DNA from: Abditibacterium sp.
GTDB lineage: Bacteria; Armatimonadota; Abditibacteriia; Abditibacteriales; Abditibacteriaceae
Direction: 5' to 3'
Length of the DNA: 64,000 nucleotides
NCBI GenBank assembly: GCA_030448265.1
Contig: JAUJNG010000001.1
Location: 338,490-402,489, forward strand
Shown here: positions 1 to 64,000 of the stretch, piece after piece
How positions within the stretch are numbered: the first letter of the stretch is position 1
Layout: the number at the start of each line of letters is the position of its first letter
Notes under the pieces: generated by a model
The model's input: the letters and a program-made list of their open reading frames with translations, nothing else
Database searches by the model: none
Told to the model about the DNA's origin: nothing
Translations under genes and position numbers: made by a program

Positions 1-2
1 CG

Positions 3-884
3 GGCGGCAAAGGTCGCATCAATCTGGTGCTGTTCGTGCCCAACGGGCGCGCGGGAGCGGCGCCGGTGTTCGTTTTGGCCTCCCATCGCGGCGCGCAGAA
101 CATTGACCCGACACGGCAAAACAAAAGCGATTTCTGGCCCGCCGAAGCGATAATCAAACGCGGCTACGCGGCGGCGGCGTTTCTCACCGCCGACCTCGAC
201 CCCGACAAAGACGACGATTTTCGTAACGGCGTGCATGGCCTCTTTGACGCGCCGCGAAAAGAAGGCGAAAAACGCGCGCCCGATGCCTGGGGCACTATCG
301 CGGCCTGGGCCTGGGGCGCGAGCCGCGTTTTGGATTATCTGGAAAGTGACCCCGACGTGGATGCCAAACGGGTGGCGATTGTGGGCCATTCGCGCGGCGG
401 GAAAACCGCGCTGTGGGCGGGCGCGAGCGACCCGCGCTTTGCCCTGGTGGTTTCCAACAATTCCGGCTCGACGGGCGCGGCCCTTTCGCGCGGCAAGCGG
501 GGCGAAACCATCGCGCTGCTCAACAAGGAGTTCCCGCACTGGGCCAACGCCAACTACAAGAAATTCGACGGCAAAGAAGCCGAACTGCCGGTTGACCAGC
601 ACCAACTCATAGCTTTGATGGCGCCGCGTCCGGTCTACATCGCCAGCGCGATTGCCGACAAATGGGCCGACCCGCAGGGCGAGTTTTTGAGCGGCGTGGC
701 CGCCTCGCCGGTTTACGAGCTTTTGGGCAAGAAAGGCGTGACGGCGACCGCGTTTCCCGCCCTCGAAAAGCCGCTTCACGACGGCTTTATCGGCTATCAT
801 GTGCGGCGCGGCGGACACGGGCTTGGCCTTTACGATTGGACGCAGTTCATGGATTTCGCGGATGTGAGAATGCCGAAACCGTGA
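3..884 (+). CDS. glucuronoyl esterase-like alpha/beta hydrolase (CE15), 5' truncated
   Basis: The gene enters from the left edge; the reading frame is open from base 3, so the true start and any signal peptide lie outside the window. The visible 293 residues match the core of CE15 glucuronoyl esterases, which cut ester bonds between 4-O-methylglucuronic acid on xylan and lignin. Seen directly: the nucleophile motif GHSRGGKTALW (Ser in GHSRG), the family block LPVDQHQLIALMAPRPVYI, a WADPQGEF segment and the C-terminal catalytic His region GYHVRRGGHGL. The stop lies 19 nt before the next gene on the same strand. The neighbours are secreted glycosidases and esterases, which fits a hemicellulose role. 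Substrate specificity is inferred from family only; an acetyl-xylan-type esterase of the same fold is the alternative. Confidence 0.8.
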   Translation, partial: GGKGRINLVLFVPNGRAGAAPVFVLASHRGAQNIDPTRQNKSDFWPAEAIIKRGYAAAAFLTADLDPDKDDDFRNGVHGLFDAPRKEGEKRAPDAWGTIAAWAWGASRVLDYLESDPDVDAKRVAIVGHSRGGKTALWAGASDPRFALVVSNNSGSTGAALSRGKRGETIALLNKEFPHWANANYKKFDGKEAELPVDQHQLIALMAPRPVYIASAIADKWADPQGEFLSGVAASPVYELLGKKGVTATAFPALEKPLHDGFIGYHVRRGGHGLGLYDWTQFMDFADVRMPKP

Positions 885-903
885 CAATCTCCGCCAACCT
901 CCA

Positions 904-1938
904 ATGAAATTTCTCACCCTCGCTTTCTTTTTGGCCCTCGCCCTTCCACTCGCGGCGCAGGAAGGCGTTGCGCCGCACGCCGAGGCGCCCAAAGCGGCGG
1001 AAAAAGAGGTTTTTTACGGGCGCCGTCTCGAACCGAGGCGCGGCGTGCTGCACGGCATCGGGCAAAGCGACGACATTTTCGCCGAGTATTACGCCCAAAT
1101 CGGCGCCACCAAACCGGCGCTTTTAATGACTTACGTGAGCCTGAGCCGCGCCGACAAAACCAAATATTTCGAGAATCTGCGCGCGCAGTTGGCGAAATAT
1201 GACAGCTTCGTCATCCCGCAAATCGGCGTCGGGCTGGGCAAGGCGCAGGAAGTCGTCGACGGCAAGCACGACGCAGGCATCGAATCGCTGTGCATAGGCT
1301 TGAAATCGCTCAATCGACCGGCGTTCGTGCGGATCGGCTACGAGTTCAACGGCGAGTGGAATAACTTGCAGCCCGAACCCTTCAAAGCCGCGTGGATTCG
1401 CGTCGTCAAGGCACTTCGCGCGCATGGATTGAACGACGTGGCGACGGTGTGGTGTTACGCGCCCGAAGGGATGCACAAGAACTACATGGACTATTTCCCA
1501 GGCGAGGAGTGGGTGGACTGGTGGGCGATTGACCTCTTCAGTCCCGAACATTTCACGGTTGGCGACACCCATTTGTTTCTCAAAGACGCCGCCAAAGGTC
1601 GCTTTCCGGTGATGATTGGGGAAAGCACGCCGCGCTGGGTTGGCGTGGACAGGGGCGAAAAATCGTGGCGGACGTGGTTCGCGCGCTATTTCAAATTGAT
1701 TCGTTCTTACCCGCAAATCAAGTCGTTTTGCTACATCACCTACGACTGGGCCGCCAAGTGGAAGCCTGGCTCGACGCTCGCCGATTGGGGCGACGCGCGG
1801 GTGTGGCAAGACCCAATTGTCTGGCAGAAATGGCGGGCCGAAATGCAAAACCCGCTTTACCTTCACGCTTCAACCGAAGCCCAGACGCGCGCGGCACTCG
1901 GTTTGAAGCCGCCGGCGCCTCAAAATCCAACGCCATGA
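904..1938 (+). CDS. secreted GH26-like glycosidase
   Basis: A 344-aa protein with a clear Sec signal peptide (MKFLTLAFFLALALPLAAQ). The rest fits a single TIM barrel of clan GH-A. Seen directly: RIGYEFNGEWN around residue 147, which matches the acid/base Glu strand of GH26, and MIGESTPRW with Glu240 in the position of the catalytic nucleophile. GH26 enzymes are mainly beta-mannanases, with some mixed-linkage glucanases and xylanases; which applies here cannot be read from sequence alone. The stop overlaps the next start by four bases (ATGA at 1935-1938), implying translational coupling. Length is normal for a one-domain GH26. Confidence 0.7.
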   Translation: MKFLTLAFFLALALPLAAQEGVAPHAEAPKAAEKEVFYGRRLEPRRGVLHGIGQSDDIFAEYYAQIGATKPALLMTYVSLSRADKTKYFENLRAQLAKYDSFVIPQIGVGLGKAQEVVDGKHDAGIESLCIGLKSLNRPAFVRIGYEFNGEWNNLQPEPFKAAWIRVVKALRAHGLNDVATVWCYAPEGMHKNYMDYFPGEEWVDWWAIDLFSPEHFTVGDTHLFLKDAAKGRFPVMIGESTPRWVGVDRGEKSWRTWFARYFKLIRSYPQIKSFCYITYDWAAKWKPGSTLADWGDARVWQDPIVWQKWRAEMQNPLYLHASTEAQTRAALGLKPPAPQNPTP

Positions 1939-3707
1939 AGCGAACCATTTCCGCGCGCGATTACCTGCCGCGTCTCGAAGCCGACTGCCGCCGCGACATC
2001 GAAAAGATGGTTATCCGCGACGACGGCGCGCTGCACAAACGCGAACGCATCATCACGCTTTTGCCTGGCCCCCAGGCGTGCGAACTGGCGCTTAAACACG
2101 CCGTCGCGTTTCATCTGGGCCAAAACCACGAATACGCCGATTTTGCACGCGCCGCTTTGAAGTGGGCGCAAATTGGTCTGGTCGAATGGCACGGGCAGCA
2201 GTTCTGGGCGCAGGAAATCACGCCGAGTCTGTGCAATCACGGGCGCTGGATTCGCCACGTTTTCTACGCCGCGCGCGCCCTGAACGACGACGAAGCGATG
2301 AATTGGGCCGCCGAGTTCATGGCGCGCTGGCCTTTTGTCGAGGGCAAAGGCTTCGTCGAGCGCGTTCTGGCGGGGCCGCAACTGCCGACCTCGGTGGGCG
2401 GTTTTTCGCACACCTATAATATGCGCGCCGAAGGCGCCGTTGATGCCTGGATGCTCGGCCACGTCACCCGAAACGACACGCTGATGCAACGCGGCGAAGA
2501 AGAAATCTGCAACTTCATCCTGCGGGGCCAGCGCGCCGACGGTCACTGGGATTATGGCGCGCGCGCCGAGGGCATGAGCGAGGGCGAGTCGTGCCTGCCC
2601 AACGAGTTCAACTATTCGTTTTATCTGACAGTGATTCTGTCCAATCTGCTGGCGTTTCCCCAGTGGAAGGAGCGCATCGCGCCCGCCGTGACACGCTCCT
2701 ACGACGCTTTGCGCGCCAGTTTCGAGCGACCCGACGGCAGCCTGAGCGCGCCCGTGCATTGGGGCGCGGCCCACATCTTCGAGTCCACGATTTTTAGCGC
2801 CATTACCGCCTGGCGGCTGCAAACCCACGCCGGAGAAACCAAATACGCGGGTGTCGCAGCGCGCGCGCTGCATTGGAAGGAACAAACCCCAATTTCCGGC
2901 ACGCGCCCGCTGTTCTGGGACAGGCATTTATTGGAAATGATGGCCGAAGATTTTGTCGTTGAAGGCGAAGGCGCCGACAAAAGGCAAATAATCGAGACGC
3001 TGCGCCAGGTCGAGCGCGAAATCTCCACGCCGCTCGCTTCCCATATGCAGTTCGGGCGCTATTACGGCAACCTGCCAGTCGCGTTGGCGATGCAGCGCTT
3101 TATCCAGTTTTCGCAAGAGGACGCCGCGCCGCGCGAGGTCGAAGTGCCGCCGCATCCTACGCCATCGGCCCCTTCGATTTTAGAATGGGAACACGAGACG
3201 AACATCCTGAGCGGCAGCGCAATTTGGAGCCACGACGCGCGGTTTCTTCATGCGCGCTTCGAGGTCAAAAACGACGCGCACTGGCAGCCGTATCACGGTT
3301 TCGAGTTGTTTCGCGGCGACGGCGTGATTCTGATTTTCGAGGGCGAAAATGAGGTGCGCCTCAGTCTGGCCCTCGCGGAAAACGGCCCCCTGATTTTTCG
3401 CTACGACAACGCGCACGGCTTTGGCGCCGTTCGTTCGTGGCTGCCCGCAGGCGCAAAAGAAGGCGAAGTGCTGCCCAAATCGAGTTTGCAAGTCGAAAAC
3501 GACGGCGCGACGTTGATTTACGACGCGCGTTTGAGTTGGGAAGAACTCGGCGCGTCGCCCGACGAAAACGAAATTGTGCTGAGTTGGACGCTCACCAAGC
3601 TGCGCCCGCACGGTTGGCAGCACAACTCGTGGGGCCGCAACCCTTTCGATTCCACCATCGCGCGCGAGGCGGGCGTTTTACGTTTGCAGCAAGGAACAAA
3701 CGCATGA
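1935..3707 (+). CDS. alpha/alpha-toroid protein with C-terminal CBM9-like domain
   Basis: A 590-aa protein. I chose the ATG at 1935 because it overlaps the GH26 stop as ATGA and is followed by MKRTISARDYLPRLEADC; upstream in-frame codons lie inside the GH26 gene. Residues of roughly 1-390 are helix-rich with spaced aromatic motifs (WGAAHIFESTIFSAITAW, GHWDYGARAEG) like six-hairpin glycosidases or lyases. The last ~190 residues look like a CBM9/DOMON-type beta-sandwich (DARFLHARFEVKNDAHW, then DGVILIFEGENE). No signal peptide is visible, which is odd in a run of exported proteins. The catalytic activity is not recognisable. The stop again overlaps the next gene as ATGA (3704-3707). Confidence 0.55.
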   Translation: MKRTISARDYLPRLEADCRRDIEKMVIRDDGALHKRERIITLLPGPQACELALKHAVAFHLGQNHEYADFARAALKWAQIGLVEWHGQQFWAQEITPSLCNHGRWIRHVFYAARALNDDEAMNWAAEFMARWPFVEGKGFVERVLAGPQLPTSVGGFSHTYNMRAEGAVDAWMLGHVTRNDTLMQRGEEEICNFILRGQRADGHWDYGARAEGMSEGESCLPNEFNYSFYLTVILSNLLAFPQWKERIAPAVTRSYDALRASFERPDGSLSAPVHWGAAHIFESTIFSAITAWRLQTHAGETKYAGVAARALHWKEQTPISGTRPLFWDRHLLEMMAEDFVVEGEGADKRQIIETLRQVEREISTPLASHMQFGRYYGNLPVALAMQRFIQFSQEDAAPREVEVPPHPTPSAPSILEWEHETNILSGSAIWSHDARFLHARFEVKNDAHWQPYHGFELFRGDGVILIFEGENEVRLSLALAENGPLIFRYDNAHGFGAVRSWLPAGAKEGEVLPKSSLQVENDGATLIYDARLSWEELGASPDENEIVLSWTLTKLRPHGWQHNSWGRNPFDSTIAREAGVLRLQQGTNA

Positions 3708-4984
3708 AAACCGCATTTTTCGGGGCGCTGAGCCTTCTCATGATGACTCCTCTCGCCTTCGCGCAGGCTGTTGACCCGTTCGCGCCGTTTCTGGGCAAAG
3801 CGCCGCCCATCGTGCGCGAGTTGGGGACGGAAGAAAGCGATGGCGTCATGGTGCGCCGCGTGGTTTTCTATTCGCGCACGGCGCAAACGCCAAACGGCGT
3901 CAAAGATTCGCAGATTTTCGCCGCCATTGCGCGGCCCAAAGCGGCGGGAAAATATCCTGGGCTTCTGGTGCTCCACGGCGGCGGCGGGAGCGCCGAAATC
4001 GGGCGCGCCAGAGCGTGGGCGGCGCGCGGTTATATCGTCATCGCGCCCGATTTGCCTGGTGTGGCCAATGCCAGCCCCAAAGAAGACAAGGTGCCCCTTT
4101 CATCCGGTGCCTGGAAAGGGCCGTATGGCGCCGATCGTTTTGTGGCGCCGGTCGAAAACAGCACGATTTTCGATGGGGTGTTGAGCGCGCTGCAAAGCCT
4201 GTATTTGCTTCGCGCGCAGCCGGATGTGGACACGTCGCGCATCGGCGTGACGGGCATTTCGTGGGGCGGCTACACCGCGACGATGGTCGCGGGACTGGCC
4301 GGACGCGATGTCCATGCCGTGTTTTCGGTTTACGGGAGCGGGTTTTACGACAGGGGCAGCACCTTTCAAAAAGCCTCGGAACTGGGCGGCATGAAGCCCG
4401 AAGACGCCGCGCAATGGCTGCGCTGGCTCGATGCGGGACGGCGCGCGCCGCACCTTTCGGCGGCTTATTTCGTGGCATCGGCGGCCAATGACAATTGGTT
4501 TTATCCATCGGCTGTCATGGCGACTTTGAACGCGGTTTCCGGCCCGCGAGATCATCTTTTCGCGCCCAATGCGAGCCACGCGATTCCGCTTCCTGGCGGC
4601 ACCAAACAGGGCAGTAACAGCGTGCCCTCGGCGTCCGACGGCCCTGGCTGGCTGGCGATGGAAAACGCGTTTTTCGACTGGCATCTCAAAAACCAGGGCG
4701 CGCCGCTGCTGGTCGTGACGCTTGGAAAAAGCGAGAAAACTGAGGCCGCAACGCGCGTTCGATTCCGCGTCCGCAGCGCCGCGCCGGTGCAAAGCGCGCA
4801 GGTTTTCTACAGCCTCAGCGACGCCCCCTGGCCCAAACGGAAATGGCTGCCAATCCCCGCCTTATGGCTGGGCGAAGGACGTTACCAGGCGCTGATTCCG
4901 CTCCAAAGCGGCGCCGATTGGTTCGCCCTCGTTTCCGACACGCGGCCCGTCACGGTGGCGAGTGACCTTCAAAAATTGGAGTGA
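3704..4984 (+). CDS. secreted dienelactone-hydrolase/acetyl-esterase-like alpha/beta hydrolase
   Basis: A 426-aa protein whose start overlaps the previous stop. Signal peptide MKTAFFGALSLLMMTPLAFA. The alpha/beta-hydrolase core shows the oxyanion strand LLVLHGGGG, then GYIVIAPDLPG, and the nucleophile elbow GISWGGYTA (Ser in G-x-S-x-G-G). A late NASHAIPLP segment is a plausible catalytic His. The last ~100 residues form an extra domain (FYSLSDAPWPKRKW...GADWFALVSDTRPV) of the type seen in PhoPQ-regulated or acetyl-esterase-like proteins. Among CE15 and GH26-like genes, removal of ester substituents from hemicellulose is the likely job; this is inference. A 100-bp inverted repeat follows it directly. 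Confidence 0.7.
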   Translation: MKTAFFGALSLLMMTPLAFAQAVDPFAPFLGKAPPIVRELGTEESDGVMVRRVVFYSRTAQTPNGVKDSQIFAAIARPKAAGKYPGLLVLHGGGGSAEIGRARAWAARGYIVIAPDLPGVANASPKEDKVPLSSGAWKGPYGADRFVAPVENSTIFDGVLSALQSLYLLRAQPDVDTSRIGVTGISWGGYTATMVAGLAGRDVHAVFSVYGSGFYDRGSTFQKASELGGMKPEDAAQWLRWLDAGRRAPHLSAAYFVASAANDNWFYPSAVMATLNAVSGPRDHLFAPNASHAIPLPGGTKQGSNSVPSASDGPGWLAMENAFFDWHLKNQGAPLLVVTLGKSEKTEAATRVRFRVRSAAPVQSAQVFYSLSDAPWPKRKWLPIPALWLGEGRYQALIPLQSGADWFALVSDTRPVTVASDLQKLE

Positions 4985-4988
4985 CTTA

Positions 4989-5085
4989 ATGAACCACAGA
5001 GACACAGAGGCACAGAGATTTTTTGAGAAGAGAATCAACTCCATTTTCTCCTTCCCTCTTTTTTCTCTGTGTCTCTGTGGTTCAT
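4989..5085. repeat. inverted repeat, 21-bp perfect arms (HRDTEAQR-type palindrome)
   Basis: The arms 4989-5009 and 5065-5085 are perfect reverse complements (ATGAACCACAGAGACACAG...), separated by 55 nt. In translation the left arm reads NHRDTEAQR and the right arm SLCLCGS, the well-known spurious peptides made by a dispersed palindromic repeat found in many bacterial genomes. It fills the gap between the esterase and the large glycosidase gene. The beginning of another member occurs at 57886-57912. Confidence 0.8.
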
Positions 5086-5130
5086 TCCTCGCGGCGCCCA
5101 AACAAACCAGCAATGTTTCGAGAAAACCCC

Positions 5131-8100
5131 ATGAAATCCCTCTTTTTTGCCTTGAATCTGTTATTGGCGTCGCTCGCCGTCGCCGCGCCGCCCGAAGTGG
5201 AGGCGCTCAAAACCGTGCCCGTGACGATGGAAACCTCCAAGCGGCTGGAGGCCATCATGGCCAACTCGCAAAAATTGGCCGACGCGGGTGAGTTCCAGTC
5301 CGCCGCCGATTTGCGGGCGCAGATGTTGGAGCATTTTCCTGGCACCCTGGCGCCGGTTTTTGATGAGCCTTACAAATCGAAGGCGCTGGGGCAGTTCTGG
5401 GGCATCGAGATGGGCGACGCCATCAAAGCGATTCGCACCGGCCCAGGCGAAGGCGCCAATGGCTGGGGCTGGGAAGCGGTTTTAAGCTGGTATCGGCAGG
5501 CGGGCGATTATCGCGGCCTCGTCGCGGCCTACGAAAAGCTGCTGCGTGACCCTTATCACATCTTTCGGGACTACGAAATCGCGCGCCACCGCCGCGTCAT
5601 TGACGACTTGAAAGCGCGATTCGACACGGTTTGGATGGAAAACCTCTCGATTCCCAAAACTTCGCTCATCAATCCGCAGTTGGAAGTGAGTTTCGAGGTC
5701 GTCAACGCTTTTTTAACTCCCCAGTCGAGCGGCGCGATTGCGCTCGAAGTGCGCGATGAAACGGGAAAAATCGCCGCGAAAAACACCTTGCCCGCCATCG
5801 AACTGCCCGCGCAGTCGCGCCGCAGACTGACGTGGCGACCTAACATCACCCGCGCGGGCCAGTTTTCGCTGGCGGTTGCCCGCGCCGCTTCCGACCCACT
5901 CAGAGGCACTTTCGCGTTCGCCGACAAAGCCGCGCCCAAAGTTTTGGCGGCGGGGCGCGCGGTTTTGCAAACCGATGACTCGATCTTGAGCGAGGGCGCG
6001 CGAATTGTGGCCGCGCCGTGGAGCGAGGGCAAAAAAGCGATTTCTTTCCCTGGCCGCGCTTCGTTTCCTGTTCGCGTGAGCCGTGACAGCGCCTATTATC
6101 TTCAAATTTCCAACCTCATGGAGCGCGCCTACGAGCCGACGCCTTGGGAAATCTGGATTGACGGCCAGAACAACACGCCGTCGGGAATGCACGGCTCCGG
6201 CCCGCCGCATTTCGTGCATTTCGATGTGCGTCCCGTCGCGGGCGGCGTCCAAAACCGCACTTTCTGGCGCGTGCCGCTCCATCTCGCCAGGGGCGACCAC
6301 ACCATTGACATCGCGCTCAGTCTGGGCCAGCAGCTCGATTCGGTCACTCTCGTTCCGGCCATTGACGACAAAGTGGTCGTTAAAGCGGTGCGCTGCGCCG
6401 CGCCGTTTGCGATGTTCTATCCCAACGAGAAAATCGACCTCACCGTCACTCTCGAAAACCTCTCCGACGCGCCGCTGCAACTGCGCGGCGAAACGCTGTG
6501 GGGCGGTTTTCGCCAGCGCGGACTGGGCGGCTGGGTCGGCGTTTCGTCGGCGACTCAGCTTTCTCACGCCAAAACTTACAAGCGCGAACCATTGTCGCTC
6601 TCGATTCCGGCGAAAGGCACGCTTGAGATTCCGGTCAATTACAACCCTGGAGAAATGGGGCACATTGACCCCACGTTTTACCTGAGCGATGGGCAGGGCG
6701 TTTATCTGGGCATGGGCGCGTCGTTCGCGCGCATTTTTAGGCCGGTGGAAGGGCCGCGTCCCGATTCGATTTTCGGGGCAGATTTGTTTGGCGCCCGCGA
6801 AGCCGAGTTCGCGGGGCGATTGGGCCTCAAGCGCGGGCGGCGCGGCAGGGGTGCCGATTTCTACAAAGCGGCGGCGAAATACGGCATCAAAAACGTGATG
6901 ATTCTGGGCCAGCCCGACAATCTGCCCTTTCAGCCCACCGGCAAGCGCATCGGCGCCGATACGATGCCCAGTCCTGGCTCGCTGCCCAACTACGAAAAGT
7001 GGGTTTACGAGCAGGTTTTGCCCTACAAAGACCAAATCGAAGCGGTGATTTTCCAGAACGAACCCTGGGAAGGCAAGACCTACTGGGGCTATTCGGCGCG
7101 CGGCGACCATTATCGAGACGTGCTGAAATACCTTTATCGAGGCGTCAAGCGCGCCAATCCCAGCATTAAAGTTCTGGCCGGTGACTCCAATCTCAACCTG
7201 CGCTGGAACCTGCTCGCCGAGCCTGGCATGGAGCGGTATTTCGACGGCGCCAGCGTGCATTACGGTGGCGTGGTGCAGGACGACCCCGCCTATTTTCGCG
7301 CGCTCGGCGAGGAACCTTGGAACACCGAATTCTGGTTTGGCGAAGGCGCCGACGATTCGCAGGTCGTGGTCGAACACCTGCTGCACCTGATGCACGGCTA
7401 CAAAATGCTCAACTCGTTCATCCCGTTCTGGGCCGGAGCGGGCAGCGGCAGCGCGCGCCCGCGCACCCGTTTCGAGTCGCGCGAAGGCAAGCTGCGCTAC
7501 ATCGAACTGGGCAAGGAATCGGAAGCCAAAACGCCATACTCACAATACGATGTCGGCTCGATTGTGCCCGTCGAAGCGGCGATGATTCACTTTCTCACCG
7601 ATGTGGATTACCGCGAAGTCGTGAAGCCGCTCACCGTGCCCTGGGCCTTCACCTTCACCGGAAAACGCGACAAAGCGGGGCAAAACGTCGCGGTTTTGAC
7701 TTCCAACATCGGCGTCGGAATGCCAGGCGACCAGGCGCGCGAAAAATGGCAGGTTTACGCTTCCACCAAACCCACGCGCGCTTTCGTGCCGCCGCAAAAC
7801 GTGCCCCAGAGCGGCGAATTCGTCATCCCCGACGCGAATGGGAGTCTGCAAGCCTTCGACATCCTCGGCAACCCGACGGGACGGCGCGATGGCGGCAGTT
7901 TGGTGGTTCCGGTCGGCGCCGAAGCGGTTTATCTGACCCATCGCGGCGCCTATGACGAGTTCGCGCAGCTTCTCAAAGGTGGCACGACGCGCAAGCACCG
8001 GCCCTTTCAAATCACGCTGCACGACTTCGCCGCGCCGCTCGACGCGAAGCCGGTTTTGCGCGTCAAGTTGCACAACCTTTATCCGCAGGCGCAGGGCGGC

Positions 8101-9150
8101 ACGGTGCGCGTGGTGTCGTCGCCCGATATTCAATTCGGCACGACGCAAAAGCCGATTCCAACCCTCGCGCCTGGCGCGGAAACCTGGGTCGAATTTCCCA
8201 TCGCGGGCGCCAAAATCAACGCGCGCAACGAGTATTTAGTGACGGTCGAAGCGACTTCCCAGAGCGGCGACAAGGCGGTTTTAAGCGAAACGCTGTCAGT
8301 GGCGACCGCCGTTTTTGGAAGTGTCCAAGTGGACGGCGACGTGAGCGAATGGAAGCGCATCGGCGCGGTTCCGCAGTTCATGAGCGACCGTTCCGGCCCC
8401 GATTCGACTTTCAAGGCCATTGACCCCTTCGCTGACACGCGAAACATTGGGGCGGGACTTTACGGCGAGTTTGCCACCGCGTGGGACGAGGCCAATTTTT
8501 ACTTCATGGCGCGCATCCACGACCCCAGTCACGAACTGCAAATCTCCAACTTCCGCGATTTCGACCGCCATCTGTTCTTTCCCTATCCCAACGATTACAT
8601 CTATCGCACGCGCGGCTGGGCGGGCAATAACTCCATCGCGGTTCACCCCAAGGGCGTTTATTTCAACATCCAGGCCCGCGAGCGCACCAGGGGTTTCAAA
8701 GCCAACCCCGAAGACGTCCTTGACCCGACTGACTGGCGCTATCGCATCGGCCAGTTTCGCACCAGCGACTACGATTTCATCGCCTACGAAACCCGCTTCG
8801 GGCCGGAACTGATGAAAACCCGCAAAGACGACTTTTATTTCATCCATCCGCTGCCCATCAAGACCGATTTCATGCGTCTCAACTCGCAGGTTCCAGGCAA
8901 CAAATTGGAAATCAATTTCAACAAAAAGACCGGCATCGTGACCTACGAAGGCGCGATTCCGTGGAGCGAAATGCCAAATTTGAAGCCGGTCGCGGGTCGC
9001 CAGTTCAAGCTGGGCTGGTTCTTAGCGGAAGGCGTGCGCGACGGCCTGGAATGGAACATGGGCCGCAGCACCAGTGTTTTGAACTCGGCGGGCTTCGAAT
9101 TTCAAGGCAAATGGTCAACCGAAACGCCGTGGAGCCTTTACAAAAAATGA
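5131..9150 (+). CDS. very large secreted clan GH-A-like glycosidase with CBM9-like C-terminus
   Basis: A 1339-aa protein. The ATG at 5131 is chosen because it opens a signal peptide (MKSLFFALNLLLASLAVAA); the reading frame continues upstream only through an inverted repeat. About 600 residues of N-terminal beta-sandwich and spacer precede a TIM-barrel segment: FQNEPWEG gives a candidate acid/base at Glu644, and WNTEFWFGEG a candidate nucleophile at Glu733, the clan GH-A spacing. A short beta-domain (AFDILGNPTGRRDGG) follows, then a CBM9-like domain beginning VDGDVSEWKRIG near residue 1070. The DxxGN beta-domain recurs in the GH39-like genes and in the partial gene at 62594. Family below clan level is not clear; GH39 and GH30 are candidates. 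It overlaps the next small gene by ATGA. Confidence 0.6.
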   Translation: MKSLFFALNLLLASLAVAAPPEVEALKTVPVTMETSKRLEAIMANSQKLADAGEFQSAADLRAQMLEHFPGTLAPVFDEPYKSKALGQFWGIEMGDAIKAIRTGPGEGANGWGWEAVLSWYRQAGDYRGLVAAYEKLLRDPYHIFRDYEIARHRRVIDDLKARFDTVWMENLSIPKTSLINPQLEVSFEVVNAFLTPQSSGAIALEVRDETGKIAAKNTLPAIELPAQSRRRLTWRPNITRAGQFSLAVARAASDPLRGTFAFADKAAPKVLAAGRAVLQTDDSILSEGARIVAAPWSEGKKAISFPGRASFPVRVSRDSAYYLQISNLMERAYEPTPWEIWIDGQNNTPSGMHGSGPPHFVHFDVRPVAGGVQNRTFWRVPLHLARGDHTIDIALSLGQQLDSVTLVPAIDDKVVVKAVRCAAPFAMFYPNEKIDLTVTLENLSDAPLQLRGETLWGGFRQRGLGGWVGVSSATQLSHAKTYKREPLSLSIPAKGTLEIPVNYNPGEMGHIDPTFYLSDGQGVYLGMGASFARIFRPVEGPRPDSIFGADLFGAREAEFAGRLGLKRGRRGRGADFYKAAAKYGIKNVMILGQPDNLPFQPTGKRIGADTMPSPGSLPNYEKWVYEQVLPYKDQIEAVIFQNEPWEGKTYWGYSARGDHYRDVLKYLYRGVKRANPSIKVLAGDSNLNLRWNLLAEPGMERYFDGASVHYGGVVQDDPAYFRALGEEPWNTEFWFGEGADDSQVVVEHLLHLMHGYKMLNSFIPFWAGAGSGSARPRTRFESREGKLRYIELGKESEAKTPYSQYDVGSIVPVEAAMIHFLTDVDYREVVKPLTVPWAFTFTGKRDKAGQNVAVLTSNIGVGMPGDQAREKWQVYASTKPTRAFVPPQNVPQSGEFVIPDANGSLQAFDILGNPTGRRDGGSLVVPVGAEAVYLTHRGAYDEFAQLLKGGTTRKHRPFQITLHDFAAPLDAKPVLRVKLHNLYPQAQGGTVRVVSSPDIQFGTTQKPIPTLAPGAETWVEFPIAGAKINARNEYLVTVEATSQSGDKAVLSETLSVATAVFGSVQVDGDVSEWKRIGAVPQFMSDRSGPDSTFKAIDPFADTRNIGAGLYGEFATAWDEANFYFMARIHDPSHELQISNFRDFDRHLFFPYPNDYIYRTRGWAGNNSIAVHPKGVYFNIQARERTRGFKANPEDVLDPTDWRYRIGQFRTSDYDFIAYETRFGPELMKTRKDDFYFIHPLPIKTDFMRLNSQVPGNKLEINFNKKTGIVTYEGAIPWSEMPNLKPVAGRQFKLGWFLAEGVRDGLEWNMGRSTSVLNSAGFEFQGKWSTETPWSLYKK

Positions 9151-9347
9151 AAATCACCCTCACCGGCGCGGCGGGACGTTTGGGCACCCATGTCTGCCGC
9201 GCTTTAGTGGAAGCGGGCCACGAAGTGCGCGCCGTCGATCAGGTCGCGCGGGCCGAGTTTCTGGTCAAAATGTTTGATATTTCGCGCATCACTGACGAAA
9301 CCGGCTGGGAGCCGCGCGACGAATGGTTTTTGGAGCCGAATCCATGA
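9147..9347 (+). pseudogene. internally deleted NAD(P)-dependent epimerase/dehydratase remnant
   Basis: A 66-codon frame, coupled by ATGA to both neighbours. Its first 30 residues are the Rossmann start of an extended SDR (TGAAGRLGTHVCRALVEAGH, a TGxxGxxG nucleotide motif). It then jumps straight to FDISRITDETGWEPRDEW, which in intact epimerases is the extreme C-terminus (FDISRxxxxLGWxPR). The ~200 residues between, including YxxxK, are absent, yet the frame is kept. It cannot be a working epimerase. It may be a deletion relic kept because it couples translation of 5131 and 9344. Confidence 0.7.
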
Positions 9348-11503
9348 AATGTCTGCTGTTTTTCCTGTTCTTGCTGGCCACCGGCGCCGTCCGCGCGCAA
9401 ACTTTGGAAAAGCCTTACGTCTGGACGGACGAAAAAGCCGTGCTGCGTTTCGATGCGCCACTCGCGGCGCCCTTGGCCCTCACGGTGAAAACCATCACCC
9501 GCGACGGCTGGGGGCCGACGTGGAGCGGCGTGGCGGGCGCCAATGAGAGCCTTTTGGGAATCGCGCCGCTGGTCGAAGGCATCCACATCGTGGAAGTGGC
9601 GACGACTCCGCCGCGCGAAATGCGTTTTCTGGCGCTGCGGGCGCCTTCGCCATTGAACGGGAGCGAAAAAACCGCGCTGCGGCGCGCTCTGCCGCGCAAT
9701 GGGCAAAAGTTGCTGAGCGGGGCGCCGTTCAAAATTCTCGCGCTCGGCGATTCGGTGACGCGAACCGGCGATTATGAAACCCTGCTGGTGATGATGCTGG
9801 CGCGCGCGACGGGAAACCCCAATATCTCGTTCGTGGAGCGCGCCCACGCCGGAAAATCGGTGGATGCCAGCGTGCGTTCGTGGCAGGGGGACGCCGCCGT
9901 CAAGCCCGATTTGGGGCTGCTGATGTATGGCCTCAACGACCAGGGCGCCAACACCGAACGCGCCGCCTATCTCGAACAAACGCGCTGGCTGGTGAATCGC
10001 CTTCACCAAAGCGGCGCCGATGCGGTTTTGCTGCAACCGACGCCCGACATTGATTTTCCGCGCGACGCGGCTTCGACCGTGCCACCCGCCTACGCGCTGC
10101 GAACCCTGGGTTTTGGCGCCGCGCTGCGCGAAATCGCGCCCGATGTTCCCGTCGTGGACAGTTTCGACGCGGTATGGGGACGCGGAGCCGACACGTTGCA
10201 GGCTTCAATTGAAGCCTTGCGACCCCTTTACCCGCCGATTTACCATCGGCAGATGAACTCGTGGATTGAAGCGGGCAAAGGCGACACCGTGCATCCCAAC
10301 GCGCTCGGCCATCTGCAAATCGCCCGCGCCGCCTTCCAAACGCTCACCGGCAGCGTGTCGCCGCCGCCGATGCAGTGGCGCGGCTCGTCCCATTGGACGC
10401 CAAAGGGCATCGTGAGCCGTTTCGTGGTTCGCAACGTTTCGGACTCGACTCGCAGTGGCCGCATCGAAGTTTTCCCGCCGCCTTACGCCGCGATTTTCCC
10501 AACCGGCCCGTTTCCCTACACGCTGCGCGCCGGACAGGAAATGCGCTTCGATGTGGCGTGGCAAGGCGCCCAAACGCCCGCCGATTTGGCGCGCTTTCCC
10601 CACGATATTTATCTCGCCTCCGGCCCGCCCTTCGTCGCCGCCCTCGATTTCAGCGCGCAGGGCAGCCGCGCTTATGCCGCCGCCGCGCCGTTCGAGCCGA
10701 ACGCCGCCTTCGTGCGCGGGCGGCAAGTCGTGACGGAAAAAGCCCTCGTCCAACTCCAAACTAACGGCAAAACGCGCGATTTTGGGGTGAAAATCCCGCG
10801 CGATTCGCCGGTGGGCCGCATTCCGCTCGTCCAGCGCGTTGGAAACGGCTGGGCGGTCGCGGAATTGGCCTATGTGCGCTACGGCGCGGCGCGCGAGGGT
10901 GAGGCGCAGGTGGACGGCGATTTGAGTGAATGGGAAAACGATGCTTTCGTGCCGGTCGGCGAAGCGGTGCAGGCGCGCTGGACGCGCGGGCCGCAGGATT
11001 TTCGCGCTTCTTCCGACGAATGCTTCACGCGCTGGAGTTTCAGAAGCGGAAAAGACGGCGTTTGGGTGGCGGCGCGCGTGACGGGAAAGGTCGAAAACGA
11101 CACTTTCACGCTCTTTTTCGACCCGCGTTCGCCCGCCGAACTGGGCACGACGGGCACGTTTTACTGGCTGTGGGGCAGCTTCAAAGCCGACGGCGTTTTG
11201 AGTCTAAAAGCGGGCGAAACCACCAAAACGGCGTCCAACCTGCGCGGCGCGTGGAAAGCCACGCCCGCAGGCTGCACCCTCGAATTTTTCGTGCCCTACG
11301 CGCTGATGAACACGCGCGGCTGGCCGCTTTCCGGCGATTTGGGGCTTTCGATTTGGTGGACGCACCTTGGCGAAGGCGGCCGGAAAACGCACCTGATGTG
11401 GTCGGAAAACGGCCATCCCTGGAACCCGCGCTGGTTCGGCGTGGTGCGTCGCCTGGCGCCAGGTGACAAGCGCGAGTTGCCTTTCATGGTGCGCGTGCGG
11501 TAG
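9344..11503 (+). CDS. secreted SGNH/GDSL esterase with CBM9-like C-terminal domain
   Basis: A 719-aa protein with signal peptide MKCLLFFLFLLATGAVRA; its ATG overlaps the stop of the epimerase remnant. The middle carries the SGNH blocks: ALGDSVTR (nucleophile Ser137), GLND, and GDTVHPNALGH with the catalytic Asp/His pair. These enzymes remove acetyl groups from carbohydrates. An N-terminal beta domain precedes the esterase. The C-terminal ~200 residues (VDGDLSEWENDAF...) resemble CBM9, as in the protein at 5131. An export-and-bind design with a carbohydrate esterase in the middle fits acetylated xylan or mannan, by inference. Confidence 0.7.
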   Translation: MKCLLFFLFLLATGAVRAQTLEKPYVWTDEKAVLRFDAPLAAPLALTVKTITRDGWGPTWSGVAGANESLLGIAPLVEGIHIVEVATTPPREMRFLALRAPSPLNGSEKTALRRALPRNGQKLLSGAPFKILALGDSVTRTGDYETLLVMMLARATGNPNISFVERAHAGKSVDASVRSWQGDAAVKPDLGLLMYGLNDQGANTERAAYLEQTRWLVNRLHQSGADAVLLQPTPDIDFPRDAASTVPPAYALRTLGFGAALREIAPDVPVVDSFDAVWGRGADTLQASIEALRPLYPPIYHRQMNSWIEAGKGDTVHPNALGHLQIARAAFQTLTGSVSPPPMQWRGSSHWTPKGIVSRFVVRNVSDSTRSGRIEVFPPPYAAIFPTGPFPYTLRAGQEMRFDVAWQGAQTPADLARFPHDIYLASGPPFVAALDFSAQGSRAYAAAAPFEPNAAFVRGRQVVTEKALVQLQTNGKTRDFGVKIPRDSPVGRIPLVQRVGNGWAVAELAYVRYGAAREGEAQVDGDLSEWENDAFVPVGEAVQARWTRGPQDFRASSDECFTRWSFRSGKDGVWVAARVTGKVENDTFTLFFDPRSPAELGTTGTFYWLWGSFKADGVLSLKAGETTKTASNLRGAWKATPAGCTLEFFVPYALMNTRGWPLSGDLGLSIWWTHLGEGGRKTHLMWSENGHPWNPRWFGVVRRLAPGDKRELPFMVRVR

Positions 11504-11598
11504 TTTTGCCTGTCGCTGGCGCGATTCAACCCGATTTTCTTGGATGGTCAGGCAGCGAGCGCCTGAAGCTGTCGCAACCCTTTTTTGGAGTTGAAACC

Positions 11599-12795
11599 TT
11601 GAAACCTTTACTTTTGCTGGTCAGTTTGTTCGCCTTGAGCCATGTTTCGCACGCGGCCTCGCCTTCGCCGGATTTTGCCGCCTTTGACCGGCGCGCCAGA
11701 GCGGGCGAGCCTCTCAATGTCGTCTTTTTCGGCGCCAGTTTGACCTGGGGCGCCAACGCCAGCGACCCGCTTCGCACTTCCTATCGCGCCGTTGTCGCTC
11801 AGAAAATGAAAGCGCGTTATCCCCGCGCGCACTTCGAGTTTTTCGACGCCGCGATTGGCGGCACCGATTCGCGCCTCGGCGTGTTTCGCTTGGGGCGCGA
11901 TGTGTTGAGTCGCAAACCCGACCTGGTTTTCCTCGATTTTTCGGCCAACGACGGCATCAACGAAGCCGACGAAGATAAATTGTCTTCCTACGAATCTCTG
12001 GTGCGACGCATCATCTTGGAAGCGCGCGCGCCCGTGGTGCAGGTGTTTTTCCCGTTCAAAGGCGACGTTTCGCGCGGCAACCTGGAAGGCATGAAGCGGC
12101 GCGACGCGCATCTGAAAATATCCCGCGCTTACAACACGGCGGTTGGCGATGCGATTTGGCTGGGGCAAAAGCGCGTCAAAGCGGGCCAGGTAACACTCGC
12201 GCAGTTGTGGCCCATTGACGGGGCCCATCCTGGCGATGTGGGTTATGCGATGTTTGCCGATGCCGCTTATGCGGGTTTTCTGGCGGGCGTGGCCGAGAAA
12301 AAGGTGTGCCGCGCGCCCCAAACCATGCTTCACGCGCCGACTTACATGAACTGGGCGCGGGTTCGGCTCTCTTCATTGGAGCCGCTGCCTTCAGGCTGGC
12401 GCGTCGGGAGGCCCAACCGAGTTTCGGCTTACTTCGATATGTTGATGAGTCGCTGGCTCGATGACGAAGTTATCACCTCGCAAAAGAGCGGCGAAACGAC
12501 CCCGCGCTTCAAATTGCGTTTTCGAGGCAGCACGGTGCTGCTTTTTGGTGAATCCACGCCCAAATCAGCTAAATATCGCGTTTATCTCAACGGAAAGGCG
12601 CTGGAACAAGATGGGAAGATCGCGGAATTCGACGCGGGCCGTCTGGGACGACGCGCGCAGGGCAACGCTCATCACGTTCAACTTCTGGCATCCGGTCTCG
12701 ATGCCAGCATGGAACACACCCTCGAAATCGAGCCGGTTTGGGGAGAAAACGCCACCGAATTGCGGTTAGAAAGCGTGTGCATCGCGGGCACCTGA
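11599..12795 (+). CDS. secreted SGNH-type esterase
   Basis: A 398-aa protein. I place the start at the TTG at 11599 because GGAG sits 8 nt upstream (11587-11590) and the signal peptide KPLLLLVSLFALSHVSHA begins there. The catalytic block I is FFGASLTWGAN, with G-A-S in place of the common G-D-S; block III is DFSANDG and block V DGAHPGDVGY, so the Ser/Asp/His set is present. About 130 C-terminal residues form a beta-rich extension. It is the last gene of the first glycan cluster, and no terminator with a T run is visible after it. A carbohydrate deacetylase role is inferred from the neighbours. Confidence 0.65.
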   Translation: MKPLLLLVSLFALSHVSHAASPSPDFAAFDRRARAGEPLNVVFFGASLTWGANASDPLRTSYRAVVAQKMKARYPRAHFEFFDAAIGGTDSRLGVFRLGRDVLSRKPDLVFLDFSANDGINEADEDKLSSYESLVRRIILEARAPVVQVFFPFKGDVSRGNLEGMKRRDAHLKISRAYNTAVGDAIWLGQKRVKAGQVTLAQLWPIDGAHPGDVGYAMFADAAYAGFLAGVAEKKVCRAPQTMLHAPTYMNWARVRLSSLEPLPSGWRVGRPNRVSAYFDMLMSRWLDDEVITSQKSGETTPRFKLRFRGSTVLLFGESTPKSAKYRVYLNGKALEQDGKIAEFDAGRLGRRAQGNAHHVQLLASGLDASMEHTLEIEPVWGENATELRLESVCIAGT

Positions 12796-12824
12796 CCGTG
12801 ATTTAGACGCGGCCGGCGCTGTGC

Positions 12825-13052
12825 GTGGGCTTTGAAATCGAACGAATGCTCGTCAACGCTATCGTCAGCGACAGCGGAAGCGCCTTTGTCAGCGCCGATT
12901 ACGAAGCGTGTTGTGAGCGCCTGAACATCCGCGTGGCACACGCACACATTGAGGCGCGTCAGAGCTGGCAGAACCTGATCGCGACCCGCTTCAACATCCA
13001 GCGCCTGATGGTGATCCGCAGTTCGCCAGGTGCCATGATGAAGCTCAGTTGA
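12825..13052 (+). pseudogene. IS481-like transposase fragment
   Basis: A 75-codon frame containing VSDSGSAFVSADYEACCERL followed by NIRVAHAHIEARQSWQNLI. This resembles the DDE integrase core of IS481-like transposases (DNGS...F...LGI...PWQN.IE). The upstream HTH and the rest of the catalytic domain are missing, and no terminal inverted repeats or target duplication are evident. The flanking 12796-13196 has no other gene; it holds a small perfect hairpin at 13063-13080 (GCGAGCA/TGCTCGC). The scrap marks an old insertion at the boundary between two glycan clusters. Confidence 0.5.
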
Positions 13053-13196
13053 CTCAGGTCCTGCGAGCAAGGATGCTCGCGCTCCCAGGGGGATGCACTC
13101 CCACTGAGACACACTTTATGGCGAACGAGCCGCCAGTCGCCGGCGGGTCTTTCTTTGGTTGTGGGATGAAAGGCGCAAAGGTTTTGGCGCTGTTTT

Positions 13197-13616
13197 TTAC
13201 GAGGAGCTTGACTGCCTGTTGCATCCCTTCGCGGACGGGTTGACGTGCGCTCCCTTGGCGCCCACAGCTTCGAGTTCGTCGGGATGCAGACGCGTCCGCT
13301 CCGTGAGCCACCGCACCGGCTGGACAAACTCATCGCCAAGCGGCGTCAGCGAATATTCGACACGCACCGGAACTTCGGCGAACACCTCGCGCTTGACCAC
13401 GCCCACCTCTTCCAGGCGGCGCAGCACCAGGGTCAATGTGCGTTTGGGCGTCGTCGGAAACAGACGGTGCAGTTCGTTGGAGCGCCTCACGCCGGTGGGC
13501 GCGCCGGCCAGGGTTGCCAGCATTGGGCTGGTCAGCGTGCGGCACAAAAACTCTATCAGGGGGCGCGAGCAGGGGAGAAGCGGTGCGGGTTCGGGGGTTG
13601 GGCTGTGAGCCGGCAT
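13197..13616 (-). CDS. HxlR-family winged-helix transcriptional regulator
   Basis: A 139-aa protein on the minus strand; the ATG at 13616 gives a normal length for the family, though longer in-frame starts exist. Residues ~20-105 match HxlR proteins: MLATLAGAPTGVRRSNELHR, then TLVLRRLEEVGVVKREVF and the wing VRVEYSLTPLGDEF. HxlR regulators are small DNA-binding proteins that often sense stress or redox signals and regulate a divergent gene. Upstream lies the 289-bp region shared with the GntR/LacI-type regulator at 13906. It is the only minus-strand gene besides the GH10. Its target is unknown; it may belong to the insertion seam rather than to the glycan modules. Confidence 0.75.
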   Translation of the reverse strand: MPAHSPTPEPAPLLPCSRPLIEFLCRTLTSPMLATLAGAPTGVRRSNELHRLFPTTPKRTLTLVLRRLEEVGVVKREVFAEVPVRVEYSLTPLGDEFVQPVRWLTERTRLHPDELEAVGAKGAHVNPSAKGCNRQSSSS

Positions 13617-13825
13617 GGTTGGGTGGGGGAGGCCCCAAGCCTGGCGAACTGGAGAATTGTGCTGTCGCGCGCAGTTCGCACAGCGTCCGGCTGGTGGCGG
13701 CTTCCACAACGATAACCACCGGCCAAAGCTGGTTTCGGAAGCGTTGGTGGCACCATCAGAGGTGTCTCGCTGGCATGGACACTCAACCTGCAAACACAAC
13801 CCGATACTGAGATGGTGTGCTTATG

Positions 13826-13894
13826 GTGCACTAATTGGCGAAAATTAATGCTCCGAAAAATAAATGTTTAACTTTGGTGCACTCTGGGTATAAT
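13826..13894 (+). promoter_or_regulatory. promoter and candidate GTGCAC operators of regulator A
   Basis: A consensus -10 (TATAAT, 13889-13894) lies 11 nt before the start codon of the regulator at 13906, with a weak TTTAAC at -35 (13867-13872, 16-nt spacer). Two GTGCAC hexamers occur at 13826-13831 and 13877-13882, the second between -35 and -10. The block GGTATAATAGAA and GTGC motifs recur before the paralogous regulator at 25099, which suggests autoregulation. Confidence 0.6.
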
Positions 13895-13905
13895 AGAAAT
13901 ATTCC

Positions 13906-15126
13906 ATGAAGACGAGTTTCCCCAGTCAGGCGAGCCCGCAGATGTCCGTTGAATCCAGCTTTTTTGAAGAGGCGACGAATGTCGCCGTGGAAGCGAGGCC
14001 GCGTGCGCGCGTCGTGGCGTATCTCAAACGGGGCATTGACGGCGGCCAGTGGGGACTTGGACAGCCGCTGCCTTCGATGCGGACGCTCTCGGAAGAGTTG
14101 CAGGTGAATCGGCGCACCGTCCGCAGCGCCATTGAACTGTTGAACGACGAGGGCATCATTCGCTCCAACGGCGGCAAAATGCACATCGTGACCGCGCGCA
14201 CTGGCGCGCCGAGCGGAGTGCAGCCGTCCTTGATGCAGCACACCATCGCGGTGCTAACGCGCAACGTTGACTTTCCCAAGAGCCAGCACCGGCAGACCGG
14301 CTGGATCGAGTTCATCGCGCAGGGCGCGGTGGAAGCGGTCAACGGCGCCGGATTGCACGCCATGCTGCTCAACTCGCAGCGCCTGTCGCAGGAGGGCATA
14401 GAACTGCTGGCGTCGGCGCCGCCACGCGGCGTGGTGCTGACCGACATCTACACCGTGCCGGAGGAGATCAGCGAGTTGGCGGCCACGCTGCGGCGCAGCG
14501 GCATTCCTTTCGTGGCTTACGGCAATGCGCCCAACCTGGACTGCGATCTGGTGCTGTCCGACCACCGCGAGGGCAGCTATCAGCTCACCAAGTGTCTGCT
14601 GGCGCGGGGCCGGAAGCGTATTTTCAACACCCATCCCGAAGCTCGGCAGGGCTACTGGTTTCCGCTGCGCCGCCAGGGATACGAACAGGCGATGCGCGAG
14701 GCCGGCCTGGAGCCTTTGCCCGATCTGGAAGTGCCGCGTGTCGATTCGACTTTCCAGGAGGACGAGTTCGACCGCACCGCGCGGCGCTGCGTCGGTTTTC
14801 TGATCGAGGCGCTTTCGGGCGACGAGGCCTGCGACGCTCTGCTGGCACCGAGCGACGGCTATGTGTTTCCCCTGGCCCGCGCCTGCCGTCTGCTGGGCAA
14901 AGAGCCGAACCGCGACGTGGACATCGTGGGCTACGACAACTACTGGCGCGACGTGCAAATGAGCCGTTTTGAAGCCGTCGAACCACTGGCGACGGTGGAC
15001 AAAAACAACCTGCAGATGGGCCGCGAACTGGTGCAGTTGTTGAGCAGTCGTCTCGCAGGCGAACTGCCGCCAGAGCCGCAGCGCCGCGTCGTGGCGCCGC
15101 GGCTGGTCGTGACGCACAGCGAGTGA
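13906..15126 (+). CDS. GntR/LacI-type (AraR-like) sugar-responsive repressor A
   Basis: A 406-aa regulator. Residues ~33-97 form a GntR winged helix-turn-helix ([20 protein letters not shown], wing [12 protein letters not shown]). From ~110 onward it is a LacI-type periplasmic-binding-like sensor ([39 protein letters not shown]). This is the domain order of AraR, a sugar-released repressor. The start follows a consensus -10 by 11 nt, so the mRNA leader is very short or absent. The paralogue at 25099 has the same recognition helix ([10 protein letters not shown]), so both may bind the same sites. It heads module A and probably controls the prepilins, glycosidases and sulfatase downstream; its inducer is unknown. 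Confidence 0.85.
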
Positions 15127-15135
15127 CACAAAATT

Positions 15136-15160
15136 GCGGGCCGCTTAACCGGTGGCCCGC
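15136..15160 (+). other. intercistronic hairpin between regulator A and prepilin
   Basis: GCGGGCC (15136-15142) and GGCCCGC (15154-15160) are a perfect 7-bp stem around an 11-nt loop, in the 68-nt gap between the regulator and the first prepilin. There is no T run after it, so it is more likely an mRNA structure than an intrinsic terminator. Confidence 0.45.
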
Positions 15161-15194
15161 CCAGGTAATTCAACTGCAAGAGGAAAATTTAATT

Positions 15195-15992
15195 ATGTTA
15201 CACAACGCAACAAGCACAACAACCAGTCGGCGCGCTAAGGCCCGCCAAGGTTTCACCCTCATCGAACTCTTGGTCGTCATAGCCATTATAGCGATACTCG
15301 CGGCCATTCTCTTCCCCGTCTTTGGACGCGCGCGGGAAAACGCACGGCGCGCTTCGTGCCAGAGCAATCTCAAGCAGATTGGCTTGGGCGTCATGCAATA
15401 CGTGCAGGACTACGACGAGCGTTACCCGCTCAAAGATTATCCGACGGATGTGTCTCCGTGGTTTGGATGGGGCTGGGCGCACTGGATGACAGTGACGCAG
15501 CCTTATCTGAAGAGCACGCAATTGTTTCACTGCCCCAGTTCAAGCAACGCAACGGAATGGACTCAGCGTGGCCCCAGCTACCCCACCGGCATCAGGGTCG
15601 CCGTATATCGTGGCTATGGCGCCAATCGGGAAATTCTGGGCACCTCCACCTCTGAGGTCGGGGCAACGGCGCTGGTCCCATTTATCATGGACTCCCTCGT
15701 GGGTGTGTTCAATCCCCTCGACGGCGACACTATGTGGAGGCGTGTCGTCAACTCTGGTTATTTCAATGGAACCAGTGTCACGAGTCCGCCGTGGGGTGGT
15801 GCTTATAGCGCGCCGATGACGCCGCAGCCTGATCTGGCCCGCCACTTCCAGGGCGTGAACATCGCCTTTGCCGATGGACACGTCAAATACATGACTCAAG
15901 GCCAGTTATGGAAAGACCCCGCCCGCTCTTTAAGGCCCAGGGCGCAACAGTACTTGGTGCCCTTGTCGCCCGCTGACGACCGCTTGAAGTAG
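15195..15992 (+). CDS. H-X9-DG type II pseudopilin/prepilin A1
   Basis: A 265-aa prepilin. The ATG at 15195 is supported by a purine-rich AAGAGGAAAA upstream and by the same start context (ATGTTACAC) in the two paralogues. The leader ends KARQG, cut before [20 protein letters not shown], with the conserved Glu5 of mature pilins; the hydrophobic helix runs into [16 protein letters not shown]. The C-terminal half is variable, with the processing-associated signature [12 protein letters not shown] (His, nine residues, Asp-Gly). These proteins are expected in the inner membrane and assembled by type II secretion or type IV pilus machinery, which is not encoded here. It sits directly behind a sugar regulator. 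Confidence 0.85.
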
Positions 15993-16044
15993 ATTGATCT
16001 TTCTTTGCCATAACCAAGACTGTAACTATAACGGAACCCCAGCG

Positions 16045-16070
16045 CGGCGTGAAACAACTCTCTCACGCCG
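16045..16070 (+). other. post-prepilin hairpin 1 (conserved element)
   Basis: CGGCGTGA (16045-16052) pairs with TCACGCCG (16063-16070) around a 10-nt loop, 52 nt after prepilin A1. Close copies follow the other two prepilins (16947-16980 and 27288-27321). No T run follows, so it is likely an mRNA-stability or attenuation element rather than a full terminator. Confidence 0.6.
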
Positions 16071-16105
16071 TCTGGCGATCCACCTTTAAAGCAACAAGGA
16101 AAATT

Positions 16106-16891
16106 ATGTTACACCTTCTAACAGACGCAACGGCCCCCCAGCGCGGCAGCAAGCGCCAGGGTTTCACGCTCATTGAACTCCTGGTTGTTATTGCTATTAT
16201 AGCAATACTCGCGGCGATTCTGTTTCCCGTCTTCGGACGCGCGCGGGAAAACGCGCGCCGCTCGTCGTGCCAGAGCAATCTCAAGCAGATCGGCCTCGGC
16301 ATAATGCAATATGTGCAGGACTATGACGAGAAGTATCCGACCACTAACGGCAGCCCTGGGTTTGGCGGCGGCTTGGCGGGGCAGTTTGGTCGCTGGCGCA
16401 TGGCGATCTTTCCTTACGTCAAAAGCTCGCAGATTTTCACCTGTCCCTCTTCGCGGGTTGGCGCAGCGAATTCGCTCAACTACAACGGCCCTTCCGGAAC
16501 GGTTTCGTTGCCGAATGCTTACAACTACGGCACCAACGTGAGGGTCATCGGCGATGCAACGGCGGCAGGCGCGATTTCCATCGCGGCGCTCAAAGCGACC
16601 GCGCTGCTTCCGATGGTCGCCGATTCCTCGCCGCTGACGTTCAATTTCGAGTTTTGGCGCGTGATCAACGCCAATCACAACGGCCCTCGGACCGACGGCT
16701 TCCTTCCGCCCACCACGGTCGTGGAAAGCGCCGCGCGTCACCTGAACGGCTCTAACATCTGTTTTGCCGATGGGCATGTCAAGTTCTATCCGCAAGGCGC
16801 GATGGGGCCGGATGCGGCGCGCAGCGGCCAAGCGTCTGCTTTCGACAGATGGAAGTTGCCACTCCGTCCCGAAGACGACCGCGTGCAATAG
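16106..16891 (+). CDS. H-X9-DG type II pseudopilin/prepilin A2
   Basis: A 261-aa tandem paralogue of the gene at 15195. AAGGA lies 5 nt before the ATG. The leader SKRQG precedes [20 protein letters not shown], and the next ~45 residues ([29 protein letters not shown]) are almost the same in all three prepilins of the window. The C-terminal half diverges but keeps [12 protein letters not shown], the H-X9-DG motif, and then [17 protein letters not shown], shared with the prepilin at 26446. The pattern of a fixed assembly end and a variable exposed end suggests different surface or substrate-contact roles. A conserved hairpin follows 55 nt after its stop. Confidence 0.85.
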
Positions 16892-16946
16892 AGCCGCCTG
16901 GTCATTCTTGACCTCCCCTGGAGATTTGTCGCCATAACGGAGACCG

Positions 16947-16980
16947 GACGCGGCGTGAAACATCTGTCTCACGCCGCGTC
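16947..16980 (+). other. post-prepilin hairpin 2 (conserved element)
   Basis: GACGCGGCGTGA (16947-16958) and TCACGCCGCGTC (16969-16980) form a perfect 12-bp stem with a 10-nt loop (AACATCTGTC), 55 nt after prepilin A2. It lies 85 nt before the GH39-like start. It is the strongest of the three copies and also lacks a T run. Confidence 0.65.
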
Positions 16981-17065
16981 TTCGTCTCTGGGGCCGTTGC
17001 CAATGCAGGACGCGACCGAATCGCTTTGCGCGGTCGCCTCGCCAACCTTTCAAACGCCACAACTT

Positions 17066-19624
17066 ATGAATTTCTTGAATCTCTCGTCTCCCCGCCGCAG
17101 GTATTGGCCGCGCTTTGTGTTGCCGACCTTCTTGTTTTTGTCGCCTCACTTCGCCTGCGCCGCAGAACCGGAGCGCGCGGCTGCTCCGATGGCTGGCCTC
17201 ACGGCCAGCGTCGAAACCGGACACCCCGTTCATGTCATCGTGCCAGGCGGTGAAAACAAACTCGCCCTCGTTTTGAAAAACGACACCGCGCAGCCGGTCG
17301 CGGCCACGCTGCACCTGCGCGTCGAGTCGTTCGACGGGAGCGCCCAGACCGAAGCCGTGCCGGTGCGGATTCCCGCGCGGGGCACAATGCGCCACGCCTT
17401 TTCGAAGAAGCTGCTGGGGTCGCTTGGCATCAAGTGGGTCGAATGGCAGTTGGAGCAAGGCGGGCAAAAGAGCGCGGCGCAAAAGCAGTCATTCGTCTAC
17501 ATGAAGCCGAGCGGCCCGACGCCAGGGCGCTCCGAGGGCTTTTTGTTCGGCATCGCCTACGGCGCCTCGCCCGACAACCGCAGCGAGAAAGCCGCGCTGG
17601 CTTCGGCTCTGGCGGGTGTCAAAGTGGTTCGCACCGGCGTCTCGTGGGGCGCGACGCAGCCCAAAGAGGGCGAGTGGAAGTGGGACTTTGGCGACCGCAT
17701 CTTTGAAGTCCACGAGAAGCAGAACATCGAAGTGCAGTTGATCGTGGGCGGCGGCCCCGCCTGGGCCGTTTCGCGGACGCCAGGACCGGAGGAAAACGCC
17801 GGACGCATCCCGCCGCGCCTCGACGCCTGGCGCCCCTGGATTTCGGCGCAGGCCAAACGCTACGGCGACCGCGTGCGCTTCTGGGAAATCTGGAACGAGC
17901 CGGACATCGGCTTCTTCCAGGGCACCACCGCCGAATACCTCGCGTTGCAGCGCGCCGCCTTCGAGGAAATCAAGAAGGTCACTCCCCAAACCACAGTGAT
18001 GACGGGCGGCTTCACCAGCCTCAACCATCACGGGATCAAAAAGGAGATGCTCGAAACCGTGCTGCGCGACGGCCAGGATGCTTTCGAGATGCTGGCCTAC
18101 CACAAGCACGGCCCGTTTCCCGAATTCGCGCGCGAGATGGACACCCAGTTGCTGCCCTTGATGAGAAAGCACGACGCGCTGGACAAGCCGCTTTACTTCA
18201 CCGAGACGGCAATGGACACCCGCTACGGCGAGCAGCACCAAGCCGCGACGCTGGTTAAAAAAGTCGCGTTGGCATGGTCGCGCGGCGCCCGCGCTTACAC
18301 CTGGTTCAATCTGCACGACGACCGGCGCAGCGAGGGCGACCCGCGACGGCCAGGCTACACCTACGGCCTGCTCACGCGCGACGGACAGCCCAAAGCGGTT
18401 TACGCCGCCTACAACGCCCTCACCGCCGCGCTGCGCGACAAGAAGTTCGTCAAACAGTTGGCGCTGCCCGCCGGACAGTGGGGCTTTTTGTTCCAGGACG
18501 AGGCCGAACAGGTCATCGTGGCCTGGAACGAGGACGCGGCGCAGAGCGGCTCGCATCTGGTGCTGGAAACCGACGCCACAGCAGTCGCGGCGCGCGACAT
18601 GATGGGCAACGAGGGAAGCAGGGGGCTGGTGGCGAATCGCGCGCTGCTGCAAATCGGCGAGACGCCGCATTATCTGGTGCTGCGCGGCGCGCGGCGCGAG
18701 CCGAAACTGGCGGGCGCTTTAGCGGCGCCGTCGGGAACTTTCAACGCCATCCCTGGCCAAACGCTGCAAATCGGGACTGAATTGAGCAATCCGCTGCCAA
18801 CAGCGCAGAACTTCGCCGTGGCGTGGAGCCTGCCGCAAGCGTTGGGCGGCGGCACGGGGCAGCGCACGGTCGCGGTGGCGCCGCAAAGCCGCGTGCGCGT
18901 GCCCATCGCGGTGCCGGTGCCTGCCGCTTTGAAGGCGAAATATGGCGATGTCGAAATGGTGGCGGTGCGCTACGAGGTCGCGGGCACGCCGTGGAACGGC
19001 ACACTGCGAGTTCCGGTGACCGCCGGTGTGGTGATGATCCCGCGCGGCGACTTCGGACAGTGGACGTTCAGCCTCGAACGCCAGGAGCAGGTCATCAACC
19101 TGCGCGAAGCCGATCCCAACTCCGACCACCTGCTGTGGAAGGGCCGCGACGACCTGAATGCCAAAGTGTGGCTGGCCCACGACGGTCAGGCGTTGAAATT
19201 AAAAGTCCTCGTCGTTGATGACATCGCTTCAGCAGCGACCGGCGAGAAACCGTGGGAGGGCGACAGCGTGCAGTTCGCGCTGCAAGGCCCAGGACAAACC
19301 GGCGCCTGGCAAGTGGCTCTGTCCGATGTGAACGGCCAGCCAAGGGCGCAAGTCGTGGAAACGCCGCAGGGCCTTCAGGCGCAGGCGAAGGACATCGGCC
19401 TCAAGATCGAGCGCAAGGACGCCCAGCGCACCTACGAAGTGACGCTGCCCGATGCGAAGTTTGGTCTGACGCCTCAAGTTCTGTCGCAGGGCGTGCGCTT
19501 CAACCTGCTGGTCAACGACAACGACGGCGCGGGCCGCAAGGGCTGGCTGCAAATCGCGCCTGGCCTGGGCCGCGAATTTGACCCGACCTCGTTCCCCTTG
19601 CTGGTGAGCCAGCCCGCGAAATGA
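17066..19624 (+). CDS. secreted GH39-like glycosidase A1 with CBM9-like C-terminus
   Basis: An 852-aa protein when started at ATG 17066, which opens a signal peptide (PRRRYWPRFVLPTFLFL... cleaved near HFACA). An N-terminal beta-sandwich of ~140 residues is followed by a TIM barrel with RFWEIWNEPDIGF (acid/base Glu278) and PLYFTETAMD (nucleophile Glu380), the GH39/clan GH-A pattern. A short beta-domain and a CBM9-like domain follow (DHLLWKGRDDLNAKVWLAHD, WEGDSVQFALQGPG). GH39 members act on xylose- or iduronate-containing glycans; with sulfatases nearby an iduronidase-like role is possible but unproven. The stop overlaps the next start (ATGA). The long 5' leader carries the conserved hairpin. 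Confidence 0.7.
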   Translation: MNFLNLSSPRRRYWPRFVLPTFLFLSPHFACAAEPERAAAPMAGLTASVETGHPVHVIVPGGENKLALVLKNDTAQPVAATLHLRVESFDGSAQTEAVPVRIPARGTMRHAFSKKLLGSLGIKWVEWQLEQGGQKSAAQKQSFVYMKPSGPTPGRSEGFLFGIAYGASPDNRSEKAALASALAGVKVVRTGVSWGATQPKEGEWKWDFGDRIFEVHEKQNIEVQLIVGGGPAWAVSRTPGPEENAGRIPPRLDAWRPWISAQAKRYGDRVRFWEIWNEPDIGFFQGTTAEYLALQRAAFEEIKKVTPQTTVMTGGFTSLNHHGIKKEMLETVLRDGQDAFEMLAYHKHGPFPEFAREMDTQLLPLMRKHDALDKPLYFTETAMDTRYGEQHQAATLVKKVALAWSRGARAYTWFNLHDDRRSEGDPRRPGYTYGLLTRDGQPKAVYAAYNALTAALRDKKFVKQLALPAGQWGFLFQDEAEQVIVAWNEDAAQSGSHLVLETDATAVAARDMMGNEGSRGLVANRALLQIGETPHYLVLRGARREPKLAGALAAPSGTFNAIPGQTLQIGTELSNPLPTAQNFAVAWSLPQALGGGTGQRTVAVAPQSRVRVPIAVPVPAALKAKYGDVEMVAVRYEVAGTPWNGTLRVPVTAGVVMIPRGDFGQWTFSLERQEQVINLREADPNSDHLLWKGRDDLNAKVWLAHDGQALKLKVLVVDDIASAATGEKPWEGDSVQFALQGPGQTGAWQVALSDVNGQPRAQVVETPQGLQAQAKDIGLKIERKDAQRTYEVTLPDAKFGLTPQVLSQGVRFNLLVNDNDGAGRKGWLQIAPGLGREFDPTSFPLLVSQPAK

Positions 19625-22266
19625 AAAACACCATGAAAATTCTCAACCTCTCCGCTCCAGCCGCGCTGCTGCCGCTCGTGATGGCGGCGACGGGCGGCAT
19701 CGCCTGCGCGCAAAAAGCGCCCGCGCCCGCCGCGCCAGGTCAAACGCGCGCCGCTTCCGCGCTGGAACAGGTCACGGCCTCAGTCGAAACCGGCGACGAA
19801 ATCCGTTTCGTGCGCCCCAACGAATTGAACAAAGCCGTGCTGGTCTTGAAAAACACGGGCAAAACGCCGGTGCGCGCCCAACTTTCTTTTGGCCTCAAGG
19901 AACGCTCCAACGCTTCGGTGCCGCTCGCGTCGGCGGGCCAGATCGAGATTGCAGCGGGCGGCGAGATGCGTCAGCCGTTGACCGCGCAGCAAATCGGGCC
20001 GCGTCTGGGCATCAAATATGTGGACTGGCAACTGTCGCAGGGCGGGCAGAGCGCGAGCGGGCACGCTTCGTTCGCGGTGTTGAATCCCGTCGGCGTTACG
20101 CCTGGCGTGCAGGAGGGGCGTTTCATCTTTGGCAACGCGGGTGTGCGCGGCTACTGGCCGTTGGAGTTGAAAGAAAGCCTGATTCGCGCGGCGACGATGG
20201 TGGGCGCGGAGTCGCTGCGAACCGGCTCCGACTGGCGCATTTTGCAGCCCGCGCCGAACGAATATAAATGGGCGGGCGAGGACGAGATGGTGGCGCTGAC
20301 CGCAAAATACGGCGCGCAGGTGCAGTATCTGTTCGCTTACGGCGGCGCGGAGTGGACGAAAAGCCCCGAAACGCTGCTCCGCGTCGCGCAGAACAAGGAC
20401 GAAAAATCCCAGTGGCGCTACCCGCCGCGTCTGGAACCCTGGCGCAATTGGGCGCGCACGCTGGCCACGCGCTATAAAGGCCAGATTCGCTACTACGAGA
20501 TCTGGAACGAGCCGGACATCGCGTTCTTTAAGGGCACGGCAGAGCAGTATCTGGAACTGCTCAAGGCAGCCCATCAGGAAATTAAAGCGGTCGATCCAAA
20601 CGCCATCGTGCTGACCGGCGGCTTCACCAGCGTGAACCACCATAGCTACAAGCGCGACCTTCACGAACTCACGCTCCGCGAAGGCCAGCCCTTCTTCGAC
20701 CTGCACGCTTACCATCGCCACGGCGCTTTCGCGCAACTCCAGCAGGAAGTGGATGACCAACTCATTCCGCTGCGCCAGAAGTTTGGCGTGAAGGAGCCGC
20801 TCTACTTCAACGAGACGGCGATGGGCCGCGAATACGAGCGCGAGTATGAAATGGCCGTCGAAGTGCCCAAGCGACTCGCCTTCGTCTGGTCGCGCGGCGC
20901 GGTAGGCTATCACTACTTCACGATCTGGGCGCGGAAGGACGAAGCCTCGTCGGCGACGAACTACCGGATGTTGAACCACGACTTTTCGCCGCGTCCGGCG
21001 TGGGTGGCCTACAACGAGATGTCGCGCGTGCTGCGGGGCCGCCAGTTCTCGCACGAGTTGAAGCTGGGCGCGGGACGCTGGGGCTTCGCCTTCGGTGGCA
21101 AAGGCGACTTCGCGGGCGATGACGCCAACGACTATGCGCTCGTCGCCTGGACGGAAGACGCCGCTTCAGCCGACGCGCCCACGGTGCTGAACGTAGGGGC
21201 GGGCGCGACGGCGCGCGTCGTGGATTTGATGGGCAACAGCACGCCCGTCCCAGTGAGTGCGGGTCGCCTGGTGTTCAACGTGCGGCGCGAACCGCAATAT
21301 CTGGTGATTGACAACGCCGCGACCAGACCGATGCCGCAGGGCGCGCTGCTCGAAGTGGAGCGGCCTGGAGCCGTGGTGCCAGGCGGCGCGCAGACCTTGC
21401 GGGTGCGGCTTCGCAACCCGCTCGACACGCCCCAAAGCGTGCGATTGACGTGGAAGGTGCCCGCACCGCTCTCCTCAAGCGCGCCGCTCACCTGGGAGCA
21501 ACGCATTCCCGCCAACGGCGAGGCCACCGCGACGCTGCCGATCTCGCTGCCGGTGGGAACGCAAAGCAGCACCGCGCCGCAACAGGTGACGGCGACTTAC
21601 AGCGTGGGCGACACCGCGCTGAGGGCCGAAGCCGCGATTCCGGTTCTGACGGGCGTTCGCATTCCGGCGGGCGATTTCGGAGCGCGTCCCGCCGACTTTT
21701 CGCTGCAAAGCGCGGGCGATGTGGTGAACACCAACGACATCGACCCGCAGACCATGCACCTGACGTGGAAAGGCCCGCAGGATTTGAGCGCGCGAGCGTG
21801 GCTGGGACGCGGCCAAAACGCGCTGCGATTGCGCTTTGAAGTGCGCGACGACGCGGCGCGCCAACCTTACGCGGGCAAGGAGATGTGGCAGGGCGACAGC
21901 ATTCAGATGGCGCTCGCCGTGCCAGGACAGGACGGCTCGTTCGAGATCGGTCTGGCGCGCGGCGACAACGGGCGCTCCGCCGTGCATTCGTGGAGCAGCC
22001 CGCGCGGTTTCAAGGGCGGCGAGATCGTCAGCGCCGTCAAGCTGCAAACGCAGCGTCAGGGCGACCTCACCATCTACGAGGCGACGCTGCCTTATGCAGC
22101 GCTGGGCCTGAGCGATGAGCAGTTGAAGCAGGGTGTTCGCTTCTCCTTCGTGGTCAACGATCTCGACGACGCGAAAGCGACGGCGCGTGAAGGCTATCTC
22201 CGCCTCAGCGACGGCTTGGCGACGCAAAAGGACACGCTGCGCTTCCCGACGGTCGTCCTCGACTGA
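19621..22266 (+). CDS. secreted GH39-like glycosidase A2 with CBM9-like C-terminus
   Basis: An 881-aa paralogue of the preceding gene, coupled to it by ATGA. The signal peptide is MKILNLSAPAALLPLVMAA...IACAQ; two in-frame ATGs (19621 and 19633) lie close together. The beta-sandwich contains QIGPRLGIKYVDWQLSQGGQ. The barrel has YYEIWNEPDIAF (Glu297 acid/base) and LYFNETAMG (Glu398 nucleophile). The C-terminal CBM9-like domain has DLSARAWLGRGQNALRLRFE and MWQGDSIQMALAVPGQD. Its N-terminal domain and CBM9-like end are much closer to the gene at 28984 than its barrel is, pointing to recent duplication or gene conversion. Substrate unknown. Confidence 0.7.
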   Translation: MKNTMKILNLSAPAALLPLVMAATGGIACAQKAPAPAAPGQTRAASALEQVTASVETGDEIRFVRPNELNKAVLVLKNTGKTPVRAQLSFGLKERSNASVPLASAGQIEIAAGGEMRQPLTAQQIGPRLGIKYVDWQLSQGGQSASGHASFAVLNPVGVTPGVQEGRFIFGNAGVRGYWPLELKESLIRAATMVGAESLRTGSDWRILQPAPNEYKWAGEDEMVALTAKYGAQVQYLFAYGGAEWTKSPETLLRVAQNKDEKSQWRYPPRLEPWRNWARTLATRYKGQIRYYEIWNEPDIAFFKGTAEQYLELLKAAHQEIKAVDPNAIVLTGGFTSVNHHSYKRDLHELTLREGQPFFDLHAYHRHGAFAQLQQEVDDQLIPLRQKFGVKEPLYFNETAMGREYEREYEMAVEVPKRLAFVWSRGAVGYHYFTIWARKDEASSATNYRMLNHDFSPRPAWVAYNEMSRVLRGRQFSHELKLGAGRWGFAFGGKGDFAGDDANDYALVAWTEDAASADAPTVLNVGAGATARVVDLMGNSTPVPVSAGRLVFNVRREPQYLVIDNAATRPMPQGALLEVERPGAVVPGGAQTLRVRLRNPLDTPQSVRLTWKVPAPLSSSAPLTWEQRIPANGEATATLPISLPVGTQSSTAPQQVTATYSVGDTALRAEAAIPVLTGVRIPAGDFGARPADFSLQSAGDVVNTNDIDPQTMHLTWKGPQDLSARAWLGRGQNALRLRFEVRDDAARQPYAGKEMWQGDSIQMALAVPGQDGSFEIGLARGDNGRSAVHSWSSPRGFKGGEIVSAVKLQTQRQGDLTIYEATLPYAALGLSDEQLKQGVRFSFVVNDLDDAKATAREGYLRLSDGLATQKDTLRFPTVVLD

Positions 22267-22283
22267 TCCGGCACAGCAACCCG

Positions 22284-23414
22284 ATGTTTCTGCTTGACCA
22301 CGACGCACTCGACCAGGCTCGCCGGCATCTTCCCGAAGATTCTCCGGCAGTGGAGCGGCTGCGCGCCGACGCGAGAGCCGCGCTGGGGCAGCCGCTCCAC
22401 AGCGTGCTGGATAAGCCGGTCGTGCCGCCCAGTGGCGACAAGCACGATTATTTCAGCCTGGGACGCTACTGGTGGCCGAATCCCGAAACGGCGGACGGTC
22501 TTCCCTACGTCCGGCGCGACGGCCAGACCAATCCCAGCACCGATCAGGGCGACAGCGTGGCGCTGGGCGGGTTCGCCAGGGGTGTCGAAACGCTGACGCT
22601 GGCCGCCTTTTTCGAGGGTAACCACGGTTATGCCGAAAACGCGGCGCGGCGCATCCGCACCTGGTTTTTGGCGCCCGAAACCCGCATGAACCCGCATCTG
22701 AACTATGCACAGGCCATCCCAGGCATTTGCGAGGGACGCGGCATCGGCATCATCGACACCGTGACGCTGCGGTTCCTGCCGGACATGGCGCATCTGCTCG
22801 CGCAGATGGGCGCGTTGTCATCGAGTGAAATTGAGGCTCTGCAACACTGGTTTGCCGCTTACGCGCAGTGGCTGCTCACTTCGGAAAACGGGCTGAACGA
22901 GGCAGGACAGCACAACAATCACGGCAGTTGGTTCGACGCTCAAGCGGCGTTGTTCTCGCTGTTCGCCGCACAAAGCGAGACTGCGGCGGCGATTTTAAGC
23001 GACGTTCCAGAGCGCCGTTTCAAACCGCAGATCGCGCCCGACGGCTCGCTGCCGTTTGAACTGGCGCGCACCCGCTCCTACTCTTACACGCACTACAATC
23101 TGGGCGCCCTCGCGGATTGTGCTGCCTTAGCCCAACGGGTCGGCAAAGACCTGTGGAATTGGGCCGATGAGCAAGGCCGCAGCCTACGCGCCGTTTTTGA
23201 ATGGTGCCTGCCCTACGGCGGCGGCTACGACCCAGAAATCTGGCCGCATCCCCAAATCACGCCGGACGGCGGGGAGCGGCTGCGGACTCAACTGCGCCGC
23301 GCCCAACGGGTTTACGGCGCCGATGGCCTCGATCCCCAACGGTTTGCGGGGCATGAAGACGAGCGCTGGAACCTGCTTTATCCGGTTCCTGCCTCAGTAA
23401 GGAACTCACCATGA
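22284..23414 (+). CDS. alginate-lyase-family (PL5-like) protein
   Basis: A 376-aa all-helical protein matching the alginate lyase domain (alpha/alpha toroid). Diagnostic segments: KHDYFSLGRYWWPNP (residues ~53-67), the catalytic-site block NNHGSWFDAQ (211-220) and ELARTRSYSYTHYNLGAL. Family members cut uronic-acid polysaccharides by beta-elimination. There is no signal peptide from this start (MFLLDHDALDQ), so it either acts on imported oligosaccharides or the start is misplaced; no upstream in-frame start with a hydrophobic leader is evident in the 17-nt gap. The stop overlaps the sulfatase start (ATGA). Confidence 0.75.
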   Translation: MFLLDHDALDQARRHLPEDSPAVERLRADARAALGQPLHSVLDKPVVPPSGDKHDYFSLGRYWWPNPETADGLPYVRRDGQTNPSTDQGDSVALGGFARGVETLTLAAFFEGNHGYAENAARRIRTWFLAPETRMNPHLNYAQAIPGICEGRGIGIIDTVTLRFLPDMAHLLAQMGALSSSEIEALQHWFAAYAQWLLTSENGLNEAGQHNNHGSWFDAQAALFSLFAAQSETAAAILSDVPERRFKPQIAPDGSLPFELARTRSYSYTHYNLGALADCAALAQRVGKDLWNWADEQGRSLRAVFEWCLPYGGGYDPEIWPHPQITPDGGERLRTQLRRAQRVYGADGLDPQRFAGHEDERWNLLYPVPASVRNSP

Positions 23415-24853
23415 AAAGGTCTCTCACCACAGCCGAAAGGGGGCCAACAACTTCAATCAATCGCCGCCGTTTTCTGGGCGGGAGCGCCGGTTTCGCCGCA
23501 GGATTGATGCTCGGCGGTCTCTCCGCTCGCGGACTGGCTCAAATCAAATCTGATTCGCGTCGGGGTGGACGCCAGCCCAACATCCTGCTCATCACGGCGG
23601 ACGATCTGGGCATTCAACTTTCGTGCTATGGCTTCGGGCAAATCCAGACGCCGCATCTCGACGCTCTAGCGGCCCAGGGCACACGCTTCGCCAACGCTTA
23701 CGTGACGCAGCCTTCGTGCAGCCCGTCGCGCTCCTCGATTTTCACCGGACTTTACCCGCACCAGAACGGGCAACTTGGCCTTTCGCATCGCGGCTTTCGG
23801 ATGCATAAAGGCTTGACCCAGAAGGCGTTTCCCACGCTGCTCAAAGCGGCAGGCTATCGTTCCGGCGTGCTGGGCAAGATTCACGTTGACCGCGACGAGC
23901 GTTTCGACTTCGACTGGCGGCCCGACTACAAAAAGATGCTCGAAGGCGAATCGCGCAACGTTCAGGCGATGGCCGCCGAGGGCGGCAAGTGGATGCGCGA
24001 AGGCGGCGACCAGCCGTTCCTGCTGATGATGAACTACCTCGACCCGCACGATCCTTTGCTGCCCCAGTTCAACGGGCTGCCCCGCGAGGTGATTCAAGCC
24101 AAGGACGTGAAACCGTTGCCCTGGGCCGGTGGCAAGCAGGATGAGAAGTTGAACGAGCGCACCGCCGACTTCTTCAACTGCGTCAAGCGGCTCGACGAGG
24201 GCATCGGCCTGTTGATGGCCGAACTGGAAAAGTCCGGTCTGGCGGACAACACCGTCGTGATTTTCCTGGGCGATCACGGCGCGCCGTTCACGCGCGGCAA
24301 GCTCGAATGCTATGAGAGCGGGCTTCAGGTGCCGTTTCTGGTGCGGATGCCCCGCGCACCGCGCAATCAGGTGCGCGAAGAGTTCATCTCGACCGTGGAC
24401 ATCGTGCCGACGCTGCTCGACATCGCGGGCGTTCCAGGCAGTGCCATGGCTCAGGGCGTCACCGGACGCTCGCTCGCGCCCATAGTGCGCGGGGAAAAGG
24501 TGAGGAATTGGCGCACCCAGGTCTTCGGCGAGATGAATTTTCACGGCCCAAACGTGTTGCGCCCGATGCGTAGCGTGCGCGAAGGCCGCTGGAAGCTCAT
24601 CCACAACATCGAGCCGACCGACCGCGCGACATGGCTGCTCTTTGATCTGCAAAACGATCCCTACGAACGCACCAACCTCGCCGGCCAACCCCAACACGTC
24701 GCAACCTTGAAGCGGCTGCAAAACGCGCTGCTGTCGTGGCGCCAACAGACGGGTGATCCCATTCTCGACCCCAAAATTCTGGCACAGTGGCAGGCCTCGC
24801 ACCAGAAGTGGAAGGAGAAAAACGTCATCCCGACGGAAGATCAAATCGCATGA
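23411..24853 (+). CDS. Tat-exported Cys-type sulfatase (S1 family)
   Basis: A 480-aa sulfatase. A Tat signal (NRRRFLGGSAGFAAGLML) precedes the alkaline-phosphatase-fold domain. Metal residues are seen in ITADDLG (Asp64, Asp65), and the nucleophile motif CSPSRSSIFTG gives Cys103, which must be oxidised to formylglycine. FLGDHGAPF is the second metal site. S1 sulfatases hydrolyse sulfate esters on carbohydrates. It is most like the sulfatase at 35009 (same PSCSPSRSSI, LYPHQNG and GDHGAPF blocks). It closes module A, and a GH39 fragment starts 26 nt after its stop. Confidence 0.85.
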   Translation: MKRSLTTAERGPTTSINRRRFLGGSAGFAAGLMLGGLSARGLAQIKSDSRRGGRQPNILLITADDLGIQLSCYGFGQIQTPHLDALAAQGTRFANAYVTQPSCSPSRSSIFTGLYPHQNGQLGLSHRGFRMHKGLTQKAFPTLLKAAGYRSGVLGKIHVDRDERFDFDWRPDYKKMLEGESRNVQAMAAEGGKWMREGGDQPFLLMMNYLDPHDPLLPQFNGLPREVIQAKDVKPLPWAGGKQDEKLNERTADFFNCVKRLDEGIGLLMAELEKSGLADNTVVIFLGDHGAPFTRGKLECYESGLQVPFLVRMPRAPRNQVREEFISTVDIVPTLLDIAGVPGSAMAQGVTGRSLAPIVRGEKVRNWRTQVFGEMNFHGPNVLRPMRSVREGRWKLIHNIEPTDRATWLLFDLQNDPYERTNLAGQPQHVATLKRLQNALLSWRQQTGDPILDPKILAQWQASHQKWKEKNVIPTEDQIA

Positions 24854-24879
24854 AAACTCCTCTCCCCATCCTCAGATAG

Positions 24880-24940
24880 ATTGGCCCGCGATTGGGCATC
24901 AAATTATGTGGACTGGCAACTCGCGCAGCGCGGCGTCCAG
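24880..24940 (+). pseudogene. fragment of a GH39-like gene (recombination scar)
   Basis: About 60 nt that closely match the N-terminal beta-domain coding sequence of the GH39-like genes (ATTGGCCCGCG.TTGGGCATC, then ATGTGGACTGGCAACTCGCGCA; compare 29343-29400, which encodes IGPRLGIKYVDWQLAQGGQ). An extra base breaks the frame (AAATTATG for AAATATG). It has no start or stop of its own. It lies exactly between modules A and B, so it is best read as the leftover edge of a duplication or deletion. Confidence 0.75.
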
Positions 24941-25007
24941 ATAGTGGGCGAGGGCGGGGAATGGCACTGACGCCAAATCTGCACAATCGAAGCAAAATCC
25001 CGCTATT

Positions 25008-25087
25008 GTGCACTTTATTGTGCAAGGTGCGAAAAAATAAGTGCACAAAAAATTCAATGTTTGAATTTTGTGCCTAATGGGTATAAT
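25008..25087 (+). promoter_or_regulatory. promoter and candidate GTGCAC operators of regulator B
   Basis: A consensus -10 TATAAT (25082-25087) lies 11 nt before the ATG at 25099, with TTTGAA (25060-25065) as a weak -35. GTGCAC occurs at 25008-25013 and 25041-25046, with variants TTGTGCAA (25018-25025) and TTGTGCC just before the -10. The -10 context GGGTATAATAGAA is identical to that at 13889. A shared operator class read by both regulators is the simplest view. Confidence 0.6.
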
Positions 25088-25098
25088 AGAACTACACC

Positions 25099-26328
25099 AT
25101 GAGCGCGAGTCTTTCTAATCTGGCCAGCCGAGAAATTCCAGAGGAAGCTAATGCCGTTGGCGGAGCGACGAGCGCCGTTACGGACGCCAGGCCACGGGCG
25201 CGCGTCGTGGCGCATCTCAGGCGAGGCATTGACCAGGGCCTTTGGGGGCCAGGACAGCGGTTGCCTTCGATGCAGGCGTTATCGGAAGAGTTGCAGGTGA
25301 ACCGCCGCACGGTGCGTAGCGCCATCGAACGGTTGAACGAAGAGGGAATCATCCGCTCCAACGGGGGCCGGATGCACATCGTGACTGCGGACACCAATGC
25401 GTCGGGTGGCGTGCAGCCGTCGCTGATGCAGCACACCATCGCGGTGCTAACGCGCAACGTTGACTTTCCCAAGAGCCAGCACCGGCAGACCGGCTGGGTC
25501 GAGTTCATCGCGCAGGGCGCGGTGGAAGCGGTCAGAGGAACCGGCCTGCACGCCATGCTGCTGCAACCGCAGCGGTTGTTGCAGGAGGGGATGGAACTGC
25601 TGGCGTCGGCGCCGCCGCGCGGCGTGGTGCTGACCGACATCTATGCCATGCAGGAGGAGATCGGCGAGTTGGTGGCTACGCTGCGGCGCAGTGGCATTCC
25701 TTTCGTGGCTTATGGCAACGCGCCCGATATGGGCTGCGATCTGGTGCTGTCCGACCACCGCGAGGGCAGCTACCAGCTCACCAAGTGGCTGCTGGCGCGA
25801 GGGCGGCACCGCATCGTCAACACCCGTCCCCAAGCCACACAGGGTTACTGGTTTCCCCTGCGCCGCCAGGGATACGAACAGGCGATGCGCGAGGCCGGTC
25901 TGGAGCCTTTGCCCGATGTGGAAGTGCCACGTGAAGTGCCGCACGAATCGACTATTCAGGAGGACGATTTCGACTACACCGCGCGATGCTGCGTCGGCTT
26001 TTTGATCGAGGCGCTTTCGGGCGACGAGGCCTGCGACGCTTTGCTCACGGCAAGCGATGGCTATATGTTTCCCCTGGCACGCGCCTGCCGCTTGCTGGGC
26101 CGCGAGCCGAACCGCGACGTGGACATCGTGGGCTACGATAACTACTGGCGCGACGTGCATATGCGCCGCTTTGAAGCCTTCGAGCCTCTCGCAACGGTGG
26201 ACAAGAACAACCAGCAGATGGGCCGCGAACTGGTGCAGTTATTGAGCGACCGCATCGCCGGCAACCTGCCGCCGGAGCCGCAGCGCCGCGTCGTGGCGCC
26301 CCGTTTGGTGGTTACGCAAAGCGACTAA
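25099..26328 (+). CDS. GntR/LacI-type (AraR-like) sugar-responsive repressor B
   Basis: A 409-aa paralogue of the regulator at 13906. It has a GntR winged helix ([20 protein letters not shown], wing RSNGGRMHIVTA) and a LacI-type sensor domain with the same blocks ([33 protein letters not shown]). The recognition helix is unchanged relative to regulator A, while part of the sensor surface differs (for example the insertion EVPHE before STIQEDDFD), suggesting same DNA sites but different sugar ligands. Some ~120-nt stretches of the two genes are nearly identical, so the duplication is recent or under gene conversion. It heads module B. Confidence 0.85.
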   Translation: MSASLSNLASREIPEEANAVGGATSAVTDARPRARVVAHLRRGIDQGLWGPGQRLPSMQALSEELQVNRRTVRSAIERLNEEGIIRSNGGRMHIVTADTNASGGVQPSLMQHTIAVLTRNVDFPKSQHRQTGWVEFIAQGAVEAVRGTGLHAMLLQPQRLLQEGMELLASAPPRGVVLTDIYAMQEEIGELVATLRRSGIPFVAYGNAPDMGCDLVLSDHREGSYQLTKWLLARGRHRIVNTRPQATQGYWFPLRRQGYEQAMREAGLEPLPDVEVPREVPHESTIQEDDFDYTARCCVGFLIEALSGDEACDALLTASDGYMFPLARACRLLGREPNRDVDIVGYDNYWRDVHMRRFEAFEPLATVDKNNQQMGRELVQLLSDRIAGNLPPEPQRRVVAPRLVVTQSD

Positions 26329-26445
26329 CGTCAAGTGGAGCGTGAACACCGCTGCCGTAGCTCCCAACGTCTCGCTGTGAGATATTGAGGGGTCAATTCA
26401 TTAGCGATCCACCAAAGGTGGTTCCAGCCGAGAAGGAAATTTCTT

Positions 26446-27237
26446 ATGTTACACAACACAACACACCGTCAGCGAGGCACCATCCGCCAGGGCTTTACTC
26501 TCATCGAACTTCTTGTCGTCATAGCCATAATAGCGATCCTCGCCGCGATTCTGTTCCCCGTCTTCGGGCGGGCACGCGAGAACGCGCGGCGCTCGTCGTG
26601 CCAGAGCAATCTCAAGCAGATCGGCCTGGGCGTCATGCAATACGTGCAGGACTATGATGAGAACTATCCAATCAACGGCGACAATCCCAGACCGCCTGGT
26701 TGGGTGGGTAACCAGTTTTCCTTCTGGATTCTGCGCACTCATCCATATATCAAGAGTGTGCAACTCTACGGGTGTCCCAGTTCGCCAAACGAGAACAATT
26801 ACACCGTGGCCGGTGGGGGAACAACGTTAACGGGGAAATTTGGCACTTATAACTATGGCGCTAATGAAGCAGTTCTTCGCACGTGGAACACGACGGCTGC
26901 GACTCCCCCGACTCCCGTTTCTGTAGCCGCCATCGGCGCTACGGCGTTGTTGCCGATGATCGCCGATTGCACCGGTTGGATTACCGGCACCGGCAACCTC
27001 TACCGTATCATCAACGCCAGTGATAGGAGTATTGGTTGGGATGCGGCAGGCCATAATGCCACTAAAGTAGGAGAAGACCGTCACCTTGGCGGCTCTAACA
27101 TCGCCTTCGCTGACGGGCACGTCAAGTTCTATCCGCAAGGCGCGATGGGGCCGGATGCGGCACGCATCGCGGCGAGGAGACCGACCCCTTACTCCTTCAA
27201 GCTGCCCATTCGCATCGACGATGACCGTTTGAAATAG
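26446..27237 (+). CDS. H-X9-DG type II pseudopilin/prepilin B1
   Basis: A 263-aa prepilin, 117 nt after regulator B. AAGGA lies before ATGTTACAC, as in the paralogues. The leader ends TIRQG, cut before [20 protein letters not shown]; the conserved [19 protein letters not shown] block follows. The C-terminal region is different from the A copies except for [12 protein letters not shown] (H-X9-DG) and [17 protein letters not shown]. Its position between a sugar-responsive regulator and a secreted GH13 repeats the order of module A. The conserved hairpin follows 50 nt after the stop. Confidence 0.85.
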
Positions 27238-27287
27238 AGCCGGTTGGCCAGTCTAAGGCCTTCTCTCGTCGCCAGAGCGGAGATCCA

Positions 27288-27321
27288 GACGCAGCGTGAA
27301 ACACCTGTCTCACGCCGCGTC
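27288..27321 (+). other. post-prepilin hairpin 3 (conserved element)
   Basis: GACGCAGCGTGA (27288-27299) and TCACGCCGCGTC (27310-27321) form a 12-bp stem with one A-C mismatch and a 10-nt loop. It lies 50 nt after prepilin B1 and 110 nt before the GH13 start. Loop and stem match the copy at 16947, and preceding bases (GCGGAGAYC) are partly shared. Confidence 0.65.
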
Positions 27322-27431
27322 GCCGTCTTTAGGCCGAGGGAGAGCCGCTTCTCGCCTCAGCAACAAGGGGCGTCCAAAACGTCGTTTTGATGCGGGACGC
27401 GGCCCATTCACCCCTACAGCACGAATCTCCC

Positions 27432-28964
27432 ATGCTTGAAAATCTCACTGCGTTTAAAACCGGCCTTGTGGCCGCAGTTCTCTCGACGGCTGCGCTGTCC
27501 CCTCCGGCGACCGGCGCCGAGGCGTTTTCGCTGCCCGCCCAGGCGCCCATCGGCCCTTCCTGGGCGCGCGGCGCGGTGCTGTATCAACTCAATCCGCACA
27601 ATTACACGCCCGAAGGCACCCTCGCCGCCGCTCAAAAGCACCTGCCGCGCCTGGCGAAGTTGGGCGTGGATGTGGTGTGGCTGATGCCCGTCCACCCGCG
27701 CGGGCAGATGAAGCCGCGCAGCGAGTTTCTGCGCGCCAACGGCGGCGCCTCGCCGGTTCCCATCCCCGAAGCGCAACGCGACACCGAGTTTCGCGGCAAC
27801 CCCTACTGCCCGCGCGACCACACCCAGATTGACCCGCTCCTGGGCGATTTCGCCGACTTGAAGCGCTTCACCAACGAGGCGCACGCGCTGGGCCTCAAAG
27901 TGATGCTCGACTGGGTGCCCAACCACACCAGCTGGGATTCACCATTACTGGCACAGCACCCCGACTGGTATCTGCGCGACACGGAGAACCGCGTGAAGTT
28001 CCACGCGCCCTGGGAGCCGATTGCCAGACTCAGCTACGCCAAGCGCGACTCCGGCCTGTGGGAATATATGCTGGCGGCGCGCCGCAAATTCGTGGAAGAA
28101 GGCGGTGTGGACGGCTTCCGCGAGGATGTGGCCGGAAAAACGCCGCTCGAACACTGGAACTGGCTGCGGCCCCGCCTCGACCCCGACAACCGGCTGCTGA
28201 TGCTGGCCGAAGCCGACGAGACGGAACTATTGGGGCCGCTCGATATGGTCTATGACTGGGAGCTACCGGCGGTTTACTGGCGCGTTCTCGACGGCGGCGA
28301 ACCGGCGACCATCATTGACGATGTGTTGCGCCAGCAACACGCCAAGGCACCGGTAGGCGGCGCCTATCTGCGCTATCTGTTCAACCACGACCAGACCGGC
28401 GCGGCGCGCAGCCACTACCACGCGCGCTTCATCATCGAGCGCATCTACGGCGCTCAGGACGGCCCCACCGTGCCGCGCCACCCCGAAAAATTCGGCGTGG
28501 CGCTGCCCGCGCTGCACGTGCTGAACGCGACCCTGCCTGGCGGACGCGCACTGGTCTTCATGGGCCAGGAAGTCGGCTTTTACGGTGGGATTCCGCACAA
28601 TCGCGTTCAGGGCTTCAAGATTCCCTTCGACACGCCGCCCTCGCCCGCACTGCCCGATTTTTACCGCGACGTTGCGGCCTTGTGCGCTCGTGCGGCGATC
28701 TACGGCGGGAGTTTTCGCAAGCTCGCCACCGCGCGAGACGACGAGGTTTACGCCTTCGAGCGCGAGTTGGATGGCGAGCGCGTCATCGTGGCGGCCAACC
28801 TCTCCAAAACCCAGGCGCAGCCCGTGACGCTGCCCACCGGCACGACGCGCGGTTTGGTGGACGCCACACCGTCACTCGACGGCCAGCCGCGCGACGCCAC
28901 CGCGCGTGACAATTTCGATTTACCCGCCGGAGATTACCGCGTTTTCGCAACTCCACTTCGTTAA
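27432..28964 (+). CDS. secreted GH13 alpha-amylase-family protein
   Basis: A 510-aa protein; the ATG at 27432 opens a signal peptide (MLENLTAFKTGLVAAVLSTA...TGAEA). All four GH13 regions are visible: region I DWVPNHTS, region II GFREDVA with nucleophile Asp232, region III LMLAEAD with acid/base Glu260, and region IV FNHDQ with Asp320. The barrel is followed by a short C-terminal beta domain. The enzyme should act on alpha-glucosidic bonds; subfamily and substrate are not clear. It replaces the first GH39-like gene of module A in the equivalent position. The downstream GH39-like gene starts 19 nt later. Confidence 0.85.
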   Translation: MLENLTAFKTGLVAAVLSTAALSPPATGAEAFSLPAQAPIGPSWARGAVLYQLNPHNYTPEGTLAAAQKHLPRLAKLGVDVVWLMPVHPRGQMKPRSEFLRANGGASPVPIPEAQRDTEFRGNPYCPRDHTQIDPLLGDFADLKRFTNEAHALGLKVMLDWVPNHTSWDSPLLAQHPDWYLRDTENRVKFHAPWEPIARLSYAKRDSGLWEYMLAARRKFVEEGGVDGFREDVAGKTPLEHWNWLRPRLDPDNRLLMLAEADETELLGPLDMVYDWELPAVYWRVLDGGEPATIIDDVLRQQHAKAPVGGAYLRYLFNHDQTGAARSHYHARFIIERIYGAQDGPTVPRHPEKFGVALPALHVLNATLPGGRALVFMGQEVGFYGGIPHNRVQGFKIPFDTPPSPALPDFYRDVAALCARAAIYGGSFRKLATARDDEVYAFERELDGERVIVAANLSKTQAQPVTLPTGTTRGLVDATPSLDGQPRDATARDNFDLPAGDYRVFATPLR

Positions 28965-28983
28965 GAATGAAAAATAGGACACC

Positions 28984-31617
28984 ATGAAAATAGTCAACCT
29001 TTCCACTCAAGCCGCGCTGCTGCCGCTCGTGATGGCGGCGGCAAGCGGTATGGCCTGCGCGCAAAACGCACCCACCCCCGCCGCGCCAGGTCAAACGCGC
29101 GCGCTTTCCGCGTTGGAACAAGTCACGGCTTCAGTCGAAACCGGCGACGAACTGCATTTCGTGCGCCCCAATGAGCTGAACAAAGCCGTGCTGGTCTTGA
29201 AAAACGCGGGCAAAACTCCGGTGCGCGCCCAGCTTTCTTTTGGCCTCAAGGAACGCTCCAACGCTTCGGTGCCGCTCGCGTCGGCGGGCCAGATCGAGAT
29301 TGCAGCGGGCGGCGAGATGCGTCAGCCGTTGACCGCGCAGCAGATTGGCCCGCGTCTGGGCATCAAATATGTGGACTGGCAGCTCGCGCAAGGTGGCCAA
29401 AATGCGAGCGGGCACGCTTCGTTCGCCGTCCTCAATCCGGTCGGCGTCACGCCTGGCGTGGCGGGTGGCTTCGTCTTTGGCAACGCGGGGCTGCGCCATA
29501 ACTGGAATCCCGCCCAGAAAGAGCGTGTGATTCGCGCGGCGACGATGGTGGGAGCCGAATCGGTGCGCGCCGACACCGACTGGAATAACGTGCAGCCCCG
29601 CCCCGATCAGTGGAACTGGAAACCGCTCGACGAAACCGTCGCGCTGCTCGATAAATACGGCGCCGAGTGGCAGAACCTGGTCGCTTATGGCGGGCTGGAG
29701 TGGACGAAAAGCCCCGAAACAACGCAACTCATCAAAGAGCGCGGCGACGAGAAGCAGCAGTGGCGCTACCCGCCGCGCATGGATGCGTGGCGTCCCTGGG
29801 TGCGGGCGCAGGCGCAGCGCTACAAGGGCCGCGTGCGCTTCTACGAAATCTGGAATGAGCCGGATTTCCCGTTCTGGAAGGGCACGCCGGAGCAGTATCT
29901 CGAACTGCTCAAAGCCTCCTACCAGGAGATCAAAGCAGTTGACCCCAATGCAATTGTGATGACCGGCGGTTTCGCTTCGATGATTCATCGCCTCAACAAT
30001 CCCAAGGTGCTGGAACTCACGCTGAGTGAAGGCGAGCCTTACTTCGATATGCTGGCTTACCACAAGCACAGTTCGTTCCGCACCTTGCGCGAGGAAGTCG
30101 AGGATCGGCTGCTGCCGATGATGCGGAAATACAACGTGGATAAACCGCTCTACTTCAATGAGACGGCGATGAGCCGCGGTTACGAGCGCGAATACGATCA
30201 GGCCGTCGAACTGCCCAAGCGCCTGGCGCTGGTGTGGGCGCGCGGCTCGCGTGGCTACCACTACTTTAACATCTGGAATCGCGCCGACGAGAGCAGCTCG
30301 GCGGCGGGCTACAACATGGTGAACCCCGATTTTTCGCCGCGTCCGGTGTGGGTGGCCTTCAACGAGATGTCGCGGGTGTTGCGGGGCCGCGAGTTCTCGC
30401 ACCAGCTTGATCTGGGAGCGGGCCGCTGGGGTTTTGCCTTCGGTGGCAAGGGCGACTTTGTGGGCGACGACGCCAGGGATTACGCGCTGCTCGCCTGGAC
30501 GGAAGACGCGGCTCTGGCCGACGCGCCCACGGTGTTCAACGTGGGCAACGGCGCGACGGCGCGCGTGGTTGACCTGATGGGCAACACTTCGCCGCTGCCG
30601 GTGAGCGAGGGGCGCCTGCTCTTCACCGTGACGAATGAGCCGCAATATCTGGTGATTGAGAACGCCGCCACCAAACCGGTGGCGCAGGGCGCGCTGCTCG
30701 AAGTGGGACGCGCCGGAGCCGTGGTGCCAGGCGGAACGCAGACCTTGAGGGTGCGGCTTCGCAACCCGATGGGCACGCCGCAGACCGCGCGCCTGACGTG
30801 GAGCGTGCCCGCCTCGCTGGTAGCACGCTCGCCGCTGACGGTTGAAAAGCAGATTCCCGCCGGTGGCGAAACCGAAGCGACGCTGCAAATCGCGCTGCCA
30901 ACCGGCCAGACGGACGCCGCGACGCCCGCGCAGCCGGTGACGGCGACACTGCGCCTGGGCGAAACCGGCCTCGCGGGGCAGGCGGCGATTCCCATCAGCG
31001 TGGGCGTTCGCATCCCTGCGGGCGACTTCGGGGCACGCGCCGCCGACTTTTCGCTGCAAAGCGCCGCCGACATCATGAACACCAACGACATCGACCCCGC
31101 AACCAACCACCTGACGTGGAAAGGGCCACAAGATTTGAGCGCCCGCGCGTGGCTGGGACGCGGCCAAGGTGCGCTGCGCCTGCGCTTCGAGGTGCGCGAC
31201 GACGTGCAGCGCCAGCCACACGGAGGCAAGGATTTGTGGCAGGGCGACAGCATCCAGATGGCGCTCGCCGTGCCAGGCCAGGACGGCTTCTTTGAAATGG
31301 GCCTATCGCGCGGGGACAAGGGACAGCCGCTGGTGCATTCGTGGAGCACGCCGAGCGGCTTCAACGGTGGCGCCCTCGTCAGGGCGGTCAAGCTGCAAAC
31401 GCAGCGTCAGGGCGACCGCACCATCTACGACGCAACGCTGCCCTACGCGGCGCTGGGCCTGAGCGATGAAGCATTGAAGCAGGGCGTGCGCTTCTCCTTC
31501 GTGGTGAACGACCTGGATGTAACCAACGACACGGTGCGCGAAGGCTATCTCAAGCTCAGCGACGGCATTGCGGGCGACAAGGACACCACGCGCTTCCCGA
31601 CGGTGGTGCTGGATTGA
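28984..31617 (+). CDS. secreted GH39-like glycosidase B1 with CBM9-like C-terminus
   Basis: An 877-aa protein, closest to the gene at 19621. Signal peptide MKIVNLSTQAALLPLVMAA...MACAQ. The beta-sandwich is almost the same as in 19621 (LKERSNASVPLASAGQIEIA). The TIM barrel has FYEIWNEPDFPFWKG (acid/base Glu292) and LYFNETAMSRG (nucleophile Glu393). The CBM9-like end has DLSARAWLGRGQGALRLRFE. Barrel residues near the active site differ (DFPFWKG against DIAFFKG), which could change substrate preference. The stop TGA overlaps the TTG start of the sulfatase (TTGA), so the pair is translationally coupled. Confidence 0.7.
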   Translation: MKIVNLSTQAALLPLVMAAASGMACAQNAPTPAAPGQTRALSALEQVTASVETGDELHFVRPNELNKAVLVLKNAGKTPVRAQLSFGLKERSNASVPLASAGQIEIAAGGEMRQPLTAQQIGPRLGIKYVDWQLAQGGQNASGHASFAVLNPVGVTPGVAGGFVFGNAGLRHNWNPAQKERVIRAATMVGAESVRADTDWNNVQPRPDQWNWKPLDETVALLDKYGAEWQNLVAYGGLEWTKSPETTQLIKERGDEKQQWRYPPRMDAWRPWVRAQAQRYKGRVRFYEIWNEPDFPFWKGTPEQYLELLKASYQEIKAVDPNAIVMTGGFASMIHRLNNPKVLELTLSEGEPYFDMLAYHKHSSFRTLREEVEDRLLPMMRKYNVDKPLYFNETAMSRGYEREYDQAVELPKRLALVWARGSRGYHYFNIWNRADESSSAAGYNMVNPDFSPRPVWVAFNEMSRVLRGREFSHQLDLGAGRWGFAFGGKGDFVGDDARDYALLAWTEDAALADAPTVFNVGNGATARVVDLMGNTSPLPVSEGRLLFTVTNEPQYLVIENAATKPVAQGALLEVGRAGAVVPGGTQTLRVRLRNPMGTPQTARLTWSVPASLVARSPLTVEKQIPAGGETEATLQIALPTGQTDAATPAQPVTATLRLGETGLAGQAAIPISVGVRIPAGDFGARAADFSLQSAADIMNTNDIDPATNHLTWKGPQDLSARAWLGRGQGALRLRFEVRDDVQRQPHGGKDLWQGDSIQMALAVPGQDGFFEMGLSRGDKGQPLVHSWSTPSGFNGGALVRAVKLQTQRQGDRTIYDATLPYAALGLSDEALKQGVRFSFVVNDLDVTNDTVREGYLKLSDGIAGDKDTTRFPTVVLD

Positions 31618-33113
31618 ACGAATCAGAAACCATCACGCGCCGTCAGTTCGTGCAAGCCACCGGCGCCGCTTTGCTCGGCGCGACGGCGGCGAGCGCGGCA
31701 CCGCCTCAAACCAGGCCCATGAACCCAACTCCATCCAACGGGCAACGGCGCCCAAACATTTTGCTCCTCACCGCCGACGACATCGGCTGGCAGACGGTGG
31801 GCTGCTACGGCTGCACCACGCCTGGCACCACGCCTCATCTCGACGCCTTCGCTGCCTCGGCCCTGCGTTTCGAGCGGGCGCACGTCACCCAGGCGGTGTG
31901 CGTGCCCAGCCGCACCTCGATGCAGACGGGCCGCTACCCGCACCGCTACTGGGGCGAAGTAGATTCCTCCGGCAAGCCAGGCTACGGCGTGCGGCCCGAC
32001 GTGCCGACTTTGCCCGAAGCGTTGCAACGCGCCGGTTATTTCACGGCGATGCTGGGCAAAGTCACCCATCACGCGCCGTCCGCGAAGTTCCCCTGGGACG
32101 TGGCCATCAACCACTGGGATTGGGAGCGGCTGCGCTACGCGCGCGACCCGCAAGCTATCGGGCAACTCACCAGTGAGATCATCGGGCAGGCGAGCGCGGC
32201 AAAGCAGCCTTTTTATCTGGTGGTCAACAGCGCCGACCCGCATCGCCCCTTTCCTGGCACCGAAAAGCCGAGAGAAGGTCAGGGCGGGCCGTTTCCCGAC
32301 CCGTCGCGCACCTACCGACCCGATGAAGTCGCGGTGCCCAACTTTTTGCCCGACCTGCCCGACGTGCGGCGCGAATACGCCCAATATCTGAGCGGCGTGC
32401 GCCGCGCCGACGACGCCATCGGTGCCGCGCTGCGCGCGCTGCGCGAATCGGGCCAGGAAGAAAATACCATCGTGATTTTCCTTTCCGATCACGGCAGCCC
32501 GTTCCCCTTCGCCAAAGAGAACTGCTACCTTGCCAGCACCAAAACGCCGCTGATGGTGCGCTGGCCCCGCGTGACGCGCGCGGGCGGCGTGGAACGCGAG
32601 CATTTCGTCTCTGGGGTTGATCTGCCCGCGACGATTTTGGAAGCGTGTGGTCTGCCGGATTTACCCGAAAGCGACGGATTTTCGTTTGGCCCGCTGCTGC
32701 GCGGACAAAAGCAGGCGGGGCGCGAGCAGGTGGTGACGGTGTTTCATCACACGCCAGGGCACGCGGCGATGCCAATGCGCGGCTTGCTGAGCGGGCGCTA
32801 CGGCTACGTTTACAACGCCTGGGCCAACGGCGAAGAGGGTTACGCTCCTGGAGATCCGTTTGGCGGTCTGACCTGGAACGCGATGCGCGAAGCCGCCAAA
32901 ACCGACCCGCAAGTGCAACGGCGCGTCGATTTTTGCCTCCGCCGCACGCCCGAAGAGCTTTACGACTACGAGGCCGATCCCAACGCCCTGAACAACCTCA
33001 TCGCCGCGCCGCAACTGGCCGAAGTCGCGCGGCAGATGCGAAGCGAACTGCTGGGCTGGATGGGGCGCAAGCAAGACCCACTGCTCGCTCAATACGAGCC
33101 GCTCTCGCGCTGA
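31614..33113 (+). CDS. Tat-exported Cys-type sulfatase (S1 family)
   Basis: A 499-aa sulfatase starting at a TTG that overlaps the GH39-like stop; the Tat motif TRRQFVQATGAALLG follows at once, supporting this start. LLTADDIGW carries the first metal-binding Asp pair and CVPSRTSMQTG gives the formylglycine Cys96. FLSDHGSPF is the second metal site. The C-terminal subdomain ends with the common DYEADPNALNNL signature. Most similar in the window to the sulfatase at 38230 (both have NVxRRADxA-type segments, SDHG[SM] and DLPATILEACGLPD-like blocks). Substrate unknown. Confidence 0.85.
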   Translation: MNESETITRRQFVQATGAALLGATAASAAPPQTRPMNPTPSNGQRRPNILLLTADDIGWQTVGCYGCTTPGTTPHLDAFAASALRFERAHVTQAVCVPSRTSMQTGRYPHRYWGEVDSSGKPGYGVRPDVPTLPEALQRAGYFTAMLGKVTHHAPSAKFPWDVAINHWDWERLRYARDPQAIGQLTSEIIGQASAAKQPFYLVVNSADPHRPFPGTEKPREGQGGPFPDPSRTYRPDEVAVPNFLPDLPDVRREYAQYLSGVRRADDAIGAALRALRESGQEENTIVIFLSDHGSPFPFAKENCYLASTKTPLMVRWPRVTRAGGVEREHFVSGVDLPATILEACGLPDLPESDGFSFGPLLRGQKQAGREQVVTVFHHTPGHAAMPMRGLLSGRYGYVYNAWANGEEGYAPGDPFGGLTWNAMREAAKTDPQVQRRVDFCLRRTPEELYDYEADPNALNNLIAAPQLAEVARQMRSELLGWMGRKQDPLLAQYEPLSR

Positions 33114-33145
33114 GCGAGCCGAAACAGCAAAGGAAAACTCTCGCC

Positions 33146-34981
33146 ATGACCCTACGCACATCTTGCCTCACTTTGACCACGCTTGCCGCGTTGTCACCAC
33201 TCGCTCAAGCCCAGACCAACCTTCCGGCGGCTCCCGCCACCCTTTCGGCGCGCGCTGCGGCGTCGCCTCGCTACCAAATGAACCTCACCGAACTTCAACG
33301 CCAACAACTCGAAAAGTCGCTCGAAAAATCGCACGCGCAATACGATCCGCAGCAGCGATTGCTCGCGCAGCACAAAGGCGGCGGTTACGACTACAACTCG
33401 TTTCTCCGCAACCAGACGGTGCATCCCACGCGCGAATCGCTGGGCTACGCGGTCAAGCTGCTCGACACCGGCAACCCGCAGTGGGAAGCGCGCGCCTTCG
33501 ACATTCTGCGCCGCGTTCTGGAGTTCCAGATCACCGACCCCAAACACGACGGCTACGGCATTTGGGGCAAATTCTCCGAGGAGCCGCTCGACAAAGCGCC
33601 TTACATCGACCGCAACTGGGCCGACTTCCTGGGCAAAAACTACCTGCACGTCGCCATGTATCACGGGCACCGGCTGCCGCCCGATCTGCAAGGCGAGGTC
33701 AAAACCGGCCTGCTGCGCGCCGCCGAAGCCATCAAGCGCCGCAACGTGGGGCCAGGCTACACCAACATCGCGGTCATGGGCACTTACGTCACCCTTCTCA
33801 CCGCCGGCCTTTATAACGATGCCGAATTGCGCGCCTACGCCCTGGTGAGGTTGAAGAAGTTCCATGCTTACACGCGCGACCTGGGCGGTTTTGCCGAATA
33901 CAACAGCCCGACCTACACCGGCGTGGCGCTGAGCGACTTGCAGCGTTTCGTGCGCGACGTGCGCGATCCCGAAGCCAAACCGCTGGTCGAAGACCTGCAC
34001 CGCGTGGCGTGGGAAGAGATCGCCACCCACTTCCACGCGCCCACGCGCCAGTGGGCGGGGCCGTATTCGCGCAACTACGGCAGTTTGGTGAGCGACTCGC
34101 ACGCCGCTTTGATCGAGCGTCACACCGGCCCCACCGTCGAATTCGGGCTGGTAAGCGACGCCGAAAAAGCCCAGACCGAGCCGAAGTGCCCACCCGAACT
34201 GGAGAAGTATTTCGGGCCGCTGCTGGCGCCGCGCACCGAACAGCGGGTGTTCCAGAAAGAAACGGTGCCGCACGTCGTGGGCACCACGTATCTGCACCCT
34301 CAGTTCGCGCTCGGCACGGTCAGCTACAACGATCTGTGGAACCAGAAGCGCAACCTGCTGGCGCACTGGGGCACGCCGCAGCAGCCGTCGTATTTGCACC
34401 TGCGCTTTCTGCACGACGGCTTCGATTTCCAGACCATGCGCTTCGCCGCGCAGCAGCAGGAAGGCCGCACTCTGGTGGCGCTGCATCTGGCGACCGACGG
34501 CGGCGACAAGCACCCCAGTTTGGACAAGATCAAGGACGCCACCATCGCGGCCAAAGAATGGCGCGTGCGCTGGGAGTTTGGCGGCGACGCCAAGGATGTC
34601 GTCATTCAAGCGCCCGCCGACCTGTCGCAGCCCGCGCACATCGTCGCCGACGGCCTGCACTTTCGCATCGCCGCGCCGCACGCGCGCTGGGGCGAACTTC
34701 AGGGCCGCTGGGAAGCGGGCAAAAACGACAAAACGGCGTGGCTCGACATCGTTTTCTACGACGGCCCAGAGCGCCAGTGGAAGCTGAACGAGTTGGAACA
34801 CGTCGCGGCGGGCCTGGCGCTGCAAATCTCGGCTGCGGATGAGCCGATGGCACCGGTGGAAGTGCTGGAGCGCGACGAGCGCCTTTCGCTGCGCTGGAAC
34901 GGGCTACAACTGTCGGTGACGACGCGGCCCGAAGACGCCAAGACGCTGCGCGAAAAAGTGCGTCTGGGCGCGGCGAACTAA
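33146..34981 (+). CDS. secreted alpha-helical protein, possibly a polysaccharide lyase
   Basis: A 611-aa protein with signal peptide MTLRTSCLTLTTLAALSPLAQAQ. The ATG at 33146 is chosen because of this leader; the frame is open upstream inside the sulfatase. Residues ~60-330 are helical with aromatic and His-rich turns (YGIWGKFSEEPLDKAPYIDR, GGFAEYNSPTYTGVALSDL, AGPYSRNYGSL), like an alpha/alpha toroid; the last ~280 residues are beta-rich. This two-part build occurs in heparinase-like and other polysaccharide lyases. I do not recognise the family. Flanking sulfatases suggest action on a sulfated glycan. It is 32 nt after the sulfatase stop. Confidence 0.5.
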   Translation: MTLRTSCLTLTTLAALSPLAQAQTNLPAAPATLSARAAASPRYQMNLTELQRQQLEKSLEKSHAQYDPQQRLLAQHKGGGYDYNSFLRNQTVHPTRESLGYAVKLLDTGNPQWEARAFDILRRVLEFQITDPKHDGYGIWGKFSEEPLDKAPYIDRNWADFLGKNYLHVAMYHGHRLPPDLQGEVKTGLLRAAEAIKRRNVGPGYTNIAVMGTYVTLLTAGLYNDAELRAYALVRLKKFHAYTRDLGGFAEYNSPTYTGVALSDLQRFVRDVRDPEAKPLVEDLHRVAWEEIATHFHAPTRQWAGPYSRNYGSLVSDSHAALIERHTGPTVEFGLVSDAEKAQTEPKCPPELEKYFGPLLAPRTEQRVFQKETVPHVVGTTYLHPQFALGTVSYNDLWNQKRNLLAHWGTPQQPSYLHLRFLHDGFDFQTMRFAAQQQEGRTLVALHLATDGGDKHPSLDKIKDATIAAKEWRVRWEFGGDAKDVVIQAPADLSQPAHIVADGLHFRIAAPHARWGELQGRWEAGKNDKTAWLDIVFYDGPERQWKLNELEHVAAGLALQISAADEPMAPVEVLERDERLSLRWNGLQLSVTTRPEDAKTLREKVRLGAAN

Positions 34982-35008
34982 GGTCTTGCGGCCTACAACG
35001 GAAACATC

Positions 35009-36553
35009 GTGAAAAAGCAACACACCAAACTCAATACGCTATCGCGGCGAACATTTTTGGCTGCCGGTGGCGCCGCGCTTTCCACCCTGGCATTGCCGAA
35101 TCTGGCGTGCGCCCAAACGCCCGCGCGCAATCCGCTCAACATCCTCATCATCACCGCCGATGATCTGGGCACCAACCTCGGCTGCTACGGCGATCCCCTG
35201 GCGCGCACGCCCAACCTCGATGCCCTCGCGGCGCGCGGCGTGCAGTTCCAGAACGGCTATATCACCGCGCCCTCGTGCAGCCCATCGCGCTCCTCGATCC
35301 TGACCGGACTCTATCCGCACCAGAACGGGCACTGGGGGCTGTCGCACCTCGGCTACCGGATGCGCGACGGCATCCCGACGCTGCCTGGCCTGCTGAAGGG
35401 CGCGGGCTACCACAACGCGATTCTCGGCAAGCTGCACGTCGCGCCGGAAAGTGCCTTTCCCTTCGACTTCGCCCAAACCGACGCCCGCAAAACCTGGGAC
35501 GTGAAGTGGGTGGCGCAGACCGCGCGCGAGCAAATGCAGGCCGCGCAAGCGCAGGGCAAGCCGTTCTTCCTCTACGTCAACTACTTTGATCCGCACACGC
35601 CCTTCCACGACCAGTTCCAGGGCGTGCCGGCCAACCCGCAAACTCCGGCACAGATGCGCCCCTTTCCCTTTCATCCTGTTGAGGAATTGAATGCGGGCGT
35701 GCGCGAGCAGATGGCGGGCTACTACAACGGCATCGCGCGCCTCGATAACGGCATCGGTTTGCTGATGGCCGAATTGAAAGCCGCCGGACGCGACGGCGAC
35801 ACCCTGGTGCTGTTCGTGGGCGATCACGGCGCGCCGTTTCCGCGCGGCAAGAACGCGGTCTATGAAGCCGGAGTCAAAGTGCCGTTTCTGGCGTTGTGGC
35901 CGCGCGCGACGACCGCGCACCGCGACAATCGCCTGGTCTCGACCATTGACTTCGTGCCGACAGTTCTCGATGCGGCGGGCGTGAAGGCGCCCTCGAACCT
36001 GCCAGGCGCCTCGCTGCGCCCCTTGATGAGCGGGCGCGAAACGCCGTGGCGCCAGACTTTGGGGACGGAAAACAACGCGCACGGCCCACGCGACTGGTAT
36101 CCCCAGCGCACCTTGCGCGACGGGCGTTGGAAGCTGATTCACACCCTGCTGCCGAGCGTGCCCAACCCCAAAATTACGCCGAGCGGCGGGCAGCCGTGGA
36201 TCAACTTAACCAAGTCGCCGCCCCCAGGTTCGCTTGGCGAACAGGTCTTCCAAACCCACCGCAACGCGCCGCAGTGGCAGCTTTACGACCTGCAAAACGA
36301 TCCCCACGAGTTCCACAACCTCGCCGGTCAGCCGCAGCACGCCGCCGTCGAAAACCGCCTGCGCGCTGCGTTGCTGGAGTGGCGCACCCAGACCAAAGAC
36401 CCGTTGCTCGACCCGCAACAGTTGGTGGCGCTCACCAGGATGCACGACCAGAGCGACAAGAGCTTTGGTGATGGAGCGCGCACTCAGGCAGGCCAGAAAG
36501 CACCGGCAGACGGCGCAGAAAAGCGCAAAAAACAGGACGAGAAGCAGGAGTAA
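35009..36553 (+). CDS. Tat-exported Cys-type sulfatase (S1 family)
   Basis: A 514-aa sulfatase with a GTG start followed by the Tat signal LSRRTFLAAGGAALSTLALP. Asp residues in IITADDLG and the nucleophile motif CSPSRSSILTG (Cys90) are present; FVGDHGAPF is the second metal site. Blocks LYPHQNGHWGLSH and VNYFDPHTPF match the sulfatase at 23411 closely, so the two are paralogues in modules B and A. The extreme C-terminus is a charged tail (GAEKRKKQDEKQE) not seen in the paralogue. The next sulfatase starts 3 nt after the stop. Confidence 0.85.
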   Translation: MKKQHTKLNTLSRRTFLAAGGAALSTLALPNLACAQTPARNPLNILIITADDLGTNLGCYGDPLARTPNLDALAARGVQFQNGYITAPSCSPSRSSILTGLYPHQNGHWGLSHLGYRMRDGIPTLPGLLKGAGYHNAILGKLHVAPESAFPFDFAQTDARKTWDVKWVAQTAREQMQAAQAQGKPFFLYVNYFDPHTPFHDQFQGVPANPQTPAQMRPFPFHPVEELNAGVREQMAGYYNGIARLDNGIGLLMAELKAAGRDGDTLVLFVGDHGAPFPRGKNAVYEAGVKVPFLALWPRATTAHRDNRLVSTIDFVPTVLDAAGVKAPSNLPGASLRPLMSGRETPWRQTLGTENNAHGPRDWYPQRTLRDGRWKLIHTLLPSVPNPKITPSGGQPWINLTKSPPPGSLGEQVFQTHRNAPQWQLYDLQNDPHEFHNLAGQPQHAAVENRLRAALLEWRTQTKDPLLDPQQLVALTRMHDQSDKSFGDGARTQAGQKAPADGAEKRKKQDEKQE

Positions 36554-36556
36554 CAC

Positions 36557-37963
36557 ATGACACCAACCATTTCCCGACGGCGCTTCCTTGAAGCGACCGG
36601 CGCAACAGTTGCGGGCGCGGCTCTGGCGGGCGCACTCGGTCAACGCGAGGCGAGCGCCGCACCCTTGCAGCGCCCCAACTTCGTTTTTTTCATCGCCGAC
36701 GACCTGGGCTGGGGGGATTTGGGCTGCTACGGCCATCCCTACGCGCTCACGCCCAACGCCGACCGACTGGCGAAACAGGGCACGCGCTTCGCCGGATATT
36801 ACGCCAACCACACCGTCTGCTCGCCGTCGCGCGCGGCCATTATGACGGGGCATTTTCCGGCCCGCCATCGCATCCACGGCGGTTTGCCGGATCGAAACGC
36901 CTCGCCTGTCGATTGGCTCGATGCTTCAGTGGTGACCTTGCCGCGACTCTTGCAGCAAGCGGGTTACGCTACGGCGCATTACGGCAAGTGGCACCTCGGC
37001 AGCGCCAAAGACGCGCCCCGCGTCACCGATTACGGTTTCGACGATCATCGCGGCACGCTCTCCAACGGGCCAGGATTGTGGGACGACCCCGCCGCCGCCA
37101 AAGACCCTTATCAGCGTTCCAAATCGACCGGTCGTATCGTGGATTTAGGGCTGGACTTCATCCGACGGCGCGGCGACAAGCCATTTTATCTGCATTTGGC
37201 CTCCTTAGTGCCGCATCACCCGCTCAAACCCACGCCCGAAGAGTTGGCCGTCTACGAAGGCAAGACTTTCGACATCAACGCCTTCGCGCCGCCGACCCGC
37301 GAATTCCTGCTCAAACAGGCCGACCCGCAGGCGGCGATGCGAACCTACTACGCCTCTCTCACCGGCTGGGATGCTCATCTGGGCCGCTTGCTCGATGGTT
37401 TGGAGGCTCTCGGCCTGGCTCAAAACACGGTTGTTGTCTTGACCAGCGATCACGGCCCCGCGCACGAATCTGCCGTTCATCCCGATCAGGCGGGCAGCAC
37501 GGGGCCATTTCGCGGGCGCAAGGGCAGTTTGCTGGATGGCGGCGTGCGCGTGCCGTTTATCGCGCGCGGCCCCGCCATTCCCGCAGGGCGCGTGGATGAA
37601 ACCAACCTGCTCTCCGGCGTGGACTGGCTGCCAACGGCGTGCGAGTTGGCCAGCGTTGCGCCCCCGCAGGGCTACGCTTCGGACGGCGAAAGCCGCGCCG
37701 ACGTGTTGCGCGGCGCGAATCGCCCGCGCCGCAAGCCGCTGTTCTGGGAGCGCAGCTTCGGCGACGAAAAATCCAACCCGCAACTGGCGATGCGCGCGGG
37801 CGATTGGAAGCTCCACATGAGGCAAAACGACGCCAACGCGCAACTCTTCAACATGGCGCAAGACCCGATGCAAAGCCGCGATCTGGCCGCGAAATCGCCC
37901 CAGCAGGCGGCGCAGATGAAAGCCGCGCTGCTGGAATGGCGTGGTTCTTTGCCCTGGCGATAA
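36557..37963 (+). CDS. Tat-exported Cys-type sulfatase (S1 family)
   Basis: A 468-aa sulfatase; AGGAG 6 nt before the ATG supports the start. Tat signal SRRRFLEATGATVAGAAL. FIADDLGWGDLGCYG is the classical arylsulfatase A-type start, and CSPSRAAIMTG gives Cys88. KWHLG and TSDHGPAHES are the other active-site blocks. It ends MKAALLEWRGSLPWR; a stray copy of that end is found at 46318-46372. It forms a tight pair with the sulfatase at 35009. A large inverted repeat fills the gap downstream. Confidence 0.85.
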   Translation: MTPTISRRRFLEATGATVAGAALAGALGQREASAAPLQRPNFVFFIADDLGWGDLGCYGHPYALTPNADRLAKQGTRFAGYYANHTVCSPSRAAIMTGHFPARHRIHGGLPDRNASPVDWLDASVVTLPRLLQQAGYATAHYGKWHLGSAKDAPRVTDYGFDDHRGTLSNGPGLWDDPAAAKDPYQRSKSTGRIVDLGLDFIRRRGDKPFYLHLASLVPHHPLKPTPEELAVYEGKTFDINAFAPPTREFLLKQADPQAAMRTYYASLTGWDAHLGRLLDGLEALGLAQNTVVVLTSDHGPAHESAVHPDQAGSTGPFRGRKGSLLDGGVRVPFIARGPAIPAGRVDETNLLSGVDWLPTACELASVAPPQGYASDGESRADVLRGANRPRRKPLFWERSFGDEKSNPQLAMRAGDWKLHMRQNDANAQLFNMAQDPMQSRDLAAKSPQQAAQMKAALLEWRGSLPWR

Positions 37964-37976
37964 GCCGGAGATAACT

Positions 37977-38141
37977 AACCCAGGTTGCTACCCAACGACA
38001 GTTGTGTCATTCCGAGGAGGCACGACGAGGAATCAGTGGCAATCTGGACTCGATTTAGCCGGAAATCGGTAAAAACTGCGGCTGTTTCCTCGTCGTTCCT
38101 CCTCGGAATGACACAACTGTCGTTGGGTAGCAACTTGGGTT
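37977..38141. repeat. large inverted repeat, ~55-bp arms (RHDEES-type palindrome)
   Basis: Arms 37977-38031 and 38087-38141 are reverse complements with two mismatches; the loop is about 55 nt. The left arm includes CCCAACGACAGTTGTGTCAT. In translation it gives the spurious peptides IPRRHDEESVA and SSFLLGMTQ, typical of a dispersed palindromic repeat of many genomes. It occupies most of the 266-nt gap between two sulfatase genes; nothing else is seen there apart from the 5' end of the next gene. Confidence 0.85.
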
Positions 38142-38229
38142 ATCTATCAAAACATGGACGCGGAGAGTGGAGAGTTATCAACCCACTGAGGTTAGGCATC
38201 GAGCGTGAGTAGCCAAACGGAAATTTCCT

Positions 38230-39696
38230 ATGAAAAGACGAGAATTTCTCACAACGGGCGCCGCGCTGGTGGGCGCGAGCAGTCTGCACCTCTCCGACGC
38301 GACGGGACAAACCATGAAGACACAACCTGCAAACGGTGCCACTCCCGCGCCGCGCCTCAACCTGCTTCTTATCACCTCCGACGACCTGAACTTCGATTCG
38401 ATGGGTTTCATGGGCTGTTCGCTCGGTGCCACGCCGCATCTGGACGCTTTCGCCGCGACGAGCTACGTCTTCGCCCACACCCACGCGGCGGCGCCCATCT
38501 GCCAGCCGTCGCGCTCGGCATTGTTTAGCGGGCGGGTGCCTCACCGCAACGGTGCCACCGGCTTCAACGATATGTTCGCCGACGTGCCCACGCTGCCCGA
38601 AGTGCTGGGCGCGCGCGGCTACTTCAAGGCGGGCATCAACAAGCTCGGCCACATGACGCCCCTCGAAAAGATGGGCTGGGACTTCTCGCTCTTTTACCAG
38701 AAGCGCATCCGCGACCCTCAGGCTTATCGCCAGGACACCGACGAAGCGCTCCGCCAGGCCAAAGCGTCGGGCAAGCCGTTCTTCCTCAACGTCAACATCT
38801 GCGACCCGCACCGCCCGTTCTACGGCACGCCAGGAGACCTGAAGCGTGAGGGCACCCCCGTCGAGCCGGAATTCCGCGAAGCCGACGTAACCGTGCCGCC
38901 GATTTTGCCCGACCTGCCCGACGTGCGCCGCGAAGTCACCCAGTATTGGAACAGCGTGCGCCGCTGCGACCAGGCTTTTGGCGAAGTTATGGGGGCGTTG
39001 CACGCTTCGGGCGAAGCCGAGCGCACCGTAATAGCATTCGTGTCGGATCACGGGATGTCGCTGCCCTTCGCCAAAACCACGCTCTACCTCAACGGCACGC
39101 GCACGCCGCTCATGATTCGTTATCCTGGGCTGCCTCAAGTCACCATCAACCACCGCGACTTCGTTTCCAACATGGACGCCCTGCCCACGCTGCTCCAAAT
39201 CCTGGGGGTGCCCACGCCCGAAGGCTTAGATGGCCGTTCGCTGCTGCCGATCATCCAGGGGCAGGCGCCCCAGAACCGCGACCACGTTTTCACCTGGATC
39301 AACACCATTCATGGCGGGGTGCCGTTTCCTGGTCGCTGCGTGCGCGGCGCGGGCTTTTCCTATCTGTGGAACGCCTGGTCGGACGGAGAACGCCGCTTTT
39401 CCAACGAGGGAATGGCCGACCTCACCTTCAACGCGATGCAGGTCGCCGCCAAAGACGATGCGCCGCTCGCCCAGCGGGTGCAGCACCTGCTGTTTCGCAC
39501 GCCGGAAGAGTTTTATCTGCTGGAAAACGACCCTCTGGAAAAGTGCAATCTCATTGGCGAGGCGGCGCAGCAGGAGCGAATTGGGGCGATGCGCGCTCTG
39601 GTGCTGGCCGAGATGGAGCGCACCGGCGACCCGCTGCTGCCCCAATTTCGCGTCGTGTGCGCGGGCGCCCCTCAAAAGCCAAAGACGCGGGCGTAA
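38230..39696 (+). CDS. Tat-exported Cys-type sulfatase (S1 family)
   Basis: A 488-aa sulfatase with a short Tat leader (MKRREFLTTGAALVGASSL). LLITSDDLNFDSMGFMGC holds the Asp pair, CQPSRSALFSG the formylglycine Cys91, and FVSDHGMSLPF the second metal site. The block NICDPHRPFYGTPGD and the early PDLPDVRREV segment match the sulfatase at 31614. It is the last gene of module B; the next gene is on the other strand. The 140-nt convergent gap 39697-39836 holds no hairpin with a T run that I can see. Confidence 0.85.
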   Translation: MKRREFLTTGAALVGASSLHLSDATGQTMKTQPANGATPAPRLNLLLITSDDLNFDSMGFMGCSLGATPHLDAFAATSYVFAHTHAAAPICQPSRSALFSGRVPHRNGATGFNDMFADVPTLPEVLGARGYFKAGINKLGHMTPLEKMGWDFSLFYQKRIRDPQAYRQDTDEALRQAKASGKPFFLNVNICDPHRPFYGTPGDLKREGTPVEPEFREADVTVPPILPDLPDVRREVTQYWNSVRRCDQAFGEVMGALHASGEAERTVIAFVSDHGMSLPFAKTTLYLNGTRTPLMIRYPGLPQVTINHRDFVSNMDALPTLLQILGVPTPEGLDGRSLLPIIQGQAPQNRDHVFTWINTIHGGVPFPGRCVRGAGFSYLWNAWSDGERRFSNEGMADLTFNAMQVAAKDDAPLAQRVQHLLFRTPEEFYLLENDPLEKCNLIGEAAQQERIGAMRALVLAEMERTGDPLLPQFRVVCAGAPQKPKTRA

Positions 39697-39836
39697 GCAC
39701 CACACGCCCGTCACATTACCAGGCGGTTTGACGACGCGCGCGATGAATAAAACGGGACTGCCGTCAGAAACTTCAACGGTTTCCATGCCATATCCGGTCA
39801 CGGTCGAGCAAAGGCGCGGCGGGGAAAGGTGAGAAC

Positions 39837-41243
39837 TCAAAAGCGAGAGAACCGAACCTCCATGACGGCGGGGCCGCCCCGTTCCAGCGTGAACCTGGCG
39901 AGCGGCTTGCCGCCCGCGCTGACCTGATAATCGCCGTAAAAGCCGGAAAACGAGACGGCGCCCTTTTGAGGGACGGCGCGCACTTTAGTTGTCCAGGTTT
40001 CCTTGAGCAGCTTGCGAAGTGCGTGGTATTCGGGTGTGAATTGGCCGTTTTGGTCGATCAGGCCCACGTCCTGGCCGCGCCCGCTGTGGCCGTCCACGAC
40101 ATACCAGCGCGCCAGTTCCGCGACGTAAGGCTTGGAAAACGCCAGCGTGTAAAAATTGACCGCGAACGCCGCCAACTCCTGCCGGCTCAGGCTGTGAGCG
40201 GGCCGTCCTGCGGGGCGTCTGCCGCGTGCGTTCTGGTTGGGAAGATAGTAGCCAGGGGAGGAGTATTCGGTGATGTGAACCGGCAAACCCAGGCTCGCCA
40301 GCTTGTCGAGGCCCTGGGAAATCGTCGCCATGCGGAAATTCTGCAAATCAGCTTCGGAGCGCGACTTCGGCGTGAAAAAGTGGCCTTGATAGCCCACGCC
40401 GTCGAGCGGCGCGCCCAACTCTTTGACCGCCTTGATGTAGCCGTAATAGCGGGCGAAGTTGGGGTTGCGCGCCTCGTCGTGGGGATAAAACTGGTCGAGC
40501 AAAATGAGCTTGCCGCGCAGATGTTTGCGCCCCATTTGAAGCATTCGCGCCGCCGTCGCGGGCTGTGTCACGTCGGGCAAAACGCGCAGGCTTTCGCGCC
40601 ACCGCTGGTGATAGAGCATCTCGTTGTGAAGGTCGTAAACCGCGTATTTGTCGCCCGCGTGCGCGCCGACGGCGCGCAGATGCTCGTCCATCAACTTCCA
40701 CCACTGCGCTTCCGAGGCGACTTGCGGCGCCCAGCGCGGCGAAATGTGGCCGTCGCGGAAGTAGAAAACAGCGTGATAGCGCGAGTCCATGCCCAGTTTT
40801 TGCGCGAGTTGCAGCTTGTAGTCGGCGAACGAGAAATCGTGCGGCCCATCGACGCGCTTTTGCTGCTCGCCCCAGAAGCCGCCGCCTACCATGCGATTGA
40901 ACAACCCGCCCACCGCCGTCTCGACCTGGGCGCCGAACTTGGAATCTTTGTGACTGCGCCCCGCGTTGACGCCAAAGGGAAAAGCGTGGCGCACCAGCGC
41001 GACCTCGACCCCACCCGTCACCGGCGTGCCGTTCGCGTTCAACAGCTTCAAAGTGACGGCCCGTTTGCGCTCGGTTTCGATGCGCGCTCTGGCCTGTGCC
41101 ATGACGCGCCGGTCGCTTTCATCGAGCGTGCCGTCGAAAAACGCTGCCCCTTGCGCTCCCTGTGCCCATGCGGAGGGCGAAAACACCGGTAGCGACAGCG
41201 CGCCCCAAAGGGCCACAACCCGCCGTATTCCATATCTTCTCAT
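39837..41243 (-). CDS. secreted GH10 endo-beta-1,4-xylanase-like protein
   Basis: A 468-aa minus-strand protein. The ATG at 41243 is preferred over 41252 because AAGGGAG lies 9 nt upstream of it but directly abuts the other. The signal peptide follows (MRRYGIRRVVALWGALSLPV...AWA). An N-terminal module (IETERKRAVTLKLLNANGTP, HAFPFGVN) is the type often fused to GH10. The barrel has YAVYDLHNEMLYH with acid/base Glu208 (the usual block is DVVNE) and LPVHITEYSSPG with nucleophile Glu326. GH10 enzymes cut beta-1,4-xylan. It is divergent from a LacI-type regulator whose promoter region it shares. Confidence 0.75.
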   Translation of the reverse strand: MRRYGIRRVVALWGALSLPVFSPSAWAQGAQGAAFFDGTLDESDRRVMAQARARIETERKRAVTLKLLNANGTPVTGGVEVALVRHAFPFGVNAGRSHKDSKFGAQVETAVGGLFNRMVGGGFWGEQQKRVDGPHDFSFADYKLQLAQKLGMDSRYHAVFYFRDGHISPRWAPQVASEAQWWKLMDEHLRAVGAHAGDKYAVYDLHNEMLYHQRWRESLRVLPDVTQPATAARMLQMGRKHLRGKLILLDQFYPHDEARNPNFARYYGYIKAVKELGAPLDGVGYQGHFFTPKSRSEADLQNFRMATISQGLDKLASLGLPVHITEYSSPGYYLPNQNARGRRPAGRPAHSLSRQELAAFAVNFYTLAFSKPYVAELARWYVVDGHSGRGQDVGLIDQNGQFTPEYHALRKLLKETWTTKVRAVPQKGAVSFSGFYGDYQVSAGGKPLARFTLERGGPAVMEVRFSRF

Positions 41244-41257
41244 CGTTTCCATCTCCC

Positions 41258-41288
41258 TTGCCGAATTAGTTCGGCAGATGGTTATAAT
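41258..41288 (+). promoter_or_regulatory. shared promoter/operator between GH10 and LacI regulator
   Basis: A -10 TATAAT (41283-41288) faces the LacI gene, with TTGCCG at 41258-41263 as a candidate -35 (19-nt spacer, long). A perfect 7-bp inverted repeat, TGCCGAA at 41259-41265 and TTCGGCA at 41270-41276, overlaps the -35 and lies just upstream of the GH10 ribosome-binding site. It is a good candidate operator for the neighbouring LacI protein, able to control both directions. Confidence 0.6.
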
Positions 41289-41328
41289 CTAACTGTCGCG
41301 GCGCAGCCACGGCAACTGGGAGCGCAAC

Positions 41329-42453
41329 TTGAAGATGAATCCATCCCCGCCCATTGCGGCGCCCAGCGCGGCGCGGCGTTTTCGCAAAGCGACCATCGAG
41401 GACGTGGCGCAGCGCGCGGGCGTGTCCAAAACCACGATTTCGGCGTTCGTCAACGGCCACGCGCGCTCTTGCTCGCGGGGCACGGCGCAGCGCATCGAAG
41501 AAGCCATCGCCGAGCTGCACTACGTTCCGGCGCGGGGCACGCGCGGGCAGCGCGACCGTGCCACGCGCACTCTGGGCGTGTGTGTCGCGTCGCCCTTCGA
41601 GCTTCAGGAGGGCGAACCGGCGGAGTTTTTCGGGGCGCTCTGGCGCGGCTTCAGCGAGGCGGCGGACGAAAGCGGCCATCTGCTGCTGCACTATCCGCGC
41701 GAAATTCGGGCGGGAAGTTCGTGTGATGCCTTTCTGGATGGCAGCATTGACGGCCTGTTGTTTCGCGGTCGCCACGACGCGCGAGTCGAGCCGTTGGCCC
41801 AGGCAGGCCTGCCTCTGGTGCTGGTGAACACGCGCTCGCCCTTTGAGACGTGCGGAAGTGTCTGCGCCGATGAAAACGAAACTGTTGACCGCGCCCTTTC
41901 GCACCTGTGGGAGTTGGGGCACCGGCGCATCGCGCATCTGGCGGGACCGATTGCGCCCCGCGACGACCGGAGCGGGCCGCCGCCCTTTCCGGTGCGGCGC
42001 GACCACAGCGCGCTGTGGCGTCACGAGGCGTTCGTGAATTGGATGAGCGCGCGCGGCGCGTTCGATTCCTCGCTGATCGCACACGGCGAGCTATGGCAGC
42101 GCAACGAAGAACAGGCCGCGCGCGCCGTGCAGGAGTGGCGGCGTCTGGAGCAGCCGCCGACGGCGGTTTTTTGCGCCAACGACACCCTCGCGCTCAACCT
42201 GATGCGCGCCGCAGAGGAAGCGGGTTGGCGCGTGCCGCACGAATTGTCGGTGGTGGGCGTGGGCAACTCGACTTCGGGCGCGACGGCGTCTGCGCCTCTG
42301 ACCAGCGTGGATATCCCACTGCGCGAAGTGGGCCGCCAGGCCGTGCAAGCTCTGCTGCGCCTGATGAGCGGCGCGAGCGCGACCGAGTGCCAGGTTGTGG
42401 TGCCAGTGCCCGATATCGTCGTGCGCGCCAGCACCGCCGCGCCCGCTTTTTGA
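41329..42453 (+). CDS. LacI-family transcriptional regulator
   Basis: A 374-aa regulator. GGGAG at 41318-41322 lies 6 nt before the TTG at 41329 and 12 nt before the ATG at 41335, so TTG is the likely start. The LacI helix-turn-helix and hinge are clear (ATIEDVAQRAGVSKTTISAF, then RIEEAIAELHYVPA). The sensor domain has TLGVCVASPF, LGHRRIAHLAGP, AVFCANDTLALNL and LTSVDIPLREVGRQA. It probably represses the divergent xylanase gene and possibly the run 42524-57847 until a sugar is present. The inducer is unknown. Confidence 0.85.
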   Translation: MKMNPSPPIAAPSAARRFRKATIEDVAQRAGVSKTTISAFVNGHARSCSRGTAQRIEEAIAELHYVPARGTRGQRDRATRTLGVCVASPFELQEGEPAEFFGALWRGFSEAADESGHLLLHYPREIRAGSSCDAFLDGSIDGLLFRGRHDARVEPLAQAGLPLVLVNTRSPFETCGSVCADENETVDRALSHLWELGHRRIAHLAGPIAPRDDRSGPPPFPVRRDHSALWRHEAFVNWMSARGAFDSSLIAHGELWQRNEEQAARAVQEWRRLEQPPTAVFCANDTLALNLMRAAEEAGWRVPHELSVVGVGNSTSGATASAPLTSVDIPLREVGRQAVQALLRLMSGASATECQVVVPVPDIVVRASTAAPAF

Positions 42454-42523
42454 CCGAGGACGAGTCCCAAACCGCATTGGCCAAAGTCCAACTGTGCGGC
42501 GTTGAGCAGGAAACGATTTCACC

Positions 42524-44545
42524 ATGAACCCATTCACCCTAAACAAAACTCGCTTGAACGCGCGCCTGGCTTTTCTGGGCTTGTGCGCGCTCGCGGCGGG
42601 GCCAGTGGCGAGCGCGGCGCCGGTGCAGGAATATCCGCAGTTGTTGATCCACAATTTCGGCGACAAGCCGCCGATGCCGCCCGCCCAAATCGCGGCGCTG
42701 GCGAAACGCGATGTCATCGTCCTGTCGCCGATTTTCCGCGAGGACTACGCCTCCATCGCTGCCATTCGCAAGCTCAACCCGCGCATCCGCATTCTGGCTT
42801 ACACGCTCTCCTTCCAGGCCGGCTTTGACGCCGCCGCGTGGCTTTCCAACGAGGACGAAGCGGCCCTGTTTCGACCGACTGGCAAGTCGTGGCTGGTGAG
42901 CGCGCCCATAGCGAAATTGAGCGCGCCGGTGGCGGCCAGCGACCGCGTTTGGAAGCTGGACGCCGCTAATCTGGCCGCGAAGAGGGAGTTGGACGAAGCG
43001 GTGCTTTTGTGCGAGGACGAACTGCTGCGCGTGGTTAAAATCGAGGGCGGGCAGCTCACGGTGCGACGCGGTCACGGCGGGACGGCGGTTCGCGCGCATC
43101 CGGCGGGCGCGCCGGTCACGCGCGTGTTGCAGCCTAAGTGGGCGACGCGGGTTTATCGAAAACGAAGCGCAAACGCCGAGATCGTGGACATCAACATCAG
43201 CGACATCGCTCCCGCCATCGGCGGCAAACGGCCCTGGGAGCTAAAAGCCGATTACCTCGAAAGCTGCTGGAAGAATCCGCGTTGGCGGCAGGCCTTCGAC
43301 GGATTCTTCGTGGATGAAGGCCAGGTGGATATTCGCAACGCGCCGGTAGACCTCGACCGCGACGGCGTGGCCGAGGATACCGACGCGGCTCAGGGCGCCT
43401 TGCAGCGCGGCCTGCGCGCGCTGCTCCACCGCATCCGCGAGCGCTGCGGCCCCGAAATGCTCCTCGTGCTCAACAACACTCCCGACATCATTCCCGACCT
43501 CAATGGCCGGCACCGCGAACACTTCGTGGACATCGGGATCAAGGACGCTTCCCAGGACATCGTCGGACGATGGAACTGGGCGCCGCACACCTGGGCCAAT
43601 GGCATCGAGCCGTTGAAGGCGTGGGCCGAACTGGGGCACAAGCCGCCATTGCTGATCAACTCCAGCCAGCCAGGAACCTGGGACGATCTGCGCCAGATGC
43701 GGCTTGGACTGGCGAGTTCATCGCTTTTCAACAGCATTTTCCAATACCGTGCGCGCTCCGGCGATAATCGCAACTGGCAGCACTGGTTTGATGAATACGC
43801 CGTTGATTCGAGCGGCAGCCCGACGAACAGCCCCGCCGGATTGCACTGGCTCGGCAAGCCGCTCGGCCCCGCGCAGCAGCATCTGGTGAGGCTGGCGTCG
43901 CCGGATTTGCTCCAGAATGCGGAGTGGCAGTTGGCGCTCGCAAAACCGGCGCTCGCCGAGGCGCAGCTCGCGCAGAAAAACGCGGTGCGGACGGTTTCGA
44001 TCTCCAAGACCGGCGTCGGCGAGCCGTCGCTGGTGGTTTTGAAAGCGCAAAGCCGGTCGGCATTGCAGCCAGGCCGCGAATACACCTTCACCTTTGAAAC
44101 GCGCGCCTCGACGCCGCGCCTGATTGATTTCGTCATCCTGAGCGCCGCCGGCAACGCGAATGCCGCCAAGGTTGCGGTGCCGTTGTATGTCCGCGCCGAC
44201 TGGGAGCGCACGGTGATCACTTGCCTGAACCAAAGCCCGCGCGCGCTTCCCAACTGGTCGCTGGCGCTCGAACTGGGGCGCAATAGCGGCGACGTGGAAT
44301 TTCGCAACGTCACCTGCCAGGAAGGAACGGGCGAAATCGGCTGGACGCGGGAGTTTGAAGGCGGCCTGGTCGTGGTCAACCCGACGCGACGCCCGCAAAC
44401 GATTGCGGTGCCGGCAGGCTTCCAGAAGCTCGCGGGCAAACAAGACCCGAAACATAACGACGGCATGCCGGTCAAAGCGCCCTTGCTCGTCCCGCCGACG
44501 GATGCCTTTTTGTTGAAGCGGATTTCCGCACCGCCTCGCCGGTAG
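42524..44545 (+). CDS. secreted putative glycoside hydrolase (GHL15-like)
   Basis: A 673-aa protein with signal peptide (RLNARLAFLGLCALAAGPVASA). The N-terminal half looks like a TIM barrel of the poorly characterised hypothetical glycosyl hydrolase 15 group: IHNFGDKPPMPPAQIAALAK, INISDIAP, FDGFFVDEGQVD and LLVLNNTPD are strand-end motifs, with Asp/Glu in FFVDEG as a plausible catalytic site. The C-terminal half contains a jelly-roll-like domain (PGREYTFTFETRA, DWERTVITCLNQS) and ends with a beta-domain (EGGLVVVNPT). Activity is unproven; family assignment is tentative. The 99-nt gap downstream to the sulfatase shows nothing notable. Confidence 0.5.
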   Translation: MNPFTLNKTRLNARLAFLGLCALAAGPVASAAPVQEYPQLLIHNFGDKPPMPPAQIAALAKRDVIVLSPIFREDYASIAAIRKLNPRIRILAYTLSFQAGFDAAAWLSNEDEAALFRPTGKSWLVSAPIAKLSAPVAASDRVWKLDAANLAAKRELDEAVLLCEDELLRVVKIEGGQLTVRRGHGGTAVRAHPAGAPVTRVLQPKWATRVYRKRSANAEIVDINISDIAPAIGGKRPWELKADYLESCWKNPRWRQAFDGFFVDEGQVDIRNAPVDLDRDGVAEDTDAAQGALQRGLRALLHRIRERCGPEMLLVLNNTPDIIPDLNGRHREHFVDIGIKDASQDIVGRWNWAPHTWANGIEPLKAWAELGHKPPLLINSSQPGTWDDLRQMRLGLASSSLFNSIFQYRARSGDNRNWQHWFDEYAVDSSGSPTNSPAGLHWLGKPLGPAQQHLVRLASPDLLQNAEWQLALAKPALAEAQLAQKNAVRTVSISKTGVGEPSLVVLKAQSRSALQPGREYTFTFETRASTPRLIDFVILSAAGNANAAKVAVPLYVRADWERTVITCLNQSPRALPNWSLALELGRNSGDVEFRNVTCQEGTGEIGWTREFEGGLVVVNPTRRPQTIAVPAGFQKLAGKQDPKHNDGMPVKAPLLVPPTDAFLLKRISAPPRR

Positions 44546-44644
44546 TTCGACTGCAGCCCTGAGGTGCTTGTCACTGAAGCAGCGAACTGAAGGTGCAAAA
44601 GCCCGATTTAAGAAAATTGTCTGGCGTTTTTGAAGAGAACCATC

Positions 44645-46282
44645 ATGAAAAATTCTTTTTTGTCCAGCCCAAAGGGGCAATCCTCCAAGGCATGGCCCGC
44701 GCTCGCCGCTCTGACGCTGGCAACATCGTGCGCGCAGGCGCAGAACGCGCCGCCTCAAGCGCCCAGGAAGATGAACGTGCTGTTCATCGCTGTAGACGAC
44801 CTCAACACCGATCTGGGCGCCTACGGGCGCTCCGATGTCAAATCGCCCCACATCGACGCGCTGGCGGCAAGGGGTTTGTTGTTTAGCCGCGCCTACTGCC
44901 AGCAGGCGGTGTGTTCGCCCTCGCGCACCAGTTTGCTGACGGGTCGCTATCCCGACACCACGCGCATTTTCAACCTGACCACGCACTTTCGCGACGTGTT
45001 GCCCGATGTCGTGACGTTGCCGCAGCAGTTCAAGCTGCACGGCTACACGACCCAAAGCATCGGCAAAATTTATCACGGCGGACTCGACGACCCGCCTTCC
45101 TGGACCATCTCCAGCGGCGGGCAGGGCGGGGGAGGGGCCGAACGGCGGCGCAATCAGCGACGGGGCGGGCGCCGACAGCAGGGCGCGATGAACTTCGCGC
45201 CGGCGAACTTCCAGACCATCGCGGGCGAGACGGCGACGGGCGAGACGGATTATACGCGCGTGCCCGCCGACCGCAAAGCGCTCTCCTGGGCGATGCCGGA
45301 TGTGCCCGATAACGCGCTCTCGGACGGGCAGGAAGCGGAGCGCGCCATCGCCGCGCTGGGACAACTGCAACGCCAGCCGTTCTTTTTGGCGGTCGGGTTT
45401 CACAAGCCGCACCTGCCGTTTGTGGCGCCCAAAAAGTATTTCGACTTGTATCCGCTCGCGAGCATCAAGCTGCCAAACAATATGTTTCCACCCAAAGGCG
45501 CGCCGCCACTGGCTTTTGCCAACTTCGGCGAATTGCGCGGCTTCAAGGACATTAAGGAAGTGGCCCCCGACGACGCGCCGATTCCCGCCGACAAGGCGCG
45601 CGAACTGATTCGCGGCTATCGCGCCGCGACCTCCTACACCGACGCGCAAATCGGGCGCGTGCTGGCCGAACTCGACCGTTTGAAGCTGCGCGACAACACG
45701 ATTGTGGTTTTGTGGGGCGATCACGGCTACCATCTGGGCCGCAACAGCGAGTGGGTCAAGCACACCAACTTCGAGGCCGCCACTCACGTCCCGCTCATCA
45801 TCTCGGCGCCTGGCCAGACCACGCGCGGCCAGAAAACCAATGCTTTAGTCGAGTTCGTGGACGTGTATCCCACGCTGTGTGAGCTGGCCGGACTGCCGCT
45901 CACGCCTGGGCTGGAAGGCCGGAGTCTGGTGCCGCTCTTGAAGAACCCGCAGGCCAAGTTCAAAGCAGCGGCGCTGAGCCAGTATCCGCGCGGCGGGCCG
46001 CGTGGCCGCATCAACCCGCACATGGGCTACACGATGCGAACCGACCGCTACCGCTTCACCCAGTGGATCAAAGCCGACGACAAAAGCGTGACGGCGACTG
46101 AGCTTTACGATCATCAAACCGACCCTGGCGAAACCGTCAACGTCGCCGTGCGAAGCGAAAACCAAGCTCTGGTCGCGCAGCTTGCGGCGCAGCTGCGTCA
46201 AAGTTTTCCGGCCCTCTCCGCGCCTGGCCCGCTGCCACTGCTGTCGGCTCCCGAACCGCGCCGCCGCAACGCCAACGATTAA
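44645..46282 (+). CDS. iduronate-2-sulfatase-like sulfatase, Sec-exported
   Basis: A 545-aa sulfatase with an alanine/leucine-rich leader (KAWPALAALTLATSCAQAQ). It follows the iduronate-2-sulfatase pattern closely: NVLFIAVDDLNTDLGAYG, CQQAVCSPSRTSLLTGRYPD (Cys90), THFRDVLPDVVTLPQ, GKIYHGG, DPPSW and VGFHKPHLPF, then LWGDHGYHLG. A low-complexity Gly/Arg insertion (GGQGGGGAERRRNQRRGGRR, near residues 155-175) interrupts the usual fold and is odd. In other bacteria this family removes 2-O-sulfate from uronates, and related enzymes act on marine glycans. The ATG at 44645 is chosen over an in-frame TTG at 44630. Confidence 0.85.
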   Translation: MKNSFLSSPKGQSSKAWPALAALTLATSCAQAQNAPPQAPRKMNVLFIAVDDLNTDLGAYGRSDVKSPHIDALAARGLLFSRAYCQQAVCSPSRTSLLTGRYPDTTRIFNLTTHFRDVLPDVVTLPQQFKLHGYTTQSIGKIYHGGLDDPPSWTISSGGQGGGGAERRRNQRRGGRRQQGAMNFAPANFQTIAGETATGETDYTRVPADRKALSWAMPDVPDNALSDGQEAERAIAALGQLQRQPFFLAVGFHKPHLPFVAPKKYFDLYPLASIKLPNNMFPPKGAPPLAFANFGELRGFKDIKEVAPDDAPIPADKARELIRGYRAATSYTDAQIGRVLAELDRLKLRDNTIVVLWGDHGYHLGRNSEWVKHTNFEAATHVPLIISAPGQTTRGQKTNALVEFVDVYPTLCELAGLPLTPGLEGRSLVPLLKNPQAKFKAAALSQYPRGGPRGRINPHMGYTMRTDRYRFTQWIKADDKSVTATELYDHQTDPGETVNVAVRSENQALVAQLAAQLRQSFPALSAPGPLPLLSAPEPRRRNAND

Positions 46283-46317
46283 AGGACGCCGTTGAGGCTC
46301 CCTTCTTCGCAGGGGGC

Positions 46318-46372
46318 GGCGTGGATGAAATCGGCGCTGTTGGAGTGGCGCGCTTCGCTGCTCTGGCGGTAA
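46318..46372 (+). pseudogene. C-terminal remnant of a sulfatase gene
   Basis: In one frame this short stretch reads MKSALLEWRASLLWR and a stop, against MKAALLEWRGSLPWR and a stop at the end of the sulfatase at 36557. The DNA is clearly related, but nothing upstream (46283-46317) continues the gene. It appears to be the leftover end of a lost sulfatase paralogue. Confidence 0.65.
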
Positions 46373-46373
46373 T

Positions 46374-47753
46374 ATGAAATTGCCGTCAGAAATTCCCACT
46401 TCCCCCATGCCATCTTCTTCCGCCAATGCGCGCCGTCCCAACGTCATCTGGGTTTTCGGCGACCAACACCGCGCTCAGGCGCTGGGCTGCGCGGGCGATC
46501 CCAACCTGCACACGCCCAACATCGACCGCTTGAGCGCCGAGGGCGTTCATTTCACTCGCGCCGTTGCCGGAACGCCGCTGTGCTGCCCCTGTCGCGGCTC
46601 GCTGCTGACGGGGCGCTACCCACACAATTGCGTGCCAGGCCACGAATATCCTCTGCCGGACGGTCAGCCGACACTGGCGCAAGCTTTCCGCGAGGCGGGC
46701 TATCACACCGGCTATTTCGGCAAGTGGCATCTCGACGGCTTCAAAGAAAAGGAAGGCCGCGCGGCGTTTCACACCGTGCCGCCCGACCGGCGCGGCGGTT
46801 TCGATGCCTGGCTGGGCTACGAGAACAACAACTCGCAGTGGGACTGCCACGTTCACGGCCACGACGCGAGCGGGCAGGAAATCGAGCGTTACCGCTTGCC
46901 TGGCTACGAAACCGATGCCCTGACCGATGTGTTCCTGGCGCATTTGAAAGAGTGCGCCCAGGCGCCGGAGCAGCCATTTTTCGCCGCGCTGTCGCTCCAG
47001 CCGCCGCACAATCCCTATGTCGCGCCCGAAGCGTGGATGGCGCGTCACACGCCGGCTTTGGTGCAGTTGCGCCCCAACGTGCCCGCCGTGCCGCGCGTGG
47101 TGGAGCGGGCGCGGCGCGATCTGGCGGGTTACTACGCCATGATCGAGAACCTCGACTGGAACCTGGGCCGCATCCGCGCCGCGCTGTGGGAAAGCGGGCA
47201 GTGGGAGCAAACGCACATCGTCTTCTTTTCCGATCACGGCGATATGCACGGCTCGCAGGGGCAGTTTCTGAAGACTTCGCCGTGGGAAGAGTCCATCCGC
47301 GTGCCGTTCATCCTCGGCGGCGGCGTGCCGTTTTACGGCCTCAAGAGCGGGCAGTGCGACGCGCCGCTCAACCATGTCGATGTCGCGCCCACCACGCTGG
47401 GGCTGTGCGGCATCGAGGCGCCCGCTTGGATGCAGGGCACCGATTACTCCGGTTATCGCTTGCCCACGCGCCAAGTCCAGGCGCCGGATTCGGCTTTTTT
47501 GCAGTTGGTGATTCCCACCGGCCATGGCGACTCGACCGACCGGCCCTGGCGCGGCGTGGTGACGCGCGATGGCTGGAAATACATCGTCCTCGAAGGCCAG
47601 CCCTGGCTGCTGTTCAACCTCAACGAAGATCCGTATGAACAGGTGAATCTGGCGCACAACTCTCGCTTCAAAGCCGAGCGCCGTCGCTTGCAAGACCGCT
47701 TGAACCTCTGGATGCACGACACCGGCGACAGCTTCGCGCTGGCGGAATTGTGA
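46374..47753 (+). CDS. cytoplasmic sulfatase with CCPCR active site
   Basis: A 459-aa sulfatase without a signal peptide. IWVFGDQHRAQALGCAGDPN opens the fold, with Asp30 of the metal site followed by Gln rather than Asp. The nucleophile motif is CCPCRGSLLTG (Cys70 as the C of C-x-P-x-R), where the usual Ser is Cys. GKWHLDG and FFSDHGDMHG are intact. Members of this branch often carry CCPxR variants, so activity is plausible. It probably works on imported sulfated sugars. The stop overlaps a GTG at 47750 in frame with the isomerase gene that follows. Confidence 0.8.
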   Translation: MKLPSEIPTSPMPSSSANARRPNVIWVFGDQHRAQALGCAGDPNLHTPNIDRLSAEGVHFTRAVAGTPLCCPCRGSLLTGRYPHNCVPGHEYPLPDGQPTLAQAFREAGYHTGYFGKWHLDGFKEKEGRAAFHTVPPDRRGGFDAWLGYENNNSQWDCHVHGHDASGQEIERYRLPGYETDALTDVFLAHLKECAQAPEQPFFAALSLQPPHNPYVAPEAWMARHTPALVQLRPNVPAVPRVVERARRDLAGYYAMIENLDWNLGRIRAALWESGQWEQTHIVFFSDHGDMHGSQGQFLKTSPWEESIRVPFILGGGVPFYGLKSGQCDAPLNHVDVAPTTLGLCGIEAPAWMQGTDYSGYRLPTRQVQAPDSAFLQLVIPTGHGDSTDRPWRGVVTRDGWKYIVLEGQPWLLFNLNEDPYEQVNLAHNSRFKAERRRLQDRLNLWMHDTGDSFALAEL

Positions 47754-47776
47754 ACAGGACACCTACCAACCCACCC

Positions 47777-48635
47777 ATGAAATTAGGATTTTTGACCGAA
47801 TACAAACCGGAACGAGCGCAGGCCGCGCGCGCAATGGGCTTCAATTGCCTGGAACTGCGGGTGCCGTCGCTGCAAAGCGAACTGCAACAGGGCCTGAGCA
47901 ACGCCGAGGCCGCGCGCCGCATCCGTGCCACGATGGAGGAAAACGGCCTGAGCGTGGCGGCGCTGGCCTACTACATCAACCACTTCGAGCCAGGGCAGGA
48001 AGAGAGGACACGCCGCAGTCATGCGCGAACTTATCGAAATTGCGCCGCAACTGGGCTGCGATGTGGTGGCGACGCTCAGCGGAGTCACACCCGAAACCCA
48101 GCAAAGTGGCAACGCCGAAGCGACGCTGCCCGCCTTCACCGCCACTTTCGCCGAACACGCGCGCGTTGCGGAGGGCAGCGGCGTCAAGATCGCGCTGGAA
48201 AACTGGCCTGGCGCGCATCCCTACGGCCTGTCGCGCAACATCGCCTTTTCGCCGCACCTCTGGGAGAGGCTCTTCGACGCCGTGCCTTCGCCCGCGCTGG
48301 GGCTGGAATACGATCCCTCGCATCTGGTGCGATTGCAAATCCCGCACGTCGCGGCTATCAAACGCTTTTCCGACCGCATCCACCACGTCCACGCCAAGGA
48401 CACCACCATCCGGCGCGAGGTGCTGGAAGAAGTCGGCACCACCGGTCAGGGCTGGTGGCGCTACTCGATCCCTGGTCGCGGCGAGGTGGACTGGAACGGC
48501 GTTTTCGCCGCGCTGCGCGAGATCGGCTACGACGGCCCCGTGTGCATCGAACACGAAGACGCGGATTTCAAGGCCGAAAAGTTCGATGACGGTCTGCGTC
48601 TGGGCCACGAGTTTTTGTCGCGCCTGATGGCGTGA
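47777..48635 (+). pseudogene. sugar phosphate isomerase/epimerase (xylose-isomerase-like TIM barrel), frameshifted
   Basis: The first part reads MKLGFLTEYKPERAQAARAM to EPGQEER in one frame (to ~48007), and HAAVMRELIEIAPQLGCDVV to the stop at 48635 in another. Removing one A at about 48008 joins them into a normal ~285-aa protein. The second part has the family's metal and active-site strands (IALENWPGAHP, GLEYDPSHLV, IHHVHAKDT, VCIEHEDADF). Such proteins interconvert sugars and usually sit beside Gfo/Idh/MocA oxidoreductases, as here. The shift may be a real mutation or a sequence error; the rest of the frame is undamaged, which favours error or a very recent event. Confidence 0.8.
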
Positions 48636-48671
48636 CGCAGTTTTTAACCCAAATCGAAGGGACAAATATAT

Positions 48672-49742
48672 ATGAGCAAACCATTGAATGTAGGCGTGAT
48701 CGGCGTCGGCGGCATCGCCAAGATGCATTTTCCAGGCTGGAAAGAGTCGCCTCACGCCCAGGTCACGGCTCTGGCCGACCTCGCCCCTGAAATGCTGCGT
48801 CGCACCGGTGCGGCGCAGGGCATCGACCGGCTTTACGAGAACCCGCAAGACCTCATCAACGACCCCGACATCGACATCGTGGACATCTGCACGCCCAACG
48901 CCTACCATATGCCGCTCGCGGTAGCCGCGCTCGAAGCGGGCAAGCACGTCATTTGCGAAAAGCCGCTCGCGCCCACGCCGGACGACGTGCGAACCATGAT
49001 CGCCGCGCGCGACAAAAGCGGCAAGAAATTGATGACGGCGCAGCATTTTCGCTTTCAGGGCACCAGCCAGGCGCTCAAAGCCGAACTGGATCGCGGCGTG
49101 TTGGGCGAGGTGTATCACGCCCGCTCTTGGATGCTGCGCCGCAACTGGACGCCGGTTCGCCCCACCTTCATCTACAAAAAGAACTCTGGGGGCGGCCCGT
49201 GCATCGACATCGGCGTGCATATTCTCGACCTCACGCTGTGGATGATGGGCCATCCCAAACCAGTGAGCGTGTCGGGCGTGACGCAGGAGAGGCTTTCGCA
49301 TCAGGAGAGCGCGTTTTCGCGCGCCAACAACATCGCGATTCCACCCGACATGGATGTGGAAGAGTTCGCCGCCGCCTTCGTGCGCTTCGAGAACGGCGCG
49401 ACGCTGAACCTCGAAGTCTCGTGGCTGCTGCATCACAAAGTGCCCGAAAACAAGACCGAAGATATGCAGATGTGGCTCTACGGTGACAAAGGCGGCGCGC
49501 ACTGGCCTTCGAGCGAGCTGCTCTCGACTCACAATCCGACGCGCCAGATCTTCGACGCCAAATTGCAAAACATCCCCAACCTGGGCGAAGCGCACGCTCG
49601 TGAGTGCATCGAATTCGCGCGCTGCGTCGCTGAGGATTTGCCCTCGCCCGTGCCCGCTGAAGAGTCGCTGGACGTGACGCTGATCCTTGACGGCCTTTAC
49701 CGCAGCGCCCAGAGCGGGCGCGAAGTGCGCCTTGATGGATGA
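48672..49742 (+). CDS. Gfo/Idh/MocA-family NAD(P)-dependent oxidoreductase
   Basis: A 356-aa cytoplasmic dehydrogenase. GVIGVGGIAKMH (residues ~8-19) is the nucleotide-binding loop, ICEKPLAPT (Lys of EKP) is the catalytic/cofactor signature, and GGGPCIDIGVHILDLTLWMM is the conserved D...H segment that binds the sugar. GAAGGG-like purines before ATG 48672 support the start. Relatives oxidise or epimerise sugars, inositols and glycosides, often together with an isomerase like the gene just upstream. It likely processes a released monosaccharide. Which sugar is not known. Confidence 0.85.
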   Translation: MSKPLNVGVIGVGGIAKMHFPGWKESPHAQVTALADLAPEMLRRTGAAQGIDRLYENPQDLINDPDIDIVDICTPNAYHMPLAVAALEAGKHVICEKPLAPTPDDVRTMIAARDKSGKKLMTAQHFRFQGTSQALKAELDRGVLGEVYHARSWMLRRNWTPVRPTFIYKKNSGGGPCIDIGVHILDLTLWMMGHPKPVSVSGVTQERLSHQESAFSRANNIAIPPDMDVEEFAAAFVRFENGATLNLEVSWLLHHKVPENKTEDMQMWLYGDKGGAHWPSSELLSTHNPTRQIFDAKLQNIPNLGEAHARECIEFARCVAEDLPSPVPAEESLDVTLILDGLYRSAQSGREVRLDG

Positions 49743-49766
49743 TTTCGAGAACTTCCCTAAATTCCC

Positions 49767-51998
49767 ATGTCCCAAACGAACGACACCCTTTCAAAGCACG
49801 CACCCGCCGCGCCTCCGGTAACACGGCGCGACTTTTTGAGAACCGGCGCCGCGTGCGCCGGTGGACTGCTGGGCGCGTCCGCCCTGGGACTGGGCGCTTC
49901 GCCCGCCGGCGCGCAACAGGCGCCGCGCGACCGGAGGGACAAACGGCCCAATTTCGTCTTTATCCTCATTGACGATCTGCGCGACGACGTTTTCTCTTTT
50001 GCGGGGCATCCCTTCATGAAAACGCCCCACATCGACCGGTTACGGCGAGAAGGCGCGCATCTGAGCAACGCTTTCGTCACGACGGCGCTCTGTTCGCCCT
50101 CGCGCGCTTCGTTTCTCACCGGCACCTACGCCCACACGCATGGCGTGCTGAGCAACTCCACCCAATACGATCCCGCCGCAACACCGCCGTATCCTCTGCT
50201 GCTCCAGCGCAGCGGATACGCTTCGGCCCACATCGGCAAGTGGCACATGGGGCACGACGACCCTCACCCACGCCCTGGCTTCGACCGTTGGATTTCATTT
50301 CCTGGTCAGGGCCAGTATTTCGACCAGACGCTCACCGACGAGAACAACCGCCAGATTCCCACCCAGGGCTACATCACCGACATCCTCACCGATTACGCCG
50401 AAGAGTTCATCGCGCGGCAAAGCGCCGATCCCGACAAGCCGTTCAGCCTGATTTTGTCGCACAAAGCGGTTCACGCGCCGTTTCAGCCCGCGCCGCGCCA
50501 TCAGGACATCTACGCCGAATCTGCCCTCGTCGAGCCGCCCAGCTACCGCCATGACATGGCCGACAAACCGCCGTGGATGCGCGAGGAGAACCCTCTGCAA
50601 GAAAGTCCTTTGCTGCGACGGGATCGCCTCAGCGCGAGCGAAGCGGCGGCTTATCGCGTGCCCGCCCAAATCGAGCAGAAGCCGTGGGAGCCGCGCCATG
50701 CGGCGCGCCTGAACTACTTCAAGGCGCTGCAAGCGGTGGACGATAGCGTGGGGCGCGTCCTCGCCGCGCTGGAAAAGTCGGGCGTGCTGGATGATACGGT
50801 GATCGTTTTCGCCGGCGACAACGGCTATTTCCTGGGCGAGTTCGGGCGCAACGACAAGCGATTGATGTTCGAGCCTTCGATTCGCGTCGCCATGCTGGTG
50901 CGCTACCCACCCCTGGCGGCGCCTGGCAGCACCGTGGAGCACATGACGCTCAACATCGACATGGCGCCCACCTTCCTCGAACTGGCGGGCGTGCCGGCTC
51001 CCGCCGTGACGCAGGGCCGCTCCTGGACGCCCTTGCTGCGCGGCGAGCAAACGCGATGGCGCACCTCGTTTCTCTACGAATACTTCATGGATTTGTCGCC
51101 TGGTATTCCCAACCTCGTCGGCGTCCGCACCCAAAACGCGAAGCTCGTCACCTATCCCGATGTCGGCAAGACCACCCACACCTTTCTTCCGCCGATGGAC
51201 GAGCTTTACGACCTGCGCCGCGATCCCCACGAAATGACCAACCTCATCGCCAGCCCGCAAAGCGCGGCCCTGAAGCGGGAGTTGGAAACCGAACTGGCTC
51301 GTCTCAAGCGCGAAACCGGCTATCGCGACGATCTGCCGTGGCGACTGCGCCACGACGGCGAACTGCTGCTGCTGCACCTCAGCCCCAGCCTCGTGCGCGA
51401 TGGCAAAATCCTCAATGGCGCCGCCAAAAGTGCGCTCGGCCCGAACGGCAACGTGTCTTTGGGCAGCGCCGCCGTGGTTCAGGACGGCAAGCGCCAGGCG
51501 CTGCGTTTTGGCGGCGCCCAGCGCCTCGAGGTGCCGTCCCACGCGGCGCTGCAACCGGTGCGGCGCGACTGGACAATTGAAGCTTGGGTCAAGCCGCAGG
51601 CCGACGGCGTGATCCTGGCGCACGGCGGGGAGAGAAGTGGCTACGTCCTGTTTGTGGACGGCGGCAAGCCGCAGTTGAGCGTGCGAACCTTCCGTTGGAA
51701 GCGCGTTGCCGACGCGCCGCGTTCGATTTTGGGCGAGCGCACCCATCTTGTCGGCGTGCTGGACAACCACGTCATCCGGCTTTTCGTCAACGGCCAGCAG
51801 GTCGCGGCCATTGACCAGGCGTTTGTGATTGATGCGCCGCTCAGCGCTCCCCTCGTCATCGGCGGCGAGTCCGGCTCGCGCGTGGACGACAAAGCGCCCA
51901 CAGGGGGCTTTGAGGGACTGCTCTACGATCTCAAAATCCACAGCCGCGCGCTCTCGGCCCAGGAAATTTCGGCTTCCTACCGAGCGGGTGGCCAATGA
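49767..51998 (+). CDS. Tat-exported sulfatase fused to a LamG/concanavalin-like domain
   Basis: A 743-aa protein. Tat signal TRRDFLRTGAACAGGLLGAS; sulfatase domain to about residue 525 with FILIDDLRDDVFSFAGH, CSPSRASFLTG (Cys109), GKWHMG and FAGDNGYFLGEFG. The last ~200 residues form a LamG-type jelly roll (ALRFGGAQRLEVPSHAALQP, WTIEAWVKP, GYVLFVDGGKPQLSVRT, FVNGQQVAAID, GLLYDLKIHSRALS), a fold that often binds glycans. The added domain makes it longer than ordinary S1 sulfatases (450-550 aa). It may hold the enzyme on polymeric substrate. The next sulfatase overlaps it by ATGA. Confidence 0.85.
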   Translation: MSQTNDTLSKHAPAAPPVTRRDFLRTGAACAGGLLGASALGLGASPAGAQQAPRDRRDKRPNFVFILIDDLRDDVFSFAGHPFMKTPHIDRLRREGAHLSNAFVTTALCSPSRASFLTGTYAHTHGVLSNSTQYDPAATPPYPLLLQRSGYASAHIGKWHMGHDDPHPRPGFDRWISFPGQGQYFDQTLTDENNRQIPTQGYITDILTDYAEEFIARQSADPDKPFSLILSHKAVHAPFQPAPRHQDIYAESALVEPPSYRHDMADKPPWMREENPLQESPLLRRDRLSASEAAAYRVPAQIEQKPWEPRHAARLNYFKALQAVDDSVGRVLAALEKSGVLDDTVIVFAGDNGYFLGEFGRNDKRLMFEPSIRVAMLVRYPPLAAPGSTVEHMTLNIDMAPTFLELAGVPAPAVTQGRSWTPLLRGEQTRWRTSFLYEYFMDLSPGIPNLVGVRTQNAKLVTYPDVGKTTHTFLPPMDELYDLRRDPHEMTNLIASPQSAALKRELETELARLKRETGYRDDLPWRLRHDGELLLLHLSPSLVRDGKILNGAAKSALGPNGNVSLGSAAVVQDGKRQALRFGGAQRLEVPSHAALQPVRRDWTIEAWVKPQADGVILAHGGERSGYVLFVDGGKPQLSVRTFRWKRVADAPRSILGERTHLVGVLDNHVIRLFVNGQQVAAIDQAFVIDAPLSAPLVIGGESGSRVDDKAPTGGFEGLLYDLKIHSRALSAQEISASYRAGGQ

Positions 51999-53389
51999 AG
52001 CGGCGCCCCAACATCCTCTTTTTGATGAGCGATGAACACCGCGCCGACATAGCCGGTTTCGCGGGCAACGCCATCATCCGCACGCCGGTTTTGGATAGGT
52101 TGGCGCAAAGCGGCGTGGTGTTTCGTAGCGCCTACACGCCCAGCCCCATCTGCATTCCAGGGCGCCAGTGCCTCATGGCGGGGCAGCTTCCCAAGACCTG
52201 CGGCTGCGAGGGATGGTTCGACCTGCCGCCCAACCACATGACGTGGGCGCGGCGCCTGGCGCAATATGGCTATCAGACCGTCGCCTGCGGCAAATTGCAC
52301 CACATCGGGCCGGATCAGATGCAGGGCTGGCGGATGCGCGTTGGTATGGACATCCAAATGGACGCGCGCCATCTCGAAGGCCGCGTCGAGGCAGAGTTGG
52401 CGCGCTACGCGCCGCCCGTCGCGCACAAGTGGACGCAGGCCAGGGAAGTGCAGCGCGCCGGTGTCGGGCGGGCGCCTCACGTCGGGCGCGACGACTACGC
52501 CGTGCAGGGCGCATTGCGCGTCATCGAAGAGCATTTTCTGAATGCCTTCTACGACCGCGCCACGCCCGACACGCCGCTGCTGCTCAAGGTCAGCCTCAAC
52601 CAGCCGCACTATCCCTACATCACCGATTCGCAGGAGAAGTTTGAACACTACCTCAACCGCGTGCCGCTGACGCGCAACGCCGAGGTGTTCGACCATCCCT
52701 TTCTGGGCGGCGATTTCAAGGTGCGCGTTGGGCAGGAAGTCTCCGCGCGCGAGATGCGCCGCGCCATTGCCGCCTACTACGCCATGATCGAAACGCTGGA
52801 CGCGCAGTTCGGCACAGTTCTCGATGCGTTGCGCCACGCCGGAGAAGATTTGGACGAGTGGATCATCATCTATACCAGCGATCACGGCGAAATGCTCGGC
52901 GAACACGGCGTCTTTGAAAAGCAGAAATTCTTCGAGGAAAGCGTGCGCGTGCCGCTTTTTATTCGCTGGCCGCAGCGTTTCGCACCGTGCGTGGTGGAGG
53001 AAAACGTCAATTTGTGCGACCTCTTCGCCACGCTCTGCGAAGCGTGCGAAATACCCACTCCTTCCGGCCTGGATTCGCGCTCGCTAACGTCGCTAATGAG
53101 GGGCGACGCCGTGAATTGGAACAACGAAAGCGTGTCGCAGTTCGGGCCGCGCAATCTGATGATCAAGCGCGATCACGTGAAATACCAATTCTACGGCCCT
53201 GACAGCCCCGAAGTGCTTTTCGACCTGGAGCGCGACGCAGGCGAGACGCGCAACTTCATCAATGAGCCGCAGTATGCCGCCGCCATCGCGTCGTTCCGCG
53301 AGCGGTTGGGCGAGTTGGGACACGGCCCAAACGCCGATAGGGATTACCTCCACGCGGGCTATGACGCATCGAAACAGGAACTAAGCTGA
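51995..53389 (+). CDS. cytoplasmic sulfatase with CIPGR active site
   Basis: A 464-aa sulfatase that starts directly in the fold (MKRRPNILFLMSDEHRADIA), so it is not exported. Its nucleophile motif is CIPGRQCLMAG (Cys53), with Gly where the usual motif has Ser; the branch with SDEHRAD and CxPGR/CxPAR is known among sulfatases. GKLHHIG and YTSDHGEMLGEHG complete the active site. It is coupled by ATGA to the LamG sulfatase and followed 2 nt later by a dioxygenase, suggesting joint work on a small sulfated product in the cytoplasm. Confidence 0.85.
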   Translation: MKRRPNILFLMSDEHRADIAGFAGNAIIRTPVLDRLAQSGVVFRSAYTPSPICIPGRQCLMAGQLPKTCGCEGWFDLPPNHMTWARRLAQYGYQTVACGKLHHIGPDQMQGWRMRVGMDIQMDARHLEGRVEAELARYAPPVAHKWTQAREVQRAGVGRAPHVGRDDYAVQGALRVIEEHFLNAFYDRATPDTPLLLKVSLNQPHYPYITDSQEKFEHYLNRVPLTRNAEVFDHPFLGGDFKVRVGQEVSAREMRRAIAAYYAMIETLDAQFGTVLDALRHAGEDLDEWIIIYTSDHGEMLGEHGVFEKQKFFEESVRVPLFIRWPQRFAPCVVEENVNLCDLFATLCEACEIPTPSGLDSRSLTSLMRGDAVNWNNESVSQFGPRNLMIKRDHVKYQFYGPDSPEVLFDLERDAGETRNFINEPQYAAAIASFRERLGELGHGPNADRDYLHAGYDASKQELS

Positions 53390-53391
53390 CC

Positions 53392-54312
53392 ATGACCCCA
53401 CCTACCACCACACTCCCGACATTCGGCGCAGCGGAAAGCCTTCCCGAATACCGTTACCCCGACACGCCGGAGCGACACGAACTGCTGCACGGCAAAGGCT
53501 ACTTCGTCGTGCGCGGCGTGCTCGACGCCGAAGACATCCGCGTCATCAAAGAGCGTCTGCGGATGATCTGCGAGAACATCGACTACTACCGCCAGCACAT
53601 CGGCATCATCCGCGAAGTCAAGGACGAAGCGCTGCGAAACCACCCCGACGCTTTGGTTCGCTTCGACTGGATCAACGAGATCGGCTTCCGCGACGCGGTG
53701 CTGTGGCAGCACGCCACCGCGCATCCGCGCCTGGTCGAAGTGGCCTGCCAGGTTGTTGGGCCGAACGTGTATCCGCTCAACGGCGGCGGTTTCTTCATGA
53801 AGCCGCCGCGCAGCCCCGCGAATGTGCCGTGGCATCAGGACGGCGGCCCGTTCAACATCGTCACCGCGTCGGGCGAGACGAGGAACCCGCTACTCTTCGA
53901 CTTCTGGCTCGGCGTGGATGCCGGCACGCGCGCCAACGGCTGCCTCAAACTGGTGCCGAACTCGCAAAAACGTGGTCGCGTCCAGCACGAGAGCAAAGGC
54001 GGCATCCTCTCCGAAATCGTGCCTGCCGAGCATGGTTTTAGCGAAGACGACATCGTGGCCATCGAAACCGAACCAGGCGACCTGATCGTGTGGCACCAGG
54101 ATATGTTTCACGGCTCCGACCGCAACACCACCGACCGGCAGCGCATCGGCAAAGCCAGCGTTTACATGGGCGGGCGCGAAGAACAGGTGGTGCGAAGCTG
54201 GTTTTCGGTCAACCAGCCCATGATGGCCACGCACAAATACCGCCCGCCCATCGCCTTGAAGGGCCAGCCGATGCCGCTCGATATGCCACTGCCGCCGCCG
54301 GTGGGACAGTAG
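53392..54312 (+). CDS. phytanoyl-CoA dioxygenase (PhyH)-family Fe(II)/2-oxoglutarate oxygenase
   Basis: A 306-aa cytoplasmic protein. The iron-binding facial triad is visible as VPWHQDGG (His148, Asp150) and WHQDMFHGSDRN (distal His240), with Arg of DRQRIGK as a likely 2-oxoglutarate anchor. Bacterial PhyH proteins hydroxylate diverse small molecules. Its start is 2 nt after a cytoplasmic sulfatase, so the two are almost surely co-expressed; oxidation of a sulfated or desulfated sugar or aglycone is a fair guess. The same family is common in planctomycete-type sulfatase clusters, as far as I recall. The exact substrate is unknown. Confidence 0.8.
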   Translation: MTPPTTTLPTFGAAESLPEYRYPDTPERHELLHGKGYFVVRGVLDAEDIRVIKERLRMICENIDYYRQHIGIIREVKDEALRNHPDALVRFDWINEIGFRDAVLWQHATAHPRLVEVACQVVGPNVYPLNGGGFFMKPPRSPANVPWHQDGGPFNIVTASGETRNPLLFDFWLGVDAGTRANGCLKLVPNSQKRGRVQHESKGGILSEIVPAEHGFSEDDIVAIETEPGDLIVWHQDMFHGSDRNTTDRQRIGKASVYMGGREEQVVRSWFSVNQPMMATHKYRPPIALKGQPMPLDMPLPPPVGQ

Positions 54313-54330
54313 AGGAAACACGGAATACGC

Positions 54331-56349
54331 ATGAAATCAAACGTTACTCTTTTTGTGCTGGCTGCGTTATGCTTGGGAGTCACGATGACAAATTTGCAGG
54401 CCGCGCCACCATCGCTACGCGAGCAGGTGTCGCTCAACGGCGAGTGGCCTCAGGGCGGAAAAGTGCCGGTTTACGACAGTCAGAATTCGGCTTTCAAAAC
54501 CCGAACCTACGAGCGTCAGGTCACCGTGCCAGCCGCTTGGAAGAACAAGCGCGTGAAACTGGAGTTCGGCGCCGTCAACCACTTCTGCGAGGTGTTCGTG
54601 GACGGCCAAAAAGTCGGCCAACACAACGGCGCCTGGATTCCCTTCAGCTTTGACATCACGCCATGGGTGAAACCTGGCCAAACCTTTTCCCTGCGCCTCG
54701 GTGTCAGGGGGAAAATGGTGCCGCCAACCGTCGTGGACGGGCAGGTCGTGTGGTGGATCGGACACAACGATCTCGATGATAAACGCTCCGGCATCGTGGA
54801 CGACGTATGGCTGCGAGCCTACGCGCCGGTGCATATCGAGGACGCTTTCATCCAGACCTCGACGCGCCGCAAGGCTTTGCGCGTCGAATATCAGGTCGTC
54901 AACGGCACCGACGCGCCGTGGCGTGGCGAGATTCTGGGGATGGTGCAGCGCGAAAAGGGCGCGGCGACCGAAAAGCAGCTTCGCCAGAGCGTCTTGCTGG
55001 CGCCGCGCGAGCGCAAAACGGTTGCGCTCGAAGCCGCGTGGAACGATGCCACGTTGTGGTGGCCGCACGATCCCCAGCTTTACATCTTGAAAAGCCGTCT
55101 CAGCGGCGCGGCTGGAGTGGACGAGGAGCAACGGCGCTTCGGTTTCCGCGAGTTCTGGACGCAGGGCACGCAGTTCCGTCTTAACGGCGTGCGCGTCAAC
55201 CTGCGCGGCGACTGGTGCGCCTACTCGCAGTATTGGGGCGCCATTCCCACTCCCGAAGTGCTGAGGCGCCACTACGAGGGCGTGCTGGCCACCAACTCCA
55301 ATATCTTGCGCTGGCACAAGCATCCCGCGCCCAAGTTCGCCTACGACATGGCCGACGAAATGGGCCTGATGATCCTGGCCGAATCGCCCGTTTACGCGCG
55401 CTCTTACCTCAAAAATATCGATCACGCGGCTTTCATCGCTCGCTGCAACGAGTTGATGCCCCCGATGATCAAGGGGCTGCGTAACCATCCCAGCATCGTG
55501 ATGTGGTCGGCGTGCAACGAGATGACGTTTAACTTCGCCGGCCCCTACGATCCGCTGCTGCTCAAAACGCTGGGCGATACCATCAACGCGCACGATCCGA
55601 CGCGCCCCGTCTCTTACGATGGCGACCCCAAAGTGCCTGGCCCCGTCGCCAACTTCCACTATCCCGAAGGCTACGAGAAGAATCCGCAAGGCGACTCTTA
55701 CACCGCATGGAAGAAGGCGCAGTCTCCCGACCGTCCCACTTACTACGGCGAAATCCTGGCGGTGCGGCCTGGCAAGAACGACAACGGCTGGTGGATCGGC
55801 ATCTGGCCGCGCGGCCTGCGCTATCAGCAAGTGGCGGGCATCGCGCCGCGCGTCTATTACGCCGGTTCGCGCATCAGCAGGGAACAGGAAGAGTTGCAAC
55901 GATTGGCGTATCATCCCAACGCGCTTTTCGACATCACCTACGACAAACTGGGCATCGCGCCCTACAAAGACAATGTTCTTCCCGAACTGAAGGCGGGAGA
56001 AACCGTGACGCGCCCACTTGCGCTCTTCAACGATGACCTGCGCGATGAACGGGTGCGCGCTCGCGTCACGCTCAAAATTGGCGGGCGCGAATTCGCCAGC
56101 GGGCGGCTTGACGTGGCGGTGCCCGTCGGCGAGCACCGCGATCTCACAGCGACTTTCCAGGTGCCCTACGCTGCGGGCGAGACCTTGGAAGTGTTCTACA
56201 GCACCGAAAAAGCGGGCGGGCAACGCTTTGAGGAGAAGAAGCTGTTTCGCATTCGGGAAACGGGACAGACCGGCACCAGTGGGCGCGAAGTGCGCCTGGA
56301 ATTGTCCGCGCCTCAAGAAGTCACATCGGCTCCTGCGCTTCCCGAATAA
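54331..56349 (+). CDS. secreted GH2-family glycosidase
   Basis: A 672-aa protein with signal peptide (MKSNVTLFVLAALCLGVTMTNLQAAP). Domain order is that of GH2: a jelly-roll sugar-binding domain (KRVKLEFGAVNHFCEVFVDG, WIPFSFDITPWV), an Ig-like domain, then a TIM barrel from FRLNGVRVNLRGDW. HPSIVMWSACNEM gives acid/base Glu397 and RPTYYGEILAV gives a candidate nucleophile Glu474. GH2 includes beta-galactosidases, beta-mannosidases and beta-glucuronidases; I cannot choose. It is short for the family and lacks the large C-terminal domains of LacZ. It lies between the dioxygenase and the last sulfatase. Confidence 0.75.
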   Translation: MKSNVTLFVLAALCLGVTMTNLQAAPPSLREQVSLNGEWPQGGKVPVYDSQNSAFKTRTYERQVTVPAAWKNKRVKLEFGAVNHFCEVFVDGQKVGQHNGAWIPFSFDITPWVKPGQTFSLRLGVRGKMVPPTVVDGQVVWWIGHNDLDDKRSGIVDDVWLRAYAPVHIEDAFIQTSTRRKALRVEYQVVNGTDAPWRGEILGMVQREKGAATEKQLRQSVLLAPRERKTVALEAAWNDATLWWPHDPQLYILKSRLSGAAGVDEEQRRFGFREFWTQGTQFRLNGVRVNLRGDWCAYSQYWGAIPTPEVLRRHYEGVLATNSNILRWHKHPAPKFAYDMADEMGLMILAESPVYARSYLKNIDHAAFIARCNELMPPMIKGLRNHPSIVMWSACNEMTFNFAGPYDPLLLKTLGDTINAHDPTRPVSYDGDPKVPGPVANFHYPEGYEKNPQGDSYTAWKKAQSPDRPTYYGEILAVRPGKNDNGWWIGIWPRGLRYQQVAGIAPRVYYAGSRISREQEELQRLAYHPNALFDITYDKLGIAPYKDNVLPELKAGETVTRPLALFNDDLRDERVRARVTLKIGGREFASGRLDVAVPVGEHRDLTATFQVPYAAGETLEVFYSTEKAGGQRFEEKKLFRIRETGQTGTSGREVRLELSAPQEVTSAPALPE

Positions 56350-56404
56350 ATCCCAGCAGCGACCAATTCGCCTTGCCCCAACGGAAAAGGAAACTCAAAC
56401 CACC

Positions 56405-57847
56405 ATGGAATCACGCCCCAACATCTTGTTCATCATGTCCGACGACCACGCGGCGCACGCCATCAGCGCCTACGGCAGCCGCATCAACCAGACGCCGCAC
56501 CTCGACCGCATCGCGCAGGGCGGGCTGCGCCTCGACAACTGCTTTTGCACCAACTCGATCTGCACGCCCTCGCGCGCCTCGATTCTCACCGGCCAATACG
56601 GCCATGTCACCGGCGTCAAGGGCTGGGAGCCGCTCGACAACCGGCGTCCAATTCAACTGCAAAAGCTGCTGCAAGGCGCGGGCTACGCGACGGCGATCTT
56701 TGGCAAATGGCATCTGGGTTGCGGCTTGACCGACAGCGTGTGGAAAGACGACAATCGCGCCCCTGGCGCCGTGCCCGCCGACCCCGCCGGTTTCGATGAG
56801 TGGTGCGTTTTACCTGGCCAGGGCCTCTATTTCGATCCGCAGTTCCACACCGCGCAGGGCACGGTGCGACACGAAGGCTACGTCAGCGACATTGTCACCG
56901 ACCTGTCGCTGGATTGGCTTGAACAGAAACGCGACCACGACAAGCCGTTTTTCCTGTGCGTCCACCACAAGGCGCCGCACCGTGAGTGGGAGCCTGGCCC
57001 CGCCTATCAGCACCTCTACGAAGACGAAGAAATCCCGCAACCAGAAACCTTCAACGACAATTATACGGGCCGTCCCGCCGCCGCCGCCGCCAAAATGCGG
57101 ATTCTGGGCGATCTGGAGCGCAAAGACGTGAAAGCCGACCCGCCCGACGGCTTGTCCGAGGCCGAATTAAAAAACTGGTATTACCAGCGTTACATCAAGG
57201 ATTATCTGCGCTGCGTGGCCTCGGTGGACGCTTCGGTCGGGCGTTTGCTGGGCTATCTCGATCAGAACGGCCTCGCCGAAAATACCATCGTGATTTACAC
57301 CAGCGACCAGGGCTTTTTTCTGGGCGATCACGGCTGGTATGACAAGCGCTTCATCTACGAGGAATCGCTGCGGATGCCGTTTCTGCTGCGCTACCCGCAC
57401 GAAATCGCCGCCGGAGGCGTGGGCGAAGCGATGCTCACCAACACCGATTTCGCGCCCACACTGCTCGACTTCGCCGGAATCGAGACGCCGCGCGAGATGC
57501 AGGGCACCAGCGCGCGCGCCATGCTGCGCGGCCAGACGCCGCCAGGGTGGCAGAAGGCGCTTTACTACCGCTACTGGAACAACGGCGGGCACGGCGTCGC
57601 GGCGCACTATGGAGTGCGAACCCTCACCCACAAGCTGATTTACTTCTACTCCCTGCCGCTCGGCACGCACAACAGTTCCGACTCGCCCGCACTCGAACCG
57701 TATTGGGAACTGTTCGATTTAACGCAAGACCCGCAGGAACTCAACAACATCTACGGCGATCCGGCTAATGCGGACTTGGTGCGCGAGTTGAAAAGAGAGT
57801 TGGAGCGCCTTCAAACGCAACTCGGCGATGAGCGGATCCACGGCTAA
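56405..57847 (+). CDS. cytoplasmic Cys-type sulfatase
   Basis: A 480-aa sulfatase. The ATG at 56405 begins the fold directly (MESRPNILFIMSDDHAAHAI); an open frame upstream is inside the GH2 gene in another phase and is not used. CTPSRASILTG gives Cys53; FGKWHLG and YTSDQGFFLGDHGWYDKR carry the other active-site residues, with Gln in place of the usual His after SD. It resembles N-sulfoglucosamine sulfohydrolase or choline-type branches in layout, but the substrate is not clear. It lacks a signal peptide. It is the last gene of the glycan region. Confidence 0.8.
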   Translation: MESRPNILFIMSDDHAAHAISAYGSRINQTPHLDRIAQGGLRLDNCFCTNSICTPSRASILTGQYGHVTGVKGWEPLDNRRPIQLQKLLQGAGYATAIFGKWHLGCGLTDSVWKDDNRAPGAVPADPAGFDEWCVLPGQGLYFDPQFHTAQGTVRHEGYVSDIVTDLSLDWLEQKRDHDKPFFLCVHHKAPHREWEPGPAYQHLYEDEEIPQPETFNDNYTGRPAAAAAKMRILGDLERKDVKADPPDGLSEAELKNWYYQRYIKDYLRCVASVDASVGRLLGYLDQNGLAENTIVIYTSDQGFFLGDHGWYDKRFIYEESLRMPFLLRYPHEIAAGGVGEAMLTNTDFAPTLLDFAGIETPREMQGTSARAMLRGQTPPGWQKALYYRYWNNGGHGVAAHYGVRTLTHKLIYFYSLPLGTHNSSDSPALEPYWELFDLTQDPQELNNIYGDPANADLVRELKRELERLQTQLGDERIHG

Positions 57848-57885
57848 ACGTCTGCGGATTTGGCAGGCAATAGGATGAGAAACTT

Positions 57886-57912
57886 TTAACCGCAGAGGCG
57901 CAAAGACGCGGA
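57886..57912 (+). repeat. half copy of a dispersed repeat (TTAACCGCAGAGGCGCAAAG type)
   Basis: Twenty-seven nt matching the left end of the palindrome family seen complete at 4989-5085 (AACC-CAGAG-C-AGA pattern). The right arm is missing here, so it cannot fold alone. Confidence 0.55.
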
Positions 57913-57938
57913 AAAGATAAGGGAAAAGCCATAAAAAG

Positions 57939-58160
57939 TTGGAGAGCGTGCGAGTATTTCTGGAGAAACTCGCATCTTCAATTGAGGGCGAGGCTGAGGT
58001 TCAAGTGAGTTGGGAGACGAAGCGGCGCGCCATCGAAGCGCTGGTGGAGAAGATCACCGTGCGCTCGCATCTCGACCCGACTGACTCGCGCGGGCGCCGT
58101 CGCATCCACACGTTGTGCATCAAATACAACTTCGAGGATCCAAGGCCGAGCGCAGGAAGC
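57939..58160 (+). pseudogene. C-terminal fragment of a serine recombinase
   Basis: Translation from the TTG at 57939 gives SSIEGEAEVQVSWETKRRAI, then EALVEKITVRSHL and HTLCIKYNF. This is the end of large serine recombinases (SWexKRxxVExLVxxIxV...IxYxF). The catalytic N-terminal domain and zinc-ribbon region are missing. After about 58160 the frame has no recognisable similarity. It is a relic of an integrated element at the border between the glycan region and housekeeping genes. Confidence 0.5.
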
Positions 58161-58562
58161 GCAGATGGTCTGGTGCTCGAAAAAGAGCAGGTGGTTGGCG
58201 GCACCTACCTCACGCTGCAACGCGACTCCCACGCCAACCTGGTGCGTGCCGTGCTGGAGAACGCGCCCGACCTCACGCTGGGCGGGGTGGGCGCGCAGCT
58301 TCAGCCAACACGGTTTCTACTTGAACGCCCTGCAAACCCTGGTGCCGGCAATTTACAAATCTGCCAGTGCATCCGCCTCTGCCATTACCCCCGCGCCAGA
58401 TGCCGGCGCTTTGCTTCGAGCCGCCGGTGGCCTGGACGATTCGTCGCGATTGCTCTTTAGATGATTTCCAAGACCACTTGAGAGAATCTTCGTCTCCAGC
58501 AAAATTGCCTTCTGGCTGACCGAAGTGTGGCTCATGCCAGGACTGAAGATTGAATCCACATA

Positions 58563-58716
58563 AGAATCAGTTTGAAAAGTCGGTAGCTGTTGGTCAAGCG
58601 GTTTGTAGGGGTGCCGCGAGGCGCGTTTGGAAAGCGTAAGAGTTGATCCAAACGCGCCTCGCGGCACCCCTACAAACCGCTCTATAAACCGCAAAAGGAC
58701 TTTTCAAACTGATTCT
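58563..58716. repeat. nested inverted repeat (19-bp outer, 35-bp inner arms)
   Basis: Outer arms 58563-58581 and 58698-58716 are perfect 19-bp reverse complements (AGAATCAGTTTGAAAAGTC). Inside, 58597-58631 and 58647-58681 are perfect 35-bp arms (including TAGGGGTGCCGCGAGGCGCG) around a 15-nt loop. The pair-in-pair layout looks like one palindromic repeat inserted into another, or a small non-autonomous element. Confidence 0.85.
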
Positions 58717-58863
58717 AAGAGGCATCGGCCTTGGTGCATCGTGTTGCCAATGTGAAAATAACCGACGCCGCAGAGCTACCGGAGTTTGCTGCTGCAATAC
58801 AACGGTGGCAGCCCTGACCCAGATGCCTTCACGCTGAGCATTTCCGGCAGCGACCAGGCTTTA

Positions 58864-58991
58864 ATGGCCACAAAAAGGCACAAAAAGCACAACAGGGTTT
58901 TGTCGAAACAGCAACTTTGAAGGATCGAGCCTTTCTCTCTTTCCTAAAAATAACAGTTTCGACAAAACCCTGTTGTGCTTTTTGTGGCCAT
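58864..58991. repeat. inverted repeat with 31-bp perfect arms
   Basis: Arms 58879-58909 and 58956-58986 are perfect reverse complements (CACAAAAAGCACAACAGGGT...). A flanking ATGGCCA (58864-58870) pairs with TGGCCAT (58985-58991) if a 10-nt insertion in the left arm is looped out. The loop is 46 nt. It is AT-richer than the genome around it and lies 77 nt before rpsT. Confidence 0.85.
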
Positions 58992-59068
58992 TCAAACGTG
59001 ATTGATTGCGCGGTGCTCTTCGTTGAGTTAAAATTTTCGCGGTTCAATCCCAAGAGAGTCGAAAAGTC

Positions 59069-59301
59069 ATGCCCAATTTACCATCCGCCAAAAAACGTCT
59101 GCGCCAGGACGCCAAGAAACGCCTCCGCAATCAGGCCGCCAAGACGCGCATTAAAACCGAAGTCAAAAAAGCGCTCGCCGGAACCGATAACCTCGCCGTC
59201 AGCGTGATTGACCGCGCCGCCGCCAAAGGCATCATCCACAAAAACGCCGCCGCGCGCAAAAAAGCCGCCTCGCCAAACGTCTGGCGACCGCAACCGCGTA
59301 A
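59069..59301 (+). CDS. rpsT: 30S ribosomal protein S20, apparent frameshift
   Basis: The first ~65 codons read a normal S20 (MPNLPSAKKRLRQDAKKRLR, VIDRAAAKGIIHKNAAARKK). The frame then runs on as ASPNVWRPQ..., which is not S20. If the six-A run at 59258-59263 had seven As, the end would read RKKSRLAKRLATATA and stop at 59299-59301, the family's normal C-terminus and length (~77 aa). A one-base loss in a homopolymer is therefore very likely: a sequencing error, or A-run slippage during transcription. S20 binds 16S rRNA early in assembly and is normally kept intact. An intrinsic terminator follows. Confidence 0.85.
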
Positions 59302-59320
59302 TTTTTCGCGAAATCCTCCA

Positions 59321-59349
59321 AACGCTCCGCTTTTGCGGGGCGTTTTTGG
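59321..59349 (+). terminator. rho-independent terminator of rpsT
   Basis: AACGCTCCGC (59321-59330) pairs with GCGGGGCGTT (59335-59344), with one G-T wobble and a TTTT loop, followed by TTTGGTTT. It sits 19 nt after the corrected rpsT stop, which itself supports that stop over the longer frame. Confidence 0.8.
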
Positions 59350-59356
59350 TTTGTCG

Positions 59357-59438
59357 AGAACGCGAAGCGTCAGCGAGTGAGGCCTGACTGCAACTTTCAA
59401 TTCACAGTCAGGCCTCACTCGCTGACGCTTCGCGTTCT
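59357..59438. repeat. perfect 34-bp inverted repeat abutting yggS
   Basis: Arms 59357-59390 and 59405-59438 (AGAACGCGAAGCGTCAGCGA... and its complement) are perfect, with a 14-nt loop. The right arm ends 8 nt before the yggS ATG, where a ribosome-binding site would be; none is visible. Confidence 0.9.
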
Positions 59439-59446
59439 TCACTCTG

Positions 59447-60115
59447 ATGCAACTTATCCGAACCCGCATCGAAGCCGCCTGCGCCCGCGCCGGACGCGAC
59501 AGTTCGAGCGTGACTCTCATCGGCGCCTCGAAAACCGTTTCCGCCGCGCGGTTGGAAGAATTTTTCGCGGCGGGACTGCGCGATTTCGGCGAAAATTACG
59601 TGGCCGAAGGCGTTGAAAAAGTCCGCCACTTTCAAGAGCGCGATTTGAACGCGATCTGGCACTTCATCGGCGCGCTGCAAAGCAACAAAGCGCGTCAGGC
59701 CGTCGCGCATTTCGACCTCATTCACTCGCTCGACCGCTTGAGTCTGGCGCGCGAACTCGACAAAGAAGCGCGCAAATTCGGCAAAATTCAGCGCGTTTTG
59801 ATTCAGGTCAATGTGGGAAACGAAGCCTCGAAAGCCGGAATCGCACCCGCTGCACTTCCCACATTTCTGAATGACATTTCCCGTTTGGAAAACCTGCAAG
59901 TCGAAGGTTTGATGTCGCTCCCGCCCTTTCGGAAAAACCCCGAAGATTCGCGCCCCTTTCATCGCTTGCTGCGCGAACTGCGAGCAGCACTCCCGTCTTC
60001 CGTATTCCGTCTCCCTGATTTAAGCATGGGAATGTCGAATGATTTTGAGATTGCCATCGAAGAGGGTGCCACGATGGTGCGCGTTGGCACTGCACTTTTT
60101 GGCGCGAGAGGTTAA
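59447..60115 (+). CDS. yggS: YggS-family PLP homeostasis protein
   Basis: A 222-aa single-domain TIM-barrel protein that holds pyridoxal phosphate and keeps vitamin B6 and amino-acid pools balanced; it has no known enzymatic activity. The PLP lysine is Lys29 in IGASKTVSA. Family blocks LRDFGENYV, WHFIGALQSNKA, VNVGNEASKAG and LSMGMSNDFEIAIEEGATMV are all present. In many Gram-positive bacteria and cyanobacteria the gene lies beside sepF and proC, as here. Translation start is at ATG 59447, preceded by a long hairpin instead of a clear ribosome-binding site. A 7-bp hairpin (60126-60142) follows the stop. Confidence 0.9.
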   Translation: MQLIRTRIEAACARAGRDSSSVTLIGASKTVSAARLEEFFAAGLRDFGENYVAEGVEKVRHFQERDLNAIWHFIGALQSNKARQAVAHFDLIHSLDRLSLARELDKEARKFGKIQRVLIQVNVGNEASKAGIAPAALPTFLNDISRLENLQVEGLMSLPPFRKNPEDSRPFHRLLRELRAALPSSVFRLPDLSMGMSNDFEIAIEEGATMVRVGTALFGARG

Positions 60116-60208
60116 ACTGCGCGGCAACGTTTTTCAAACGTTTTCACCGCAGCCGCTTCAATCGCAGCAACAACCGAAAAATTCAACGCAGCACAGGAGA
60201 CAGCACCA

Positions 60209-60904
60209 ATGAGCGCTTTAAAAAGTGTCACTCAGGGTTTCCGCAACCTCTGGGGAGCCGCAGACGAAGACGAAGAAGACGCGCCCGAAACCTCGCCGGC
60301 GCGCGAAGCCTCCACCTCCGAAACCGAAAATCCTTACCGCGCCCGTTCGCAGTCCTCGCGTGCGGGCGAATCGCCACGCGCCGAGAGCTCCGAAGAACGC
60401 TCCAGTGACGATGTCAGCGCCCGCCGCAGCGAACGCTACGAACGCATGGCCTCGCGCGAATCGAGCTACGGCTCTGATTCGTCCTACGGCGGGCCAGGCG
60501 CGCGGCGTTTGCGCTCGGTCTCGATGCCGCTTCGGGCCACGCGCGAGAAGAATATCTACACGCTCAAACCCAAATCGCTCGACGAGTCGGCGGTGGCGGC
60601 GGATTATCTCAAAACCGGCTGCGCCGTGGTCGTCAACCTCGAAGAAATCGAGCAGACCATCGCGATTCGCATCATCGACTTCATGAGCGGCGTGTGCTAC
60701 GGCCTCGAAAACCAGGGCCACGCCATGAAACTGGGCGAAAAAATCTTCCTCTTCACCCCAGGCGATTTCGAATTGTCCTCCGACGAACTCGACTACGCCG
60801 AAAACCGCGACCTGATTTTCAAAGACGTAGTTCCCGAACTCGCACCCCCGCCGCCCCCCGCGCCCGCGCCGACCGACGCCGAACGCCGTTCGTGGGAACG
60901 CTGA
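60209..60904 (+). CDS. sepF: cell division protein SepF
   Basis: A 231-aa protein. SepF anchors and bundles FtsZ at the septum in bacteria lacking FtsA-type anchoring. The N-terminus (MSALKSVTQGFRNLWGAADE) is the expected membrane-binding amphipathic helix. A long disordered linker rich in Ser, Glu and Arg (residues ~25-110) follows. The C-terminal SepF domain has LKPKSLDESAVAADYLKTGC, VVVNLEEIEQTIAIRIIDFM and SGVCYGLENQGHAMKLGEKI. GGAG lies 7 nt before the ATG. The linker is longer than in Bacillus SepF (~150 aa total), and the end has a proline run (PPPPPAPAP). Confidence 0.9.
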   Translation: MSALKSVTQGFRNLWGAADEDEEDAPETSPAREASTSETENPYRARSQSSRAGESPRAESSEERSSDDVSARRSERYERMASRESSYGSDSSYGGPGARRLRSVSMPLRATREKNIYTLKPKSLDESAVAADYLKTGCAVVVNLEEIEQTIAIRIIDFMSGVCYGLENQGHAMKLGEKIFLFTPGDFELSSDELDYAENRDLIFKDVVPELAPPPPPAPAPTDAERRSWER

Positions 60905-60908
60905 ACTT

Positions 60909-61025
60909 AGCGGAGGAGCAGAGGAGCGGAGGAGCGGAGGAGTAAGGGGTGTTGGAGCGAACACGACGTCATTTTCGCTCTTATGTTCCTTCTCCTCCGC
61001 TCCTCCGCTCCTCTGCTCCTCCGCT
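60909..61025. repeat. perfect 34-bp inverted repeat between sepF and proC
   Basis: Arms 60909-60942 and 60992-61025 (AGCGGAGGAGCAGAGGAGCG... and its complement) are perfect around a 49-nt loop. The loop has its own small stem (GAGCGAA/TTCGCTC). The right arm is pyrimidine-rich and ends 7 nt before the proC ATG, leaving no purine ribosome-binding site. Confidence 0.9.
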
Positions 61026-61032
61026 TCCCCCT

Positions 61033-61833
61033 ATGCCGACTCTCGCCTTCCTGGGCGCCGGAGCGATGGGCGAAGCGCTCACGCGCGGTTTGCTCGCTGC
61101 TAAGGTTTACGCGCCTCACGACATCGTTTTGTTCGATGTCGATGGCCCGCGCGTCGAAAAACTGGCCGCCTCGCTGGGCGTGCGCGCCTCCGATTCGCCC
61201 CTCGATGCAACGGCGAATGCTGAAGTGATTTTGCTGGCCGTCAAGCCGCAAATCGTGGAAGCGGCGCTCCAACCACTTCGCGAAACGATAACGCCCGCGC
61301 AAACTCTGGTTTCAATTGCGGCGGGCGTTTCGACTTCGCGTTTGGAAGCCTGTTTCGCCCAGAATGTGCCCGTCGTGCGCGTCATGCCCAACACGCCCGC
61401 CCTTGTCGGCGCGGCGGCGACGGCGATTTGCGCCGGAAAATACGCGACTGCCGCTCACCTCGCGCGCGCCAGAACGCTGTTTGAAGCGGTGGGAATCGCG
61501 GTCGAGGCCGACGAAAAGCTGCTCGATGCCGTTACGGGGCTGTCGGGGAGTGGGCCGGCTTATGTTTTCCTCTTCATCGAAGCCCTCGCCGACGGCGGCG
61601 TGCGCGCCGGACTGCCGCGCGATGTCGCGCTTCAACTGGCGGCGCAAACCGTGATGGGCAGCGCGCAGATGGTGCTGGAAACGCGGGAGCATCCTGCGAC
61701 CTTGAAAGATCGGGTCGCCTCGCCTGGCGGAACCACGATTGCCGGTTTGCACGCGCTCGAAAACGGCGCCTTTCGCGGCGTGGTGATGGACGCGGTGGTG
61801 GCGGCGAGCGAGCGTTCTAAAGAATTGGGGTGA
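61033..61833 (+). CDS. proC: pyrroline-5-carboxylate reductase
   Basis: A 266-aa enzyme for the last step of proline synthesis (P5C + NAD(P)H to proline). The ATG at 61033 starts MPTLAFLGAGAMGEALTRGL with the nucleotide loop GAGAMG. VVRVMPNTPALVGAA, GLSGSGPAYVFLFIEALADG and SPGGTTIAGLHALENG are family signatures. Upstream in-frame codons lie in the inverted repeat and are not credible. Length is normal. It follows yggS and sepF in the order known from other phyla. The gap to the next gene is 32 nt. Confidence 0.92.
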   Translation: MPTLAFLGAGAMGEALTRGLLAAKVYAPHDIVLFDVDGPRVEKLAASLGVRASDSPLDATANAEVILLAVKPQIVEAALQPLRETITPAQTLVSIAAGVSTSRLEACFAQNVPVVRVMPNTPALVGAAATAICAGKYATAAHLARARTLFEAVGIAVEADEKLLDAVTGLSGSGPAYVFLFIEALADGGVRAGLPRDVALQLAAQTVMGSAQMVLETREHPATLKDRVASPGGTTIAGLHALENGAFRGVVMDAVVAASERSKELG

Positions 61834-61865
61834 GGCTCGAAAGGGGTTGATTCGTCCCACAGGTC

Positions 61866-62279
61866 ATGAAAACACTTCTTTTTCCTGCTCTGGCGGTATT
61901 TTCTCTGCTTGCGGCTCCGGTCGGGGCGCAAACGACGACCGAACGGCCCTTTTTCCCCGATGTGCCGCGCGATCACTGGGCTTTCGCCGCCGTGCAGAAG
62001 CTGGCGGGAGCGGGCATCGTTGAAGGCTTTTCGCCATCGACCCCAACGGCCTCCAGTCAGGCGGCGAGCGTTGCGCCAAAAATCAAAACCGCGTTGGGAG
62101 CCAATGCTGCGCTTCGAGGCGAAAATATCATTGTGGAATTCAACAGCGCGACGAAAAGCGTGACACTGCGCGGGACGGTGCAAAACGCGGCAAGGCGGGA
62201 ATTGGCGTCGGCCATTGCAAGGAAAAACGTGCCCGACGTTCGCGTTGTGAATGAACTGCGCGTTGTGGCGGCGCGCTAA
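61866..62279 (+). CDS. small secreted SLH-BON domain protein
   Basis: A 137-aa protein with signal peptide [22 protein letters not shown]. Residues ~28-55 ([27 protein letters not shown]) are one S-layer homology repeat. Residues ~72-135 ([50 protein letters not shown]) look like a BON domain, which binds membranes or ligands in periplasmic proteins. A single SLH motif is fewer than the usual three, so it may not anchor by itself. Role is unknown; it may link the envelope to the surface layer. Confidence 0.7.
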
Positions 62280-62319
62280 AAAGTCGGTTGGAAAAGCCTT
62301 TTTGCGCGCAACAAACCTC

Positions 62320-62510
62320 GATTGGAAGAGGGCGCAAGGCGGGGGCTTGCGCCCTCTTCCAATCGGGTGTTTCTCGCCCTTTGGCGGGCGCAGTCGCCAG
62401 CCAGGCGTGAACAGGCGGGGCTTGCGCCCTCTTCCAAGAGGCGGTGGCGCTTTCACACCACAGGCGGGGCTTGCGCCCTCTTCCAATCGGGTGTTTCTCG
62501 CCCTTTGGCG
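62320..62510. repeat. hairpin and direct-repeat cluster
   Basis: A perfect 19-bp hairpin (62320-62338 with 62346-62364, GATTGGAAGAGGGCGCAAG arm) overlaps the first copy of a ~50-nt direct repeat at 62337-62386. A second copy is at 62462-62510 with one base fewer; a 25-nt partial copy is at 62412-62436. The repeat includes CTTGCGCCCTCTTCCAATCG. This accounts for most of the 314-nt gap 62280-62593. Confidence 0.8.
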
Positions 62511-62593
62511 ACCTCAAACAGACTTTCAGGGGCAGTCGCCACCCAGCCGTGGCGCAACTCAATCCATCGAACTTTCCATTCCAAGGTTCAACC

Positions 62594-64000
62594 ATGAAAC
62601 TGCGTCCCTCTTTCGCTCTTCTTTCCCTGTTTTTGCTTCCATTTGACGCGCGGGCGCAGGGCGCGCGGCCCGAACTGCCGCTCAAAGCCTCGGTGGTGAC
62701 CGAAGAGCCGACCGGCGTGTTTTTCGACCGCGATACCGTCGTGCCCCAGACGCCGATTCTGTTCACGGCGCGCATCGAAAATCCGGCGCCCGAAGCGCGT
62801 CAGGTCAATCTGGCATGGAAAATTTCCGATGATTCGGGCAAAGTGAGTTGGGCGCGCAGTTCCAAATTCAGCGTCGCGGGCGGCGATTCCATCGTGCGCC
62901 GCGAACTCTTCGACGCGCCCGCGCGCGGCGGTTATTTGCTTGAAATGGTGGCCTCGAGCAAGCTCAAAGGCCCCGACACGGTGGTGCGGGTGACGCTGCC
63001 CTTTGCCATCGCGGTCGCGCCCTCGCCGAGTGCGAGTGGGGCGCGTCCCCAGTCGTTTTTCGTGCTCTCCACGCCCGCGATGCTGTCGGGGAAACAGCTC
63101 GATTTTTACGGGCGGCTGGGCGCGCGGGTTTTGCGTTCGCCCCTGCCTCCCGATCCGGCGCAGCCCAACTGGAGTGCGATTGAAACGCAGTTGGGCGAGC
63201 GCTGGAAGCGAAATCTGGCCACCATCGCGCTGTTGCCGCTTGGCGAGGCCGGTTCGCGGCGCTCGCAGGCGTTCTGGGCGCGCCAGGTGCCCGCGACTCT
63301 GGCGCGTTTCGGCTCGCTTTCGACCTGGGAACTTTCCGGCGATCTGTCGCCTTCCGATCTCGATGCCTGGTCGCAGTTGGTGCGCGCGCGGCGCGGCGAC
63401 GTGGCGCTGCTGGGGCCGCTGCCTTCCAATTTGCCGCTCGGATTGCCCGCGAATGCTTCGATTCGCGTTGGCGGACTGGCGGGCGCGACGTTCGAATGGC
63501 CCGATTTTTCGGCGCATCCCGCCGCGCTGCGCCGTTTGTGGCTCTCGCGCGCCGCCGCGACGCGCCGCGCCGGACTGCCCGCCTTTCATCTGCGCCGCGA
63601 TGCCGAAGGCGAAGCCGCGCTTTCGCCTCGCAACGCGGCGGGCGAAATGACGGCGGATTATCTTTCGGCGATCATGGCGGGCGCGGCTTCGCTGAGCGAG
63701 GAGCTTTCTCCGCCGGCGGGCGGACAAAGCGCGGCGCGGGCGATGGCGCGGGCGGCGGCGTTTTCGATGCTTTCGCGCACCCTCGAAGATGCCGCGTTTC
63801 GCGAAGAACTGTTTCCGCGCTCGCCCGCGTTCGAAGGCGCCCTGTTTCGCGCGCCGCGCGGCTCGATTGCCATGCTCTACGCCACCCGTGACATCGGCAA
63901 AATGCTGGCGCGCGTCTCTCCGGCGCGCGCCTACGACCTGTTTGGCAACCCGCTCGCCACCGACCGCAACGGCGCCCTCGAAATTCCGCTCGACGGCCAG
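62594..64000 (+). CDS. secreted protein with N-terminal beta domain, 3' truncated by window
   Basis: An open frame of 469 codons running off the right edge. Signal peptide MKLRPSFALLSLFLLPFDARAQ; AAGG lies 7 nt before the ATG region. Residues ~28-145 are an Ig-like domain (TPILFTARIENPAPEARQVN). The middle is helix/strand-rich like a degraded or divergent TIM barrel (FYGRLGARVLRSPLPPDP). The end visible here (YDLFGNPLATDRNGALEIPL) matches the DxxGN beta-domain that follows the barrel in the proteins at 5131 and 17066. It is likely another member of that broad family; catalytic residues are not identifiable. Confidence 0.6.
   Translation, partial: MKLRPSFALLSLFLLPFDARAQGARPELPLKASVVTEEPTGVFFDRDTVVPQTPILFTARIENPAPEARQVNLAWKISDDSGKVSWARSSKFSVAGGDSIVRRELFDAPARGGYLLEMVASSKLKGPDTVVRVTLPFAIAVAPSPSASGARPQSFFVLSTPAMLSGKQLDFYGRLGARVLRSPLPPDPAQPNWSAIETQLGERWKRNLATIALLPLGEAGSRRSQAFWARQVPATLARFGSLSTWELSGDLSPSDLDAWSQLVRARRGDVALLGPLPSNLPLGLPANASIRVGGLAGATFEWPDFSAHPAALRRLWLSRAAATRRAGLPAFHLRRDAEGEAALSPRNAAGEMTADYLSAIMAGAASLSEELSPPAGGQSAARAMARAAAFSMLSRTLEDAAFREELFPRSPAFEGALFRAPRGSIAMLYATRDIGKMLARVSPARAYDLFGNPLATDRNGALEIPLDGQ

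Follow-up and report, generated by a model that had tools for sequence, protein, structure and literature searches.

The locus raises the question of why type IV pilin-like genes follow a sugar-responsive repressor and precede secreted glycosidases. The window (the whole stretch of DNA analysed, 64 kb) contains two neighbouring gene groups on the + strand, built on a common plan and forming a tandem duplication (Table 1). The order in each is an AraR-type (GntR-LacI) regulator, one or more H-X9-DG/DUF1559 prepilins, a hairpin, secreted glycosidases and a Tat sulfatase. Regulator and first prepilin are separated by 69 bp in module 1 and by 118 bp in module 2; module 1 has two prepilins and module 2 has one. 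Further sulfatases follow 3' of module 2. A LacI-type regulator without a prepilin was also noted at 41335-42453, inside a sulfatase-rich stretch (31.6-58 kb) with many consecutive sulfatases.

Table 1. Coordinates of the features of the two modules (window numbering) and the evidence for each.
Feature	Position	Strand	Evidence
Two GTGCAC palindromes 5' of the module 1 regulator (probable; putative operators of an autoregulated operon promoter)	13826..13882	+	
Module 1 GntR-LacI (AraR-type) regulator, 406 aa	13906..15126	+	Pfam GntR 46.8 bits, Peripla_BP_3 52 bits
Module 1 first H-X9-DG/DUF1559 prepilin	15195..15992	+	N_methyl, SBP_bac_10 and TIGR04294 above cut-off
Post-prepilin hairpin copy 1, GGCGTGAAACAACTCTCTCACGCC	16046..16069	+	sequence match
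Module 1 second H-X9-DG/DUF1559 prepilin	16106..16891	+	profile matches above cut-off, AlphaFold2 model
Post-prepilin hairpin copy 2	16952..16975	+	fold z-score -4.8
Secreted GH42/GH39-like glycosidase, weak C-terminal CBM9-like match	17066..19624	+	GH42 26.2 bits (above cut-off), signal-like N-terminus
Secreted GH39-like glycosidase copy 1	19621..22266	+	GH39 28.9 bits
Alginate-lyase-family enzyme (PF05426)	22284..23414	+	278 bits
Module 1 Tat sulfatase	23411..24853	+	PF00884 177 bits; RRRFLGG leader
Two GTGCAC palindromes and related GTGCA repeats 5' of the module 2 regulator, then TATAAT	25008..25046	+	
Module 2 GntR-LacI (AraR-type) regulator, 409 aa	25099..26328	+	profile match
Module 2 H-X9-DG/DUF1559 prepilin	26446..27237	+	profile matches above cut-off
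Post-prepilin hairpin copy 3	27293..27316	+	fold z-score -3.0
Secreted GH13-like enzyme (alpha-amylase catalytic domain and Malt_amylase_C)	27432..28964	+	56 bits
Secreted GH39-like glycosidase copy 2	28984..31617	+	similarity to copy 1
Module 2 Tat-type sulfatase	31614..33113	+	PF00884 158 bits; TRRQF leader

Profile searches agreed with the sequence-only reading on three kinds of gene. Both regulators (13906 and 25099) combine a GntR helix-turn-helix with a LacI-type sensor domain, which is the AraR architecture; all three H-X9-DG prepilins (15195, 16106 and 26446) matched N_methyl, DUF1559 and TIGR04294 above cut-off; and the sulfatases at 23411 and 31614 gave Sulfatase/SGSH_C matches with twin-arginine leaders. 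The CBM9-like ends that had been assigned to the glycosidases were not recovered beyond a single sub-threshold CBM9_1 match (19.6 bits, cut-off 23.4) on the glycosidase at 17066..19624, for which the GH39 match (22.3 bits) was also sub-threshold. The alginate-lyase-family enzyme carried no signal-like N-terminus by the heuristic used. That two blocks repeat one plan was borne out for the regulators, which are 80% identical in amino acid sequence and 83% in DNA over 1.3 kb, and for the GH39-like glycosidases (74% amino acid identity, DNA similarity 79%). It did not extend to the remaining enzymes, which are not copies: the alginate-lyase-like enzyme is particular to module 1 and the GH13-like enzyme to module 2, and the sulfatase at 23411 is 31% identical to that at 31614 and 42% identical to another at 35009.

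Across the 43 contigs of the genome (4.95 Mb), the searches gave 69 DUF1559 matches, 35 LacI-type sensor domains, 14 GntR helix-turn-helix domains and 62 sulfatase-domain matches. A regulator and a prepilin were taken as paired where the nearest same-strand prepilin started no more than 600 bp from the sensor-domain match. A same-strand prepilin was found downstream of 25 of the 35 LacI-type regulators, against 0.15 expected under uniform placement (binomial p about 6e-52 on that assumption), and the pairs include both plain LacI and GntR-LacI architectures. Neighbourhoods were taken as the stretches around all prepilins; genes were called with a simple codon-usage finder, so gene starts are approximate. 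Downstream of paired prepilins (52 proteins compared), families GH39, GH10, GH2, GH42, GH43 and GH95 were found together with apiosidase, alginate lyase, CBM and sulfatase families. Downstream of unpaired prepilins (51 proteins) lay mostly diverse metabolic or uncharacterised genes, with few carbohydrate-active exceptions. A co-directional sulfatase was present within 12 kb of 7/25 paired and 3/44 unpaired prepilins, and the sulfatase is therefore locus-specific and outside the invariant core. The constant core is a regulator, a prepilin and a secreted CAZyme, in an order that recurs about 25 times in the genome. Of the plan first proposed, the regulator, prepilin and glycosidase thus stand genome-wide, and the sulfatase belongs to 7 of 25 modules.

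The hairpin GGCGTGAAACANCTNTCTCACGCC (at most one mismatch) lies 54-61 bp 3' of all three window prepilins, and the two copies that were folded gave the z-scores listed in Table 1. No further copy was found in 908 kb of the genome with four substitutions allowed. Fold z-scores below -3 were obtained 3' of 30% of 60 paired prepilins, compared with 42% of other intergenic stretches; the post-prepilin hairpin is real in the window and is not a general feature of the modules.

Several irregular loci were recorded in the same genome. An apparent regulator-prepilin fusion at G000:C42:9294-11087 (L059:2442-4235) was rejected, as a frameshift near the regulator end joins both frames; the frameshift represents an assembly error or a damaged LacI regulator. 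Three tandem unpaired prepilins at G000:C15:78890-82310 are each followed by near-identical sequence stretches. Sulfatase matches split over two frames or interrupted by a stop were found at G000:C5:169757-170777, C13:117009-117849, C15:24274-25273 and C25:70038-70874, and are broken genes or assembly errors.

The palindrome GTGCAC occurs 4 times in the 64 kb, against 20 expected from shuffles, and all four sites lie as pairs in the two regulator promoters (13826 and 13877; 25008 and 25041). TATAAT-like elements adjoin the pairs, with the module 1 -10 element at about 13891-13896. In 908 kb of the genome the palindrome was found 35 times. Judged by placement, the pairs look as would be expected of autoregulatory operators and are treated as candidates. 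One operator motif common to all modules was sought and rejected: palindromes exceeded those in shuffles, yet no common motif emerged. Probably each regulator has its own operator, or the palindrome excess consists of ordinary hairpins.

Related genomes were examined for GntR/LacI genes beside prepilins, as had been proposed at the outset, and the adjacency recurs there with adjoining CAZymes. Within the genus (G001), 30/76 regulators have a prepilin within 350 bp; within the family (G002) the count is 2/18 at 350 bp and 4/18 at 400 bp. In an order-level (G003) and a class-level (G004) relative one regulator each was examined, and both are paired (1/1 and 1/1); so is the best LacI-type regulator, taken one per genome, in 18/27 further genomes of the phylum. 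Pairing was found in 13 family-level groups, and the random placement of prepilins in relatives that would have counted against the coupling was not observed. For a comparison beyond the phylum, 18 genomes were reached via named prepilin loci, mostly from Planctomycetota, Verrucomicrobiota and Lentisphaerota, with two labelled Omnitrophota; one was a phylum member already sampled (G079 is G011), leaving 17. Among these prepilin-bearing genomes tight pairing was found in one (Omnitrophota-labelled) and a looser pairing, 502 bp, at one Verrucomicrobiota locus, a comparison that serves as a contrast and no census because three sampled loci have little downstream sequence or few regulators. Of the named prepilin loci, 73 include some upstream sequence, and in 10 of these a LacI-type regulator lies directly 5', one of them a short fragment match (L157). 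Named relatives show the orders regulator-prepilin-GH42, regulator-prepilin-GH71 and regulator-prepilin-GH2, and the closest named prepilin relatives are Armatimonadota, probably the phylum of this genome. The genes are thus coupled in order, recurrence, conservation through the phylum and CAZyme context. An order that recurs about 25 times in the genome and across the phylum gives strong support to the proposal of a sugar-regulated degradation operon with the prepilin as a member.

The usual sugar-capture proteins are scarce around these regulators. Seven SBP_bac_1 proteins were found genome-wide, the nearest 27 kb from a LacI-type regulator (SBP_bac_8, Peripla_BP_4 and others lay outside this search), and two TonB plug domains, the nearest at 10.8 kb; neither domain occurs within 10 kb of a LacI-type regulator anywhere in the genome. 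No SusC/SusD pair was found in the locus and no SBP_bac_1 solute-binding protein adjoins the regulator. Other bacteria place a sugar-binding protein or SusCD in this operon position.

The reading favoured here, at close to an even chance and a little short of it, is that these are inducible glycan operons composed of a repressor, one or more dedicated pilins and secreted enzymes, with the pilin as a glycan-contacting surface element. The LacI-type or GntR-LacI repressor would control itself, one or two type IV-like pilins and secreted enzymes, and the enzymes of each operon would serve one glycan class. Sugar would free the repressor, and pilin and enzymes would then be made together. The pilin, with its conserved N-terminal assembly helix and fast-diverging head, would be processed by a shared prepilin peptidase and assembled by one pilus-type machine encoded elsewhere; its head would contact, hold or draw in polysaccharide while the enzymes cut. 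It would fill the operon position of the usual sugar-capture protein. Of these steps, co-transcription, repression by the regulator, fibre assembly, glycan binding and retraction are what we infer. The arrangement suggests that these bacteria make a separate pilin for each type of glycan eaten.

Comparison with described systems places the modules between several of them. Like AraR of Bacillus and other LacI-GntR sugar operons, they have a self-regulated sugar-sensor repressor before degradation genes and palindromic operators (here candidates); unlike them, a pilin and not a solute-binding protein or permease comes next after the regulator. Bacteroidota SusCD PULs likewise unite a regulator, a surface capture element (here a putative one) and secreted CAZymes or sulfatases in one locus, whereas the present loci have no SusCD pair and none of the two TonB plugs of the genome. 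The DUF1559 (SBP_bac_10)/H-X9-DG paralogues of Planctomycetota belong to the same protein family at comparable copy number: 68 in Planctopirus limnophila (PMC10632474) and 74 in Rhodopirellula baltica (PMC2754498), against 69 here. In those papers the function of DUF1559 is limited to a putative solute-binding label and no link to a regulator is reported (PMC10632474, PMC2754498). Unlike in the present phylum, a LacI-type regulator is hardly ever adjacent to a prepilin in those genomes of Planctomycetota and Verrucomicrobiota that were tested. Pili-like fibres of Planctopirus limnophila and Gemmata obscuriglobus bind dextran (PMC5394234), and these polysaccharide-binding, pilus-like fibres of DUF1559-rich bacteria may be taken, by analogy, as the nearest experimental precedent, although the fibre protein was not identified there and no link to regulated CAZyme operons was made. 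The cellulose-binding Pil-family proteins of Ruminococcus albus are type IV pilin-like and implicated in polysaccharide adhesion (reviewed in PMC4300822), but form one pil locus, not one pilin per CAZyme operon. In R. albus 7 the pil locus is not cellulose-induced.

No description of the regulator-prepilin-CAZyme arrangement was found by word searches of the open-access literature, which is weak evidence of novelty because most subscription journals lie outside such searches. In several bacterial phyla the DUF1559/H-X9-DG prepilins make up one of the largest paralogous families, and the papers found give them no function. Their slot behind a sugar-responsive repressor and ahead of secreted glycosidases offers a concrete, testable role in polysaccharide use for part of the family, and a possible answer to how substrate is captured by glycan degraders that have few ABC binding proteins and hardly any TonB receptors. 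The regulator-prepilin pair can be used as a marker for such loci in the phylum.

Machinery able to assemble a pilin was found in the genome. It encodes two PilT-family ATPases (482 and 428 bits, above cut-off), a PilB-like ATPase (621 bits, just under the 675.65 cut-off), a PilC/GspF-like protein (404 bits, below the equivalog cut-off) and a PilD-like gene recognised by sequence without a family match, as well as TadA-type and GspE-like ATPases and several secretins, including GspD-like ones. A type IVa pilus gene set (PilB, PilT, PilC, prepilin peptidase and secretin) is present by these matches. An operon at G000:C26:94101-102904 (L053) contains PilT, PilC/GspF, a prepilin-peptidase-like gene, a DUF1559-type prepilin, three other pilin-like genes and a 1313-aa gene, and is likely to encode the putative shared assembly machine for the window prepilins. 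The two PilT ATPases, and a DUF1559-type pilin encoded alongside PilT, PilC and PilD in one operon, somewhat favour a type IV pilus.

The main rival sees the prepilin as a substrate-specific pseudopilin belonging to a type II secretion-like system and co-produced with the enzymes whose passage through the outer membrane it would assist. Since GspE-like ATPases and GspD-like secretins are encoded in the genome, the pilin may have a role in secretion; its N-terminus has a resemblance to GspG as well, and signal-like N-termini were found in 14/18 genes after paired prepilins against 38% of background, with a similar count after unpaired prepilins (21/29). Type II systems normally export many substrates with one pseudopilin set encoded beside the machine, and we know of no case in which each operon has a major-type pilin of its own. 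Furthermore, the adjoining sulfatases use Tat leaders and could be periplasmic, the two PilT ATPases suggest a retractable pilus, and the head is strongly variable, unlike that of GspG. A pseudopilin of this kind is on balance unlikely.

The window prepilins have the type III leader/N-methylation motif GFTLIE (TIGR02532, 34.9-35.7 bits, cut-off 16.3) and the C-terminal H-X9-DG motif (TIGR04294, 27.5-29.6 bits, cut-off 19), in which H, D and G are nearly invariant in 64 relatives; cysteines 36 and 94 of the mature protein are invariant in 64 sequences. They reach the cut-off of none of the pseudopilin families GspG to GspK, with 32-34 bits for GspG (cut-off 88.85) and about 29 bits for GspH (cut-off 80). 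The mature 16106..16891 prepilin was modelled with AlphaFold2 using 64 relatives, giving a model of mean pLDDT 74 in which a long N-terminal helix carries a beta-rich head, part of it a low-confidence stretch. The sole credible Foldseek neighbours of the model were type IV pilins, and weak ones (probability 0.91 and 0.85; E-values above 0.1). A carbohydrate-binding fold was considered for the head and rejected on this result. Aromatic or Trp enrichment was looked for in the heads of paired prepilins, and there was none.

The head of the module 2 prepilin is about 38% identical to that of the second module 1 prepilin, against 93-97% for the N-terminus. Gene conversion of the N-terminus was rejected: identity at four-fold sites is 0.44-0.48 within the genome and never above 0.9, and the N-terminus is therefore conserved at the protein level. 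In the window, dS is about 1.1 for the prepilin N-terminus and 0.42 for the regulators. On this ground the window prepilins may be older paralogues or may have been swapped in; the heads align poorly. Co-evolution of regulator and prepilin was likewise rejected (Mantel r = 0.01 for regulator against head distance, 61 pairs), and regulators 75-82% identical carry heads 25-37% identical. Instead of grouping in a clade, paired prepilins are spread over the prepilin tree (18 label changes against 19.9 in shuffles). A close fit between pilin and regulated substrate is therefore not visible; the prepilin slot is conserved and its occupant is changing.

These results bear on a second alternative, in which the pilin serves attachment or biofilm formation in general. 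Sugar cues would switch between its variants, and it would help the cell to settle on a particle with no specific binding of the operon's own glycan. The lack of regulator-prepilin co-variation, the scatter of paired prepilins on the tree and heads without aromatic enrichment are all in its favour, but keeping a pilin for each CAZyme operon, at least 25 of them, would be costly for such a function, and this alternative is considered quite improbable. In a third alternative the genes lie side by side only because one ancestral regulator-prepilin pair was duplicated again and again, and they have no functional link today. This fits the tandem duplication in the window but is very improbable, since paired regulators span LacI and GntR-LacI architectures and are mostly less than 40% identical to one another, the prepilin and regulator trees are incongruent, pairing persists over 13 family-level groups while the prepilin changes, and unpaired prepilins of the same genome have no such link.

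The reading of inducible glycan operons with a glycan-contacting pilin can be taken further, to a pilin-based counterpart of the PUL in which every glycan operon has its own regulated pilin, one retractable machine is shared and the glycan-capturing face of the pili is switched with the sugar at hand. This fuller form is possible but doubtful.

Among the sequences sampled, three loci labelled Akkermansia muciniphila (L134, L144 and L145) come from genomes of about 6 Mb, and the label is ill-fitting. The label of L117 and L125 (Actinomycetota bacterium F1-80-MAGs103) is also ill-fitting, as that genome gives the same match as the phylum member G011. In another phylum member (G031, family group f25), a first look gave 216 candidate LacI-type sensor domains in 5.8 Mb, an exceptional number.
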